This document shows positions 1 through 46,526 of a stretch of 46,526 nt of DNA, piece by piece; within the stretch, counting starts at the first letter, position 1, and each line of letters starts with the position of its first letter. Source of the DNA: Bacteroidales bacterium (GTDB taxonomy: Bacteria; Bacteroidota; Bacteroidia; Bacteroidales; F082); assembly GCA_017561025.1 (NCBI GenBank), contig JAFZDU010000046.1, positions 1 to 46,526 on the forward strand, read 5' to 3'. The notes under the pieces are model-generated. The model worked only from the letters and a program-made list of their open reading frames with translations. It was not told the origin of the DNA and did no database searches. Position numbers and translations under genes: made by a program.

Positions 1-13
1 CACTTATCCTGTC

Positions 14-38
14 AAAAAAAATCCCGATTTTGTCGGGA
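14..38 (-). terminator. Intrinsic terminator after tRNA-Gly
   Basis: A six-base-pair stem (TCCCGA/TCGGGA, arms 22-27 and 33-38) is followed on the minus strand by a run of about eight T. It lies six bases beyond the 3' end of the tRNA and probably ends its transcript. Confidence 0.8.
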
Positions 39-43
39 CTAGA

Positions 44-115
<72 letters not shown>

Positions 116-132
116 GTTGTTGTTTGATGGTG

Positions 133-140
133 CAAAGATA
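133..140 (-). promoter_or_regulatory. Bacteroidetes -7 promoter element for tRNA-Gly
   Basis: TATCTTTG on the minus strand matches the Bacteroidetes primary-sigma -7 consensus TAnnTTTG, 18 bases upstream of the mature tRNA 5' end. A TTG lies further upstream at the approximate -33 distance. Confidence 0.65.
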
Positions 141-443
141 CGCAAAATATCATTCGGCGCAAGTACTTTTTAAACTTTTTTTAAAATATTTTTTCATTGA
201 TTGATAATCATATATTTATAAAGGTAATTTTGATAAAAAATACTTATAAAACTCTTTTAAATATGATATTTTTGCTATTAAAAAGCAGATTTTAAACCTG
301 AAAATATCACAAAAAACAAAATAGGCTCAATTTTTCAGATGAAAATTGATATGAAATAATCCGTTTTTTTATCCTAAAATCCACTTTAAAATGGCAATGA
401 AAATTTTTCTTCTTAAAAAACAAAATGACATCCGTCAATTTTA
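141..443. other. AT-rich gene-free divergent region
   Basis: About 300 bp between the minus-strand tRNA promoter and the plus-strand promoter of the YitT gene. It is very AT-rich, with no credible coding frame and no clear hairpin. I see only the two promoter boundaries. Confidence 0.5.
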
Positions 444-451
444 TAATTTTG
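444..451 (+). promoter_or_regulatory. -7 promoter element for the YitT-family gene
   Basis: TAATTTTG fits TAnnTTTG and ends 21 bases before the ATG at 473. Because the promoter lies inside the upstream in-frame extension (ATG at 425), it decides the start in favour of 473. Confidence 0.6.
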
Positions 452-472
452 CAGCAAAATAATCTATATCTT

Positions 473-1363
473 ATGAAAAATAAAATTTCAATCTGGCATG
501 AAATAAAGAGCCACATTATCATTACATTGGCTATTATTCTTTCAGCAATAGGCTGGTGTGTTTTCCTTATTCCTAATCAGATGCTTGGTGGCGGTGTTAC
601 CGGTCTTTCTACCATCATTTATTGGTTGACTGGCATCCCGACAGGTGTTATGATTTTTGTTTTTAATGCTATTCTGATTTTCATCTCTTTTAAATCCTTG
701 GGAAAAAGATTCGCAATCAGTACGATTTATTCCGTCGTTGTCACTTCTGTTGTGTTCTATTTGATGCAAGAATATTTTGTAACTCTCATACAAGAGCATT
801 TCGGAAGCATTCCTCTGAGCGATGACAGATTGCTTGCTGCTTTGTTGGGTTCAGCATTGAATGGCGTCGCATGCGGCATTATATTCCTTGAAGGCAGCAG
901 CACCGGAGGCACCGACGTTATCGCTGTGATGATAAACAAATATCGTAACGTCACTATAGGCCGACTCTCCTTGTTTATTAATGTAGTCGTTATTTCATGT
1001 TCTTATTTTGTGTTTAAGGACTTGGAACTTTTGATTTACAGTTATGTTGGTCTTATGGTAACAAGCTATACTGTCGATTTGACAATGAACGGTAGTAAAC
1101 AGTCAGTCCAGATGTTTATCTTCTCATCACAGCCTCATGAAATAGCAGATAGGGTAGGTGAGGAGGTTCATCGTGGTGTTACAATAATCAAGGGCACTGG
1201 ATGGTATTCTAAGAAGGAATCAGAGATTGTTATGGTAGTAGTTCGTAAAACCGAATCACAACGTGTTATCAGAATAGTTAAGCAATTGGATCCAGCGGCT
1301 TTCGTTTCAGTCAATACTGTTATGGGAGTTTATGGAAAAGGATTTGAGATGATGAAGAAGTAG
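473..1363 (+). CDS. YitT family membrane protein with DUF2179 domain
   Basis: A 296-residue inner-membrane protein. The N-terminal two thirds hold about five hydrophobic segments with the glycine-rich GGGVTGLSTI and EGSSTGGTDVIA motifs typical of the YitT/DUF161 family. The last ~80 residues form a soluble DUF2179-type domain (VQMFIFSSQPHEIADRV onward), which in relatives resembles ligand-binding or regulatory domains. The transported or sensed substrate is not known for this family. I chose ATG 473 (MKNKISIWHE) rather than ATG 425 because a -7 promoter element sits at 444-451. It is the only plus-strand gene in the first 39 kb and is followed by a 13-bp hairpin and a strong bidirectional terminator, so it is monocistronic. 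Confidence 0.85.
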   Translation: MKNKISIWHEIKSHIIITLAIILSAIGWCVFLIPNQMLGGGVTGLSTIIYWLTGIPTGVMIFVFNAILIFISFKSLGKRFAISTIYSVVVTSVVFYLMQEYFVTLIQEHFGSIPLSDDRLLAALLGSALNGVACGIIFLEGSSTGGTDVIAVMINKYRNVTIGRLSLFINVVVISCSYFVFKDLELLIYSYVGLMVTSYTVDLTMNGSKQSVQMFIFSSQPHEIADRVGEEVHRGVTIIKGTGWYSKKESEIVMVVVRKTESQRVIRIVKQLDPAAFVSVNTVMGVYGKGFEMMKK

Positions 1364-1380
1364 TATTATATTTAAGAAAT

Positions 1381-1426
1381 TCAAAACCTCAGAACTTCAA
1401 AAAAATCTGAGATTCTGAGGTTTTGA
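1381..1426. repeat. Low-complexity inverted repeat, CAGAA/CTGAG family
   Basis: The arms TCAAAACCTCAGA (1381-1393) and TCTGAGGTTTTGA (1414-1426) are perfectly complementary over 13 bp, with a 20-nt loop built from related words (ACTTC, ATCTGAG). Related sequence recurs near 8874-8933 and in many other gaps of this window. It lies between the YitT stop and the terminator. Confidence 0.75.
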
Positions 1427-1441
1427 GATTCTGGATTTCAT

Positions 1442-1473
1442 AAAAAAAGCGGTCATTCGACCGCTTTTTTTTT
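1442..1473. terminator. Bidirectional intrinsic terminator between convergent genes
   Basis: The stem AGCGGTC/GACCGCT with a short ATTC loop is flanked by A7 on the left and T9 on the right, so it can end transcription from both sides. It serves the YitT gene (plus) and the C1-peptidase operon (minus), and its right flank overlaps the stop codon of the peptidase. Confidence 0.85.
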
Positions 1474-2701
1474 ATTTGATACCGAGAGCTTTCTTGATAT
1501 GTTTTGGAAGAGCGTCTTTATGAACAACGATGTTCATAGTTTTGTAACGTACGAAAGCTTCTGAAGCATATAATGAACCTTCGTATTGTCCGTAGTCGCC
1601 CCATGAGTTCTTAACGATGAAGTAGTTGTTGCCGAGTTGGTCTTGTGCTTTACCGTAGATGAGCATACCGTGGTCGTCGCCTGTTTCGTAGTTGTCGTAA
1701 GCGATTTGACGGTCTTCTTGGCTAACGATGCGTTGTGGAGTTGGTTGCTTGTAAGCTTCTTTAGCTCTGTCTGATGCGCTTAAACCGATCCAACGTGCCA
1801 TGTCTGTGCCAGCGTCGTTGTTAGCTTTAGCTTCGAGGTCAGGAAGGACAGCGATACCAGCTTTGTCGCCTCTTAACCAACCTTTTTCACTTACGTCTGA
1901 ACCCCAAGCGATTGTGTAACCGTTGTCGATAGCGTAGTTCATGACTTCCATGAATTCGTCGATTGGGAGGTTGTAAGCTGTACCCCATCTCCAGTTATCT
2001 TGAACTTCGATAACGAATTGTTCGTAGAATGGGTGGTGTGTGAATGATGCTAAGTTTACATAGTCATCAGCGTTGAAGCCTGTTGATTCAGCGAATGATT
2101 TTGGAGTGTATTCTTTGCCGTTGTAAACGAATGTTTCTGGACGTTCACCGATGTAAGCATCGAGAATACCTGCCATAGCTTCTCTCCAAAGTGGAGTGCC
2201 TTCTGTGTTTGTTTGGAGTTTTCTGTTCTTTGTGATGCCTGCTACGAATGGGTCGCAAACTGAAGAGAATTCTGAGAAGTCAGAAAGAACGTCACCGTGT
2301 TTAACACCTGCTGGCAATTCTGAATCTGGAACTAAACCGTAATGTTTGATACCGTAAAGTACATCGTAGAATGAACCACCTTGTGAGAAAGAGATGTCAC
2401 CGTGTGTACGAACTGTAGCTTGAGCGCGGTCCATGTAAGTGTTCCATACGATGAACATTTCTGAGAAGTCGTATTCGCCTTTGCCCATACGTAACAATTC
2501 AGCTTCAACGAATGCTAATGATGAATAGCACCAGCATGTACCAGCTGCGTTTTGGTTTTTAATTGATGTGATTGGAAGTCTTACTTCGTTTGAGAAGATC
2601 CAACCTTCTTCTTTTGGAGCTTGTTCAGCTTCTTGTGCATTTGCTAAGCATGGCATAACGAATGCTAATGCTGTTGCTGCTAAGAATTTTTTGAAGTTCA
2701 T
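1472..2701 (-). CDS. Secreted C1 family cysteine peptidase (bleomycin-hydrolase/PepC-like), copy 2
   Basis: A 409-residue papain-fold peptidase with a Sec signal peptide (about 1-22, ending ANA-QE). The catalytic set is visible: oxyanion Gln50, nucleophile Cys56 in QNAAGTCWC, His344 in DDHGMLIYG and Asn365 in KNSWGDYG. This spacing and the CWC motif fit the bleomycin hydrolase/aminopeptidase C branch rather than secreted papains with a propeptide. There is no lipobox and no T9SS sorting domain, so the likely location is the periplasm. It is the second gene of a two-gene operon, 29 bp behind its paralog, and ends at the shared terminator. It may trim peptides; the substrate is unknown. Confidence 0.85.
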   Translation of the reverse strand: MNFKKFLAATALAFVMPCLANAQEAEQAPKEEGWIFSNEVRLPITSIKNQNAAGTCWCYSSLAFVEAELLRMGKGEYDFSEMFIVWNTYMDRAQATVRTHGDISFSQGGSFYDVLYGIKHYGLVPDSELPAGVKHGDVLSDFSEFSSVCDPFVAGITKNRKLQTNTEGTPLWREAMAGILDAYIGERPETFVYNGKEYTPKSFAESTGFNADDYVNLASFTHHPFYEQFVIEVQDNWRWGTAYNLPIDEFMEVMNYAIDNGYTIAWGSDVSEKGWLRGDKAGIAVLPDLEAKANNDAGTDMARWIGLSASDRAKEAYKQPTPQRIVSQEDRQIAYDNYETGDDHGMLIYGKAQDQLGNNYFIVKNSWGDYGQYEGSLYASEAFVRYKTMNIVVHKDALPKHIKKALGIK

Positions 2702-2730
2702 AGTTTTTAATTTAAATGTGTTAATAAATA

Positions 2731-3921
2731 TTATAATCCAAGTTTAGTTTTCATTTCGCTTGTCATGCCACCTTTGTTGAGGGTGAAGAACATAGTGTGA
2801 AGTCTTACGTAAGGTTCTGAGCAGTACCAATAGCCGTCATAACCGTATTTTTCACTCCATGAGTTCTTGACTTTGTAGTATTTGGTTCCGTTTTGGTCGT
2901 AAGCGATGCCAACGATGAGCATGCTGTGGTCGTCGGTTGTCTGACCGTTTTCGTATGCTTCTTGGTGCATTTCTTCTGTGACTTCTTTTTCAGGCATTAC
3001 GCTTTCGAATTTGTATAATGAAGCGCTGATTTCAGCGTCGCTCATCTTCTTGTATTTCTTGACGTCTGATTGTCTGATCTTTTCAACATTGTCTTCGAGG
3101 ACGACACCAACGCCTGCGTTACGGCTGAATCCTTTGTCGCTGACATCTTGAGCCCAACCTACAGTGTAGCCGCTGTTCAAAGCGTTGTCGAGTTCTGCCA
3201 TCAATTCGTCTAAAGGCATGTTGTATGTCATTGTGTTTGCCCAGTTGTCTTGGATAGGCATGATGTAGGGTTTGTAGTTGGCGTGGTTTGTGAAAGCACC
3301 GATTTGTACGTAGTCGTTGATATTGATAGGATATTTTTCAGCAAATGATTTTGCATTGTATTCGTTGCCTTCGAAAGTGAATGTTGCAGGTGTTTCACCG
3401 AGATAAACATTCAAGATTTCTTGAACCATGTTTGGCCATGCCTTGCTGATCTTTCCGTTATGTTGTTTGTTGACGATCTTGCCGTATTCAGCGAGGACTG
3501 TGTGAAGTTCGCCATGTTGGTGTATGCCTTCACCTAAAACGAGTCCGTTGTAAGCTTCGTCTGTCATCATGCCGCTTTCGTTGATGGCGTATAAAACATC
3601 GAATACTTCGCCGCCAGGACTGAAGTTACATACGCCTTGCATGCGGATGTATTTCTCGAATTTGTTGGCGTATGCCCAACGTACGAGGTACATTTCTGAA
3701 AGGTCGATTTCTGTTTCGTATTCTCTCAAGATTTCTGCTTCAACCATAGCAAGACCTGCGAAGCACCAGCAAGTGCCTGATTGTGATTGGTTTTTGACTG
3801 ATGTGTGAGGAACAACAACGTCGTCTGTTATTTCATAAACGCGTTCTTGAGCAAAGAGAGACATTGGTAATGAAAGGATAAATGCCAATGCTAATAAAAC
3901 TGTAGTTTTTGTACGATTCAT
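2731..3921 (-). CDS. Secreted C1 family cysteine peptidase (bleomycin-hydrolase/PepC-like), copy 1
   Basis: A 396-residue paralog of the downstream peptidase, with signal peptide MNRTKTTVLLALAF...SLFAQ. Counting from this start, the active-site residues are Gln45, Cys51 (QSQSGTCWC), His332 (DDHSMLIVG) and Asn353 in KNSWSEKYG. The usual Gly after NSW is replaced by Ser. A longer frame starts at 3945 (MINQNIKK...), but the signal peptide and promoter spacing favour ATG 3921. It is the first gene of the peptidase operon, and a -7 element lies 40 bp upstream. The pair probably arose by tandem duplication. Neither copy carries an export signal beyond Sec, so a periplasmic aminopeptidase/endopeptidase role is the best guess. 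Confidence 0.83.
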   Translation of the reverse strand: MNRTKTTVLLALAFILSLPMSLFAQERVYEITDDVVVPHTSVKNQSQSGTCWCFAGLAMVEAEILREYETEIDLSEMYLVRWAYANKFEKYIRMQGVCNFSPGGEVFDVLYAINESGMMTDEAYNGLVLGEGIHQHGELHTVLAEYGKIVNKQHNGKISKAWPNMVQEILNVYLGETPATFTFEGNEYNAKSFAEKYPININDYVQIGAFTNHANYKPYIMPIQDNWANTMTYNMPLDELMAELDNALNSGYTVGWAQDVSDKGFSRNAGVGVVLEDNVEKIRQSDVKKYKKMSDAEISASLYKFESVMPEKEVTEEMHQEAYENGQTTDDHSMLIVGIAYDQNGTKYYKVKNSWSEKYGYDGYWYCSEPYVRLHTMFFTLNKGGMTSEMKTKLGL

Positions 3922-3961
3922 CTTTTTAATGTTTTGATTTATCAAATGATTAACGAATCGA

Positions 3962-3969
3962 CAAAGATA
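3962..3969 (-). promoter_or_regulatory. -7 promoter element for the C1-peptidase operon
   Basis: TATCTTTG on the minus strand, about 40 bases before the ATG at 3921 and directly after the terminator of the upstream gene. Confidence 0.65.
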
Positions 3970-4002
3970 AAAAAAATCTTGTTGTTAGACAAGATTTTTT
4001 TT
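3969..4002. terminator. Intrinsic terminator after the beta-barrel gene
   Basis: Stem ATCTTGT/ACAAGAT (3976-3982 and 3989-3995), flanked by A7 on the left and T7 on the right. On the minus strand it ends the 4032-4739 gene just before the peptidase promoter. Confidence 0.8.
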
Positions 4003-4031
4003 AAACTCTAGAATTCTATATTTATGATGTT

Positions 4032-4739
4032 TTATCTGAAACTGAATCCGTAAATGAATTCAAATCCGATGCAGTTCATGGTCTGTTCAAGTGTGCCTGC
4101 ATCAACTTCTCCATTAAAGTACAACAATGTGTAAGTGCCTTGTGATACAATGGCAGGATTGAAATTTACAAAACAGTTGATGCGAATCATATTCTTGTTG
4201 TTTTGATATTTAGTCAAACCGATTTTGGCGTTGGCATAACATCTCAATTTACGTTCTGAGTTCATTTCAAAATTCAATCCGTCATATATTACAAGACCAT
4301 AATTGTATTCTGAGAAATTACGGGTCAATTTGACGCCTAGTTCGATGTTTGGCATAAAACCTCTTTTTGACTTAAGCGATTGAAAGACTTTTTCAATTGT
4401 GATAGGCATTGTGTAATAAGGGACATAGAATATTTCTTCGTCTGCTATTTTTGTAGAGAATGTTGTTACTCCGAAACCTACGTTCAATCCGAAACCTTTG
4501 TAGATGTGCTGGTAATATGCCACATCTATACCTGTTGATGGATATGATGACGATTTAAGCACGTTTAAGTCGTAGATGGAATGTATTTTGACTTTTTCAT
4601 ATACTGGAACTTGTGCTCCAATTTTAAGCATCGATTTCGGTAATTCTTGTTTGTAATTGCCTAATATTTGTGCGAATGAAGAGAAAGAACTAAGCAATAT
4701 TGCTAATGTAGCAATTAATGTTAATGCTTTTGTTTTCAT
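4032..4739 (-). CDS. Probable outer-membrane beta-barrel protein, function unknown
   Basis: I do not recognise a named family. The protein has 235 residues and a clear Sec signal peptide (MKTKALTLIATLAILLSSFS...FAQ). The mature part alternates aromatic, glycine and polar residues in short strands (GFGLNVGFGVTTFS, RCYANAKIGLTKYQ, MIRINCFVNFNPAIV) and ends GFEFIYGFSFR with an aromatic residue near the C-terminus. This fits a small outer-membrane beta-barrel, possibly eight to ten strands. There is no T9SS domain. It lies between the T9SS array and the peptidase operon, with its own terminator. I see no good promoter, so read-through from 4804-7317 is possible (64-bp gap with a hairpin). Confidence 0.6.
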   Translation of the reverse strand: MKTKALTLIATLAILLSSFSSFAQILGNYKQELPKSMLKIGAQVPVYEKVKIHSIYDLNVLKSSSYPSTGIDVAYYQHIYKGFGLNVGFGVTTFSTKIADEEIFYVPYYTMPITIEKVFQSLKSKRGFMPNIELGVKLTRNFSEYNYGLVIYDGLNFEMNSERKLRCYANAKIGLTKYQNNKNMIRINCFVNFNPAIVSQGTYTLLYFNGEVDAGTLEQTMNCIGFEFIYGFSFR

Positions 4740-4773
4740 GCTTTGGGGTTTAGAGGGTGAAGAGGGATTAGAG

Positions 4774-4796
4774 GAGACGCCACGGGGTGACGTCTC
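4774..4796. repeat. AGACG-type palindromic hairpin
   Basis: GAGACGCCAC and GTGACGTCTC pair over ten positions with one mismatch and are followed by TACA. Similar GTAGAGACG-type palindromes occur at 27492-27537, 33550-33595 and 44307-44355. No T-run follows, so a terminator is not supported. Confidence 0.6.
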
Positions 4797-4803
4797 TACA
4801 TTC

Positions 4804-7317
4804 TTAATTCCTAATTATTCTATATACGTTTCCTTCAATTTCAACAAAATATATTCCTGGATTAAAAGCGCTCATATCAACATTTACTGTTGAATGTTGT
4901 CCGTTGACTGTTGACATTTTAATTCCATAAATATTGTAAATGTTAATTTCCTTAACGTCTTCATTAAGTTTTATATACAAGACATCATCGACTGGATTTG
5001 GATATATCTCGAATGTGTTTTTCATCTCTTCTATCGCTTCGCCTTTTATTTCAAATTCGTAAGGTGCTGATGGCAATGACTCTCCGACTTCGCAATGTGT
5101 CACTACTGTGAAATAGTGACTGCCTTCTTCATCGAATCCTATGACGTATGATGTTTCTGTTGTTGTTTCTAATTTATTACCATCTAAATAGATAGAATAT
5201 TCTTGAGCATTGTCGACAGCGTCCCAAGTCATTGTGACTTTGAAGTTATGGTCGAAACCTTCCGCGTCTTGTTCTATTGTGGCGCCGAGTACTGTAGGTG
5301 CGAAACAAGGGTCGTCAACTTCGATGATGGCGCATTCTTCTGGAGTGAATGCTGAGATTTTGTCTCCTTTTATTGTTCTTACTCTGTAGCAGAATTCCAT
5401 TCCTAATTGAATGCATCCGTCGTTGTATGATGTTGATGTTGTCTCTAACAAGAACTCGCCTCTGCGGTATAAGTGATATGCTGTCGCACCATCCACGGCG
5501 CTCCAATTAATCTTGAAGCTTGTCTCCAAAGCGTTAACTTGTAAACTCTCCGGAGCATCGATGTCGGTGTTGACTTTATATATTTTTGCCACTGATGTCT
5601 TGTCGCCGTAGATGGCAACGACTTCAATGATATACAGATTTTCTGTGATGGCGATGCTGTGTGATGTCTCGCTTGTCTTTTCCAACAACAACTCGCCGTT
5701 GACATATAAATGATAACCTGATGGTTCTGCTTGCTGTGGCGCTGTCCATCTGATTGTCATCTCGTCGCCGTTTTGTTCAGCGATGATGTCGCTTACAGGA
5801 TGAGGGTGTGTGGTGTATTCGTAGAGATAATGACTGTTGAAGACTTCCTTGGTGTCGTAGTCTTGTATCCACATCGCCACTTCGAGGTCGCTCATCTGTT
5901 CGACATTTGAGTTGAAGAGGTTGTAAGTATATTCGAAGTTTTTAGTCTGACCTGCTGCTATTGTGAAGGTGTTGCCTTCTGCGCTGTCGAGCATCTTCAT
6001 CATGATATGACGGAACTCTTCTTCACCGTTGCTGCTAGCGTTTTCTGTTGTTATCTTCTCGTTGACAGAGACGAAAAGTCTTGCGTTGCTGAGGTTTACG
6101 TAAGAAGTGACGTCTGCTGTTATCGTGATGACTTTTCCGCTTGTGGTGAACGATCCTCTGATGTCGGCGAAAGCAGGAGCGTTGTATCTTTCGTCTAAAG
6201 TCGCCTGTGTCATCATCGTTGCTGTCTGTCTTCCATCGAGGTAGATGTCAGGCACGCCGAAGACGCCATAGTAGTTTTCTCTTGTCTTGCTGTCGTCGTT
6301 AGCATAAGGGTCGCCCATTCCAGGGAAGTCGACAGGATATTTTGTGTAGGTGTATTTTCCAGGGTTGTTAGCAGTGAAATCTGCCATGTGTTGGTTCACG
6401 TTGACGCAAGGAGCGCATGTTGAACTGGAGAAGTGTTCAATCATAGGTATTCTCTGTGCCTGTCCCAAAGCGATGACTAAATCCTTTTCCATTGTGTTGT
6501 TGCTGCTGTTATCGCTGATGCCATTGACATCGATGATATTGACTTCAACCTTATAAGTTCCAGGGATGAGGAATGTAGGTACCTGGAAAGTGAATTCAGC
6601 TTGATCGAAAGAGTTCAATGAGGTGTTGAATGTCTCTGTTATCTTTTCGAATCCTTCTATTTCGTATGATGCAGTGAAGCTTTCTACTTTGTTGCATCCG
6701 AGGTTTTTCACTGTGAAAGGTATCTCTGTGTTGCCGGCGCCGAGCATATTAGGCACGTCGACGCTAACCATTTTAAGGTCGGTGCTTTCTTGTGCTGTGA
6801 TGACGATGTCGTCGAAATACCAAGCGTCGAAGTCGTACCATTCGCCACTATAGTAAATGCTGAACATCACATTGGATTTTCCCATGTCGGGAGTGACGAT
6901 GTTGATTTCTTCGGTATATTTTCCGGTTGTGCTGTAACCTTTCGACCATCCTTGGTTCCAGGTGTTGCCGTTGTCGGATGATGTGGCGATGTAGATGTAG
7001 TTTGTCGTTGTGGCGAAGTTGTCGAAATACATCTTGAAAGAAACAATCACGCCTGGCACGTTGGTCAAGTCGACAGCTGCTGTCTTCATTCTTGACATTC
7101 CGCTGAATGAAGGCTGGCAGTTTAACTTCAATTCGTTGGCGTTGCCGCCGGCGTTGCTGCTGGCAGATACTGACCAGTTGCTTGTTGTGTTGCCTGCTTC
7201 TTGCCATCCAACAGGGAGTGTGCTGCCGTTGAAACTTTCTTGTAGGATGATGTTGTTCTGCGCGAAAAGCATTGCTGAGAATAACAATGCGATAGTGAAT
7301 GATAATAATTTCTTCAT
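4804..7317 (-). CDS. T9SS-exported Omp28/thioredoxin-domain adhesin-like protein (paralog 1)
   Basis: An 837-residue protein with a signal peptide (1-20). A jelly-roll domain (about 25-175) has the choice-of-anchor-J / cleaved-adhesin signature: SFNGSTLPVGW near the start, ATSSDNGNTWN in the middle and WYFDDIVI at the end. A CARDB-like Ig domain follows (about 180-285), then an Omp28-like thioredoxin domain (about 288-505) with Cys301/Cys304 in SSSTCAPCV and a probable cis-proline at 356 (GVPDIYLDG). Three FN3-like modules (about 510-755) lead to a T9SS type A sorting domain (about 765-837; IYPNPVDDVLYIKL). It would be exported by Sec then T9SS and exposed on or shed from the surface. Omp28 relatives have no established enzyme activity; thiol-disulfide exchange is inferred from the CxxC. 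It is the most downstream of nine paralogs. Confidence 0.85.
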   Translation of the reverse strand: MKKLLSFTIALLFSAMLFAQNNIILQESFNGSTLPVGWQEAGNTTSNWSVSASSNAGGNANELKLNCQPSFSGMSRMKTAAVDLTNVPGVIVSFKMYFDNFATTTNYIYIATSSDNGNTWNQGWSKGYSTTGKYTEEINIVTPDMGKSNVMFSIYYSGEWYDFDAWYFDDIVITAQESTDLKMVSVDVPNMLGAGNTEIPFTVKNLGCNKVESFTASYEIEGFEKITETFNTSLNSFDQAEFTFQVPTFLIPGTYKVEVNIIDVNGISDNSSNNTMEKDLVIALGQAQRIPMIEHFSSSTCAPCVNVNQHMADFTANNPGKYTYTKYPVDFPGMGDPYANDDSKTRENYYGVFGVPDIYLDGRQTATMMTQATLDERYNAPAFADIRGSFTTSGKVITITADVTSYVNLSNARLFVSVNEKITTENASSNGEEEFRHIMMKMLDSAEGNTFTIAAGQTKNFEYTYNLFNSNVEQMSDLEVAMWIQDYDTKEVFNSHYLYEYTTHPHPVSDIIAEQNGDEMTIRWTAPQQAEPSGYHLYVNGELLLEKTSETSHSIAITENLYIIEVVAIYGDKTSVAKIYKVNTDIDAPESLQVNALETSFKINWSAVDGATAYHLYRRGEFLLETTSTSYNDGCIQLGMEFCYRVRTIKGDKISAFTPEECAIIEVDDPCFAPTVLGATIEQDAEGFDHNFKVTMTWDAVDNAQEYSIYLDGNKLETTTETSYVIGFDEEGSHYFTVVTHCEVGESLPSAPYEFEIKGEAIEEMKNTFEIYPNPVDDVLYIKLNEDVKEINIYNIYGIKMSTVNGQHSTVNVDMSAFNPGIYFVEIEGNVYRIIRN
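4889..4916. repeat. Degenerate heptamer repeat (GTTGNNN)x4 inside the CDS
   Basis: Four consecutive 7-mers on the plus strand, GTTGAAT, GTTGTCC, GTTGACT and GTTGACA, lie in the sorting-domain coding region and encode the linker TVNGQHSTVNV. The same heptamer family occurs at 17885-17911, 36769-36796 and, outside genes, 43156-43183. Confidence 0.7.
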
Positions 7318-7334
7318 GTGTTGGATATAAACAA

Positions 7335-7368
7335 TTAAAGCAGCAAAGTTAATACTTTACTGCTTTAA
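7335..7368 (-). promoter_or_regulatory. Promoter of paralog 1 embedded in a 14-bp inverted repeat
   Basis: The minus-strand -7 element TAACTTTG lies at 7344-7351, 27 bases before ATG 7317. It is inside the arm of a near-perfect palindrome (TTAAAGCAG-n-AAAG, six-base loop, CTTT-n-CTGCTTTAA). The hairpin could be an operator over the promoter, or a weak terminator of the 7391-8815 gene, whose stop lies 22 bp away. Confidence 0.55.
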
Positions 7369-7390
7369 TATTTACAAACTTTTTATTTTT

Positions 7391-8815
7391 TTATTGTTTG
7401 ATGAATCTCTTTGTGATGTCGCCTTTGTCAGTGCTGATTCTGATGAAGTAGACGCCATTGTTGAAGTTGCTCAAATCGATAGATCCGTTGAAGTTTTGTT
7501 CGCTGTATACCATAACGCCGACAACGTTGTAGATATTAACTTCGTTGATGTTTTCGTTAGTGTCGATGTTGAGGTAGTTGTTAGCAGGGTTAGGATAGAT
7601 CTCGAATCTGTTAGCATATTCTTCTAATGACTCGTCTGTGACGACAACAGTGCAAGGTTCTGATAATTCTGATTCGCCGTTAGCACAGACTGTATATACT
7701 TGATAAGTGAATGTGGTTTCAGCGTCTGAACCTGCGATGTAATAGTTTGATGATGACAATCCGAATTCTTGTCCGTTAACGTAGACGTAGTAAGCTTGAG
7801 CGCCTTCTACAGCGTCCCATGTCAAGGTGACTCTATAAACGAATGAGTAATCAGGAACGTCTTTTTCAATTGTAGCGCCGAGGTTTGTTGGAGCCAAGCA
7901 TGGACCGTCGTTGCCGCCTATCACTACATGGACAGGGTCTGTCATGTCAGATTCGCCGTCTTCGCATGATGATGTGACGTTATAGAATACTGTTGTTGGA
8001 GTGTTGTAGCCTAATTCGAATGATGTTGTGCTTGAATAGCCTCTCCAGTTACCGTTTTCATATACTGTGTATGATGAAGCGTTGTCGAAAGCATCCCATG
8101 TGAGAGTTACTTTATATTTGTAAGCATAACCTGGAACGTCTTCTTCAACAGTAGCTTGAAGGTTTGTTGGAGCCATACATGGGTCTATTTTAACCATCAA
8201 GTAAGGTGATTTTGGTGATTCGCCTTCTGCACAGATTGAAGCAACAGCGATGTAAAGTGTTGTTGGGAAAGCGATACCGATTACGTATTCGTTTTCTGTT
8301 GTCTTAACGAACTCATCGTAGTTGAGGTAGATTTGATATTTTTCTGCGCTTGCGACTTCGTCCCATGTGATAGTGACTTTATATTTATCGCCGAAACCTG
8401 GAACGTCTTCTTCAACAGTAGCTTGGAGGTTTGATGGAGTGAGGCATGGTGTTGCGCCTTCTTCAATAACGACAGTGCATTTTTCTGATTGCTCTGAAGA
8501 ACTGCCGTCGCTGCAATGTGTCAATACTGCGAATTGGAAAGTAGATTCTGTGTTAGCACCTGCGATGTAATAGAGACCGTCGCTGTCACCTAACCACATA
8601 CCTTCTGGATAGTTGGCTGAATAAAAATAAATTGAATAGAAATCTGCGCCTTCAACAGCATCCCAGCTTAAAGTGACTTTGTATTTGTAGCCATAACCAG
8701 GAACGTCTTGTTCAACTTGGGATCTTAAGTTTGTTGGAGCATCGCATGCTAAAACTTCAGCATGAATAGCAAATGAGAGTAGTAATGTGAATAATAAATG
8801 TAAAGCTTTTTTCAT
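7391..8815 (-). CDS. T9SS-exported FN3-array protein
   Basis: A 474-residue protein with a signal peptide (about 1-23, ending VLACD), four tandem FN3-like modules of about 90 residues (roughly 24-112, 117-208, 212-300 and 304-392), and a T9SS type A sorting domain (about 400-474; FEIYPNPANNYLNIDTN). Each module starts with a C-APTNL-A-E-DVPGY-type motif and has VTLTWDAVEGA in the first strands. There is no thioredoxin or jelly-roll domain, so it is a pure surface scaffold. The modules closely resemble the single FN3 module in the thioredoxin-adhesin paralogs at 4804, 17788, 28561 and 36672, so it may have shared modules with them. It has its own promoter (8852-8859). Confidence 0.82.
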   Translation of the reverse strand: MKKALHLLFTLLLSFAIHAEVLACDAPTNLRSQVEQDVPGYGYKYKVTLSWDAVEGADFYSIYFYSANYPEGMWLGDSDGLYYIAGANTESTFQFAVLTHCSDGSSSEQSEKCTVVIEEGATPCLTPSNLQATVEEDVPGFGDKYKVTITWDEVASAEKYQIYLNYDEFVKTTENEYVIGIAFPTTLYIAVASICAEGESPKSPYLMVKIDPCMAPTNLQATVEEDVPGYAYKYKVTLTWDAFDNASSYTVYENGNWRGYSSTTSFELGYNTPTTVFYNVTSSCEDGESDMTDPVHVVIGGNDGPCLAPTNLGATIEKDVPDYSFVYRVTLTWDAVEGAQAYYVYVNGQEFGLSSSNYYIAGSDAETTFTYQVYTVCANGESELSEPCTVVVTDESLEEYANRFEIYPNPANNYLNIDTNENINEVNIYNVVGVMVYSEQNFNGSIDLSNFNNGVYFIRISTDKGDITKRFIKQ

Positions 8816-8851
8816 TTGTTTTAAGTTTTTAATGAATTAAATTAAAGTCTG

Positions 8852-8859
8852 CAAAGATA
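8852..8859 (-). promoter_or_regulatory. -7 promoter element for the FN3-array gene
   Basis: TATCTTTG on the minus strand, 36 bases before ATG 8815 and just after the hairpin terminator at 8874-8933. Confidence 0.65.
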
Positions 8860-8873
8860 ATAAAAATATAAGA

Positions 8874-8933
8874 AACTCAGAATCTCAGAACTTCAGAACA
8901 TTGAAAAAATCTGAGTTTTTGAGATTCTGAGTT
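8874..8933 (-). terminator. Long-stem terminator built from the CAGAA/CTGAG repeat family
   Basis: Arms AACTCAGAATCTCA (8874-8887) and TGAGATTCTGAGTT (8920-8933) pair perfectly over 14 bp, with a loop made of the same low-complexity words. On the minus strand the stem is followed by TCTTATATTTTTATT. It lies just after the stop of the 1473-residue gene. Confidence 0.65.
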
Positions 8934-8943
8934 TTTGAATTTC

Positions 8944-11900
8944 TTATTTCACTACGGTGATTCTTCTTGTTGAAACGCCGTTTTCTGTCATGACTCTTAC
9001 CATATAAATGCCAGCTTCATATTGTGACATATCGACTATTTCTTCATTGCTGTTGGCGTTGACGTCGTAGACAACTTGTCCTAATGTGTTGCTGATGGTG
9101 ATGTGTGTGATGCCTTCTGCCTTGATGTTCAATGTTCCTCTTGTTGGGTTAGGATAAATCATCATGTCGTCGAGCATGTTTTCATCCACGCTTACAGGTA
9201 CCAATACAGAAGTTTTGGCAGGCATAGATTCACATTCTTCATCGCCATCAACGTAAACTGCTGTCACTTGATAGTAATAAGTACCATTTACATCTATTTC
9301 TTCAGTGTATGTTTTTACTGATACCTCTGCTATCAATTCATAGTTAATGTCGTCGGTGCTTCTGAAGATGTTATAGTGATCTGCAGCATATTTAGTTGCC
9401 CATGTGAGTTTCACTCCATAATTGCCAGAATAGTATATTGCTTCTGCTGCGAGATTTTGTGGAGCGTTGCATGGCATTACATATTCTACTTCTTCACATT
9501 GAGGACATGACATTGCGAAGTGTGAATATGCGTCGCCAGGTTCTTCTGTCTCAGAATCTGGATAATGTTCATAGACAACTCTGATGCAGTATTCATGTGT
9601 TTCTTTGTCAGGGAATACTTCTGTGAAAGAGTTTGCCATTATTGGTTCTGGAGTGAGGAGTTCGCCATCGCGGAATACCATCACGCCGAGTGGTCTGAAG
9701 ATGCCTGTCTCTCTGCCTTTGTTGTTTGTTGTCAAAGTGATGTCATCGATGTTGAGCATATATTGGTCAGTGCAGTTGAAGTGACGGAAAGCGATATAGA
9801 TGTCACGACCAGCGAATTCGCTGAGGTCTACGCATTTCTTTGTCCATTCTGTCTGACGGTCGCCGCGTGTTCCGCGTTCACCTTTTGCTGACAATGTCTC
9901 TTCCCAGATCATGGTGAAGTCTGATGGGTCGCTGTTGCCTGCGATAGAGATAGCGATGCCGTAATGTTCAGCAGCGAATGATGGGTCTTGAGCGCATACG
10001 AAGAAAGTGAGTTTAGAACCTTCTTTGATAGCATATTTCTCTGATGTGACGAGATAGTTGTCAGGAGTGAGTATCTGTGTGTATTGAGCGCTGAATGACT
10101 CTGACAAAGCATAATGCTGACTGCCGTTGTTGCCGTAACCAGGTTCCATATAGTTAGCAGATGACCTCCATGTTATCAAGTCGCCGTCAGCATCGATGGT
10201 GTTCCAACCGTTTAATGTCTCGTCTTCAAAGTCGAAGAAGAATGAATCGCTGATTTCTGGGATTTCTTGTCCTGGGAGATACCAGTTCAATACAGTTCTG
10301 CCGTCGAAGCATTCTGCTGTGAAGTCTGTTGCTCCTTCGTATGAATCGCAAGGATTTGCCATCCACCAGTATTCAGCGGCTTCACTTGAGCCAGAGACGT
10401 AGTTGGCAACGACTTTAGTGAAATGTAATGGACCAGCATTCCAGAACTCTTCTGACTCTATATCATGTTGGAAATATGGAGTTGTCACTGTTGCTTCGAG
10501 AACGTCATCGAGATATACGTCGTAAGAAACGACTGACTTAGCGTTCTTTGACTCGTTGACCAAGACGATGTCGTCGATGTTGACATAGAACTGGTCTGTA
10601 CAGTTGAAGTGACGGAATGCGATATATACTTCTTGTTCTGCGAATTTGCTGAGGTCGATTTTCTTGAGGTACCATGCGCCTTGTTTTGCGTCGTTGCGCA
10701 TTCCCTCACCGCTCTTAGCTGACAATGTCTCTTCCCAGATCATGGTGAAGTCTTCAGGGTTGGTGTTGCCTGTTGTTGAGACAGCGATGCCGTAATGTTC
10801 TGCCGACCATGTAGCGTCTTGAGCGCATACGTAGAATGAGAGTTGTGAACCGTCTTTGATGAGATATTTCTCTGTTGTGACGAAATAGTTGTCAGGTGTG
10901 AGAGCGCTGTCGCTATCGTTGTCGAATGACTGAGATACGACGCAGTATCTACTTCCGTTATGGCCGTTGCCTGGACCTAAGATGTCGGTTGTTATGCGCC
11001 AGTTGAAGCCGTCGCCGTCAGCGTCGATAGTCTGCCATCCGTCGATTGTTCCGTTGTCGAAGTCGAAAGCGAACTCGCCGCCGCCATTGCTGAAGTTCTT
11101 GTTTTCCCACATAGCCCAACCTGTTGCAGAGACGAACAAGTTCTCTACTGGAGCGATGACTTCTTCAAGGTCGATGACTAAGTTAGTTTCGTCCCAGATC
11201 TGAACGTGGTCTACATAAATGGTATCGTAGCCTTTCATTGTAAGGACGTAAGAATAGTTACCTTTACGGAAGCTTTCGAAGCTGTACTCGCCAGATTCGT
11301 TCATGACGCCTTTGTAGTCGTAGCCCATTCCTGGTTCTTCAATATTCTTGAATTTGATCTTTGCGCCTTCAGCGTTGTTGCTGCCGTTAGTGTTGACTTG
11401 TACGAGAACCTTAGTGAACATTTCGCCCATGTCTAAGGTATTTGACCATGTTATTTCAGATTCGCCTTTATTGTCTGCGTAGATAGCACCGACGCCCCAT
11501 TTGTATGCGCCGTCTTCCAACTCAGACCATTGAGTGTCGACGAGAGTTGTGTCGCTGACGTTTTGAGCGAGTGTCACTTTTTCGCCTGTGAGAATGTTCT
11601 TTCTATAAACGTTATAGATGTTTTGGAAAACGCTCTTGTTTGTATTTCTTTCAGGAACGCCAATTTCGAAAGGTTTAGCGTCAGCCTTAGCGATAGCAGG
11701 ACCTGTTGATGTCTCGCCTTTGAATTCTGCCTTAGCTAATGTTGCTTTATCGCCATTGACGTTTTCGAGATAACCTCTCACGAGCCATGAGTAGATCACG
11801 CCATAATCTACTGTGTGTCCCCATGTTGTTCCGTTGAATGAGATCCAGTCGCTGTTAGAGTCGCCTACGTGATAGCATCCTGTTGCAGGGAAGTCGCCTG

Positions 11901-13365
11901 TTGAATAGAATGTGATCCATAATGGCTGTGTGCCGTCGAGGAGCACAGGGTTGTCGAGTTCCACTTCGATGACGCTCTTAGAACCTGTTGTTGTGAAGTT
12001 CTGTGACGACACCAAAGTTTCAGGACCTTCTGTTCCGCCTAAATAGATATTAGCTGTGATATTGAAAGGATCTTGGTCGAAGTAAGATACCTTTGTCAAT
12101 GAGTATCCTGCATATTCTTCTGTGTCAGGGAAGCTGATGCCCCAGTAGATAGCGCCTGTCTGAGAACCGACAGCGTTAGCATATTCGCCTTCGTCGTAGT
12201 GGATCCAGCCGCCTTCAAATGGAGGTATCTCTTGGTATAAAACAATGTTGTCTACATAATAAGCGTCGTCGCCTGCTGAGTCGGCTATGTCTTTTTGGTA
12301 TGACCATTTATAAGTATGAGTACCTTTCTTGACCTTATATTCTCTGTAGCTCCAGTCTGCTGTACCTGTAGCGACAGCTTTCTGAACTCCGTCGATATAG
12401 AAATAACCGTTGTCGAAGAACTGTTCGCATGACACCTTATGGTAGAAGCTCATGATGCCGTCGAAAGGAACATCGAGGGTGATTGTGATTTCTGACTTGC
12501 CGTTGTCGAGGCCTTCACATGTTGACTTGATAGCATAGTTGCCTTCGTAAGCGTCGTTTGTGATTTCCCATGGAGCGTTGCCGTTGTTGTCGAAGTTGGC
12601 CTGGTTGATGCTGCCACTCTCGAAGTCTACGACGATCATTTTAGGGATGATAGGGCTCCAGCTCCATGTAACGTCAACATTATTTTCTTCGTTGACTTCA
12701 GCGGCTACAGCGACGATAGGATAGTAATCTTCATGGTCGCCGGTGTCAGTGTTATTATCTCTCTTTTCAAAGTATTCCCATCCGTTTTCATCATAGCCTG
12801 TAGCTGTAGCAGTATAGTGTAATGTTGCATCAGCACATGAGAAAACATTGTTGCCTAATTCTGGTGTTGTCTCAGCTAAAGAATAGACGTCGGTGAAGTT
12901 GTCACAATAGTTAAATGCTTCTCTTCCTATAGAAGTGACGCCTTCAGGTATTATCAAAGAACCGGACAATCTTCCGCATAAGTAGAATGCAGAAGCACCT
13001 ATATTAGTGACTGTGCTAGGCAATGTCAAAGTGTTGCTGAACTTACAAGCATAAAAAGCATATTCGCCAATATATGTGATGTCGCCTTCAAATGTCAATG
13101 ATTTCAATGAAGCAGCGTATTGGTACCAAGGAGCAGTGCTATATATTGTAAAATTCTGCATGTTTTTGCTGAGTTTATAGTCAGCCATTGCGCCATAGCC
13201 GGAGATGGTAAGATCATAATTGTCGTTTAAAGACCAATAGATGTTGTCACCATCGGTTCCTTCCGCACCGCAATAGCCGCTCGCAATAATTTCTTGAGCT
13301 TTTAAGATTTTGCCTCCACTGAATAACAAGAGACATACGATAAGTAGTTTTTGAATTTTTTTCAT
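8944..13365 (-). CDS. Large T9SS-exported adhesin: BspA-type LRR plus cleaved-adhesin domains
   Basis: A 1473-residue protein. After a signal peptide (about 1-23) comes a short BspA-type leucine-rich block (about 80-165; TLPSTVTNIGASAFYLC, IPEGVTSIGREAFNYC). Two beta-sandwich regions follow (about 240-375 and 380-540), then a carboxypeptidase-regulatory-like Ig domain (about 670-760). Two cleaved-adhesin domains at about 780-945 and 1040-1210 share FYVCAQD/FFVCAQD, AEHYGIA, WEETLSAK and AFRHFNCTDQ, the hallmark of the gingipain/HagA hemagglutinin domains of Porphyromonas. An FN3-like module (about 1300-1385) and a T9SS sorting domain (about 1400-1473; MIYPNPTRGTLNIK) finish it. A role in host or particle binding is inferred. 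It follows paralog 13422-15701 by 56 bp with no clear promoter, so it may be the last gene of the 17695-to-8944 transcript. Confidence 0.85.
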   Translation of the reverse strand: MKKIQKLLIVCLLLFSGGKILKAQEIIASGYCGAEGTDGDNIYWSLNDNYDLTISGYGAMADYKLSKNMQNFTIYSTAPWYQYAASLKSLTFEGDITYIGEYAFYACKFSNTLTLPSTVTNIGASAFYLCGRLSGSLIIPEGVTSIGREAFNYCDNFTDVYSLAETTPELGNNVFSCADATLHYTATATGYDENGWEYFEKRDNNTDTGDHEDYYPIVAVAAEVNEENNVDVTWSWSPIIPKMIVVDFESGSINQANFDNNGNAPWEITNDAYEGNYAIKSTCEGLDNGKSEITITLDVPFDGIMSFYHKVSCEQFFDNGYFYIDGVQKAVATGTADWSYREYKVKKGTHTYKWSYQKDIADSAGDDAYYVDNIVLYQEIPPFEGGWIHYDEGEYANAVGSQTGAIYWGISFPDTEEYAGYSLTKVSYFDQDPFNITANIYLGGTEGPETLVSSQNFTTTGSKSVIEVELDNPVLLDGTQPLWITFYSTGDFPATGCYHVGDSNSDWISFNGTTWGHTVDYGVIYSWLVRGYLENVNGDKATLAKAEFKGETSTGPAIAKADAKPFEIGVPERNTNKSVFQNIYNVYRKNILTGEKVTLAQNVSDTTLVDTQWSELEDGAYKWGVGAIYADNKGESEITWSNTLDMGEMFTKVLVQVNTNGSNNAEGAKIKFKNIEEPGMGYDYKGVMNESGEYSFESFRKGNYSYVLTMKGYDTIYVDHVQIWDETNLVIDLEEVIAPVENLFVSATGWAMWENKNFSNGGGEFAFDFDNGTIDGWQTIDADGDGFNWRITTDILGPGNGHNGSRYCVVSQSFDNDSDSALTPDNYFVTTEKYLIKDGSQLSFYVCAQDATWSAEHYGIAVSTTGNTNPEDFTMIWEETLSAKSGEGMRNDAKQGAWYLKKIDLSKFAEQEVYIAFRHFNCTDQFYVNIDDIVLVNESKNAKSVVSYDVYLDDVLEATVTTPYFQHDIESEEFWNAGPLHFTKVVANYVSGSSEAAEYWWMANPCDSYEGATDFTAECFDGRTVLNWYLPGQEIPEISDSFFFDFEDETLNGWNTIDADGDLITWRSSANYMEPGYGNNGSQHYALSESFSAQYTQILTPDNYLVTSEKYAIKEGSKLTFFVCAQDPSFAAEHYGIAISIAGNSDPSDFTMIWEETLSAKGERGTRGDRQTEWTKKCVDLSEFAGRDIYIAFRHFNCTDQYMLNIDDITLTTNNKGRETGIFRPLGVMVFRDGELLTPEPIMANSFTEVFPDKETHEYCIRVVYEHYPDSETEEPGDAYSHFAMSCPQCEEVEYVMPCNAPQNLAAEAIYYSGNYGVKLTWATKYAADHYNIFRSTDDINYELIAEVSVKTYTEEIDVNGTYYYQVTAVYVDGDEECESMPAKTSVLVPVSVDENMLDDMMIYPNPTRGTLNIKAEGITHITISNTLGQVVYDVNANSNEEIVDMSQYEAGIYMVRVMTENGVSTRRITVVK

Positions 13366-13421
13366 TTGTGATAGTTTAATTTATAGTTACATTTTTGAAT
13401 TAAAATTTGAGTTTCTGAGTT

Positions 13422-15701
13422 TTATTTCTTAATGATCTTCTTGACAACGTTTCCTTCTTCTGAATTGATCGTGATGAGGTATAGTCCGCTGTTGTAATGT
13501 TTCATGTCAACTTTAATGCTGTTGCCTTCAACATCGAATCTGTCGACCATAACACCTATATTATTATATATTGTAATGTCGTTGATGTTGTTGCCGCTGA
13601 TTGTGACATAATCGTTGACTGGGTTTGGCATTACCATGAATGATGATTCAAGTTCGTGGATGTTTTCTCCATTATATGTTATGCATGATGGTAATGTCAA
13701 TGCTGATTCGTAACTGCCGTAGACAGCAGAAACTTGATAGCAGTACATATCGTTGACTGTTAATGTATTGTCGACAAATTCTGCTTCGTCTGCTGTAGCA
13801 ATCAAGATGCCGTTGCGGTAAATGTTGTATTTGTCAGCGCCTTCTATGCCTGTCCATGACATTTCAACAACGTGTCCGTTTAAAGTCGCTGAGAAAGCTT
13901 GTGGTGTCGCGAAGTCATTAGAGAGAAGTTTCACTGCCTTCACAGAACTCTTTTCGCCATATAATGCTTCAACTTCAATGGTGTAGAAGTCGAGGTTGTT
14001 TTCTATTGTGTAGTTGAGATCTGTTATGTTGCTTGCTACTATGTCGTTGTTTACGTATACGTTATATCCTGTTGGGTTTGATGATTCTGCAGCAGTCCAT
14101 CTGATGGCGAGCTTGCCAGTGTTGGTGATGCTGAGGTTTTGTACAGGATAAGGATGCTCGGTGTATTCGTAGAGGAAACGGCTGTTGAAGATTTCTTTTG
14201 TGCTAGGATCTTGTACCCATACTGCCACTTCGAGGTCGCTCATCTCTTCCATATTGGTTTCTGACATATCGCATGAATATTCGAAGCGTTGGTATTCGCC
14301 AGCTTTGATAGTTGTTGCGTTGCCTTCTGAACCGCCGAACATCTTCATGATGACATGATGGAATTCTGTCTCGCCGTTAGTTCCGACATTTTCTGTAGTG
14401 GTCTTTTCATTGACGGTGATGTAAGTCTTGACGTTGTTGAGATCTACGTATGACATGACGTCTGCTGTCAAGGTGATGACGTTGCCTTCAACATTGAAAG
14501 CGCCTCTGACATCTGCGAAAGCAGGCACTGCATATCTCTGTGACAGTTTGCTATTGGTGACAGGCTGAGGTGTGCCGTTTGTCACTTGGAGTTCTGAGTC
14601 GAGGAATATTTGTGGCACTGACGATACGTTATAGAACAGACATCTGTCGTAGCTTTCGTTGATGAAGTAAGGGTCGCCGCTGCCTGGCCAGTTGACTACA
14701 TATTTTGTATAGGTGAACTTGCCTGGGTTGTTGTTGCATAAGTTGTTCATCAATGAGTTCAACAACACACAAGGAGCGCAGGTAGAACTGGAGAAGTGTT
14801 CTATCATAGGGATTCTCTGTGTTGTGGCGATGGCGACGCTGAAGTCGTTGGTGATGCTGTTGTTATCAAGATTTGAGTCTTCGTCCCATCCGTTGACTTT
14901 TGTGATGTTCATGTTGATGTCGTATGATCCTGGGAGCAATGTCTCTATTTTTTCGAAAGAGAGTGTGTTTTCTTCGAATGAAGTCATATAGACAGAGAAT
15001 GTCTCTGTAACTGCTTCTTGATTGCCGATCTGGTATGTCGCTTCGAACGACTGGATGGCGGTGCTTCCCATATTTTGTACGGTGAAGTTGACATTAAGCG
15101 GACCTGATCCTATTCTCTCATCGATGTTGATGCTGCTGAGTTGTATGTCGAGGTCTTCTTGTATCTTGACTTCGAAGTTGTCGAAGTACCAGTTGTAGAA
15201 GTTTGATGATGAACCATCGAAGTAGATGCAGAAGAGCACGCCTTCGTAACCCATGTCAGGTGTTGTTATCTTTTTCTCGATGCTATATTGACCTGACTGG
15301 TTGTATGACTGTGACCATACTGTATTCCATGTGTAACCGTTTGTTGTTGATGTGGCGATGCCTATGGTGCTCACCGCTCCGCTGTAGTTTTCGAAATAGT
15401 GGTCCATCTTGACAACGAGGTTCTGGATGCCTGTCAAGTCGACTGGCGCTGATATGATGCGGTTGCATCCCGAGAACTGAGGACTCCAGTTGAGTCTTAA
15501 TTCGTTGGCGTCGCCTCCTGCATAGTTGGTAGCACTGATGCTCCAGTTGCCTGATGGCTCGCCGTCAGGTCCCATGGTGGTCCAGCCTTCTGGCATAGTG
15601 GCAGCGTCGAACGATTCGTTGATGACGTGAGTGAATGGGTCTTGTGCAAAGATTGCTACTGAGAACAATAATGCGATTGCTAATAATGATATCTTTTTCA
15701 T
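13422..15701 (-). CDS. T9SS-exported Omp28/thioredoxin-domain adhesin-like protein (paralog 2)
   Basis: 759 residues with a signal peptide ending FAQ at 20. The jelly roll is at about 25-180 (FDAATMPEGW to WYFDNFEV) and the CARDB-like domain at about 185-290. The Omp28/thioredoxin domain has Cys308/Cys311 in SSSTCAPCV and SVPQIFLDS as the cis-proline loop. Two FN3-like modules (about 515-670) and a sorting domain (about 690-759) follow. In the CTD, YNNIGVMVDRFDVEGNSI differs from the other paralogs, so it belongs to no obvious recent conversion tract. Its ATG overlaps the TGA of the upstream paralog by four bases (ATGA), which indicates translational coupling and co-expression of two paralogs from one mRNA. 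Confidence 0.85.
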   Translation of the reverse strand: MKKISLLAIALLFSVAIFAQDPFTHVINESFDAATMPEGWTTMGPDGEPSGNWSISATNYAGGDANELRLNWSPQFSGCNRIISAPVDLTGIQNLVVKMDHYFENYSGAVSTIGIATSTTNGYTWNTVWSQSYNQSGQYSIEKKITTPDMGYEGVLFCIYFDGSSSNFYNWYFDNFEVKIQEDLDIQLSSINIDERIGSGPLNVNFTVQNMGSTAIQSFEATYQIGNQEAVTETFSVYMTSFEENTLSFEKIETLLPGSYDINMNITKVNGWDEDSNLDNNSITNDFSVAIATTQRIPMIEHFSSSTCAPCVLLNSLMNNLCNNNPGKFTYTKYVVNWPGSGDPYFINESYDRCLFYNVSSVPQIFLDSELQVTNGTPQPVTNSKLSQRYAVPAFADVRGAFNVEGNVITLTADVMSYVDLNNVKTYITVNEKTTTENVGTNGETEFHHVIMKMFGGSEGNATTIKAGEYQRFEYSCDMSETNMEEMSDLEVAVWVQDPSTKEIFNSRFLYEYTEHPYPVQNLSITNTGKLAIRWTAAESSNPTGYNVYVNNDIVASNITDLNYTIENNLDFYTIEVEALYGEKSSVKAVKLLSNDFATPQAFSATLNGHVVEMSWTGIEGADKYNIYRNGILIATADEAEFVDNTLTVNDMYCYQVSAVYGSYESALTLPSCITYNGENIHELESSFMVMPNPVNDYVTISGNNINDITIYNNIGVMVDRFDVEGNSIKVDMKHYNSGLYLITINSEEGNVVKKIIKK

Positions 15702-17695
15702 TTCTTAATAAATCTCTTAACTGATTCGCCGTTTTCTGTTGTGACTTTCATCAAATACATTCCGTTGTTGAGCTCGCTTACGTTGATAGAGTTGCCGTTG
15801 TATTGTGTAGTCTGATATACTCTCATTCCTAACATATTGTATATGTTAATTTCTCTAACATCTTCATTAGTGCTGATGTAGAGATAGTCATCGACAGGGT
15901 TAGGGTAGATGCCGAAGCTTATTTCGTTTTCTTCTACTGAAATTGAAGTCTGACCGATAGTTTTGAAAAGTCCTACTGATTCTTTTCCGTCTTCGTATAA
16001 AGCAACTACTTCAACAGCGTAATATCCGTCGGCGTCGTCGAGGACGTATGTCATGTCGTTGTCTTCTTTAACGATATCGCCATTGACGATGAGTCGGTAA
16101 GCGCGAGGGCTGCCTTGTGCTGGTGCTTCCCATGAAACATTGATCTTGTCGCCTTTTTCTAATTTGAGGTTTTGTGCTGGATAAGCGTGGTCGGTGTATT
16201 CATACATGAAGCTGCTGTTGAATACTTCTCTTGTCTGATAGTCTTGAACCCATACTGCAACTTCGAGGTCGCTCAATTCTTCGACATTGGTTTGTGCCAT
16301 ATCGTAAGAATATTCGAAGTGTTTCACTTCATATTCGTTGAGGCTGATTGTCTCGCCAGCTGTTCCGCTTAACATCTTCATCATGATATGGAAGAATTCT
16401 GTCTCATGATATTCAACGTTTTCCACAGTTCTCTTTTCATTGGCGTTGACGAATAATCTTACGTCATTTAAGTCGATATATGACATGACATCCAACTTGA
16501 CGTTGATGACGCTGCCTTCGATATCGAAAGCGCCTTTGATGTTGACGAATGCTGGTGTTGTATATCTTGCGTCTAATTCTTCTTGTGTAACAGCAAAATA
16601 TTCATTGTCTTTGCCGTCGAAGAACAATTGTGGAACGTAACCTACGCCGTAGTAGTTCTTTCTTGCACCTGCTTCTGCTGTGTAGTAATCGTCGCCTGTG
16701 CCAGGGAAGTTCATGGCATATTTGGTATAAGTGAATTTGCCAGGGTTGTTGTCGGTCAAAGTCTTCATGTTGCCGTTGAGCAATCCGCAGTTAGCGCATG
16801 TTGAACTTGAGAACTGTTCGAACATTGGGATTCTCTGTGTGCCGCCGACAGCGATGTCGAGTGCCTTGGTCAAGGTGTTGTTTGTGGTGTTTTCATCGTC
16901 TGTGCCATTGACAGAAGTGATGGTGACTTTCACTGTGTATGATGCTGGTTGGAGATAAACCTTTTCTTCGAAAGAGAATTTTTGGATGTCGAACTTAGCA
17001 ATGTTAGCATCGAATGATTCGGTGACGGTGATGCCGCCTACTTCATATTTCGCTTCGAAAGAAGTGATGTCGTTGGCGCCTGTGTTTTGTACTGAGAAGT
17101 CGATGTCTATTTTTCCTGAAGGCAAGATGTCGTGCATATCGATGCTTTCAACCTTAGCGTCGTTGTTTTCTATTGTCACGATTTCGAAATCATCGAAGTA
17201 CCATCCGTTAGTATTGGTGGTGTTGCCTTGATAGTAGATACAGAACTTGACGTTTGCTTTGCCCATGTCGGCATTGCTGATGTTTTCGATGACTGTATAC
17301 TGACCTTCTTCAGAGTAGGTGTGAGTCCAAGCGCTGCTCCATGTGCTGCCGTTTGTTGAAGTGGCGATACCGATGATAGCGTTTGCTGATTTCTTCTTGA
17401 AATAATGTCTGAAAGAAATGGTGACGCTGCTCATACCTGTGAGGTCGATAGGTTTTGTGATGATACGAGTGATACCGACTGCCTGTGGATCTGGGCTGAG
17501 CATCAATTCGTTGGCTTCGCCGCCGGCGTTGTTGGTCTGTGAGATGACCCAGTTGTCGGCGCCTGTGTCTGTTGTTGTCCATCCTTCTGGCAATGATGCT
17601 GAATCGAAGGTCTCTCTTAAGTGAATCGCTCTGCTCTGAGCGAAGACTGCTGTTGTAAACAACAATGCTAATGCAAGTAGTAATGATTTTTTCAT
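15698..17695 (-). CDS. T9SS-exported Omp28/thioredoxin-domain adhesin-like protein (paralog 3, divergent CANC active site)
   Basis: 665 residues, the shortest member. Signal peptide to 20, jelly roll about 25-172, CARDB-like about 178-282, thioredoxin-like domain with Cys300/Cys303, one FN3-like module (about 505-590), sorting domain about 600-665 (FGIYPNPVDDYLYISTN). The redox motif is unusual: FEQFSSSTCANCG, where all eight other members have an IEH in place of FEQ and Pro before the second Cys. Both changes should shift the thiol chemistry. The cis-proline loop YVPQLFFDG is intact. Its stop codon overlaps the start of 13422-15701 (ATGA). No -7 element is seen within 90 bp upstream, so it may be read through from 17788-20094 or use an unrecognised promoter. 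Confidence 0.84.
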   Translation of the reverse strand: MKKSLLLALALLFTTAVFAQSRAIHLRETFDSASLPEGWTTTDTGADNWVISQTNNAGGEANELMLSPDPQAVGITRIITKPIDLTGMSSVTISFRHYFKKKSANAIIGIATSTNGSTWSSAWTHTYSEEGQYTVIENISNADMGKANVKFCIYYQGNTTNTNGWYFDDFEIVTIENNDAKVESIDMHDILPSGKIDIDFSVQNTGANDITSFEAKYEVGGITVTESFDANIAKFDIQKFSFEEKVYLQPASYTVKVTITSVNGTDDENTTNNTLTKALDIAVGGTQRIPMFEQFSSSTCANCGLLNGNMKTLTDNNPGKFTYTKYAMNFPGTGDDYYTAEAGARKNYYGVGYVPQLFFDGKDNEYFAVTQEELDARYTTPAFVNIKGAFDIEGSVINVKLDVMSYIDLNDVRLFVNANEKRTVENVEYHETEFFHIMMKMLSGTAGETISLNEYEVKHFEYSYDMAQTNVEELSDLEVAVWVQDYQTREVFNSSFMYEYTDHAYPAQNLKLEKGDKINVSWEAPAQGSPRAYRLIVNGDIVKEDNDMTYVLDDADGYYAVEVVALYEDGKESVGLFKTIGQTSISVEENEISFGIYPNPVDDYLYISTNEDVREINIYNMLGMRVYQTTQYNGNSINVSELNNGMYLMKVTTENGESVKRFIKK

Positions 17696-17710
17696 GACGT
17701 TTTTTTGTTT

Positions 17711-17787
17711 AAGTCACAATGACACAAAGACTCAAAGTCGCAGAGAAAAATAACTCTGTGTCTCTGAGTCTTTGCGACTCTGCGTCT
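17711..17787. repeat. Inverted low-complexity repeat, ACAAAGAC/GTCTTTG family
   Basis: The left half consists of AGTC, ACAC, AAAGACTCAAAGTCGCAGAG words and the right half of their complements (CTCTGTGTCTCTGAGTC, TTTGCGACTCTGCGTC), giving a long imperfect hairpin right after the stop of 17788-20094. It may attenuate read-through into 15698-17695. The relative at 46113-46199 has the same style with different words. Confidence 0.6.
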
Positions 17788-20094
17788 TTAATTTTTAATA
17801 ATTCTTATAATGCTATTTTCTTTTTTTGTCTTGATTTCTACGAAGTAAATTCCTGAGTTATATCCACTCATATCAACACTGACCGTTGTCTGTTGTCTGT
17901 TGTCTGTTGTCATTTTAACTCCAACAACATTGTAGACGTTGACTTCAGTGATGATTTCGTTTGCATTGATGTATAAGATGTCGTCGACTGGGTTTGGATA
18001 TATTTGGAAGTTGTTTTCAAATTCTGAAATTGACTCGCCTTTAATTTCAAATTCAAATGTTTCTGACTGTTCTGACTCGCCGTTTTCACATACTGAAGCA
18101 ACTGTGAAATAGTGTGTTCCTTCTTCGTTGAATCCTTTGACGTATGATGTCTCTGCTGTCGTGTCTAATTTTTCGCCGTCGAGATAAACAACATATTCGT
18201 TAGCGTTGTCGGCAGCGTCCCATGTCATGGTGACTTTGAAGTAGTGGTCGAATCCTTCAGCGTCTTGTTCTATGGTAGCGTTGAGGTTGGCAGGAGCGTT
18301 GCAGATGATTTCTTCTTCTTCACCGCCGAGGTCTATTGTTCCGGCGAGGCTCACCGACTGTTTGTCGTTTTCATATTTAGCGATGATGCTGACGACTTTA
18401 AGACCAGCGGCGCCGTTGAGGAATAAAGAGTGTTCTGTTGTGTTTTCTGCTTTCAATTCGTTGTTGACGTAGACGTCGTATCCTACAGGAGCGCCTTGTG
18501 CCGGTGCTTCCCATGTGATATTCAGACCTTCCTCGCTTCCTTCAAGTTGAAGGTTTTGTGCAGGATAAGGATGGTCGGTGTATTCGTACAAGAAATGACT
18601 GTTGAAGATTTCGTATGAGACGTAGTCTTGTGCCCATACTGCCACCTCGAGGTCTGTCGCTTCTTCCATGAAGGTGCTGCTCATGTCGTAGGTGAACTCG
18701 TAGTGTTTAGTCTCGCCCACTTGGAATGTTGTCGCTGTTCCTTCGGCGTCGTCGAGCATCTTCATCATGATGTGATGGAACTCTGTCTCGCCGTTGTAAC
18801 CTACGTTGCCTGTCGTTGTCTTTTCGTTTACTGACACGTATATTCTTGTCTCAGGCATATTGACGAGTGCCATGACGTCGGCGCTCACTGTGATGGTGTT
18901 GCCGTCCATGTTGAAGGCGCCTTTGATGTCGATGTATGAAGGAGTGCTGAGGCGTTCGTTGAGGAGGTTCTGTGTGATGGAATAACCGCCTTGGTCGATG
19001 CCGTCGATGAAGAGCTGAGGAGCGCCTGTCACGTTATAGTATGACTTTCTTGTCAATCCTTCTTCGGTGCAGTAGGCGTCGCCTTCGAGAGGCCAGTTCA
19101 TCGGATATTTGGTGTAGGCATATTTGCCAGGGTTGTTCTCTGTCAATAACGCCATCGCTTCGTTGACCATGACGCATGGAGCGCATGTTGAGCTGGAGAA
19201 GTGTTCTATCATCGGAGTTCTCTGTACTGTTCCGATGGCCGCTTTGATGTCTTTTGTTATGACGTTGTCGTATGTGACGTCTTCTTCGCCATTGACTTTC
19301 AAGATTGATAATGTCAATGTGTATGCGCCTGGAGCTACGCTGACAGGAGCGCTGAAGACGAAGTCGCCTTTCATTGTTGAACTGAGGTTGGTTTGGAATG
19401 TCTCAACGACAGGAGTCTTGTCGTCGATCTGATAGCTCGCTTCGAAAGAAGTGATGTTTTCCACGCCTATGTTTTGTACTTTGAAACCAACTTGGTTGTC
19501 TTCGATGCCCACGATGTTAGGGAAGTCGATCAAGAGCATGCTGAGGTTGAGTTGGTCTAAGGTATATACTTCGATGTCGTCGAAATACCATCCGTTCATG
19601 TTGTTGGAGTCGCCGGTATAGAAGATACAGAACTTGACGTTTTCCTTGCCCATGTCGCTTGTTGTCACGTTGGCGACGATGCTGTGCTGACCTTGGTTAG
19701 GAGTGGAGTATGTCTCTTGCCATGCGATGTTCCATGTGGCGCCGTTGTCGGATGATGTCGCCACGCCCATCTGATGAGGCACGTTTTGGTAGTTGTCGAG
19801 GAAAGCCTTGAATGAGAATATCACTTCGTTGACGCCTGTGAGGTTGACGGCAGGGGAGACGAAGCGTGCTGTTCCGTTGAAGGCAGGTCTCCAGTAGAGT
19901 TTCAGTTCGTTAGGTTCGCCGCCAGCCTGATGTGTTGGCCATATCTCCCAGTTTTCGGCAGCGTCGCCTTCAAAAGTCCAATCGGAGGGAAATTCGTCCG
20001 ATTCAAAGAATTGTCTTAAATACGAAATTCTGCTTTGTGCCGACATCATGACAGAGAGCATCAAAGCAACAGCTAGAAGTAAAGTTTTTCTCAT
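17788..20094 (-). CDS. T9SS-exported Omp28/thioredoxin-domain adhesin-like protein (paralog 4)
   Basis: 768 residues from ATG 20094. The frame opens further upstream (20142), but MRKTLLLAVALMLS is a standard signal peptide and a -7 element lies at 20122-20129, inside the extension. Jelly roll about 25-178 (FFESDEFPSDW to WYFDDIEVY); CARDB-like about 183-288; thioredoxin-like domain with Cys304/Cys307 (SSSTCAPCV) and GAPQLFIDG, where the residue before Pro is Ala instead of Val. FN3-like modules lie at about 515-600 and 608-695, and the sorting domain at about 700-768. The second FN3 module plus sorting domain is nearly identical to the end of 36672-39212, which points to recent gene conversion or duplication. 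A heptamer tandem repeat runs through the sorting-domain coding sequence. Confidence 0.85.
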   Translation of the reverse strand: MRKTLLLAVALMLSVMMSAQSRISYLRQFFESDEFPSDWTFEGDAAENWEIWPTHQAGGEPNELKLYWRPAFNGTARFVSPAVNLTGVNEVIFSFKAFLDNYQNVPHQMGVATSSDNGATWNIAWQETYSTPNQGQHSIVANVTTSDMGKENVKFCIFYTGDSNNMNGWYFDDIEVYTLDQLNLSMLLIDFPNIVGIEDNQVGFKVQNIGVENITSFEASYQIDDKTPVVETFQTNLSSTMKGDFVFSAPVSVAPGAYTLTLSILKVNGEEDVTYDNVITKDIKAAIGTVQRTPMIEHFSSSTCAPCVMVNEAMALLTENNPGKYAYTKYPMNWPLEGDAYCTEEGLTRKSYYNVTGAPQLFIDGIDQGGYSITQNLLNERLSTPSYIDIKGAFNMDGNTITVSADVMALVNMPETRIYVSVNEKTTTGNVGYNGETEFHHIMMKMLDDAEGTATTFQVGETKHYEFTYDMSSTFMEEATDLEVAVWAQDYVSYEIFNSHFLYEYTDHPYPAQNLQLEGSEEGLNITWEAPAQGAPVGYDVYVNNELKAENTTEHSLFLNGAAGLKVVSIIAKYENDKQSVSLAGTIDLGGEEEEIICNAPANLNATIEQDAEGFDHYFKVTMTWDAADNANEYVVYLDGEKLDTTAETSYVKGFNEEGTHYFTVASVCENGESEQSETFEFEIKGESISEFENNFQIYPNPVDDILYINANEIITEVNVYNVVGVKMTTDNRQQTTVSVDMSGYNSGIYFVEIKTKKENSIIRIIKN
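17885..17911. repeat. Tandem heptamer (GTTGTCT)3.9 inside the sorting-domain coding sequence
   Basis: Three perfect GTTGTCT units followed by GTTGTC. They encode the segment MTTDNRQQTTV of the T9SS CTD. The unit length is not a multiple of three, so gain or loss of one unit would shift the frame within the last ~40 residues of the protein. Confidence 0.8.
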
Positions 20095-20121
20095 TGATTT
20101 ATTATAAATTAAAAACGCGCG

Positions 20122-20129
20122 CAAAGATA
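20122..20129 (-). promoter_or_regulatory. -7 promoter element for paralog 4
   Basis: TATCTTTG on the minus strand, 27 bases before ATG 20094. It supports that start. Confidence 0.65.
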
Positions 20130-20288
20130 ATAAAAATGGCAAAAGACTAAAGGCAAAAGACTAAAGTTTTTTTAATTAGGAATTAGGAGTTAGGAATGAT
20201 TTTTTGAACCATTGAACTCTGAACTTTGAACCTTAAACCCTACACTTTTCTGAGATTCTGAAGTTCTGAAATTCTGAGTTTCTATTTT

Positions 20289-20383
20289 GGGCGTTCCGGC
20301 AAGCCGTCGGGCTTTCCGCTATATCTTTTTCCGCTTCGTCTCCGCCTTCGCGAAAAAAGGATGCCGCTCCAATCCCTAACGCT
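20289..20383. repeat. Palindromic intergenic repeat (GGGCGTTCCGGC... type), copy 1
   Basis: A 95-bp GC-rich block beginning GGGCGTTCCGGC, with TTTCCGCTATATC in the middle and ending CAATCCCTAACGC. It is nearly identical to 33709-33803 and stands out from its AT-rich surroundings. From memory, similar blocks occur between genes across Bacteroidetes. I attach no function. Confidence 0.6.
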
Positions 20384-20441
20384 TTGGAGAACTCTAGAAA
20401 TTTAGAATTCTAGAAATTTAAAGTTCTAAGATTCTAAAAAA

Positions 20442-20547
20442 GTCCTGAAAGGACGTCAGTTCCCAGGCAGGCGGTGAAGTGCGAAGCACGGAACCCCTGC
20501 AATATAAGATTATACCATAATCAGAGTGCCGAAGGTACGACAGAAAA
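20442..20547 (+). repeat. REP-like palindromic repeat, unit A (left end)
   Basis: Order: hairpin GTCCT-GAA-AGGAC (20442-20454), GTCAGTTCCCAGGCAGG, inner hairpin GTGC-GAA-GCAC, GGAACCCCTGC, AT-rich spacer, hairpin GTGCC-GAA-GGTAC (20526-20538), GACAGAAAA. It ends exactly at the transposase stop codon. Confidence 0.75.
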
Positions 20548-21003
20548 TCAGTCATCAAAAGCATATCTTTCATCATATTGTATTTCGTATGCTTTTAAAA
20601 ACGATTCATATTCTTCACGAAATGACATTGTTTTGTGATGTTGTGATTGGTTTTTGACATAGTTTATCGTTTTGTCAAGCAAGGTCGGACTAACAGAGAA
20701 TGCGCCATATCCTTCTTGCCATGCAAACTTGTCATAATATGAATCAATGGATTTTAGCCATCTGCTGCTATCTGATTTGATGTTTTTCACAAAGTCAGAT
20801 AGTGTTTTCGTTTTAGGTAATGATGCCACTATATGAATATGATCAGTAACACCTCCGACATCCATTGTAACACCACCAGTCCTATTAATGATTCCTCCAA
20901 TATATGAGAAGATTCTTTTCAAATCATTTTCTCTCATTCTTATCCCATTGCTTTTCACATGGAATATGATATGTACATTTATTTTCACTAATGCGCTAGC
21001 CAT
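20548..21003 (-). CDS. IS200/RAYT-like Y1 tyrosine transposase
   Basis: 151 residues, full length for the IS200/REP-associated TnpA group. The HUH metal-binding motif is DHIHIV (His55, His57) and the catalytic tyrosine is most likely Tyr115 in TINYVKNQSQHH. FAWQEGYGAFSVS (about 93-105) is a conserved family signature. Enzymes of this group cut and join single-stranded DNA at hairpin-containing ends by a 5'-phosphotyrosine intermediate. Both sides of the gene carry inverted palindromic repeats that recur six times in the window, which fits a REP-associated transposase. There is no accessory TnpB. The gene looks intact. No promoter is evident. Confidence 0.88.
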   Translation of the reverse strand: MASALVKINVHIIFHVKSNGIRMRENDLKRIFSYIGGIINRTGGVTMDVGGVTDHIHIVASLPKTKTLSDFVKNIKSDSSRWLKSIDSYYDKFAWQEGYGAFSVSPTLLDKTINYVKNQSQHHKTMSFREEYESFLKAYEIQYDERYAFDD

Positions 21004-21018
21004 ATTTATTTTGGTTTT

Positions 21019-21120
21019 TCTGTCATCCTTTCAGGACTTTGATTCTACTTGGTTCTCGTTTGCAGGGATTCCGCACTACGTGCTACATCACCTGCCTGGG
21101 AACTGTCGCACCTTCGGCGC
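21019..21120 (-). repeat. REP-like palindromic repeat, right end of the transposase element
   Basis: Read on the minus strand: hairpin GCGCC-GAA-GGTGC, GACAGTTCCCAGGCAGG, inner hairpin GCAC-GTA-GTGC, GGAATCCCTGC, spacer, hairpin GTCCT-GAA-AGGAT, GACAGA. The inner stem differs from unit A on both arms, keeping pairing. Confidence 0.75.
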
Positions 21121-21343
21121 TTATCCCATATTTTATCCTGCAAAAATAACAAGCAATTAAATACCATTGAGTTAAAATATTTTAAGAAATAAAGATTGTT
21201 GAAAAATTATTGCAAAAACAAAACGTATCAATGATAATTTGTTAATGTTTATTAATCATCAGTACGCCTTATAATTATTGTATGAAACAAATCTATATTC
21301 TTTTAATTTTCCACCTTCATCTTTCCATTTTCAATTCAAAAAA
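21121..21343. other. Gene-free AT-rich flank shared with the second copy
   Basis: No credible gene. This stretch (CAAAAATAACAAGCAATTAA onward) is almost identical to 34083-34306, so it is part of the duplicated segment. Confidence 0.6.
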
Positions 21344-21448
21344 GTTCCGAAGGAACGACAGTTCCCAGGCAGGCGGTGAAGCGCGAAGCACGGAACCCCT
21401 GCAATATAAGATTATACCATAATCAGAGTGCCGAAGGTACGACAGAAA
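21344..21448 (+). repeat. REP-like palindromic repeat, unit B
   Basis: Same order as unit A. The first hairpin is GTTCC-GAA-GGAAC, in which two base pairs have changed on both arms relative to unit A (GTCCT/AGGAC). The inner stem is GCGC-GAA-GCAC, with a wobble. Confidence 0.75.
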
Positions 21449-21511
21449 AAAATATTTCTAGAGCCGTAACGCCCAATATAAAAACTACAAGACTCTGAAT
21501 TTCTTTACATA

Positions 21512-21565
21512 TTTTCCTTTTCATAAGGAAAGATTTTGGGTGTTTTTTCCTTTTCATAAGGAAAG
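21512..21565. repeat. Two direct copies of a short palindrome
   Basis: The 21-mer TTTTCCTTTTCATAAGGAAA plus G occurs at 21512-21532 and 21545-21565. Each copy is itself a hairpin (TTTCCTT/AAGGAAA). They lie downstream of the regulator gene's terminator; function unknown. Confidence 0.65.
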
Positions 21566-21606
21566 AAAAAAGGACTAGAGAAAAGATCCTCTCTTCCCTC
21601 TAGTCC
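21566..21606 (-). terminator. CTAGAG-family intrinsic terminator after the regulator gene
   Basis: On the minus strand the stem GGACTAGAG/CTCTAGTCC is followed by T6. The 3' flank of the coding region is padded with GGGATTAGA repeats of the same family. Near-identical terminators occur at 27762-27802 and 34440-34479. Confidence 0.8.
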
Positions 21607-21626
21607 CTCTAATCCCTCTAATCCCT

Positions 21627-22979
21627 CTAGTCCCCAAAAATCTTCGTAATATCTTTCGCTTCTGTCTTTCTGATGATGGAGCTTCTGTATTTGCTGACGG
21701 TGTTTTCTCTTAGTTTCAGTATGTTTGCTATGTCCTTGACGCGGAACGAGAAGAACGACAGCATGCATACCGACAACTCAGTGTCTGTCAGTTCTGGATA
21801 TGTCTTCTTCAGTTTGTCGAGGGCATCGGGATATACGGAGGTGAATTCTTTGAGTATCTCTTGATACATATTGTCGTTTTGCTCGCGATATATCATCTGT
21901 ACGTGCTGCTGTAGGGCGTTGTCAGCTATGTCTTTCTGCTTGTTGAGGTTTTTCTTGTTCCTTCTGAAGATGTAAGTCAGTGATGCTACTGTCGTCGCTG
22001 CGGCTATCAATGATATTGTGACGAGCAGTCTTTTTTTCTTTTTGTTTTTCTGTTCGCGCAAGGCGTTGAGTTTGTTGTCAATTCCCAACTTCATATCTTC
22101 GTAAAGTTTCGTTAACAACATAGCATCATTATTTTTATCAATATTTGTTTTTGTATACGATTTGTAGAACTGCTGGCAGAATGCCACACTGTCGGGTTTG
22201 TTTTCAATCTCGTAAATATGTTCTGCCAACGCCATAATGGCACCACGAACCACGTCATTAGTTTCTATATCAAGTACTTTCAATAGGTAAGGCTTGGATT
22301 TCAATTTGTAAGGCGAATGATACATCAATATTCCAAGAGCCATGGAGTCGTTTTTTGTATCTATTCCATGTCTGCTTTTGAAGTTTATGGCATCATGTGT
22401 TGTTTCAAAGCATTCTTCATATTTTTTCTGATAATAAAACACTTTGGATATGTTGTGTTGATATACGATGTAATCTTCAAAATCATCATGAATAGTATCG
22501 ATATAAGGTCTTGCCAAATTGAGATAATATAATACTGAGTCTGCTTCTGACTGTAAGAAAACTCCTGCAATTCGTAAATATATTCTTGGTATCCATGCGC
22601 TGTCGATTACCATCTGCTGATAGTATAAGGAACGTCTCCAGGCGCTTAATCCAATGTATGATGTTTGAGCGTGTTCTAATATCACTCCTATTTGATAGTA
22701 AGTTCTTGAAAGCAGGTGCTTTTCATCTTTACTCATATCTTCGGGAAGGTCTTCCAACAGCAATATCGTCTCGCAGAATTTTTCAAAAGCTTCCACCATA
22801 CTGTCGTTGCAGTTCAAGTCGGTGCCGCTTGTAAGAAAATGGAAACCTTCGTCATAAGTAACCATCGCTTTTTGCAGTCTTTCAGATATATCTTGTTTAT
22901 TTTCTATTTTGCACGAATTAAAAACGACAACTGTGATGATAAAAAACAAAACAGATATAGAATAAAGATGCCTTTTCAT
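21627..22979 (-). CDS. TPR-transmembrane-HTH regulator (LuxR-like DNA-binding domain)
   Basis: 450 residues. The N-terminus is a signal sequence with a possible lipobox (FNSC, Cys23). Residues about 30-300 are helical with TPR-like spacing and presumably extracytoplasmic. A transmembrane helix lies at about 312-334 (LLVTISLIAAATTVASLTYIF-like), followed by a charged coiled coil (about 336-385) and a C-terminal helix-turn-helix (about 395-445; LTDTELSVCML, VKDIANILKLRENTVSKYR). This architecture is common in Bacteroidetes and is thought to couple an envelope signal to transcription; the ligand and targets are unknown. It sits alone inside the T9SS array with its own promoter and terminator, so control of the neighbouring surface-protein genes is plausible but unproven. 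A lipobox and an internal TM together would be unusual, so simple Sec insertion is equally likely. Confidence 0.8.
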   Translation of the reverse strand: MKRHLYSISVLFFIITVVVFNSCKIENKQDISERLQKAMVTYDEGFHFLTSGTDLNCNDSMVEAFEKFCETILLLEDLPEDMSKDEKHLLSRTYYQIGVILEHAQTSYIGLSAWRRSLYYQQMVIDSAWIPRIYLRIAGVFLQSEADSVLYYLNLARPYIDTIHDDFEDYIVYQHNISKVFYYQKKYEECFETTHDAINFKSRHGIDTKNDSMALGILMYHSPYKLKSKPYLLKVLDIETNDVVRGAIMALAEHIYEIENKPDSVAFCQQFYKSYTKTNIDKNNDAMLLTKLYEDMKLGIDNKLNALREQKNKKKKRLLVTISLIAAATTVASLTYIFRRNKKNLNKQKDIADNALQQHVQMIYREQNDNMYQEILKEFTSVYPDALDKLKKTYPELTDTELSVCMLSFFSFRVKDIANILKLRENTVSKYRSSIIRKTEAKDITKIFGD

Positions 22980-22996
22980 AAAATGAGATTTTCTTA

Positions 22997-23004
22997 CAAA
23001 GATA
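22997..23004 (-). promoter_or_regulatory. -7 promoter element for the regulator gene
   Basis: TATCTTTG on the minus strand, 17 bases before ATG 22979, implying a very short leader. Confidence 0.6.
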
Positions 23005-23133
23005 ATAAAAATGGCAAAAGGCTAAGACTAAAGGCGAAAGTTTTTTAGTTAGGAGTTAGGAGTGATGAAGTAATGAAGTGATGTAGAAAATTCCTGAATT
23101 CCTGAACTCCTTATATCCTCAAATCCTCAGTTC

Positions 23134-24807
23134 CTACTTAACCCATTTCCCGCTCTCCACTTCCTTCATTCCTAATACCTCATTCCTAATTCCTAATTTC
23201 CAAACATAAGTTCCACTTTGCCAATTAGAAGCATCTACTGAAGTGACGTCGTCGGTTATTTCCTGTTCATGGATTTTTCTTCCTTGTAAATCATAAACAC
23301 TTAAAACAGCATTTCTCAAACCAGTTCTTATGTTCATCACATCGCCACCTGGATTTGGATAAGCGACAGCAAGATGAAGATTATGAGCGTGAGCTTCTTC
23401 TATGTTGTCAGGATTAAATGCTGATGCGGGGAATTTGGTGATATAATAATAATCGGTATCAGAATTAAGATCATCTGCATAACCACAAATTATAACACCC
23501 TGATCTTCTGTAATGTGAATGCTGAATACAGCCGTAGCAATTTCTTCATCTTCTGAAATATCATAATATAATGTTGATATATTGCCAAACTCACTATCCA
23601 GACGTTCAATCATAACATACGAATTTGACGGAATTACATACCCTTTACACAATTGGTAAGTAAAGAAAATCGTATTGTCATCTGCTATGTCAACGCCACA
23701 ATAAGTAGCACTTGCATCCCAATCTTGCGTACCTCTGTGACAGTATCTTTCTATTGTAAGATTATCGGATACAGTATTGATGTCGTCATTTATCTCATAT
23801 AATCTACAATCATTATACCTGGTGCTTCCGTCAGTATCATCTTTGTCTGAAACAAGATAGGTTGTATTATGGTCACTACGTTTTACCGCTATATTGTATA
23901 AATACTCGCCTGGATATCCACCACAGTTTTTGCAGTCAATGTACTTCGTCGTTATATAATTAAAATCCAAATCATAATATTTTACAGATCCCTGTACAAA
24001 AGCACTTTCGCCTCCAGCCCTATCGAAAGAATAGTACATATAATGACTGCCTGTTTTTATTATTTGATTTCTACGGTGACTTGTTTGCCATGACCCGCCA
24101 CCAGCCCCTAAATCATATCCTTTCTTATTTAAAAACTCACCATCAAAATTCATTCTAAAGAAGAATAATGAATCATTGCCTCTATAATCTGGACTTTTGC
24201 TGACACTTTTGACGTATGCACCAACTATATCTCCTTCATCTTCAAATGCAGAGATTATAAATATGTTTCCACTTGTTTCATTTGGCCACATATCCCACAT
24301 AAGGTCACCTCTAAATTCAAAAGTGTCTATAGGATAGCTATGTTCGTAACTTTTTTCAACCTGGAGATTTTCATCCAATTTGTACAAGCCGATTATGGCG
24401 TCGGTTGGAGGATTGTCAAAATTTTTAAAATAATTGAAATATGTATAATCATGGTCTGGTCCAAATGTTGTTAAAGCAAACAAATCTCCTTCGCTGTTTT
24501 CAAAAAGAAAAGGTGCTCTTGATGTTCCTAAATATCCTTCCTTGTAGATATAGTTTTTTGAAAGTTCAGTTCCATCGGATGAGATTTTTACCACGCCTGG
24601 GTGTCCAGAATAAAAATCACCATAACCACTTCTGTAATAATAACAAGAAGGGACTCCTATATTGCCGTCTGACAACTCTTTTACTTCAAAGAATTTCGTA
24701 CATTCATAATCGTCATTATTATATTCAAAAACATTCTCCCATTCTTGAGAAAAGGTATTGTTCCATAATAAGAAAACCAATGCTAAAAGTGCTAAAGTTT
24801 TTTTCAT
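23134..24807 (-). CDS. T9SS type A sorting-domain protein, function unknown
   Basis: 557 residues with a Sec signal peptide (about 1-20, ending TFSQ). The central region (about 25-460) is rich in short beta strands with repeated DG/DN turns (GDLFALTTFG, ENLQVEKSYEH, SGNIFIISAFEDEGD, GVIICGYADDLNSD), which suggests a beta-propeller-like fold; I cannot assign a named family. The C-terminal ~75 residues are a T9SS type A sorting domain (AVAYPNPGGDVMNIRTG, VYDLQGRKIHE, ending VESGKWVK). It has no CxxC and no FN3 module, so it is not one of the nine paralogs. It is probably a separate transcript: repeat-rich gaps lie on both sides. A weak -7-like TAAATTTA lies around 24890. Confidence 0.75.
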   Translation of the reverse strand: MKKTLALLALVFLLWNNTFSQEWENVFEYNNDDYECTKFFEVKELSDGNIGVPSCYYYRSGYGDFYSGHPGVVKISSDGTELSKNYIYKEGYLGTSRAPFLFENSEGDLFALTTFGPDHDYTYFNYFKNFDNPPTDAIIGLYKLDENLQVEKSYEHSYPIDTFEFRGDLMWDMWPNETSGNIFIISAFEDEGDIVGAYVKSVSKSPDYRGNDSLFFFRMNFDGEFLNKKGYDLGAGGGSWQTSHRRNQIIKTGSHYMYYSFDRAGGESAFVQGSVKYYDLDFNYITTKYIDCKNCGGYPGEYLYNIAVKRSDHNTTYLVSDKDDTDGSTRYNDCRLYEINDDINTVSDNLTIERYCHRGTQDWDASATYCGVDIADDNTIFFTYQLCKGYVIPSNSYVMIERLDSEFGNISTLYYDISEDEEIATAVFSIHITEDQGVIICGYADDLNSDTDYYYITKFPASAFNPDNIEEAHAHNLHLAVAYPNPGGDVMNIRTGLRNAVLSVYDLQGRKIHEQEITDDVTSVDASNWQSGTYVWKLGIRNEVLGMKEVESGKWVK

Positions 24808-24897
24808 ATTTTATTAGTATTTATTTTGTTAGAAACTCAAAACCTCAGAATCTCAGAAGAACCATAAACTTTGAACTTCTGAATTCTTGTCTGTAAA

Positions 24898-25135
24898 TTT
24901 AGAGAAAAAAAACTATTTGATGCGGATAGGCTTTGTTTTCCATATTATTTTTATTTATGTTTAATATATCAATGAATTACAAAGTCATTTTCCATATTGT
25001 TCAATAGTCCGTTGGGATGAAAATATTGATTTTTCGGGTGAAAAATCAGGTGGTTTTAAGGAAAAAGCAACGCTCGGGAAGTTGAAAATTGAAAATTAAC
25101 TTTCAGTTTTCCACTTTCCGCTTTCAATTCAAAAA
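24898..25135. other. Gene-free spacer
   Basis: AT-rich spacer between the sorting-domain gene and REP unit C. Only low-complexity words (GAAAATTGAAAATTAAC, TTTTCCACTTTCC) are recognisable towards its right end. I see no gene or RNA structure. Confidence 0.5.
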
Positions 25136-25236
25136 TCTGTCGTACCTTCGGCACTTTGATTAATGTCCGGTCATAATTGCAGGCATTCCGAGCTTCGCTC
25201 TCCATACCTGCCTATAGTCTGTCGTTCCTACGGAAC
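25136..25236 (-). repeat. REP-like palindromic repeat, unit C (inverted, most divergent)
   Basis: On the minus strand: hairpin GTTCC-GTA-GGAAC, GACAGACTATAGGCAGG, inner hairpin GAGC-GAA-GCTC, GGAATGCCTGC, spacer, hairpin GTGCC-GAA-GGTAC, GACAGA. The inner stem has changed on both arms relative to GTGC/GCAC, which is strong evidence that pairing is selected. Confidence 0.72.
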
Positions 25237-25241
25237 TAGAG

Positions 25242-25295
25242 AAAAAGAGGAACTAGAGAATTTAGAGTATCTCAACTCTGTCCCTCTAGTTCCTC
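25242..25295 (-). terminator. CTAGAG-family terminator after paralog 5
   Basis: Minus strand: perfect 12-bp stem GAGGAACTAGAG/CTCTAGTTCCTC (25247-25258 and 25284-25295) followed by T5. The loop is made of CTCTG/AGAG words. Confidence 0.7.
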
Positions 25296-25328
25296 AAAAA
25301 ATTCTGAAGTTCTGAGATTCTGAGTTTC

Positions 25329-27347
25329 TTATTTTAAAACAACCTTCTTAACCGCGTTTCCGTTTACTGTCTCAATGTTAAAGAAATAAATTCCTGTGTT
25401 ATATCCTGAAATATTGATTTCTATTTCATTGGCGCTGACTTCAATCTCTTCCACCATCATGCCTAAACAGTTGTAAACCTTAACTGTTGTGAGCTGTGTG
25501 CCCTGAGCTGTGAGTCTTACAAAGTCTCTCGCTGGGTTAGGGTAGATGCTGATGTCGTTTGCTGTTATCTCATTAACATTGTCGTCGATGCCGATGATCT
25601 TGGCGACTGGCACTGATGTTCCGTTTTCGTAGATGGCAACGACTTCTGCTGTCTTATGTGTCTGGTTTGCATTGTCTTTGACATATTCCAACGCGTTGAT
25701 GTTTTCTGCTTCGAGGGTACCGTTGACATAGACGTTATATCCAACAGGATTTCCTGCCTCAGGAGCGCTCCAGCTTATTCTGAGAGCGCTGCCGTTCATA
25801 AGAGCGCTCATATTTCTCACTGGATAGACATGTACGTCGCTTTCGTATGCATAGTGACTGTTATAGACTTCCATCGTCTCGTAGTTCTGTAACCACAACG
25901 CTACTTCCAAGTCGTCCATCTCTTCCACGTTGGTCGATGTCATGTCGAAGGTGAATTCGAGGTGTTGGTATTCGCCGGCCTTGATACTCATAATGTTGCC
26001 GTTGGCGTTTCCCAACATCTTCATCATGACGTGATGAAACTCTGTCTCGCCGTTGGTGCTTGCATTGCCTGTTGTTGTCTTCTCGTTGACGGTGATGAAC
26101 GCTCTCACTTCTTCCATATTGATGTATGACATGAAGTCGGCTGCCACCTCGATGGTGTTGCCTTCGATGCTGAATGTTCCTCTCACGTCGGCGAATGCTG
26201 GTGTTCCTTGACTTGCCACGAAGCTGTCTTCCGACACTGCGCTGTAGCCTTGGTCGACGCCGTCGAGGAAGGTCTGTGGCACGCCCATGACGTTGTAATA
26301 TGTCATTCTTGTTCCGCCTTCTTCAGTGAAGTAAGGGTCGCCTAAGCCTGGACCGTTAGAGGTGTATTTGGTGTAGGTGTATTCGCCTTCGTGGTTTTCG
26401 GTGAGTGTCGCCATGAGAGTGTTGACAGCGACGCAAGGACCGCATGTCGAACTTGAGAAGTGTTCTATCATCGGTGTTCTCAGTGTCTGACTCAATCCTG
26501 ATGCTATCTCTTTGCTTAAGACGATGTCGGTGAGTTCCTCGTCGCTGTCGTTAAGCTTGGTCACTTCTATTGTGAGATCGTATTCTTCGCCTGGAGCGAA
26601 GTTGTATTTAGAACTGAAAGTGAGTTTCTTATATTCTAATGAAGGTATGTTGGAGAAGAATGTCTGTGACTCTGTCTCTCCGTTGACGGTGTATGTCGCT
26701 ACGAGCGACTCTATTGGGCTGTTGCCGGTGTTGTACACTGTGAACTCGATGGCGCGAGGTCCGAATTTTACGTTGTTAGGCACGTCGATGCTTGTGAGTT
26801 CCACGTTGAGGTCTTGTACTGTATAAACCTCGAAATCGTCGAAGTACCAGTTGCTGATATTATTGGAGTTGCCTTCGAAGTAGAAGCAGAACATGACGTT
26901 GCTTTTCCCCATGTCGGGACTTGTTATGTTCTCGAGGACAGTATGTTGTCCGTTGGCGTCATATTGTTGTGACCATACTTTATTCCATGTGCTGCCGTTG
27001 TCGGATGAGGTGGCGACGCCGACTGTAGCGGTGTTGCTTCCGAAGAATGAAGGGTAATGTTTCAACGACATGATAGCTGAGCTTACATCAGTCAAATCGA
27101 CGGCAGGAGACACGAAACGAGCGACGCCGTTGAAAGGAGGTGTCCATTGAAGGTTGAGTTCGTTAGGTTTGCCGCCGGAGATGTTACTCGTGGAGATGTA
27201 CCAGTTGTTGGTGCCGCTGCCCATTTTTGTCCATCCCTGAGGCAATGTCGATCCGTCAAAACTTTCGTTGATGATGTAGATGTTTTCCTGTGAAAATACT
27301 GATAAAGAAAACAATAACGCAATAGCTAAAAGTAAAGTCTTTCTCAT
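25329..27347 (-). CDS. T9SS-exported Omp28/thioredoxin-domain adhesin-like protein (paralog 5, CGPC)
   Basis: 672 residues from ATG 27347. The open frame extends 60 codons upstream, but those codons are intergenic repeat (the ITPLLHY/LPFAFC words are translated repeats) and a -7 element lies at 27375-27382. Signal peptide to 20 (VFSQ); jelly roll about 25-178 (WYFDDFEVY); CARDB-like about 182-285; thioredoxin-like domain with Cys302/Cys305 in SSSTCGPCV, the exact motif of classical thioredoxins, and GVPQTFLDG; one FN3-like module (about 505-590); sorting domain about 600-672. The last part (YNCLGMMVEEIEV) is shared with 31288-33330 and 34538-36577, forming a CTD subgroup. Confidence 0.85.
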   Translation of the reverse strand: MRKTLLLAIALLFSLSVFSQENIYIINESFDGSTLPQGWTKMGSGTNNWYISTSNISGGKPNELNLQWTPPFNGVARFVSPAVDLTDVSSAIMSLKHYPSFFGSNTATVGVATSSDNGSTWNKVWSQQYDANGQHTVLENITSPDMGKSNVMFCFYFEGNSNNISNWYFDDFEVYTVQDLNVELTSIDVPNNVKFGPRAIEFTVYNTGNSPIESLVATYTVNGETESQTFFSNIPSLEYKKLTFSSKYNFAPGEEYDLTIEVTKLNDSDEELTDIVLSKEIASGLSQTLRTPMIEHFSSSTCGPCVAVNTLMATLTENHEGEYTYTKYTSNGPGLGDPYFTEEGGTRMTYYNVMGVPQTFLDGVDQGYSAVSEDSFVASQGTPAFADVRGTFSIEGNTIEVAADFMSYINMEEVRAFITVNEKTTTGNASTNGETEFHHVMMKMLGNANGNIMSIKAGEYQHLEFTFDMTSTNVEEMDDLEVALWLQNYETMEVYNSHYAYESDVHVYPVRNMSALMNGSALRISWSAPEAGNPVGYNVYVNGTLEAENINALEYVKDNANQTHKTAEVVAIYENGTSVPVAKIIGIDDNVNEITANDISIYPNPARDFVRLTAQGTQLTTVKVYNCLGMMVEEIEVSANEIEINISGYNTGIYFFNIETVNGNAVKKVVLK

Positions 27348-27374
27348 TGATTTATTAAATATTAAAAACGATGG

Positions 27375-27382
27375 CAAAGATA
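27375..27382 (-). promoter_or_regulatory. -7 promoter element for paralog 5
   Basis: TATCTTTG on the minus strand, 27 bases before ATG 27347, the same spacing as for paralogs 1, 4 and 9. Confidence 0.65.
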
Positions 27383-27390
27383 GGAAAAAA

Positions 27391-27487
27391 GGCAAAAGGC
27401 AAAAGGCAAAAGGCAAAAGTTTTTTTGGGATGGAGTGATGGAGTAATGGAGTAATGAAGTAATGGAGTAATGGAGTGATGAGGTAAT
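27391..27487. repeat. Two adjacent short tandem repeats: GGCAAAA and ATGGAGTA
   Basis: About four units of the 7-mer GGCAAAA (27391-27418) are followed by about seven variable copies of an 8-mer ATGGAGTA/ATGAAGTA (27429-27487). They lie directly upstream of the paralog 5 promoter, where slippage could change spacing. Confidence 0.7.
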
Positions 27488-27491
27488 GTAG

Positions 27492-27537
27492 AGACGTTTC
27501 AATGATTCCTATAAAATAAACACTCATTGAAGCGTCT
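27492..27537. repeat. Small palindromic element, copy 1
   Basis: Arms AGACGTTTCAATG and CATTGAAGCGTCT (12 of 13 paired, the last as G-T) enclose a 20-nt loop ATTCCTATAAAATAAACACT. A nearly identical copy lies at 33550-33595. MITE-like in size and form. Confidence 0.7.
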
Positions 27538-27621
27538 TGTTAATGAGGAATTAGGAATTAGGAGTGATTTTTTGAACCATTGAACCATTGAACTCTGAAC
27601 TATTTCTAAGATTCTAAAAAA

Positions 27622-27726
27622 GTCCTGAAAGGACGACAGTCCCCAGGCAGGCGGTGAAGTGCGAAGCACGGAACCCCTGCAATATAAGATTATACCATAA
27701 TCAGAGTGCCGAAGGTACGACAGAAA
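27622..27726 (+). repeat. REP-like palindromic repeat, unit D
   Basis: Hairpin GTCCT-GAA-AGGAC, GACAGTCCCCAGGCAGG, inner hairpin GTGC-GAA-GCAC, GGAACCCCTGC, spacer, GTGCC-GAA-GGTAC, GACAGAAA. It is a solitary copy without a transposase. Confidence 0.75.
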
Positions 27727-27761
27727 CTTACTGCTGACCGCCAACTTTCAACTTTCAATTC

Positions 27762-27802
27762 AAAAAAAAGACTAGAGAAAAGATCCTCTCTTCCCTCTAG
27801 TC
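27762..27802 (-). terminator. CTAGAG-family terminator after the DUF975 gene
   Basis: Minus strand: stem GACTAGAG/CTCTAGTC followed by T8. Almost identical to 21566-21606. Confidence 0.8.
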
Positions 27803-27831
27803 CCTCTAATTCCTATGTCCCTCTAAACCCT

Positions 27832-28443
27832 CTAGTTTCTCTTTCCCTCAAACTCCTCTTTCACATATTCATAGAAATGAGCGTATGCAGTGCACATATA
27901 TGGTCCTATCCATAGGAATCCTATGCAGAGAGTGATGATTCCGAGGAATATCCATCCTATGAATGAAAGTCCCAAGCAGAACAGCTCCCATTTGTGTCCT
28001 TTCATCATCTCCATACTACGTTCTATGGCAGCATTGTATTTGAGTTCTGGATTGTCTCTCATGATATAATAAACCATGCTATATGAGAGAGCTTTGATTA
28101 TACCTGGCACTATTAACAACAATGACCATAATAAGACATAAATTCCCATCAAAAGACCGGTGAGTACTACGCCTCCGTAGTTTTTGAAACCATCGAACAT
28201 GCTTTCAATATTTATTTTTTCTCCTGTGCGAATAAATCCAAGAAAGGCTACTTCATAACCATATTGAATCGGTAATGCGACTAAAAGTGTCAATAGTGCA
28301 CTGACTATGTCTGATTTCACGCCAATGCCATTTATTACTAATGCGATAAGAAAATAACTAAATGAGAACAATACTACATGTTTCCAGTTGCCGGTGAGTT
28401 GAGCCCAAGCTGCATCTCTGAAGTGTTTTGCATTCATTTTCAT
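27832..28443 (-). CDS. DUF975 family membrane protein
   Basis: 203 residues. It opens with AKHFRDAAWAQLTGNWKHVVLFSF, the conserved N-terminal amphipathic segment of DUF975 proteins, followed by about five transmembrane segments and the conserved MRDNPELKYNAAIERSMEMMKGHKWELFCLGLSFI-like region before the last helices (about 130-190). The role is unknown; DUF975 proteins are inner-membrane and often near envelope genes. The start could also be the second Met (28437). The leader contains a hairpin (28453-28475). It is a single gene bounded by terminators on both sides, unrelated to the secreted paralogs around it. Confidence 0.82.
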   Translation of the reverse strand: MKMNAKHFRDAAWAQLTGNWKHVVLFSFSYFLIALVINGIGVKSDIVSALLTLLVALPIQYGYEVAFLGFIRTGEKINIESMFDGFKNYGGVVLTGLLMGIYVLLWSLLLIVPGIIKALSYSMVYYIMRDNPELKYNAAIERSMEMMKGHKWELFCLGLSFIGWIFLGIITLCIGFLWIGPYMCTAYAHFYEYVKEEFEGKRN

Positions 28444-28452
28444 AATTTTTTT

Positions 28453-28475
28453 AGGGGATTTCTATAAATTCCCCT
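28453..28475 (-). promoter_or_regulatory. Hairpin in the leader of the DUF975 gene
   Basis: AGGGGA.../...TCCCCT arms with an AT-rich loop, 10 bases upstream of the start. There is no T-run in the transcript direction, so it may affect initiation or mRNA stability. Confidence 0.4.
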
Positions 28476-28496
28476 TTAGGTTTATAAATAATTGAT

Positions 28497-28535
28497 AAAA
28501 AAAGGAGTGACGAAGTATATTCACTCCATCACTCC
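28497..28535 (-). terminator. Intrinsic terminator after paralog 6
   Basis: Minus strand: GGAGTGA ... TCACTCC stem followed by T7. The loop holds another GGAGTGA copy, so two alternative pairings are possible. It uses the same GGAGTGATG words as the tandem repeat at 27429-27487. Confidence 0.75.
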
Positions 28536-28560
28536 TTTACTTCATAACTACATTGCTATA

Positions 28561-30840
28561 TTATAATTTAACAACTTTACGTGTAGCTGTTCCGTTTTCT
28601 GTGTTAACTTGAACGAAATAGATACCAGTGTTGTAGTCGTTCATGTTGATTTCAACTTCGTTGCCTGCAACTTCGATTCTTTCAACCAATACGCCAACGC
28701 TGTTGTAAACGCTGATTTCGTTGATGCTGTTGCCTTGGATCATGACAACATCCTTAACTGGGTTAGGATAGATTACGAAGCTGTTGTTGAGTTCTTCGAT
28801 AGAAGTAACTTCGAAATTGAATGGTTCAGATTGTTCTGATTCTCCATTTTCACATACGGAAGCTACTGTGAAATAGTGTGAACCCATTTCATTGAAGCCT
28901 GTGATGCAAGCTAAATCTGTTGTTGTGGTCAATATCTCTCCGTCGAGATAAACGACATATTCATTAGCATTATCAGCAGCGTCCCATGTCAAAGTAACTT
29001 TATATGTATGGTCGAAATCATAAGCATCTACGTCTACTGTAGCGTTGAGGTTTGTTGGTGCTTCACATGGTGTTTCATCATTGCCTGCTGCTGATGATGA
29101 GATTGTAGGAACTGATGATTTGTCGCCGTATAATGCGATAACTTCAGCGATGTTCAATCCTTCAGCGTTAGCTATTGTGTATGACATGTTTGTTGTGTTT
29201 TCTTCTTTTACTTCACCGTTGATTTTTACCATATAACCTGTTGGTGTGCCAGCTTCTGGAGCTTCCCATGTAACAACGAGGTCGTTGCCGTCAGCTGTCA
29301 TTGTGTGGTTTTGTACTGGATAAGCGTGTTCTGTGTATTCGTATGCGAAGTGGCTGTTGTACATTTCTTTTGTTGAGAAGTCTTGTAACCACAATGCAAC
29401 TTCGAGGTCGTTCATGTCTTCAACGTGTGTTGATGCCATATTGAATGAGAACTCCATGCGTTTGTATTCGCCAGCGTTGATAGCGATTTGGTTGCCGTTA
29501 GCGCCGTCTAACATCTTCATCATGACGTGGTGGAATGATGTCTCACCGTTGCTGCCTACGTTGCCTGTTGTTTCTTTTTCGTTAACGACTACGAATGCTC
29601 TTACGTTGTCCATTTGTACGTATGACATGAAGTCGGCGATGATATTGATAGTGCTGCCTTCGATAGTGAAAGAACCTCTTACGTCAGCGAATGCTGCTTT
29701 GTTGTAATATTGATCTAATGTTGTTTGGTTGCCGCTATTGACATTTTGACCGTCGAAGAACAACATTGGAACAGCGTTAACGCCGTAGTAGTTTCTTCTT
29801 GTGCCACCTTCTTCTGTGTAGTAAGCGTCACCAGAACCAGGCCAGTTCATTTGATATTTTGCGTAAGTGAATTTGCCAGGGTTAGCTGCTGTGAGCTGGT
29901 TCATTGCGTAGTTGACTGATACACATGGTCCGCATGTTGAGCTTGAGAAGTGTTCAATCATAACTGTTCTTTGTGTCTCGCCTAAAGCAACTAATACTTC
30001 TTTTTCTAATTCGTTGTTTGCTGCGTCATCGTCTTCAACGTCGTTTACCTTATTGATAGAGATAGGTAAGTTATATGCACCTGGGTTGTAGAATACTTTT
30101 TCTGAGAATGTGAATTGTTTTGAAGCCATTGGTTCGAGGTTGGCTGTGAATGTTTCTGTTACGTCAGAATCACCTTCGATTCCTGAGTTGAATGTTGCTT
30201 CAAATGTTTCAATAGCTGTCTTGCCGATGTTTTGTACTGTGAAAGTGATATCTGTGTCGCCAGCGCCTTTCATGCCTGCTACGTCGATGCTTGCCAACTT
30301 GAGGTCGAGGTTTTCTTGTGAGAAGACTTCGATGTCATCGAAATACCAGTTGTTGATGTTGTAAGCATCACCGTTGAAGTAAAGACAGAAATATACATTG
30401 TTTTTACCCATATCAGGTGTGGTGATGATTTCGTTTACTGTATATTGGCCTGTTGCTGAATAGCTCTTTTCCCATGCTGTGTTCCATGTTGTGCCGTCAG
30501 ATGATGTAGCAACACCGATAGTGTTGGAACCTGAGTAGTTGTCGAGGTAGTGTTTGAATGAAACAACGAGCTCTTGAGCATTTGTCAAGTCGATAGCTGG
30601 AGATACAACGCGTGAGATGCCGTTGAACTGTGGACTCCAGTATAATGTCAATTCGTTGGCTTCGCCGCCAGCTTGGTTGCTTTGTGCGATTGACCAGTTG
30701 CCTGTTCCAAGTCCAGAGATTGTCCATCCTGATGGCATTGTTTCACCATCGAAGTGTTGGCTGATGTAACCGGCTCTGTTTTGAGCGAACATTGTTACTG
30801 AGAGCAGTAATGCTAAAGCAAATAGTAAAGTTTTTTTCAT
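28561..30840 (-). CDS. T9SS-exported Omp28/thioredoxin-domain adhesin-like protein (paralog 6, CGPC)
   Basis: 759 residues. Signal peptide to 20 (TMFAQ); jelly roll about 25-175 (FDGETMPSGW to WYFDDIEVF); CARDB-like about 178-288; thioredoxin-like domain with Cys303/Cys306 (SSSTCGPCV) and AVPMLFFDG; FN3-like modules about 510-590 and 600-680; sorting domain about 685-759 (FVIYPNPVKDVVMIQG, ending RKVVKL). The second FN3 module (DAADNANEYVVYLDGE) belongs to the same subgroup as 17788-20094 and 36672-39212, while its signal peptide and leader match 31288-33330. It is therefore a mosaic. The leader of about 90 nt before the nearest promoter-like sequence is conserved with that of paralog 7. Confidence 0.85.
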   Translation of the reverse strand: MKKTLLFALALLLSVTMFAQNRAGYISQHFDGETMPSGWTISGLGTGNWSIAQSNQAGGEANELTLYWSPQFNGISRVVSPAIDLTNAQELVVSFKHYLDNYSGSNTIGVATSSDGTTWNTAWEKSYSATGQYTVNEIITTPDMGKNNVYFCLYFNGDAYNINNWYFDDIEVFSQENLDLKLASIDVAGMKGAGDTDITFTVQNIGKTAIETFEATFNSGIEGDSDVTETFTANLEPMASKQFTFSEKVFYNPGAYNLPISINKVNDVEDDDAANNELEKEVLVALGETQRTVMIEHFSSSTCGPCVSVNYAMNQLTAANPGKFTYAKYQMNWPGSGDAYYTEEGGTRRNYYGVNAVPMLFFDGQNVNSGNQTTLDQYYNKAAFADVRGSFTIEGSTINIIADFMSYVQMDNVRAFVVVNEKETTGNVGSNGETSFHHVMMKMLDGANGNQIAINAGEYKRMEFSFNMASTHVEDMNDLEVALWLQDFSTKEMYNSHFAYEYTEHAYPVQNHTMTADGNDLVVTWEAPEAGTPTGYMVKINGEVKEENTTNMSYTIANAEGLNIAEVIALYGDKSSVPTISSSAAGNDETPCEAPTNLNATVDVDAYDFDHTYKVTLTWDAADNANEYVVYLDGEILTTTTDLACITGFNEMGSHYFTVASVCENGESEQSEPFNFEVTSIEELNNSFVIYPNPVKDVVMIQGNSINEISVYNSVGVLVERIEVAGNEVEINMNDYNTGIYFVQVNTENGTATRKVVKL

Positions 30841-30985
30841 AATGTTGAATTTTAATGTAGTGGTTCACTTTAATACTCAATCACAATACAGGCAGAACCG
30901 CATCTCCCATATCATGATTTTCTTATATGATAAAGATACCGCAAATTTTAAAATTTAATTTCAAAAAAACAACACTTTTTTTGAA
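30841..30985 (-). promoter_or_regulatory. Conserved leader/promoter region of paralog 6
   Basis: About 145 bp closely similar to the region upstream of paralog 7 (33331-33475). Both share GGTTCACTTTAATA, CTTATATGA and GATACCGCAAATTTTAAAAT. A -7-like TATCTTTA (one mismatch) lies at 30931-30938, giving a leader of about 85 nt. In paralog 7 the box reads TATCCTTT. Confidence 0.5.
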
Positions 30986-31085
30986 AAAATGTTTAAGAAA
31001 TTCTGAGACTCAAAATCTCAGAAGAACTTTGGACCATTGAACTGTTGAACTTTGGACCTGAATTTCTCATTCCTAATTCCTAATC

Positions 31086-31109
31086 AAAAAGCCGCACGGC
31101 GGTGCGGCT
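31086..31109 (-). terminator. Hairpin terminator downstream of paralog 7
   Basis: Minus strand: AGCCGCAC/GTGCGGCT 8-bp stem with a four-base loop, followed by T5. It lies about 180 bases past the stop of 31288-33330. Confidence 0.65.
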
Positions 31110-31175
31110 CTACGTGAGATTATCTTAATAATTGGGATATTATACCCCTGAAATTCTAAATTCCTAAACTGAGGT

Positions 31176-31224
31176 CGCTGAGCTTGTCGAAGCGCCGAAT
31201 ATTGTGCCTTCGACAAGCTCAGGC
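31176..31224. repeat. Inverted repeat CTGAGCTTGTCGAAG / CTTCGACAAGCTCAG
   Basis: The arms CTGAGCTTGTCGAAG and CTTCGACAAGCTCAG are perfectly complementary over 15 bp around a short AT-rich loop. From memory the word is widespread in intergenic DNA of many bacteria; I do not know a function. It is flanked by CTGAA-type low-complexity sequence. Confidence 0.75.
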
Positions 31225-31287
31225 ACCTACCACCCTGAACTCCTAAAAAAACTTCTGAGATTCTGAAGTTCTGAGATTCTGAGTTTC

Positions 31288-33330
31288 TTATTTTATAACT
31301 ACCTTCTTAATAACGTTTCCGTTCTCAGTCATAACATTGAAGAAATAAATTCCTGTGTTATAGTCTGAAATATTGATTTCTGCTTCATTAGCGTTGACTT
31401 CAATCTCTTCAACCATCATTCCTAAACAGTTGTAAACCTTAACTGAATTGATGTTGTCGTTTCCAGAAATCTTGACGAAGTCTTTTGCTGGGTTAGGGTA
31501 GATGCTGATTTCAGCAGTTGCTTCGTTTTCTGCTATGTTAACATTGTTGCTGTTGAAACATTTTACAACGCTAACAGATGTTTTGCCGACTCCGTATAAT
31601 GCTATAACTTCAACCAATACTATAGGTTTGTTTGTATAGTAGCTTATTGATGTTTCTTGAGTGTTGCTTTCTAACATTACGCCATCAACATATACTTTGT
31701 ATCCTGTTGGTGTTCCTTGTTCTGGAGCGCTCCATGAGAATGTTCTAGCACCTGGACCTGTTGTTGTTTCAACGAGATTTTGAACTGGGTAGTAGTGGTC
31801 GGTGTATTCATAAGCGAATTTGCTGTTGAATACTTGTTTGTTGCTTAGGTCTTGTAACCATAATGCTACTTCGAGGTCGTTCATGTCTTCTACGTGTGTC
31901 GATGACATGTCGAATGAGAATTCTAATCTTTGGTAGTTGCCTGGTTCGATGCTTATTGTGTTTCCGTCAGCGCTGTCTAACAACTTCATCATGACATGGT
32001 TGAATGAAGTTTCACCGTTGCTGCCGACATTGCCTGTTGTTTCTTTTTCGTTGACAGAAACGAAAGCTGCTACATTTTCTAATTTTATGTATGACATGAA
32101 GTCGGCTGTTATGTTGATAGTGTTGCCTTCAACCTTGAAAGCGCCGCTGATGTTAGCGTAAGCTGGATTGTTGTTTTCCATTTCTAACAAGCTTTGAGCT
32201 AAGCTGGCGTTGATTTGTTCACCATTGAATATTACTGTAGGAACAGCATCACAAGAGTAGTAAACTCTTCTTGTTTCACCATCTTGTGTGTAGTATGCGT
32301 CACCATTGCCAGGCCAGTTCATTTGATATTTTGTGTAGGTGAATTTGCCAGGATTGTTTGTTGTGATTTGGTTCATTGTGTAGTTTACAGAGACACACGG
32401 TCCGCATGTTGAACTTGTGAAATGTTCAATCATAGTAATTCTTTGGGTGCTGCCCCATGCTGCGAAGACGTCTTTGCTCATGGCGTTGTTGCCCGCGTTG
32501 TCGTCAACTTCACCATTAACCTTTTCTATTTCCACTTCGATGTTGTAATATGTATCTTGTGGTAATGCTTGGATTAAAGCATCGCTTATATAGCTGAATG
32601 CGATTTGTTTTGTTGCTAATGATTCTATTGTTTGGTTGATAGTTGCACTAACTGGTTCTTCCCAACCTGTAACGTCAACTGTAACGTCAAAGTTGTTAAC
32701 TGTTGTCTTGCCAGTATTTTGTACAGTGAATACTATCTCTGTTTCTCCTGTAGGGATGATTTCTGGAATGTCGATGCTGAGGAGTTTAAGGTCGAGGTCT
32801 TCTTGTAAGAAGATTTCAAAGTCGTCGAAGCTCCATCCGTTAACGTTGTATGAGTTGCCTTCGTAGAACAAGCAGAATAAAACATTGTTTTTACCCATGT
32901 CAGGTGTTGAGATGCTTTTGTTAATAGTTGCTCCGCCTGACATGTCGTATGTTTGTTCCCAACCTGTATTCCATGTGTTTCCGCCGTCTGATGATGTAGC
33001 GATACCGATTTTACTTGCACCGCTATAGTTGTCGAGGTAATGTTTGAAAGAAACTATAACGCCATTAACACCTGTTAGGTCAACAGGTGTCATAACGATA
33101 CGTGATATGCCGTCGAAGCTTGGGTTGTAGTATAAAAACAATTCATTTGGAGTGCCGCCAGCATAGTTTGATGCAGATACATACCAGCTGCTGGTACCCA
33201 TGCCTTGAATAGACCATCCTTCAGGGAGGTCATCGCTATCGAATGATTCTTGAATGAAAACAGTTCTGGTTTGTGCGAACATTGTCATTGAAAGCAATAA
33301 TGCTAGTGCAAATAGTAAAGTTTTTTTCAT
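31288..33330 (-). CDS. T9SS-exported Omp28/thioredoxin-domain adhesin-like protein (paralog 7, CGPC)
   Basis: 680 residues from ATG 33330; MKKTLLFALALLLS is the signal peptide and the upstream 14 codons of open frame are leader. Jelly roll about 25-178 with GWSFDDFEIF, where Ser replaces the usual Tyr of WYFDD (also in paralog 8). CARDB-like about 180-290; thioredoxin-like domain with Cys309/Cys312 in HFTSSTCGPCV and AVPTVIFNG; one FN3-like module (about 515-600); sorting domain about 610-680. The final ~190 bp are almost identical in DNA to those of 34538-36577, which marks a very recent duplication or conversion tract. Confidence 0.85.
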   Translation of the reverse strand: MKKTLLFALALLLSMTMFAQTRTVFIQESFDSDDLPEGWSIQGMGTSSWYVSASNYAGGTPNELFLYYNPSFDGISRIVMTPVDLTGVNGVIVSFKHYLDNYSGASKIGIATSSDGGNTWNTGWEQTYDMSGGATINKSISTPDMGKNNVLFCLFYEGNSYNVNGWSFDDFEIFLQEDLDLKLLSIDIPEIIPTGETEIVFTVQNTGKTTVNNFDVTVDVTGWEEPVSATINQTIESLATKQIAFSYISDALIQALPQDTYYNIEVEIEKVNGEVDDNAGNNAMSKDVFAAWGSTQRITMIEHFTSSTCGPCVSVNYTMNQITTNNPGKFTYTKYQMNWPGNGDAYYTQDGETRRVYYSCDAVPTVIFNGEQINASLAQSLLEMENNNPAYANISGAFKVEGNTINITADFMSYIKLENVAAFVSVNEKETTGNVGSNGETSFNHVMMKLLDSADGNTISIEPGNYQRLEFSFDMSSTHVEDMNDLEVALWLQDLSNKQVFNSKFAYEYTDHYYPVQNLVETTTGPGARTFSWSAPEQGTPTGYKVYVDGVMLESNTQETSISYYTNKPIVLVEVIALYGVGKTSVSVVKCFNSNNVNIAENEATAEISIYPNPAKDFVKISGNDNINSVKVYNCLGMMVEEIEVNANEAEINISDYNTGIYFFNVMTENGNVIKKVVIK

Positions 33331-33475
33331 ATTGTTAAATTTTAATGCATGGTTCACTTTAATATCAATCACTAATAGGCTGAACCTATCTCCTATGTCA
33401 TGACTTCCTTATATGAAAGGATACCGCAAATTTTAAAATTTAATTTCAAAAAAACAACACCTTTTTTTAAAAAAA
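33331..33475 (-). promoter_or_regulatory. Conserved leader/promoter region of paralog 7
   Basis: Counterpart of 30841-30985, conserved although the flanking DNA further upstream has diverged. The -7-like box is degenerate (TATCCTTT). Shared leader blocks suggest common control or a recent common origin. Confidence 0.45.
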
Positions 33476-33549
33476 ATCAGAAACGCCTAAACTCAAAATA
33501 TCAGAAGAACTTTGGACCATTGAACTTTTTAGTGATGGAGTTAATGTAG

Positions 33550-33595
33550 AGACGTTTCAATGATTCCTATAAAATAAACACACATTGAAGCGTCT
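33550..33595. repeat. Small palindromic element, copy 2
   Basis: AGACGTTTCAATG ... CATTGAAGCGTCT, differing from copy 1 (27492-27537) mainly in the loop. Confidence 0.7.
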
Positions 33596-33708
33596 AGTTA
33601 ATGAGGAGTTAGGAATGATTTTTTGAACCATTGAACCATTGAACTTTGAACCTTAAACCCTACACTTTTCTGAGATTCTGAAGTTCTGAATTTCTGAGTT
33701 TCTTTTCT

Positions 33709-33803
33709 GGGCGTTCCGGCTATCGCCGTCGGGCTTTCCGCTATATCTTTTTCCGCTTCGTCTCCGCCTTCGCGAAAAAAGGATGCCGCTTCAATCCCTA
33801 ACG
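33709..33803. repeat. Palindromic intergenic repeat (GGGCGTTCCGGC... type), copy 2
   Basis: Nearly identical to 20289-20383, with GCTATCGCCGTCG in place of GCAAGCCGTCG at the palindrome tip. It lies in the same position relative to the REP element, so it was duplicated with it. Confidence 0.6.
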
Positions 33804-33847
33804 CTTTGGAGAACTCTAGAAATTTAAAGTTCTAAGATTCTAAAAAA

Positions 33848-34082
33848 GTCCTGAAAGGACGTCAGTTCCCAGGCAGGCGGTGAAGTGCGAAGCACGGAAC
33901 CCCTGAAATAAAGATTATACCATAATCAGAGTGCCGAAGGTACGACAGAAAATCAGTCATCAAATATTTATTTTGGTTTTTCTGTCGTCCTTTCAGGACT
34001 TTGATTCTACTTGGTTCTCGTTTGCAGGGATTCCGCACTACGTGCTCCATCACCTGCCTGGGAATTGTCGCACCTTCGGCGC
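33848..34082. mobile_element. Internally deleted derivative of the RAYT element (unit E)
   Basis: Left end 33848-33952 and right end 33981-34082 match the complete element at 20442-21120, but about 443 bp between them, almost exactly the transposase frame, are missing. The junction reads CAGTCATCAAA followed by TATTTATTTTGG. This is a non-autonomous, MITE-like form. The left core also lost several bases (CCCTGAAATAAAG). Confidence 0.8.
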
Positions 34083-34306
34083 TTATCCCATATTTTATCC
34101 TGCAAAAATAACAAGCAATTAAATACCATTGAGTTAAAATATTTTAAGAAATAAAGATTGTTGAAAAATTATTGGAAAAACAAAACGTATCAATGATAAT
34201 TTGTTAATATTTATTAATCATCAGTACTCCTTATAATTATTGTATGAAACAAATCGATATTCTTTTAATTTTCGATTTTCATCTTTCCATTTTCAATTCT
34301 AAAAAA
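34083..34306. other. Gene-free AT-rich flank, second copy
   Basis: Counterpart of 21121-21343 with only scattered substitutions. No gene seen. Confidence 0.6.
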
Positions 34307-34411
34307 GTCCTGAAAGGACGTCAGTTCCCAGGCAGGCGGTGAAGTGCGAAGCACGGAACCCCTGCAATATAATATTATACCATAATCAGAGTGCCGAAGG
34401 TACGACAGAAA
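34307..34411 (+). repeat. REP-like palindromic repeat, unit F
   Basis: Same order as units A and D: GTCCT-GAA-AGGAC, GTCAGTTCCCAGGCAGG, GTGC-GAA-GCAC, GGAACCCCTGC, GTGCC-GAA-GGTAC, GACAGAAA. It is the counterpart of unit B in the duplicated segment, but with the first hairpin of unit A type. Confidence 0.75.
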
Positions 34412-34439
34412 CTTACTGCAGGTCGCCAATTTTCAATTC

Positions 34440-34479
34440 AAAAAAAGACTAGAGAAAAGATCCTCTCTTCCCTCTAGTC
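34440..34479 (-). terminator. CTAGAG-family terminator downstream of paralog 8
   Basis: Minus strand: GACTAGAG/CTCTAGTC stem followed by T7. It is a second, backup terminator about 60 bases after the one at 34528-34558. Confidence 0.75.
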
Positions 34480-34527
34480 CCTCTTAACCCTCAGAAAAAT
34501 CCTGACACCCTGAATTCCTGAAATACT

Positions 34528-34558
34528 CAAAAAGTTCTTATCTGATAAGAACTTTTTG
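34528..34558 (-). terminator. Intrinsic terminator overlapping the end of the paralog 8 coding sequence
   Basis: A perfect 14-bp palindrome, CAAAAAGTTCTTAT / ATAAGAACTTTTTG with a three-base loop, spans the last codons and the stop codon of paralog 8 and ends in T5 on the minus strand. Confidence 0.7.
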
Positions 34559-36577
34559 AATACGGTTTCCGTTCTCAGTCATAACATTGAAGAAATAAAT
34601 TCCTGTGTTATAGTCTGATGTGTTGATTTCTGCTTCATTAGCGTTGACTTCAATCTCTTCAACCATCATTCCTAAACAGTTGTAAACCTTAACTGAATTG
34701 ATGCGGTCGTCTCCAGAAATCTTGACGAAGTCATTAGCTGGGTTAGGGTAGATGCTGATGTTGTTTTCTGTTATTTCGCTTACGTTGTTGGCTTTTGTGA
34801 CAAGTACAGCAGAACCTACAGAAGTGCCGTTTTCATATACTGCAACTACTTCAACGATGTGTTTGTTGTCGTCTAATAAATAATCGATGGTTTCACTGCT
34901 TCCGCCTGAATATGATGTTTCAGTATAGTTTTCTTCAATCAATTCACCATCGAGGTAGATATTATATCCTGTAGGATTAGCTTTTTCTGGTTTGTTCCAA
35001 TTAATACTAAATGTTACATAATCACCATCAATTCCGGCTGATAAATCTTCAACAGCGTATAAGTGTTCTGTGTATTCCATAGCGAACTTGCTGTTATAGA
35101 CTTCTTTTGTTGTTTGGTTTTGTAACCACATAGCTACTTCGAGGTCGTTCATGTCTTCGACATGTGTTGATGACATATCGAATGTGTATTCAACGTGTTT
35201 GATTTCGCCAGCATTGATGCTCATAGCTTCTCCTTGTGCTGATGTTAACATCTTGAGCATGATATGGTGGAACTCTGTCTCGCCGTTGCTTCCTGTGTTG
35301 CCTGTTGTTGTCTTTTCGTTGACAGCGACGTATGCCTTGGCGTTGAAGACATCGCTATATGCCATGAAGTCGGCTGCCAAAGTGATTGTGTTGCCTTCAA
35401 CTTGGAAAGCGCCTTGGATGTTGACGAATGATTTCTCGTTTAATCTTCTGTCTAATGCCAATTGTGTTACAGGAGCTTCGCTAGTGCCGCCGTCCAAGAA
35501 TATTGTAGGAACGCTGTTGACGTTGTAGTATGTTCTTCTTGTTCCGCATTCTGCTGTGTAGTAAGGGTCGCCAGTGCCAGGGCCGTTCATTGGATATTTT
35601 GTGTAAGTGTATTTGCCTGGGTTAGCTGCTGTGAGTTCTTCCATGGCAGTGTTGACGAAGACGCATGGATAACATGTTGAACTTGAGAAGTGCTCGATCA
35701 TAGGGATTCTTTCAGCGATGCCGTAACCAACAATGACGTCTTTTGTTGCAGCGTTGTTGTTCATGTCTTGGTCGTCGCCGTTGTTTACCTTATTAATATT
35801 GAGGTTGATGGTGTATTCGCCTGGGAATAATGTCACTTTTGTGTCGAATGTGAATTGTTCTGACTCGTATGATGCGAGGTTTGTCTCGAATGTCTGTGTC
35901 ACTGTCTCGCCGCCTTCAACTTGATAGCTTGCTTCGAAAGATTCGATGGCGTTGGTGCCTAAGTTCTTGGCAGTGAATTTCACTTCCGACTGACCTACGC
36001 CTAAGTTAGCGCTGATGTCGAAGCTCTCGACGTTGATGTCGTTGCCTTCTTGAGAATAGATTAAGAAATCATCGAAACTCCAGTAGTTGATGTCGTATGA
36101 ATTGCCTTCGAAATAGAGAGCAATCATGACGTTATCTTTGCCGATGTCGCTTGTTGTGATGAGTTCGTTTTGTACGTATTGAGCTGTTACTGAGAATGTC
36201 TTTGACCATCCGCTGTTCCATGTGACACCGCCGTCAGATGATGTCGCGATGCCTATTGTTGATTCGTTTGAGTAGTTTTCGTAATAATGTTTGAAGGAGA
36301 TGACGAAGCTTGGGATGTTGCTTAAGTCGAAAGAACCCATTGAGAGATATGATGTTCCTTCAAATTGTGGTTCCCAGAAGAACTCCATTTCCCATGGCAT
36401 GCCGCCAGCTCTGTTGGTGTTTTGTACCGTCCAGCTGTTGTTGCCGCCGCCATAGACTGCCCATCCTGATGGCATTCCTGAAGTGTTGAACGACTCACTT
36501 AAGATGATAGCTCTGCTTTGAGCGAACATTGCTGTTGAAAGCAATAATGCAATTGTAAGTAGTAAAGTTTTTTTCAT
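34538..36577 (-). CDS. T9SS-exported Omp28/thioredoxin-domain adhesin-like protein (paralog 8, CYPC)
   Basis: 679 residues. Signal peptide to 20 (AMFAQ); jelly roll about 25-178 with YWSFDDFLIY; CARDB-like about 182-285; thioredoxin-like domain with Cys302/Cys305 in SSSTCYPCV, a bulky Tyr between the cysteines, and SVPTIFLDG; one FN3-like module with an extra serine/glycine loop (SYSGGSSETID, about 560-575); sorting domain about 610-679 ending QKVLIR. The CTD DNA is nearly identical to that of 31288-33330 up to the last codons, where a palindromic terminator replaces the paralog's ending. The gap to the upstream gene is only 94 bp and carries a hairpin; no -7 element is obvious, so read-through from 36672-39212 is possible. 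Confidence 0.85.
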   Translation of the reverse strand: MKKTLLLTIALLLSTAMFAQSRAIILSESFNTSGMPSGWAVYGGGNNSWTVQNTNRAGGMPWEMEFFWEPQFEGTSYLSMGSFDLSNIPSFVISFKHYYENYSNESTIGIATSSDGGVTWNSGWSKTFSVTAQYVQNELITTSDIGKDNVMIALYFEGNSYDINYWSFDDFLIYSQEGNDINVESFDISANLGVGQSEVKFTAKNLGTNAIESFEASYQVEGGETVTQTFETNLASYESEQFTFDTKVTLFPGEYTINLNINKVNNGDDQDMNNNAATKDVIVGYGIAERIPMIEHFSSSTCYPCVFVNTAMEELTAANPGKYTYTKYPMNGPGTGDPYYTAECGTRRTYYNVNSVPTIFLDGGTSEAPVTQLALDRRLNEKSFVNIQGAFQVEGNTITLAADFMAYSDVFNAKAYVAVNEKTTTGNTGSNGETEFHHIMLKMLTSAQGEAMSINAGEIKHVEYTFDMSSTHVEDMNDLEVAMWLQNQTTKEVYNSKFAMEYTEHLYAVEDLSAGIDGDYVTFSINWNKPEKANPTGYNIYLDGELIEENYTETSYSGGSSETIDYLLDDNKHIVEVVAVYENGTSVGSAVLVTKANNVSEITENNISIYPNPANDFVKISGDDRINSVKVYNCLGMMVEEIEVNANEAEINTSDYNTGIYFFNVMTENGNRIQKVLIR

Positions 36578-36607
36578 GATTTAATTTTTTCGTTTAAGGC
36601 TTAAGGT

Positions 36608-36652
36608 TTAAAGTTTAAGGTCTGAAGTGAATCTTGCCACCTTAAACCTTAA
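36608..36652 (-). terminator. Inverted repeat of TTAAGGTTTAA words between paralogs 9 and 8
   Basis: Arms TTAAAGTTTAAGGT and ACCTTAAACCTTAA pair over 14 positions with one wobble. Further TTTAAACC words extend it on both sides. There is no long T-run, so termination is likely partial. Confidence 0.5.
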
Positions 36653-36671
36653 TCTTTAAACTTTAAACTAT

Positions 36672-39212
36672 TTATTCTACAACTATTTTTTTAATTAAAT
36701 TTCCTTTTTCTGTCTTAATCTCTACGAAGTAAACTCCTGAGTTATATCCATTCATGTTGATGATAGCTGTTGTCTGTTGTCCATTGACTGTTGTCATCTT
36801 CACACCAATGATATTGTATATATTAATTTCAGTGATGTTTTCTTTTGCATTGATGTATAAAATGTCGTTGACTGGGTTTGGATATAATTGGAAATTGTTT
36901 TCTAATTCTGAAATTGACTCGCCTTTAATTTCAAATTCAAATGCTTCTGACTGTTCTGACTCGCCGTTTTCACATACTGAAGCAACTGTGAAATAGTGTG
37001 TTCCTTCTTCGTTGAATCCTTTGATGTATGATGTCTCTGCTGTCGTATCCAATTTTTCGCCGTCGAGATAAACAACATATTCGTTTGCGTTGCTTGCTGC
37101 TCCCCAAGTCATTGTGACTTTAAATGTATATTCGAATCCTTCAGCGTCTTGTTCTATGGTGGCGTTGAGGTTGGCAGGTGCATCGCAAGGTTTTTCTCCT
37201 ACTTGAGCGCATTCTTCTGCAGAGAATCCTGAGTAGTTGCCGTCGCCGCAATATGTTCTTACGTTGTAGCAATATTGTGTGCCTAATTCGATTTCTGTGT
37301 CAACATATTCTGCTGATGCGACTGTTGTCAATAATGTTCCGTTGCGATATAACTGATATTCTTCTGCTCCGTCAACGGCGTCCCATTTTACTGTGATCTT
37401 CATATTGTCTTCATCGCCTGTCACTGTGATGTTTTGTGGAGTGTCGCATGATGATACGAAATTGGTGATGCCGATAGATCTTGCGTTGTCATAAACAGCG
37501 ACTACTTCAGCAGAGAAAATTTCGTCAGCACCATTGATTGTATATGACAATGCTGTTGTGTTGCTTGATACTAACTCGCCGTTGACATAAATCATATATG
37601 CTGATGGTGTGCCTGTAGCAGGCGCTCCCCATGTCATTGTATTTCCATTGAGTTCAAGATTTTGTGCTGGATATGGGTGTTCTGCGTATTCGTTCAAATA
37701 ATGACTGTTGTGGATTTCCTTTGAGTCGTATGTCTGAACCCATACTGCCACTTCCAAGTCGTCGATTTCTTCCATATGTGTTTCTGTCATATCGAAAGAG
37801 AAAGCGAAACGTTGATATTCGCCAGCATTGAAGGTTGTCTCGATGCCGTTGATGTCGCCTAACATCTTCATGAAGATATGGTGGAACTCAGTCATTCCGT
37901 TGCTTCCTGTGTTGCCTGTTGTTGTCTTTTCATTGATAGACAAGAAAACTCTTACGTTAGGCATGTCGATATAAGAAATGATGTCGGCAGTCACGTTGAT
38001 TACGTTGCCTTCAACATCGAAAGCGCCTGCGATGTCGACGTATGATGTGGCGTCTAATCTGTCGTCTAACTCTGATTGTGTCACGGCGCCTGACTTGACT
38101 TGTCCGTCGAGGGCGATGTTAGGCACGGTGTAGACTCCGTAATAGTCGCTTCTTACGATGCAGTCAGGTGTTGCGTAAGGGTCGCCGATGCCAGGCCAGT
38201 TGACAGGGAATTTGGTGTAAGTGTATTCGCCTGGGTTGTTGCTTGTAAGTTCCATCATGGCGTTGTCGACGCCTACGCAAGGTTGGCATGTTGAACTTGA
38301 GAAGTGCTCGATCATAGGTGTTCTTTGAACAGTTCTCATATAAGTGTTGAAGTCTTTGGTCATGCTGTTGTTGCTTGGTTCTGCGTCGCTCGCGCCGTTC
38401 ACGCTGACGATATCGACTTTAACAGAATAAGCGCCTGCAACGAGACCTGCTGGTGTCTGGAATGTGAATTGCTTGTTGTTTGATGATGCGAGGTTGGTCT
38501 CGAAAGTCTCAGTAACAGTCTCGAATCCTTCAATCTCGTAACTCGCTTCGAATGATGTCACCGTCTCTTGTCCTGTGTTGTTCACAGTGAAGCTGATGTC
38601 GACCATTCCTGCAGGAACGATGCTGTTGACATTGACTGCAGACATCTGGAGGTCGGCGCCTCCTTCGCTGCCGCCTTGTGTGAAGATGCAGATGTCGTCG
38701 AAATACCATTTGTTGAAGTTATATGTGTTGCCTTCATAAAACATACAAATCAAAACGTTGTTCTTACCCATGTCGGAAGTGCTGAAAGTCTCGTTGATGT
38801 TGTATTGTCCTGTTGATGAGGCGTTGGAATATGTCTTCGACCATCCTGTGTTCCATGTCGCTCCGTTGTCGGATGATGTAGCGAAACCGATGGTGCTGCT
38901 CAACTGGTCGTTGTTAAGATAATGTTTGAAAGAGAGTCCGAGTTCGCTTACGTTGGTTAAGTCGGCAGTCGCCATGACAAGATGAATGCCGCTGGTGACG
39001 ATAGGGATACTCTTGAAATATAATTCATTAGGGTCGCCGCCAGCATTGCTGCTTGTCTTGACTTCAAAGTTGCTAGCGCCATCGCCTGTGAAGTACCAGC
39101 CGCTTGGCATCGATGATGAATTGAATGACTCATTGACGATGAATGCTCTTTCTTGAGCAAAAATCGTTACTGATAGCAATAATGCTACAATAAAAAATAA
39201 ATGTTTTTTCAT
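36672..39212 (-). CDS. T9SS-exported Omp28/thioredoxin-domain adhesin-like protein (paralog 9, CQPC)
   Basis: 846 residues from ATG 39212. The frame is open from 39242, but the -7 element at 39240-39247 excludes that start. Signal peptide to 20 (TIFAQ); jelly roll about 25-178 (FNSSSMPSGW to WYFDDICIF); a GGSEGG linker; CARDB-like about 187-290; thioredoxin-like domain with Cys309/Cys312 in SSSTCQPCV and TVPNIALDG; three FN3-like modules (about 520-600, 603-685 and 690-775); sorting domain about 780-846. The longest member. Its middle FN3 module (YQLYRNGTLL, YCYNVRTYCGDG) resembles that of paralog 1, and its last module plus CTD matches paralog 4. It is the first gene of the array and carries the clearest promoter. 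Confidence 0.86.
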   Translation of the reverse strand: MKKHLFFIVALLLSVTIFAQERAFIVNESFNSSSMPSGWYFTGDGASNFEVKTSSNAGGDPNELYFKSIPIVTSGIHLVMATADLTNVSELGLSFKHYLNNDQLSSTIGFATSSDNGATWNTGWSKTYSNASSTGQYNINETFSTSDMGKNNVLICMFYEGNTYNFNKWYFDDICIFTQGGSEGGADLQMSAVNVNSIVPAGMVDISFTVNNTGQETVTSFEASYEIEGFETVTETFETNLASSNNKQFTFQTPAGLVAGAYSVKVDIVSVNGASDAEPSNNSMTKDFNTYMRTVQRTPMIEHFSSSTCQPCVGVDNAMMELTSNNPGEYTYTKFPVNWPGIGDPYATPDCIVRSDYYGVYTVPNIALDGQVKSGAVTQSELDDRLDATSYVDIAGAFDVEGNVINVTADIISYIDMPNVRVFLSINEKTTTGNTGSNGMTEFHHIFMKMLGDINGIETTFNAGEYQRFAFSFDMTETHMEEIDDLEVAVWVQTYDSKEIHNSHYLNEYAEHPYPAQNLELNGNTMTWGAPATGTPSAYMIYVNGELVSSNTTALSYTINGADEIFSAEVVAVYDNARSIGITNFVSSCDTPQNITVTGDEDNMKITVKWDAVDGAEEYQLYRNGTLLTTVASAEYVDTEIELGTQYCYNVRTYCGDGNYSGFSAEECAQVGEKPCDAPANLNATIEQDAEGFEYTFKVTMTWGAASNANEYVVYLDGEKLDTTAETSYIKGFNEEGTHYFTVASVCENGESEQSEAFEFEIKGESISELENNFQLYPNPVNDILYINAKENITEINIYNIIGVKMTTVNGQQTTAIINMNGYNSGVYFVEIKTEKGNLIKKIVVE
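36769..36796. repeat. Degenerate heptamer repeat inside the paralog 9 CDS
   Basis: GTTGTCT, GTTGTCC, ATTGACT, GTTGTCA, four 7-mers in phase, at the same place in the sorting domain as in paralogs 1 and 4. They encode MTTVNGQQTTA. Confidence 0.7.
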
Positions 39213-39239
39213 GAAAAATAGTGCTTGATAATCAATTTG

Positions 39240-39247
39240 CAAAGATA
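39240..39247 (-). promoter_or_regulatory. -7 promoter element for paralog 9
   Basis: TATCTTTG on the minus strand, 27 bases before ATG 39212. Confidence 0.65.
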
Positions 39248-39309
39248 TGCTTTTAAATGCAAAAATGAGAATATTTTTATATGATTTTTAAAAAAGAAAT
39301 TTGATTATT

Positions 39310-39358
39310 TGCACTTTGCGAGTGCATTTTTTTAAAGAAAATGCACTTTGTGAGTGCA
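39310..39358. promoter_or_regulatory. Pair of identical operator-like palindromes
   Basis: TGCACTTTGCGAGTGCA (39310-39326) and TGCACTTTGTGAGTGCA (39342-39358) are 6-bp inverted repeats with a five-base centre. They are spaced 32 bp apart, close to three helical turns. They lie between the divergent promoters of paralog 9 and the cysteate synthase gene and could bind a dimeric regulator. Confidence 0.5.
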
Positions 39359-39506
39359 TAAAAATATAATCGTCAAATACAAAATCTTGAAAATGCTTTT
39401 ATTGTTAAAGATAATATTGAGTTATCTTCAGGTAATATTCTACCAATATGGTGGTTCGGACTTAATTATTAGCAATGTGATTAGTAAATTATTTTACTAT
39501 TTTTTC

Positions 39507-39514
39507 TATATTTG
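39507..39514 (+). promoter_or_regulatory. -7 promoter element for the cysteate synthase gene
   Basis: TATATTTG on the plus strand, 20 bases before ATG 39534. Confidence 0.65.
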
Positions 39515-39533
39515 CAACTCATTGTTAAATTAG

Positions 39534-40829
39534 ATGAAAATGTTTAATCCTACAGAATATAAGATTAAGTCGGTGGCGACAGGAAATGTCTGCGACGACT
39601 CTGGCTGGATGCTCGATTTCAAAGGCGAAGAAAAACCTAGTCTCATCCGTGCCGACTATGCAAAAAAACAACTTCAGGTTAAGGAAGAAAACAACGGACT
39701 TTATTGCTATGCCGACTGGCTTCCAATAAAACGTCAGTTGCAATGCGACGCCAAACCTATCACATACAAAAGCAAGGCATTGGCGGAGAAGTTGGGATTA
39801 AGTAATTTATATATCACTTTCAACGGTTATTATCCGGAGATTGGTGCGAATATGCGTACTTGTTCTTTCAAGGAAACGGAGGCGTATTCTATCTGTGCGC
39901 GTCTTGGCGAGGAGAAAAAAGACGAGGTGATTGTGGTATCTTCTGCTGGCAACACTGCTCGTGCCTTTGCTCAGGTCTGCTCCGACAATAATATCAAATT
40001 ATTACTGACAATACCAGAAGACAATCTCAGCGCTCTCTGGTTCGAGAAGCCTCTTAATCCTTGTGTCAAGGTGTTGGCAACCAAGTCGGGAAGCGATTAT
40101 TTCGATGCGATAAATCTAGGCAATATTGTTTGTGAAGTGGATGGCTTCTTCGCTGAAGGCGGTGCCAAGAACATAGCACGTCGCGACGGAATGGCAACGA
40201 CAATGTTGTCGGCAGTGACTTTCATCGGTCGTATCCCTGACTATTATTTCCAGGCTGTTGGCAGCGGTACTGGCGCCATCGCGGCATGGGAAGCTAACCT
40301 TCGTTTCATCGAAGACGGTCGCTACGGAAACAACAAGGCTCGTATCTTCGTATCGCAGAACGCTCCATTCCTGCCTATGTACGAGGCTTGGAAACAGGAC
40401 TCTCGCGATATGCTTCCTTACGACAACGATCAGGCTCGCAGAGATGCTAACACTGTGGTCGCTAAGGTGCTCACCAACCGTAAACCTCCTTATTCCATCA
40501 TCGGCGGATTGTACGACGCCATGAAAGACACCGATGGCGATTTCTTCGCGGTGACTAACGAAGAGGCGGATGCGGCAGGTCGTTTGTTCGAAGAACTCGA
40601 AGGCATCGACATCAACCCGGCGGCAGCTGTGGCGACAGCATCATTGATACAGGCAATCGATAATAATAAGGTGGAAAAGGATGCTGTCATCATGCTTAAC
40701 ATAACAGGCGGAGGCGAGAAACGCTTCAAGGAAAACAAGGAAATCTTCTATCTTAAGCCGACTAAGGTATTTGATATAAACGCATCAAAAGAAGAGATAC
40801 ACGGATTTTTGAGAACTTTAGAGTTTTAG
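39534..40829 (+). CDS. Cysteate synthase (PLP-dependent, threonine-synthase-like)
   Basis: 431 residues of the fold-type II PLP family. The presumed PLP lysine is in NMRTCSFKETEAY (about residue 112). A substrate/phosphate loop, VVSSAGNTARAFAQ, and a glycine-rich cofactor loop, AVGSGTGAIAAWEA, follow, then NITGGGEKRFKEN near the C-terminus. This combination matches cysteate synthase, which makes L-cysteate from O-phosphoserine and sulfite, rather than threonine synthase. In Bacteroidetes, cysteate feeds sulfonolipid (capnoid) synthesis; in methanogens it feeds coenzyme M. The gene is alone on the plus strand with its own promoter. The second Met (39540) is an alternative start. An unusual threonine synthase is the main alternative. 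Confidence 0.78.
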   Translation: MKMFNPTEYKIKSVATGNVCDDSGWMLDFKGEEKPSLIRADYAKKQLQVKEENNGLYCYADWLPIKRQLQCDAKPITYKSKALAEKLGLSNLYITFNGYYPEIGANMRTCSFKETEAYSICARLGEEKKDEVIVVSSAGNTARAFAQVCSDNNIKLLLTIPEDNLSALWFEKPLNPCVKVLATKSGSDYFDAINLGNIVCEVDGFFAEGGAKNIARRDGMATTMLSAVTFIGRIPDYYFQAVGSGTGAIAAWEANLRFIEDGRYGNNKARIFVSQNAPFLPMYEAWKQDSRDMLPYDNDQARRDANTVVAKVLTNRKPPYSIIGGLYDAMKDTDGDFFAVTNEEADAAGRLFEELEGIDINPAAAVATASLIQAIDNNKVEKDAVIMLNITGGGEKRFKENKEIFYLKPTKVFDINASKEEIHGFLRTLEF

Positions 40830-40904
40830 GAAATCTGAGAACATGATAATCCACGAAAGGACACTAAACAAACACTAAAGAGATTTCGTGAAAGATTCGT
40901 GCCC

Positions 40905-41072
40905 TTATAATTTACGCATAGTTTTTCTTATTATCTTTGGAAGAGGAGAATTGTCTTTTCCCAATCCCAATCTGAAAGCAGCAATTACAAGTATTATCGA
41001 ATATGCGAGAACACCCAAACAGATTGTATAACCAACTATATACCCCACTATTTTAAGTATGAAGTCTACCAT
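40905..41072 (-). CDS. Small single-pass membrane protein, 55 residues, function unknown
   Basis: A short open frame with no recognisable family. It begins MVDFILKIVGYIVGYTIC, continues with a hydrophobic helix (about 5-33; VLAYSIILVIAAF) and ends in a basic tail (GLGKDNSPLPKIIRKTMRKL). The hydrophobic segment followed by positive charges fits an inner-membrane peptide with a cytoplasmic tail. It lies in the 420-bp gap between the cysteate synthase and the PycB-like gene and points against the former. The -7 region is one base off consensus. Coding status is plausible but not certain. Confidence 0.45.
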   Translation of the reverse strand: MVDFILKIVGYIVGYTICLGVLAYSIILVIAAFRLGLGKDNSPLPKIIRKTMRKL

Positions 41073-41197
41073 AACTTTTGAAGTTTGTCACAAAGTAAAC
41101 AAATAAATTTAACAAAAACAAGAAAAAATGTCAGAAACTGTAAATTCGTGCAGTTTCGTGGATGAGAAATAATCGTGGATGAGAAATGATTTCGTGG

Positions 41198-41230
41198 AAA
41201 AAAAGAGAGGCGTCACTTTAGTGGCGCCTC
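41198..41230 (-). terminator. Intrinsic terminator after the PycB-like gene
   Basis: Minus strand: GAGGCGCCAC/GTGACGCCTC (one mismatch), then CTTTTTTT. It lies 19 bases past the stop codon. Confidence 0.8.
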
Positions 41231-41249
41231 TACTTGTTGACTTGTAGTC

Positions 41250-43016
41250 TTATTTCTCAATGAAAGCGATTGTTTCACCTTTTTGTACGAGTTGACCTTG
41301 TTGAGCAACAGCTTCGACGATCTTGCCTGGCCATAATGCTACTACAGGTTCTTGTCCGTAAGGTGCTTGGATTTGAGCAACGATATCACCTTCTTTATAT
41401 ACTGTGCCTGGAGCTGGAGTTGTTGACTTGTCGTTGAAGTCGATGTCCCATAAGATTCTTCCGCCGACAGGAGCCACGATTGGTTCTGCGTTTGGATGGC
41501 GTAATGCTCTCAAGTCAGGGATTTGAACGTTGCCGCCAGCTTTTTCAAACTTAGCTTTCATCTTTTCTTCTAACTCTTGGTTGAAACGACGTTTAGCTTC
41601 GCCTGATTTATATTCACGGTATTGTTTTTCGTGCATTGCAAATTCGAAGAGTTCTTCTTCGTCTTGACCGAGATCCCAACCATTTTCTTCCATTTCTTTG
41701 CGGAAACGTGGCAATTCATCTGGGTAGTTGTCTTGTGGATTACCTTCGAAGAATTCAAAGCCTTTCTTGTTAGCGAGGTCGATGATTTCTTGGTCTAACT
41801 TGCCAGGCAACTGACCAGCTTTACCGAGGATCATATCCCATGCTGCCTTGTCGATTGAGTTTTCGTAGCGAGCATCGCCCTTGCTTAATGAATAGAGGTT
41901 CATCAAAGCGATGTTCTTTGTATATTGGCTGAATGGAGTTACCAATGGAGGGTAACCGAGTTTTGGCCAGATATTTTGTACTTCGTCGAAGAGTTGAACG
42001 AGGAGTTCGTCTTCTGAAAGTTCGTTTTCACCTTTAGCTTTGAGGTTCATGTTGATAGCAGCGTGAACGCTCTTAAGGTCAGCCATGAGTGAACCCATCA
42101 TACCACCTGGGAGACCGCAGCCTAACATCAAAGAGTTGAGGTAACGGTTACGTGGGTCGATCCAGTAGCCCAAGAAGTCGTCGATGAAGCTTTGTGTCAT
42201 CGCGCGAGCTTCCATATATGCATTCATGTCGATGTCTTTTACTAAGAAACCAGCGTCTTTCAACATAGCTTGTACTGAAATAACGTCTGGGTGAACCATA
42301 CCCCATGAAAGTGGTTCCATTGCTACGTCGATGTAGTCAACGCCAGCGTGAGCAACTTCTAACATAGAAGCCATTGATAAACCTGGACCTGAGTGGCCGT
42401 GGTATTGAACCTTGATTTCTGGGTGTTGTTTCTTGATAGCAGCGACGACTTTGCCCAATGAGAATGGACGGCCGATACCTGCCATGTCTTTCAAAGCGAT
42501 TTCCTTAGCGCCTGCTTGGATGAGCTTTTCAGCCATCTCGATGTAATATTCAGCTGTGTGAACTGGTGAGTAAGTGATACTCATAGCAGCTTGTGAAATC
42601 ATACCAGCTTCGTTAGCCCATTGGATTGAAGGGATGATGTTACGAACGTCGTTCAAACCGCAGAAGATACGTGTGATGTCAACGCCTTGAGCTTTCTTCA
42701 CTTTGTACATAAGTTGACGAACGTCAGCTGGAACTGGGTTCATACGTAATGCGTTGAGAGCGCGGTCAAGCATGTGACATTCGATGCCGCCTTTGTGTAA
42801 TGCTGCTGTGAAAGCACGTACTGAATGGTTTGGATTTTCTCCGTATAATAAGTTAACTTGTTCTGCAGCACCACCATTAGATTCGACGCGGTCGAAGCAA
42901 CCCATCTTGATGATGATAGGAGCGATTTGTTCTAATTGGTCTTTGCGTGGAACGTATTTACCGGAACTTTGCCACATGTCACGGTAAACCAAACTGAATT
43001 TTATTTCTTTTTTCAT
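41250..43016 (-). CDS. PycB/OadA-like carboxyltransferase subunit with altered biotinyl domain
   Basis: 588 residues. The HMGL-like TIM barrel (about 5-280) has RDMWQSSGK near the N-terminus, the catalytic lysine in IALKDMAGIG, and the metal-binding HGHSGPG. The conserved PYC/OADA C-terminal carboxylase domain spans about 300-480 (GCGLPGGMMGSL at its start). Residues about 510-588 form a biotinyl/lipoyl-like domain. The usual (E)AMKM biotinylation motif is missing: the aligned position, 35 residues from the C-terminus, reads QAPYGQE with no lysine. The family moves a carboxyl group between pyruvate/oxaloacetate and biotin. Here biotin would have to sit on a separate carrier, or the reaction differs. 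No biotin carboxylase or membrane decarboxylase subunit is adjacent. It is monocistronic, with its own promoter and terminator. Confidence 0.85.
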   Translation of the reverse strand: MKKEIKFSLVYRDMWQSSGKYVPRKDQLEQIAPIIIKMGCFDRVESNGGAAEQVNLLYGENPNHSVRAFTAALHKGGIECHMLDRALNALRMNPVPADVRQLMYKVKKAQGVDITRIFCGLNDVRNIIPSIQWANEAGMISQAAMSITYSPVHTAEYYIEMAEKLIQAGAKEIALKDMAGIGRPFSLGKVVAAIKKQHPEIKVQYHGHSGPGLSMASMLEVAHAGVDYIDVAMEPLSWGMVHPDVISVQAMLKDAGFLVKDIDMNAYMEARAMTQSFIDDFLGYWIDPRNRYLNSLMLGCGLPGGMMGSLMADLKSVHAAINMNLKAKGENELSEDELLVQLFDEVQNIWPKLGYPPLVTPFSQYTKNIALMNLYSLSKGDARYENSIDKAAWDMILGKAGQLPGKLDQEIIDLANKKGFEFFEGNPQDNYPDELPRFRKEMEENGWDLGQDEEELFEFAMHEKQYREYKSGEAKRRFNQELEEKMKAKFEKAGGNVQIPDLRALRHPNAEPIVAPVGGRILWDIDFNDKSTTPAPGTVYKEGDIVAQIQAPYGQEPVVALWPGKIVEAVAQQGQLVQKGETIAFIEK

Positions 43017-43057
43017 TTTATATTTTTTTGTTTAAAATTAACAAAATTGATAGCTTA

Positions 43058-43065
43058 CAAAAATA
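43058..43065 (-). promoter_or_regulatory. -7 promoter element for the PycB-like gene
   Basis: TATTTTTG on the minus strand, 41 bases before ATG 43016. Confidence 0.55.
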
Positions 43066-43155
43066 GTATTTTTTTTTGAATTAGGAATGAGTAATTAGGA
43101 GTTAGAAATTATTTTTTTTGAGGGTTAATTCCTAACTTATAATTTTAAAAAAACT

Positions 43156-43183
43156 GTTGTCCGTTGACTGTTGACTGTTGTCT
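43156..43183. repeat. Intergenic heptamer repeat, GTTGACT family
   Basis: GTTGTCC, GTTGACT, GTTGACT, GTTGTCT: four in-phase 7-mers directly after the stop of the chromate-transporter gene. It is the same family as the in-gene repeats at 4889, 17885 and 36769. Confidence 0.7.
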
Positions 43184-43184
43184 T

Positions 43185-43733
43185 TTAATATACCAACAAT
43201 CCGACAATGGCTCCTAATCCAATGATGGCAAACGGTCCGACTTTTTTGAAATATAAAGCTATGAATGCCACTATGCAAATCACGAAACTTTTCCAGTCGA
43301 TGAAGTTTTCCGGTGTGGCGAGGGTGAGAGCTGCAGTGCCGATAAGTCCTATGACAGCTGGCTTCAATCCTGCCATCACGCCTTTAAAGATAGGATGATT
43401 CTTCCATGTCTCATAAACCTTGCACAACAGAAGAACTATTATGAATGAGGGTAATACCACCGCGAAAGTTGCTGTGAATGAACCAAGAACGCTCATCAAT
43501 TCTGACGCTCCTGATTTTGACAAGACCTCATATCCTACGTATGTCGCAGAGTTGATCCCTATAGGTCCTGGCGTCATCTGTGAGATGGCTACAATGTCGG
43601 TGAATGTCGTCTCGTCAATCCAAGCGTGAACTGAAACGACTTCGTTCTGTATGAGCGGAAGCATAGAATATCCGCCTCCGATGGTGAACATGCCGATGAG
43701 GAAAAATGTCAAGAATAACTCAATGTATATCAT
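43185..43733 (-). CDS. Chromate transporter, half-length subunit (second gene)
   Basis: 182 residues, a single CHR domain with five to six membrane segments. FTIGGGYSMLPLIQNEVV near the N-terminus and AISQMTPGPIGINSATYVGY are the conserved CHR motifs. Half-length CHR proteins act as pairs, and this one overlaps its partner (43720-44271) by 14 bp, so the two are translationally coupled and probably form the transporter together. The family is named for chromate export, but the physiological substrate in gut or sediment Bacteroidales is unknown; sulfate-like anions are a possibility. Confidence 0.85.
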   Translation of the reverse strand: MIYIELFLTFFLIGMFTIGGGYSMLPLIQNEVVSVHAWIDETTFTDIVAISQMTPGPIGINSATYVGYEVLSKSGASELMSVLGSFTATFAVVLPSFIIVLLLCKVYETWKNHPIFKGVMAGLKPAVIGLIGTAALTLATPENFIDWKSFVICIVAFIALYFKKVGPFAIIGLGAIVGLLVY

Positions 43734-44271
43734 GATGTTCTTTGTTTTTATACCAACTGATGAAAACGGCTGTTACAATGACGCATATCAGTATGTAGAT
43801 AGGTGATACTTTTAGAAAACATACCAGACTCATCGATGATATAACGACGACCCATGACCACCATCTCATTTTTGTGGCTTTGATCATATCAATCACAGGG
43901 ACGCCGATGAGCGCTACCACCACCGGTCTGATGCCTTTGAACGCCTTGATGACGTATTCGTTATCCTTGAAGTTGGTGAAGAATATTGCGACCAGCAAAA
44001 TGATGAGGAATGGTGGCAGACAGCTGGCAATGGTCGCTACTACGCTGCCTTTTGTTCCTCTTAGTCTATGACCAGTCAGGATGGAGATGTTGACGGCAAA
44101 CAGTCCTGGTGCAGTTTGCGCCAATGTGATGATGTCGACAAAGTCCTCTTCGTTGAGCCATTTACGACTTACGAGCTCTGACTTTATCGCAGCAATCATC
44201 GGGATGCCCCCACCAATAGTGAAGGCCCCGATTTTTGCGAATATGAGAAATATCTGCCACAGACTTACCAT
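43720..44271 (-). CDS. Chromate transporter, half-length subunit (first gene)
   Basis: 183 residues, one CHR domain. The motifs are FTIGGGIPMIAAIKSELV and LAQTAPGLFAVNISILTGH, the latter differing from the partner's QMTPGPIGIN, which is the usual difference between N-type and C-type halves. It is the first gene of the two-gene operon. The nearest upstream gene (POT transporter) ends 130 bp away, behind a hairpin-rich gap; no clear -7 element is seen. Confidence 0.85.
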   Translation of the reverse strand: MVSLWQIFLIFAKIGAFTIGGGIPMIAAIKSELVSRKWLNEEDFVDIITLAQTAPGLFAVNISILTGHRLRGTKGSVVATIASCLPPFLIILLVAIFFTNFKDNEYVIKAFKGIRPVVVALIGVPVIDMIKATKMRWWSWVVVISSMSLVCFLKVSPIYILICVIVTAVFISWYKNKEHHDIH

Positions 44272-44306
44272 AATCTCAATTGTAAACTATGAATTATGAA
44301 TTGTCA

Positions 44307-44398
44307 AGACGCATCAACGACATATTTTTGTTTTATGGTGTCGTATGATACGTCTCTACAAATTTAATTATGAATTATGCATTATGCATTATGAATTA
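44307..44398. repeat. AGACG-type long hairpin followed by ATGCATTATG tandem words
   Basis: AGACG..ACGACAT and ATGGTGTCGT..CGTCT (44307-44355) form a long interrupted stem. Then AATTATGAATT, ATGCATTATGCATT and ATGAATTAG words repeat to 44398. It probably acts as a leaky terminator for the POT gene. Confidence 0.55.
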
Positions 44399-44401
44399 GT
44401 C

Positions 44402-46078
44402 TCAGCATTCTTTCGTCGCTGCTTCTAACTTCTTCATGATTGCGAAGATGAAGATAGCTGATACCAAGCATAATACTACGAGTACGCCCCATACCATCCA
44501 TAATTGCATTCCTGCGCCCCAGATCTTAGCGATGACGCTGGTTAAGTAGTTGCCGATTGCAGTGACGCAGAACCAGCATCCCATCATCATACCTTTATAT
44601 TTTGGAGGTGCTACTTTTGTTACGAATGAGATGCCGATAGGGCTTAACAACAACTCGGCGAATGTCAATACTAAATATGTACTGATGAGCCAGTTTGGTG
44701 ATACCAATATGCTGCTTACGCCGCCTGTTGCCTTAAGTTCTGCTGGACTTAAGAGATGTACTGATGCCATCGCCATAATGGTGAAACCTAATGCTGCTAC
44801 GATCATACCCAAGCCGATTTTCTTTGGTGATGAAGGCTCCTTGCCTCTGTTTGCCAAGGCGCCGAATACAGCCATTGACACTGGTGTTAAAGCGACGACG
44901 AAGAATGGGTTGAATTGTTGGAATTCTTGTGGTAAAATGTTTACGACTTCTGGCATTCCGAGATATAATGCTGCTGCACCGCCCCATAATAATAAGGTAA
45001 TGATGCCGCTGACGATCTTGTTCTTTCTTGTTTCAGCTTGGAATGTTGAGAATAATGTGTAAACAGAAATAGCGACTAATGTCAAAGCCCAGATGTTGAA
45101 ACCGATTCTTGAGAATCCTGTAGCTGTGTTTGCGGTGTAGTCGCGGGCGAAGAATGTGAGGCACAATCCGCTTTGTTGGAATGACATCCAGAAGAAGATA
45201 ACGACAGCGAATACCATAAATAGTGCTGTCATACGTGAACGTGTTTGTTCTGGTGTGAGTTCAACGACATTTGTGTCGCCCATAGCCTTAGCTTGTTTTG
45301 TATTGACGTCAGCATGTTTGAACCAGCTGCGGCAGCAGAGGTAGATGGCCATTGAGAGTACCAATGAGATACATGCAACGCCGAAACCGTAGTTATATGC
45401 TGTTGATAATGATTCGATGTAATTGTTAGCGAATGCTGTGAGGTTGTCGATAGCGTAACCTTGTTCTATAGCTAACTTTTCAAATGATTGTAATGCGTCG
45501 GCTGAGATTGTTCCATCGAGATATTGGTGAGCGAGTGATGGAATCTGTGGCACGTAGGTGAAGCCAGCTTTGCCGAGGAAGAGGTCGGTGACTTTTGTCG
45601 CTGTCATAGGAGCGAACATAGAACCGATGTTGATTGCCATGTAGAAGAGGCTGAAGCCGTTGTCACGGAATGGGCTGTATTTTGCCTCGTCGTAGAGGTT
45701 GCCGACCATGACTTGGAGGTTGCCTTTGAAGAGACCTGTTCCTATCGCGATGAGTGCGAGTGCTGAGAACATGGTAACCTTTGCTGTTGCGCCCATCATT
45801 GGGACTGCGAGTAACAAGTAACCGAGGAACATTACCACGATACCTGCTCTTACCATCTTGCCGTAACCGAAACGGTCGGCGAGGATACCACCGATGAGAG
45901 GCATGAAATAGACGACGCCGAGGAATGCGCCATAGATACCGCCGGCTTGAGCTTCGTCGAAGCCGAATTTAGCTTGCAGGAAAAGTACGAAGATAGCAAG
46001 CATGGTGTAATAACCAAAACGTTCGCCAGTGTTGGCTAATGCTAGAGCGTAAAGCCCTTTAGGATGACCTTTAAACAT
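44402..46078 (-). CDS. POT (proton-dependent oligopeptide) family MFS transporter
   Basis: 558 residues from ATG 46078 (MFKGHPKGLYALALANTGER). A longer frame to 46138 includes repeat sequence and is excluded by the -7 element at 46098-46105. The POT signature GERFGYYTML is in helix 1, followed by GGIYGAFLGVVYFMPLIGGILADRFGYGK and a long loop with an inserted segment (about 185-245). The usual ExxERF motif reads NTGERF, so the first acidic residue involved in proton coupling elsewhere is Asn. This may be a subfamily trait. About 14 transmembrane segments. It likely imports di/tripeptides, which would suit an organism with secreted peptidases. A second POT gene lies directly upstream. Confidence 0.85.
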   Translation of the reverse strand: MFKGHPKGLYALALANTGERFGYYTMLAIFVLFLQAKFGFDEAQAGGIYGAFLGVVYFMPLIGGILADRFGYGKMVRAGIVVMFLGYLLLAVPMMGATAKVTMFSALALIAIGTGLFKGNLQVMVGNLYDEAKYSPFRDNGFSLFYMAINIGSMFAPMTATKVTDLFLGKAGFTYVPQIPSLAHQYLDGTISADALQSFEKLAIEQGYAIDNLTAFANNYIESLSTAYNYGFGVACISLVLSMAIYLCCRSWFKHADVNTKQAKAMGDTNVVELTPEQTRSRMTALFMVFAVVIFFWMSFQQSGLCLTFFARDYTANTATGFSRIGFNIWALTLVAISVYTLFSTFQAETRKNKIVSGIITLLLWGGAAALYLGMPEVVNILPQEFQQFNPFFVVALTPVSMAVFGALANRGKEPSSPKKIGLGMIVAALGFTIMAMASVHLLSPAELKATGGVSSILVSPNWLISTYLVLTFAELLLSPIGISFVTKVAPPKYKGMMMGCWFCVTAIGNYLTSVIAKIWGAGMQLWMVWGVLVVLCLVSAIFIFAIMKKLEAATKEC

Positions 46079-46097
46079 ATTTTTCTGATTTTTTTTG

Positions 46098-46105
46098 CAA
46101 AAATA
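46098..46105 (-). promoter_or_regulatory. -7 promoter element for the POT gene
   Basis: TATTTTTG on the minus strand, 19 bases before ATG 46078. It defines the start. Confidence 0.6.
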
Positions 46106-46112
46106 AGAAAAA

Positions 46113-46199
46113 AAGTCACCGAGTCGCCAAGTCACCAAGTCGCCAAGTAATTTGGATGTTTATACTCGGTGTCTTGGGGTCTTGGAGTCTCGGTGTCTC
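46113..46199. repeat. Inverted low-complexity repeat, AGTCGCCA/TGGCGACT-like family
   Basis: The left half is CACCGAGTCGCCAAGTCACC-type 9-mers in tandem and the right half CTCGGTGTCTTGGGGTC words, so the two halves pair imperfectly across a short AT-rich loop. It lies between the two POT genes. Confidence 0.65.
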
Positions 46200-46233
46200 A
46201 AAAAAAAGAAGCGCTACTTTAACAGCAGCGCTT
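46200..46233 (-). terminator. Intrinsic terminator after the upstream POT gene
   Basis: Minus strand: AAGCGCTGCTG/AGTAGCGCTT stem, followed by CT8. Confidence 0.75.
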
Positions 46234-46277
46234 CCATCTTATATTAGCCTTTGGCCGTTAGCCATTAGCCATTGGTC

Positions 46278-46526
46278 TTATTGAGTTACTCTTTCTAACC
46301 ATTTAACCATGCCGAACATGACGCCCATAGAGATGAGACATACTACCAAGAATACTGTCCAGCATTGCCAGATTGGCCAAGCGTTGTACATGAGAGGTCC
46401 GATCCATAATAAGAGGTTGCCGAGTGCTGTTGCACCTAACCATAAACCTTGGCAAAGACCTAACATATGTTTTGGAGCTACCTTTGATACGAATGACAAA
46501 CCGAGTGGAGAGATGAAGAGCTCAGC
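46278..46526 (-). CDS. POT family MFS transporter, C-terminal part (cut by window edge)
   Basis: The last 82 residues of a second transporter. The frame is open to the edge: AELFISPLGLSFVSKVAPKH matches AELLLSPIGISFVTKVAPPK of the downstream POT gene, the conserved last-helices region of the family. It continues through two membrane segments and ends KWLERVTQ. A tandem paralog of 44402-46078 with its own terminator. Confidence 0.85.
   Translation of the reverse strand, partial: AELFISPLGLSFVSKVAPKHMLGLCQGLWLGATALGNLLLWIGPLMYNAWPIWQCWTVFLVVCLISMGVMFGMVKWLERVTQ

Follow-up and report, generated by a model that had tools for sequence, protein, structure and literature searches.

Why a gut Bacteroidales genome should carry nine versions of one apparently exported, cysteine-bearing protein side by side is the question raised by this locus. 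The window, meaning the whole stretch of DNA that was analysed, comprises 46,526 nt of contig JAFZDU010000046.1 from a Bacteroidales bacterium (GTDB lineage ending in F082; GCA_017561025.1). Translation of the window led to nine paralogs between 4804 and 39212, all on the minus strand (O1 to O9, Table 1), with 47-57% identity to the reference protein O4. The nine same-strand genes of the initial annotation are thus present, with the correction that the series is broken by other genes, which encode a T9SS protein with FN3 repeats, a T9SS protein with Cleaved_Adhesin (254 bits) and LRR_5, a Y1 (IS200-type) transposase, a LuxR-type-domain protein, a DUF975 protein and one more T9SS cargo. Concerning gene starts, the signal-peptide starts at 33330 for O3 and 27347 for O5 are likelier than the raw ORF starts at 33372 (GTG) and 27527, respectively. 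O7 and O8 share 4 nt where the former ends and the latter begins.

Table 1. Array paralogs and neighbouring genes in the window.
Feature	Position	Strand	Length (aa)	CxxC context	Remarks
O1	36672..39212	-	846	SSSTCQPC	three FN3-like modules; T9SS-type thioredoxin/Omp28-like
O2	34538..36577	-	679	SSSTCYPC	T9SS-type thioredoxin/Omp28-like family
O3	31288..33330	-	680	TSSTCGPC	T9SS-type thioredoxin/Omp28-like family
O4	28561..30840	-	759	SSSTCGPC	choice_anch_J above cut-off
O5	25329..27347	-	672	SSSTCGPC	T9SS-type thioredoxin/Omp28-like family
O6	17788..20094	-	768	SSSTCAPC	raw ORF start 20142
O7	15698..17695	-	665	SSSTCANC	dipeptide without Pro
O8	13422..15701	-	759	SSSTCAPC	T9SS-type thioredoxin/Omp28-like family
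O9	4804..7317	-	837	SSSTCAPC	three FN3-like modules
FN3-like-repeat protein	7391..8815	-			signal-peptide-like start, T9SS sorting domain, without CxxC domain
Cysteate synthase	39534..40829	+			TIGR03844, 498 bits (cut-off 324.9); conserved neighbour
C1-type cysteine peptidase	2731..3945	-			Peptidase_C1_2, 65 bits; signal-peptide-like start; conserved neighbour
Second C1-type cysteine peptidase	1472..2701	-			Peptidase_C1_2, 61 bits; signal-peptide-like start; conserved neighbour

Each paralog follows one module order, namely a signal-peptide-like start, an anchor-J-like module, a CARDB-like module, a CxxC domain of thioredoxin/Omp28 type, FN3-like modules (one to three per protein on visual inspection of the alignment) and a T9SS sorting domain. 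This shared order had been read from the letters before and was confirmed by translation and profile searches on the nine proteins, as was the T9SS-type C-terminal domain of each gene: the sorting domain exceeds the curated cut-off in 9/9 proteins with Pfam and in 9/9 with NCBIfam, indicating T9SS-type export signals. Together with signal-like N-termini, read by eye on all nine, this is the combination that characterizes T9SS type A cargo (signal peptide plus Por_Secre_tail above cut-off). The profile check proposed earlier gave a partial result for the other modules. CARDB (Pfam) was listed in all nine proteins at E ≤ 1 and was above cut-off in three, fn3 (Pfam) was listed in five at E ≤ 1 and above cut-off in two, and choice-of-anchor J (NF038128) was listed in four at E ≤ 0.1 and above cut-off in one. 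Pfam Omp28 (PF11551) listed none of the nine full proteins at E ≤ 1; its only six-frame match in the window reached 24.1 bits, below the cut-off of 34.9, and the NCBIfam Omp28 lipoprotein model gave 11.9 bits in one protein (cut-off 150). Thioredoxin Pfam models were likewise below cut-off in all nine window proteins on their own.

All nine proteins contain a CxxC and, in the alignment, a proline at the cis-Pro place, so the cis-proline loop reported for each gene was found throughout; the accompanying SSST context was found except in O3, which has TSST. Two alignments were built, one (A4) of the nine window sequences and 62 chosen from 118, and one (A5) of the nine window domains and 70 chosen from 115. 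In the latter, 79-domain set, both cysteines aligned in 79/79, the spacing being CxxC in 78 and CxxxC in one, a paralog on C75, and the proline was at the cis-Pro place in 79/79. The profile of this set matched PDB thioredoxin 1fo5 with a whole-sequence E-value of 0.0094 and a single-domain E-value of 0.19, and pairwise profile alignment with the 1fo5 chain fragment (88.8% probability) placed the CxxC and the Val-Pro in register. Among the 79 domains, Pfam matches at E ≤ 0.1 were Omp28 in 28, Thioredoxin_2 in 20, Thioredoxin_3 in 16, Glutaredoxin in 13 and DSBA in 7, the best Omp28 E-value being 8.7e-12. Judged from sequence, the array domains are homologous to Omp28 through these close relatives, and the thioredoxin-type CxxC heads proposed at the outset are supported. 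Additionally, the dipeptide inside the CxxC is group-specific (agreement 0.44; shuffled mean 0.17, maximum 0.29), and hence ligand or redox specialisation of the heads is possible.

We propose, with a probability of roughly 0.4, that the array serves surface capture of disulfide-rich luminal proteins and thiol-disulfide attack on them, feeding thiol peptidases. Each array protein would pass through Sec and T9SS, lose its C-terminal domain and be anchored on the surface, where its beta-sandwich modules would hold a luminal protein. The exposed CxxC would then reduce the bound protein or form a mixed disulfide with it, after which exported thiol peptidases, for instance the flanking pair, could digest the loosened chain. 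A set of nine heads may offer a range of ligand or redox specificities, of use in a hindgut where host-secreted disulfide-rich proteins would be present; the ligands may be disulfide-rich proteins of host or plant. Points counted in favour are the CxxC, cis-Pro and T9SS tail in 9/9, the 1fo5 register, the flanking peptidases and the group-specific dipeptides, as well as the head/tail nearest-neighbour contrast, the dN/dS values, the neighbourhood copy series and the copy number by sample site described below, with precedents in the available texts of PMC9477747 and PMC2907840. Counted against it is that the window proteins alone pass no Omp28 or thioredoxin cut-off.

The same modules may instead belong to plain adhesins, in which jelly-roll-like, CARDB-like and FN3-like parts attach to glycans, mucus or particles of feed. 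On this account, which we regard as possible, if somewhat doubtful, the CxxC forms a structural disulfide and expansion widened the ligand range without redox chemistry. Non-CxxC modules do make up the majority of each protein, and a Cleaved_Adhesin T9SS protein is encoded within the array. Ahead of the tail, O2, O5 and O7 contain just three cysteines, which makes a single bridge possible in them, and the CxxxC of the C75 paralog points the same way; that the CxxC could be structural also weighs against capture and reduction. However, a CxxC with a cis-Pro in thioredoxin register, and a dipeptide that is group-specific, are more in keeping with an active site than with a simple bridge.

The array is flanked by cysteate synthase on one side and by two exported C1 peptidases on the other, with an oligopeptide symporter also among its neighbours. 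At this neighbourhood, each of 14 low-copy relatives has one array-family copy, the intermediate genomes have one (L061) and three (L114), and expanded genomes have up to ten on one contig. The array is a lineage-specific tandem expansion of a T9SS-type thioredoxin/Omp28-like CxxC gene at a conserved neighbourhood. The initial annotation had named a fixed single copy in relatives, with the others pseudogenised, as evidence against diversification; relatives are indeed single-copy at the corresponding neighbourhood, but translation showed the nine genes here to be intact, with no pseudogenes. Around many copies of other lineages (five such loci read) the peptidase neighbourhood was not found, which counts against capture and reduction, and peptidase linkage as a universal feature was rejected for this reason.

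Copy number was surveyed in 50 of 53 genomes read as distinct among 72 loci (L073, L074 and L128 left out). Ruminant colon/cecum genomes (n = 6) have 10-14 copies, and those of ruminant foregut, rumen series or red deer (n = 32) have 1-6. Of the earlier reading, the high copy number is supported: it is far above that of most relatives. An rpoB tree was built from 41 of 51 genomes, leaving out two with partial matches and eight without an rpoB match, among them G454 from dairy-cattle colon (12 copies), one of the six colon/cecum genomes. The high-copy genomes placed on the tree form one clade, and high copy number is thus one expansion event; independent gains in several hindgut species were rejected on the same ground. 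A naive Fisher test (6/6 vs 0/8, p = 0.0003) ignores the kinship of the species and was set aside because they are related. A smaller set was enlarged to the present array in a single lineage, which is known chiefly from the ruminant hindgut. That the hindgut link comes from a single clade, hence one event, and that genomes from horse faeces, likewise a hindgut source, carry no more than 2-5 copies, both count against capture and reduction. A more specific form of that proposal, a hindgut-specific system in which each head would open host-secreted disulfide-rich proteins of one class (pancreatic enzymes, mucins, antibodies) for exported thiol peptidases and the lineage would have adapted to the ruminant post-pancreatic gut by expansion from one copy to about nine, we hold to be unlikely. 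Capture and reduction, if true, would tie surface thiol-disulfide chemistry to large-intestine life and provide nine naturally occurring versions of a single active site that can be compared directly.

A thioredoxin-type CxxC would also suit a Dsb-like service, in which the array maintains the redox state of the surface or folds other T9SS cargo oxidatively; the genomes surveyed (n = 50) have 61-225 first-look T9SS tail candidates each. This is improbable: in a comparison made on first-look candidates, scored matches being capped at 90 per genome, the six colon/cecum genomes (107-128) show no excess of tail candidates over the other 44 (61-225), and the genomes richest in them have 2-5 array-family copies. 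On the first of these counts, a general expansion of T9SS cargo was rejected as the source of the high copy number.

Nearest relatives were sought in stretches chosen from eight high-copy genomes and the window's genome, which hold part of their copies; 86 copies were extracted from these nine genomes, 84 with a usable thioredoxin domain and 71 with a usable N-terminal part. The nearest relative lay in the same genome for 0/84 thioredoxin domains, 0/71 N-terminal parts and 53/84 sorting domains (shuffle means 8.6 and 7.4 in this test). Specifically, the sorting domain was nearest at home in all copies of G009 (9/9), G016 (9/9), G011 (10/10) and G030 (10/10), in part of those of G023 (7/11), G035 (4/10) and G022 (3/7), in 1/10 of the window's genome and in 0/8 of G029. 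The sorting domain alone groups by genome, to an extent that differs between genomes, and sorting domains have been swapped or homogenised within several of them; the exchanged parts are this C-terminal domain and partly the FN3 region. The thioredoxin domains have dN/dS of 0.02-0.14 against the closest species (seven ortholog pairs), and paralog order is mostly kept across genomes. The heads are old orthologs under purifying selection that predate the compared species of the expanded clade, and they are probably not interchangeable.

These data bear directly on the view first put forward, in which redundant and variable antigens on the surface are diversified through recombination. The high copy number, the sorting-domain exchange, an FN3 region less conserved than the thioredoxin domain in 6/7 ortholog pairs between this genome and G029, the REP-like repeats and Y1 transposase in the array and the one rearranged array (G011) would all suit it. 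However, the absence of any head with its nearest relative at home, the mostly kept order and the purifying selection speak against it, and T9SS sorting domains are removed before surface display. Between species this view is largely contradicted, and we consider it very unlikely. Fixed heads against swapped or homogenised sorting domains constitute a natural experiment on the evolution of T9SS signals.

Concerning known systems, Paraprevotella has, according to the available text of PMC9477747, an Omp28-related protein of the T9SS that recruits trypsin, and the remark that Omp28-related proteins have no assigned activity is outdated. By description only, this protein (P. clara 00502) shares with the array the Omp28-related label, T9SS dependence, surface location, large intestine and Ig-like modules; it differs in its WD40 and five Ig-like domains and its partner protein 00509, and the word "thioredoxin" is absent from that text. 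Its different architecture counts against capture and reduction, which, if true, would add to this single-gene precedent a whole array from hindgut bacteria of herbivores. The Omp28 family member PG2173 of P. gingivalis, named an Omp28 lipoprotein in the available text of PMC9722745, has a CxxC-bearing thioredoxin-like domain like the array, where this domain instead lies mid-protein in a multi-part T9SS protein. HBP35 of P. gingivalis, by description, also has a thioredoxin motif, a conserved C-terminal domain and a cell-surface location, and its thioredoxin activity needs the active-site cysteines; unlike the array, it is a 40-kDa, hemin-binding and apparently single-gene product (available text of PMC2907840). 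As this surface thioredoxin binds hemin and is reported in PMC3120885 to leave the cell through the Por (T9SS) system, heme or iron acquisition might be suggested for the array by analogy. We regard this as highly improbable, as no TonB receptor or hemophore was found among the window genes scanned and the genes nearby encode peptidases, cysteate synthase and an oligopeptide symporter. An HBP35-like thioredoxin and Ig-like protein of Muribaculaceae, again by description only, resembles the array as a gut Bacteroidales surface thioredoxin with predicted T9SS export and differs as one gene family with a WCxxC motif, linked to high-fat diet (available text of PMC13404670). Finally, cleaved adhesin/choice-of-anchor J proteins (gingipains, HagA) share weak N-terminal similarity with the array, which encloses a true Cleaved_Adhesin T9SS protein; unlike them, the array proteins have no protease domain and only 1/9 is above the choice_anch_J cut-off.

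Within the array, an inverted-repeat search gave no clear invertible promoter among the 25 of 73 pairs listed. The array contains REP-like repeats, short dispersed repeats and repeats on the flanks of the Y1 transposase. The FN3-like-repeat protein beside O9 has a full-length homolog, 64-88% identical, in five array loci compared.

Nine paralogs (O1 to O9), all translated from the minus strand, form the array on contig C42 of the genome under study (2.79 Mb, 126 contigs, completeness 84.39). Each has a signal-peptide-like N-terminus (read by eye), a CxxC domain and one to three FN3-like modules, and the C-terminal T9SS tail scored over cut-off in all nine. The proteins would be anchored at the cell surface. 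NCBIfam lists choice-of-anchor J for the N-terminal module in 4/9 paralogs, and a CARDB-like module is listed at E ≤ 1 in 9/9, with 3/9 over cut-off. The other paralogs are 47–57% identical to O4. Several genes interrupt the series (see the table); the one encoding a T9SS protein with a Cleaved_Adhesin domain may be an insertion of this lineage, because the flanking members are only about 1.6 kb apart at this place in two sister arrays.

Features of the array region (window coordinates) and loci of the second Omp28 class
Feature	Position	Remark
Paralogs O1–O9	39212–4804	minus strand
Cysteate synthase	39534–40829	TIGR03844
C1 peptidases	1472–2701, 2731–3945
Genes interrupting the series	7391–8815, 8944–13365, 20548–21003, 21627–22979, 23134–24807, 27832–28443
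T9SS protein, Cleaved_Adhesin (254 bits) and LRR_5	8944–13365	1473 aa, inside array
Y1 IS200-type transposase	20548–21003
Oligopeptide:H+ symporter	44402–46138
GACAACA repeat	17878–17918, near 36769, near 4889	O6 tail, O1, O9
27-nt REP-like repeat	20518–20544, 21420–21446, 25136–25162, 27698–27724, 33923–33949, 34383–34409
Second Omp28 class	L200, L201, L202, L203, L204	L201 on contig C76 of the same genome

The CxxC domain likely adopts a thioredoxin fold, as judged from alignment and profile comparison, and the array proteins may perform redox chemistry. An alignment of 79 domains combined the window's nine with 70 selected out of 115 relatives; the two cysteines and a proline at the cis-Pro position are present in 79/79, with a CxxC spacing in 78 and CxxxC in one. 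The top match of the 79-domain profile was the PDB thioredoxin 1fo5 (whole-sequence E = 0.0094, single-domain E = 0.19), and a profile alignment to a fragment of the 1fo5 chain (88.8% probability) set CxxC and Val-Pro in register. At E ≤ 0.1, the 79 domains matched Omp28 (28), Thioredoxin_2 (20), Thioredoxin_3 (16), Glutaredoxin (13) and DSBA (7); for O1–O9 themselves, 0/9 were over cut-off for any of these models.

Nearest-neighbour trees of 84 copies from nine genomes revealed that the heads are retained as orthologs and that the tails are exchanged within several of the genomes. CxxC was found in 81 of these copies and CxxxC in two (the copy on contig C75 of the same genome as the window and G011_L150_2208), the fetched stretch of the remaining one ending before the motif. 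The nearest neighbour lay in the same genome for 0/84 thioredoxin domains (shuffle mean 8.6) and 0/71 N-terminal parts (shuffle mean 7.4), and for 53/84 when the last 78 residues were compared (shuffle mean 8.6). These tail neighbours comprise all copies of SIG107 (G009, 9/9), a dairy-cattle colon genome (G016, 9/9), SIG104 (G011, 10/10) and G030 (10/10), and part or none of those of G023 (7/11), G035 (4/10), G022 (3/7), the window's genome (1/10) and G029 (0/8). The order of ortholog groups, named after the window paralogs, follows that of the window's genome in G022, G023, G029 and G035 over the covered stretches and is broken in G011. A similar order is seen in G009, G016 and G030, with many uncertain group labels there (a question mark stands on 34/83 labels overall). 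Thioredoxin-domain dN/dS against G029 was 0.06, 0.14, 0.06, 0.09, 0.02, 0.06 and 0.04 for seven pairs, and for O1 the sorting domain is 46% identical to its G029 counterpart, compared to 92% for the thioredoxin domain. Within G016, the sorting domains of 27/45 paralog pairs are more than 85% identical at the nucleotide level, against 0/45 for the thioredoxin domains, and identical fourfold sites amount to 0.82 and 0.47, respectively. One G016 tail used as query in its own genome matched nine places of the array contig at 85–100%, and outside that contig its long matches reached at most 84%. On average, tails are no more alike than heads in the window's genome, G029, G035 and G022. Gene conversion would be the simplest reading of the sorting-domain exchange. 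The dipeptide inside CxxC shows a within-group agreement of 0.44 versus a shuffled mean of 0.17 (maximum 0.29); it is AP in 9/9 of group O8 and AN, AS, GS or SS in 9/9 of group O7, three of them with an uncertain group label.

Two kinds of repeats were also observed. The heptamer GACAACA occurs at many short genome places and is coding sequence in the sorting domains of O6, O1 and O9. The REP-like repeat is present within the array in six copies at ≤3 mismatches, where none is expected, near the Y1 transposase gene; with ≤1 mismatch allowed, its 20-nt core is found at 18 sites of the genome, of which the window contains six, and it also appears in array loci L143 and L144 of a sister genome. 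Possibly, the REP-like repeats serve as a recombination substrate.

A search with domain alignment A2 counted 10 copies in the window's genome (nine in the window, one on C75), and matches were found in 95/99 genomes of the genus (0 to 14 each), 45/60 relatives and 46/296 genomes of the phylum sample. Copy number was then arranged by sample site for 50 named genomes, with sites taken mostly from record titles. The six ruminant colon/cecum genomes hold 11, 14, 12, 11, 10 and 12 copies, and the eight from ruminant reticulum, omasum, abomasum or rumen hold 1, 3, 2, 2, 6, 2, 2 and 3. The 19 genomes of the RUG and Tb.RUG series, which we take to be rumen genomes, have 2 to 4 copies, the five from red deer (gut site unstated) 2 each, the SIG series (host not stated) 13, 10, 5 and 4, and four other unlabelled genomes 2, 2, 2 and 5. 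Four horse genomes have 5, 5, 2 and 3 copies and therefore the expansion is absent from these hindgut genomes. First-look counts of T9SS tail candidates in the 50 genomes showed no rise in the six colon/cecum genomes (107–128 versus 61–225 in the other 44); full scoring covered at most 90 matches in each genome. An rpoB tree, built for 41 genomes, unites those with a high copy number (five colon/cecum, SIG104, SIG107 and that of the window) in one clade (support 0.978), so the hindgut association counts as one event; the sister of this clade is SIG105 with SIG106 (5 and 4 copies). The sixth colon/cecum genome, from dairy-cattle colon, gave no rpoB match and is absent from the tree, and its copies group with the same orthologs as those of the other high-copy genomes.

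The window's genome and SIG107 carry the complete array on one contig, flanked by cysteate synthase and two C1 peptidases. SIG104 has both flanks, with four copies past cysteate synthase in the opposite direction and one past the peptidases, and one flank is visible in the other expanded genomes. Cysteate synthase is 83–95% identical across six fetched array loci and the peptidases 84–99.5% across five. The same neighbourhood holds a single copy in 14 low-copy loci (L064–L067, L069, L070, L072–L074, L077, L083–L085, L127; foregut, rumen, red deer or unlabelled samples), but, unlike in the window, cysteate synthase separates it from the peptidases, in the order carboxylase-like gene, copy, cysteate synthase, two peptidases. 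In SIG105 (L061) a single copy stands between cysteate synthase and two peptidases, in SIG106 (L114) three copies stand between cysteate synthase and one peptidase, and expanded genomes have as many as ten copies per contig (G023). We read this as growth of the array, in which one copy probably became three and then about nine. These neighbours are missing around many copies in other lineages (five such loci read). Both window peptidases have signal-peptide-like starts and match C1 peptidase models only, and the array proteins may be functionally tied to them. Cysteate synthase is a conserved array neighbour. An oligopeptide:H+ symporter is also encoded near the array and the peptidases; used as homology query, it was not among the matches listed in the fetched array-locus stretches.

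The main precedents, likened to the array by description, are an Omp28-related, T9SS-dependent protein of Paraprevotella, which recruits trypsin and is proposed to promote autolysis of this enzyme (PMC9477747), and the P. gingivalis surface thioredoxin HBP35 (PMC2907840). The array proteins may bind ligands. In a search of open-access literature, with most subscription papers outside it, PMC9477747 was the only paper found on Omp28-related, family or domain proteins, and nothing was found joining type IX secretion, thioredoxin and tandem duplication; work touching the type IX secretion C-terminal domain with gene conversion, and Omp28 with type IX secretion, does exist there.

Candidate promoters were also located. 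A TATCTTTGC or TAACTTTGC site, resembling the Bacteroidetes promoter element, begins 34–35 nt upstream of O1, O5, O6 and O9 and lies 44 nt upstream of the 7391–8815 gene (chance expectation 0.07 per 200 nt); no such site occurs in the 200 nt upstream of O2, O3, O4, O7 and O8.

Finally, the genomes rich in the array family also have raised numbers of a second Omp28 set (PF11551): among the 50 genomes, the six from colon/cecum have 11–14, SIG104 15, SIG107 13 and the other 42 have 1–6. Nine of the ten PF11551 matches in the window's genome lie outside the window. Eight proteins of this class were read, all with the CxxC domain close to the N-terminus; seven bear a T9SS-like tail and one is lipoprotein-like without a tail.
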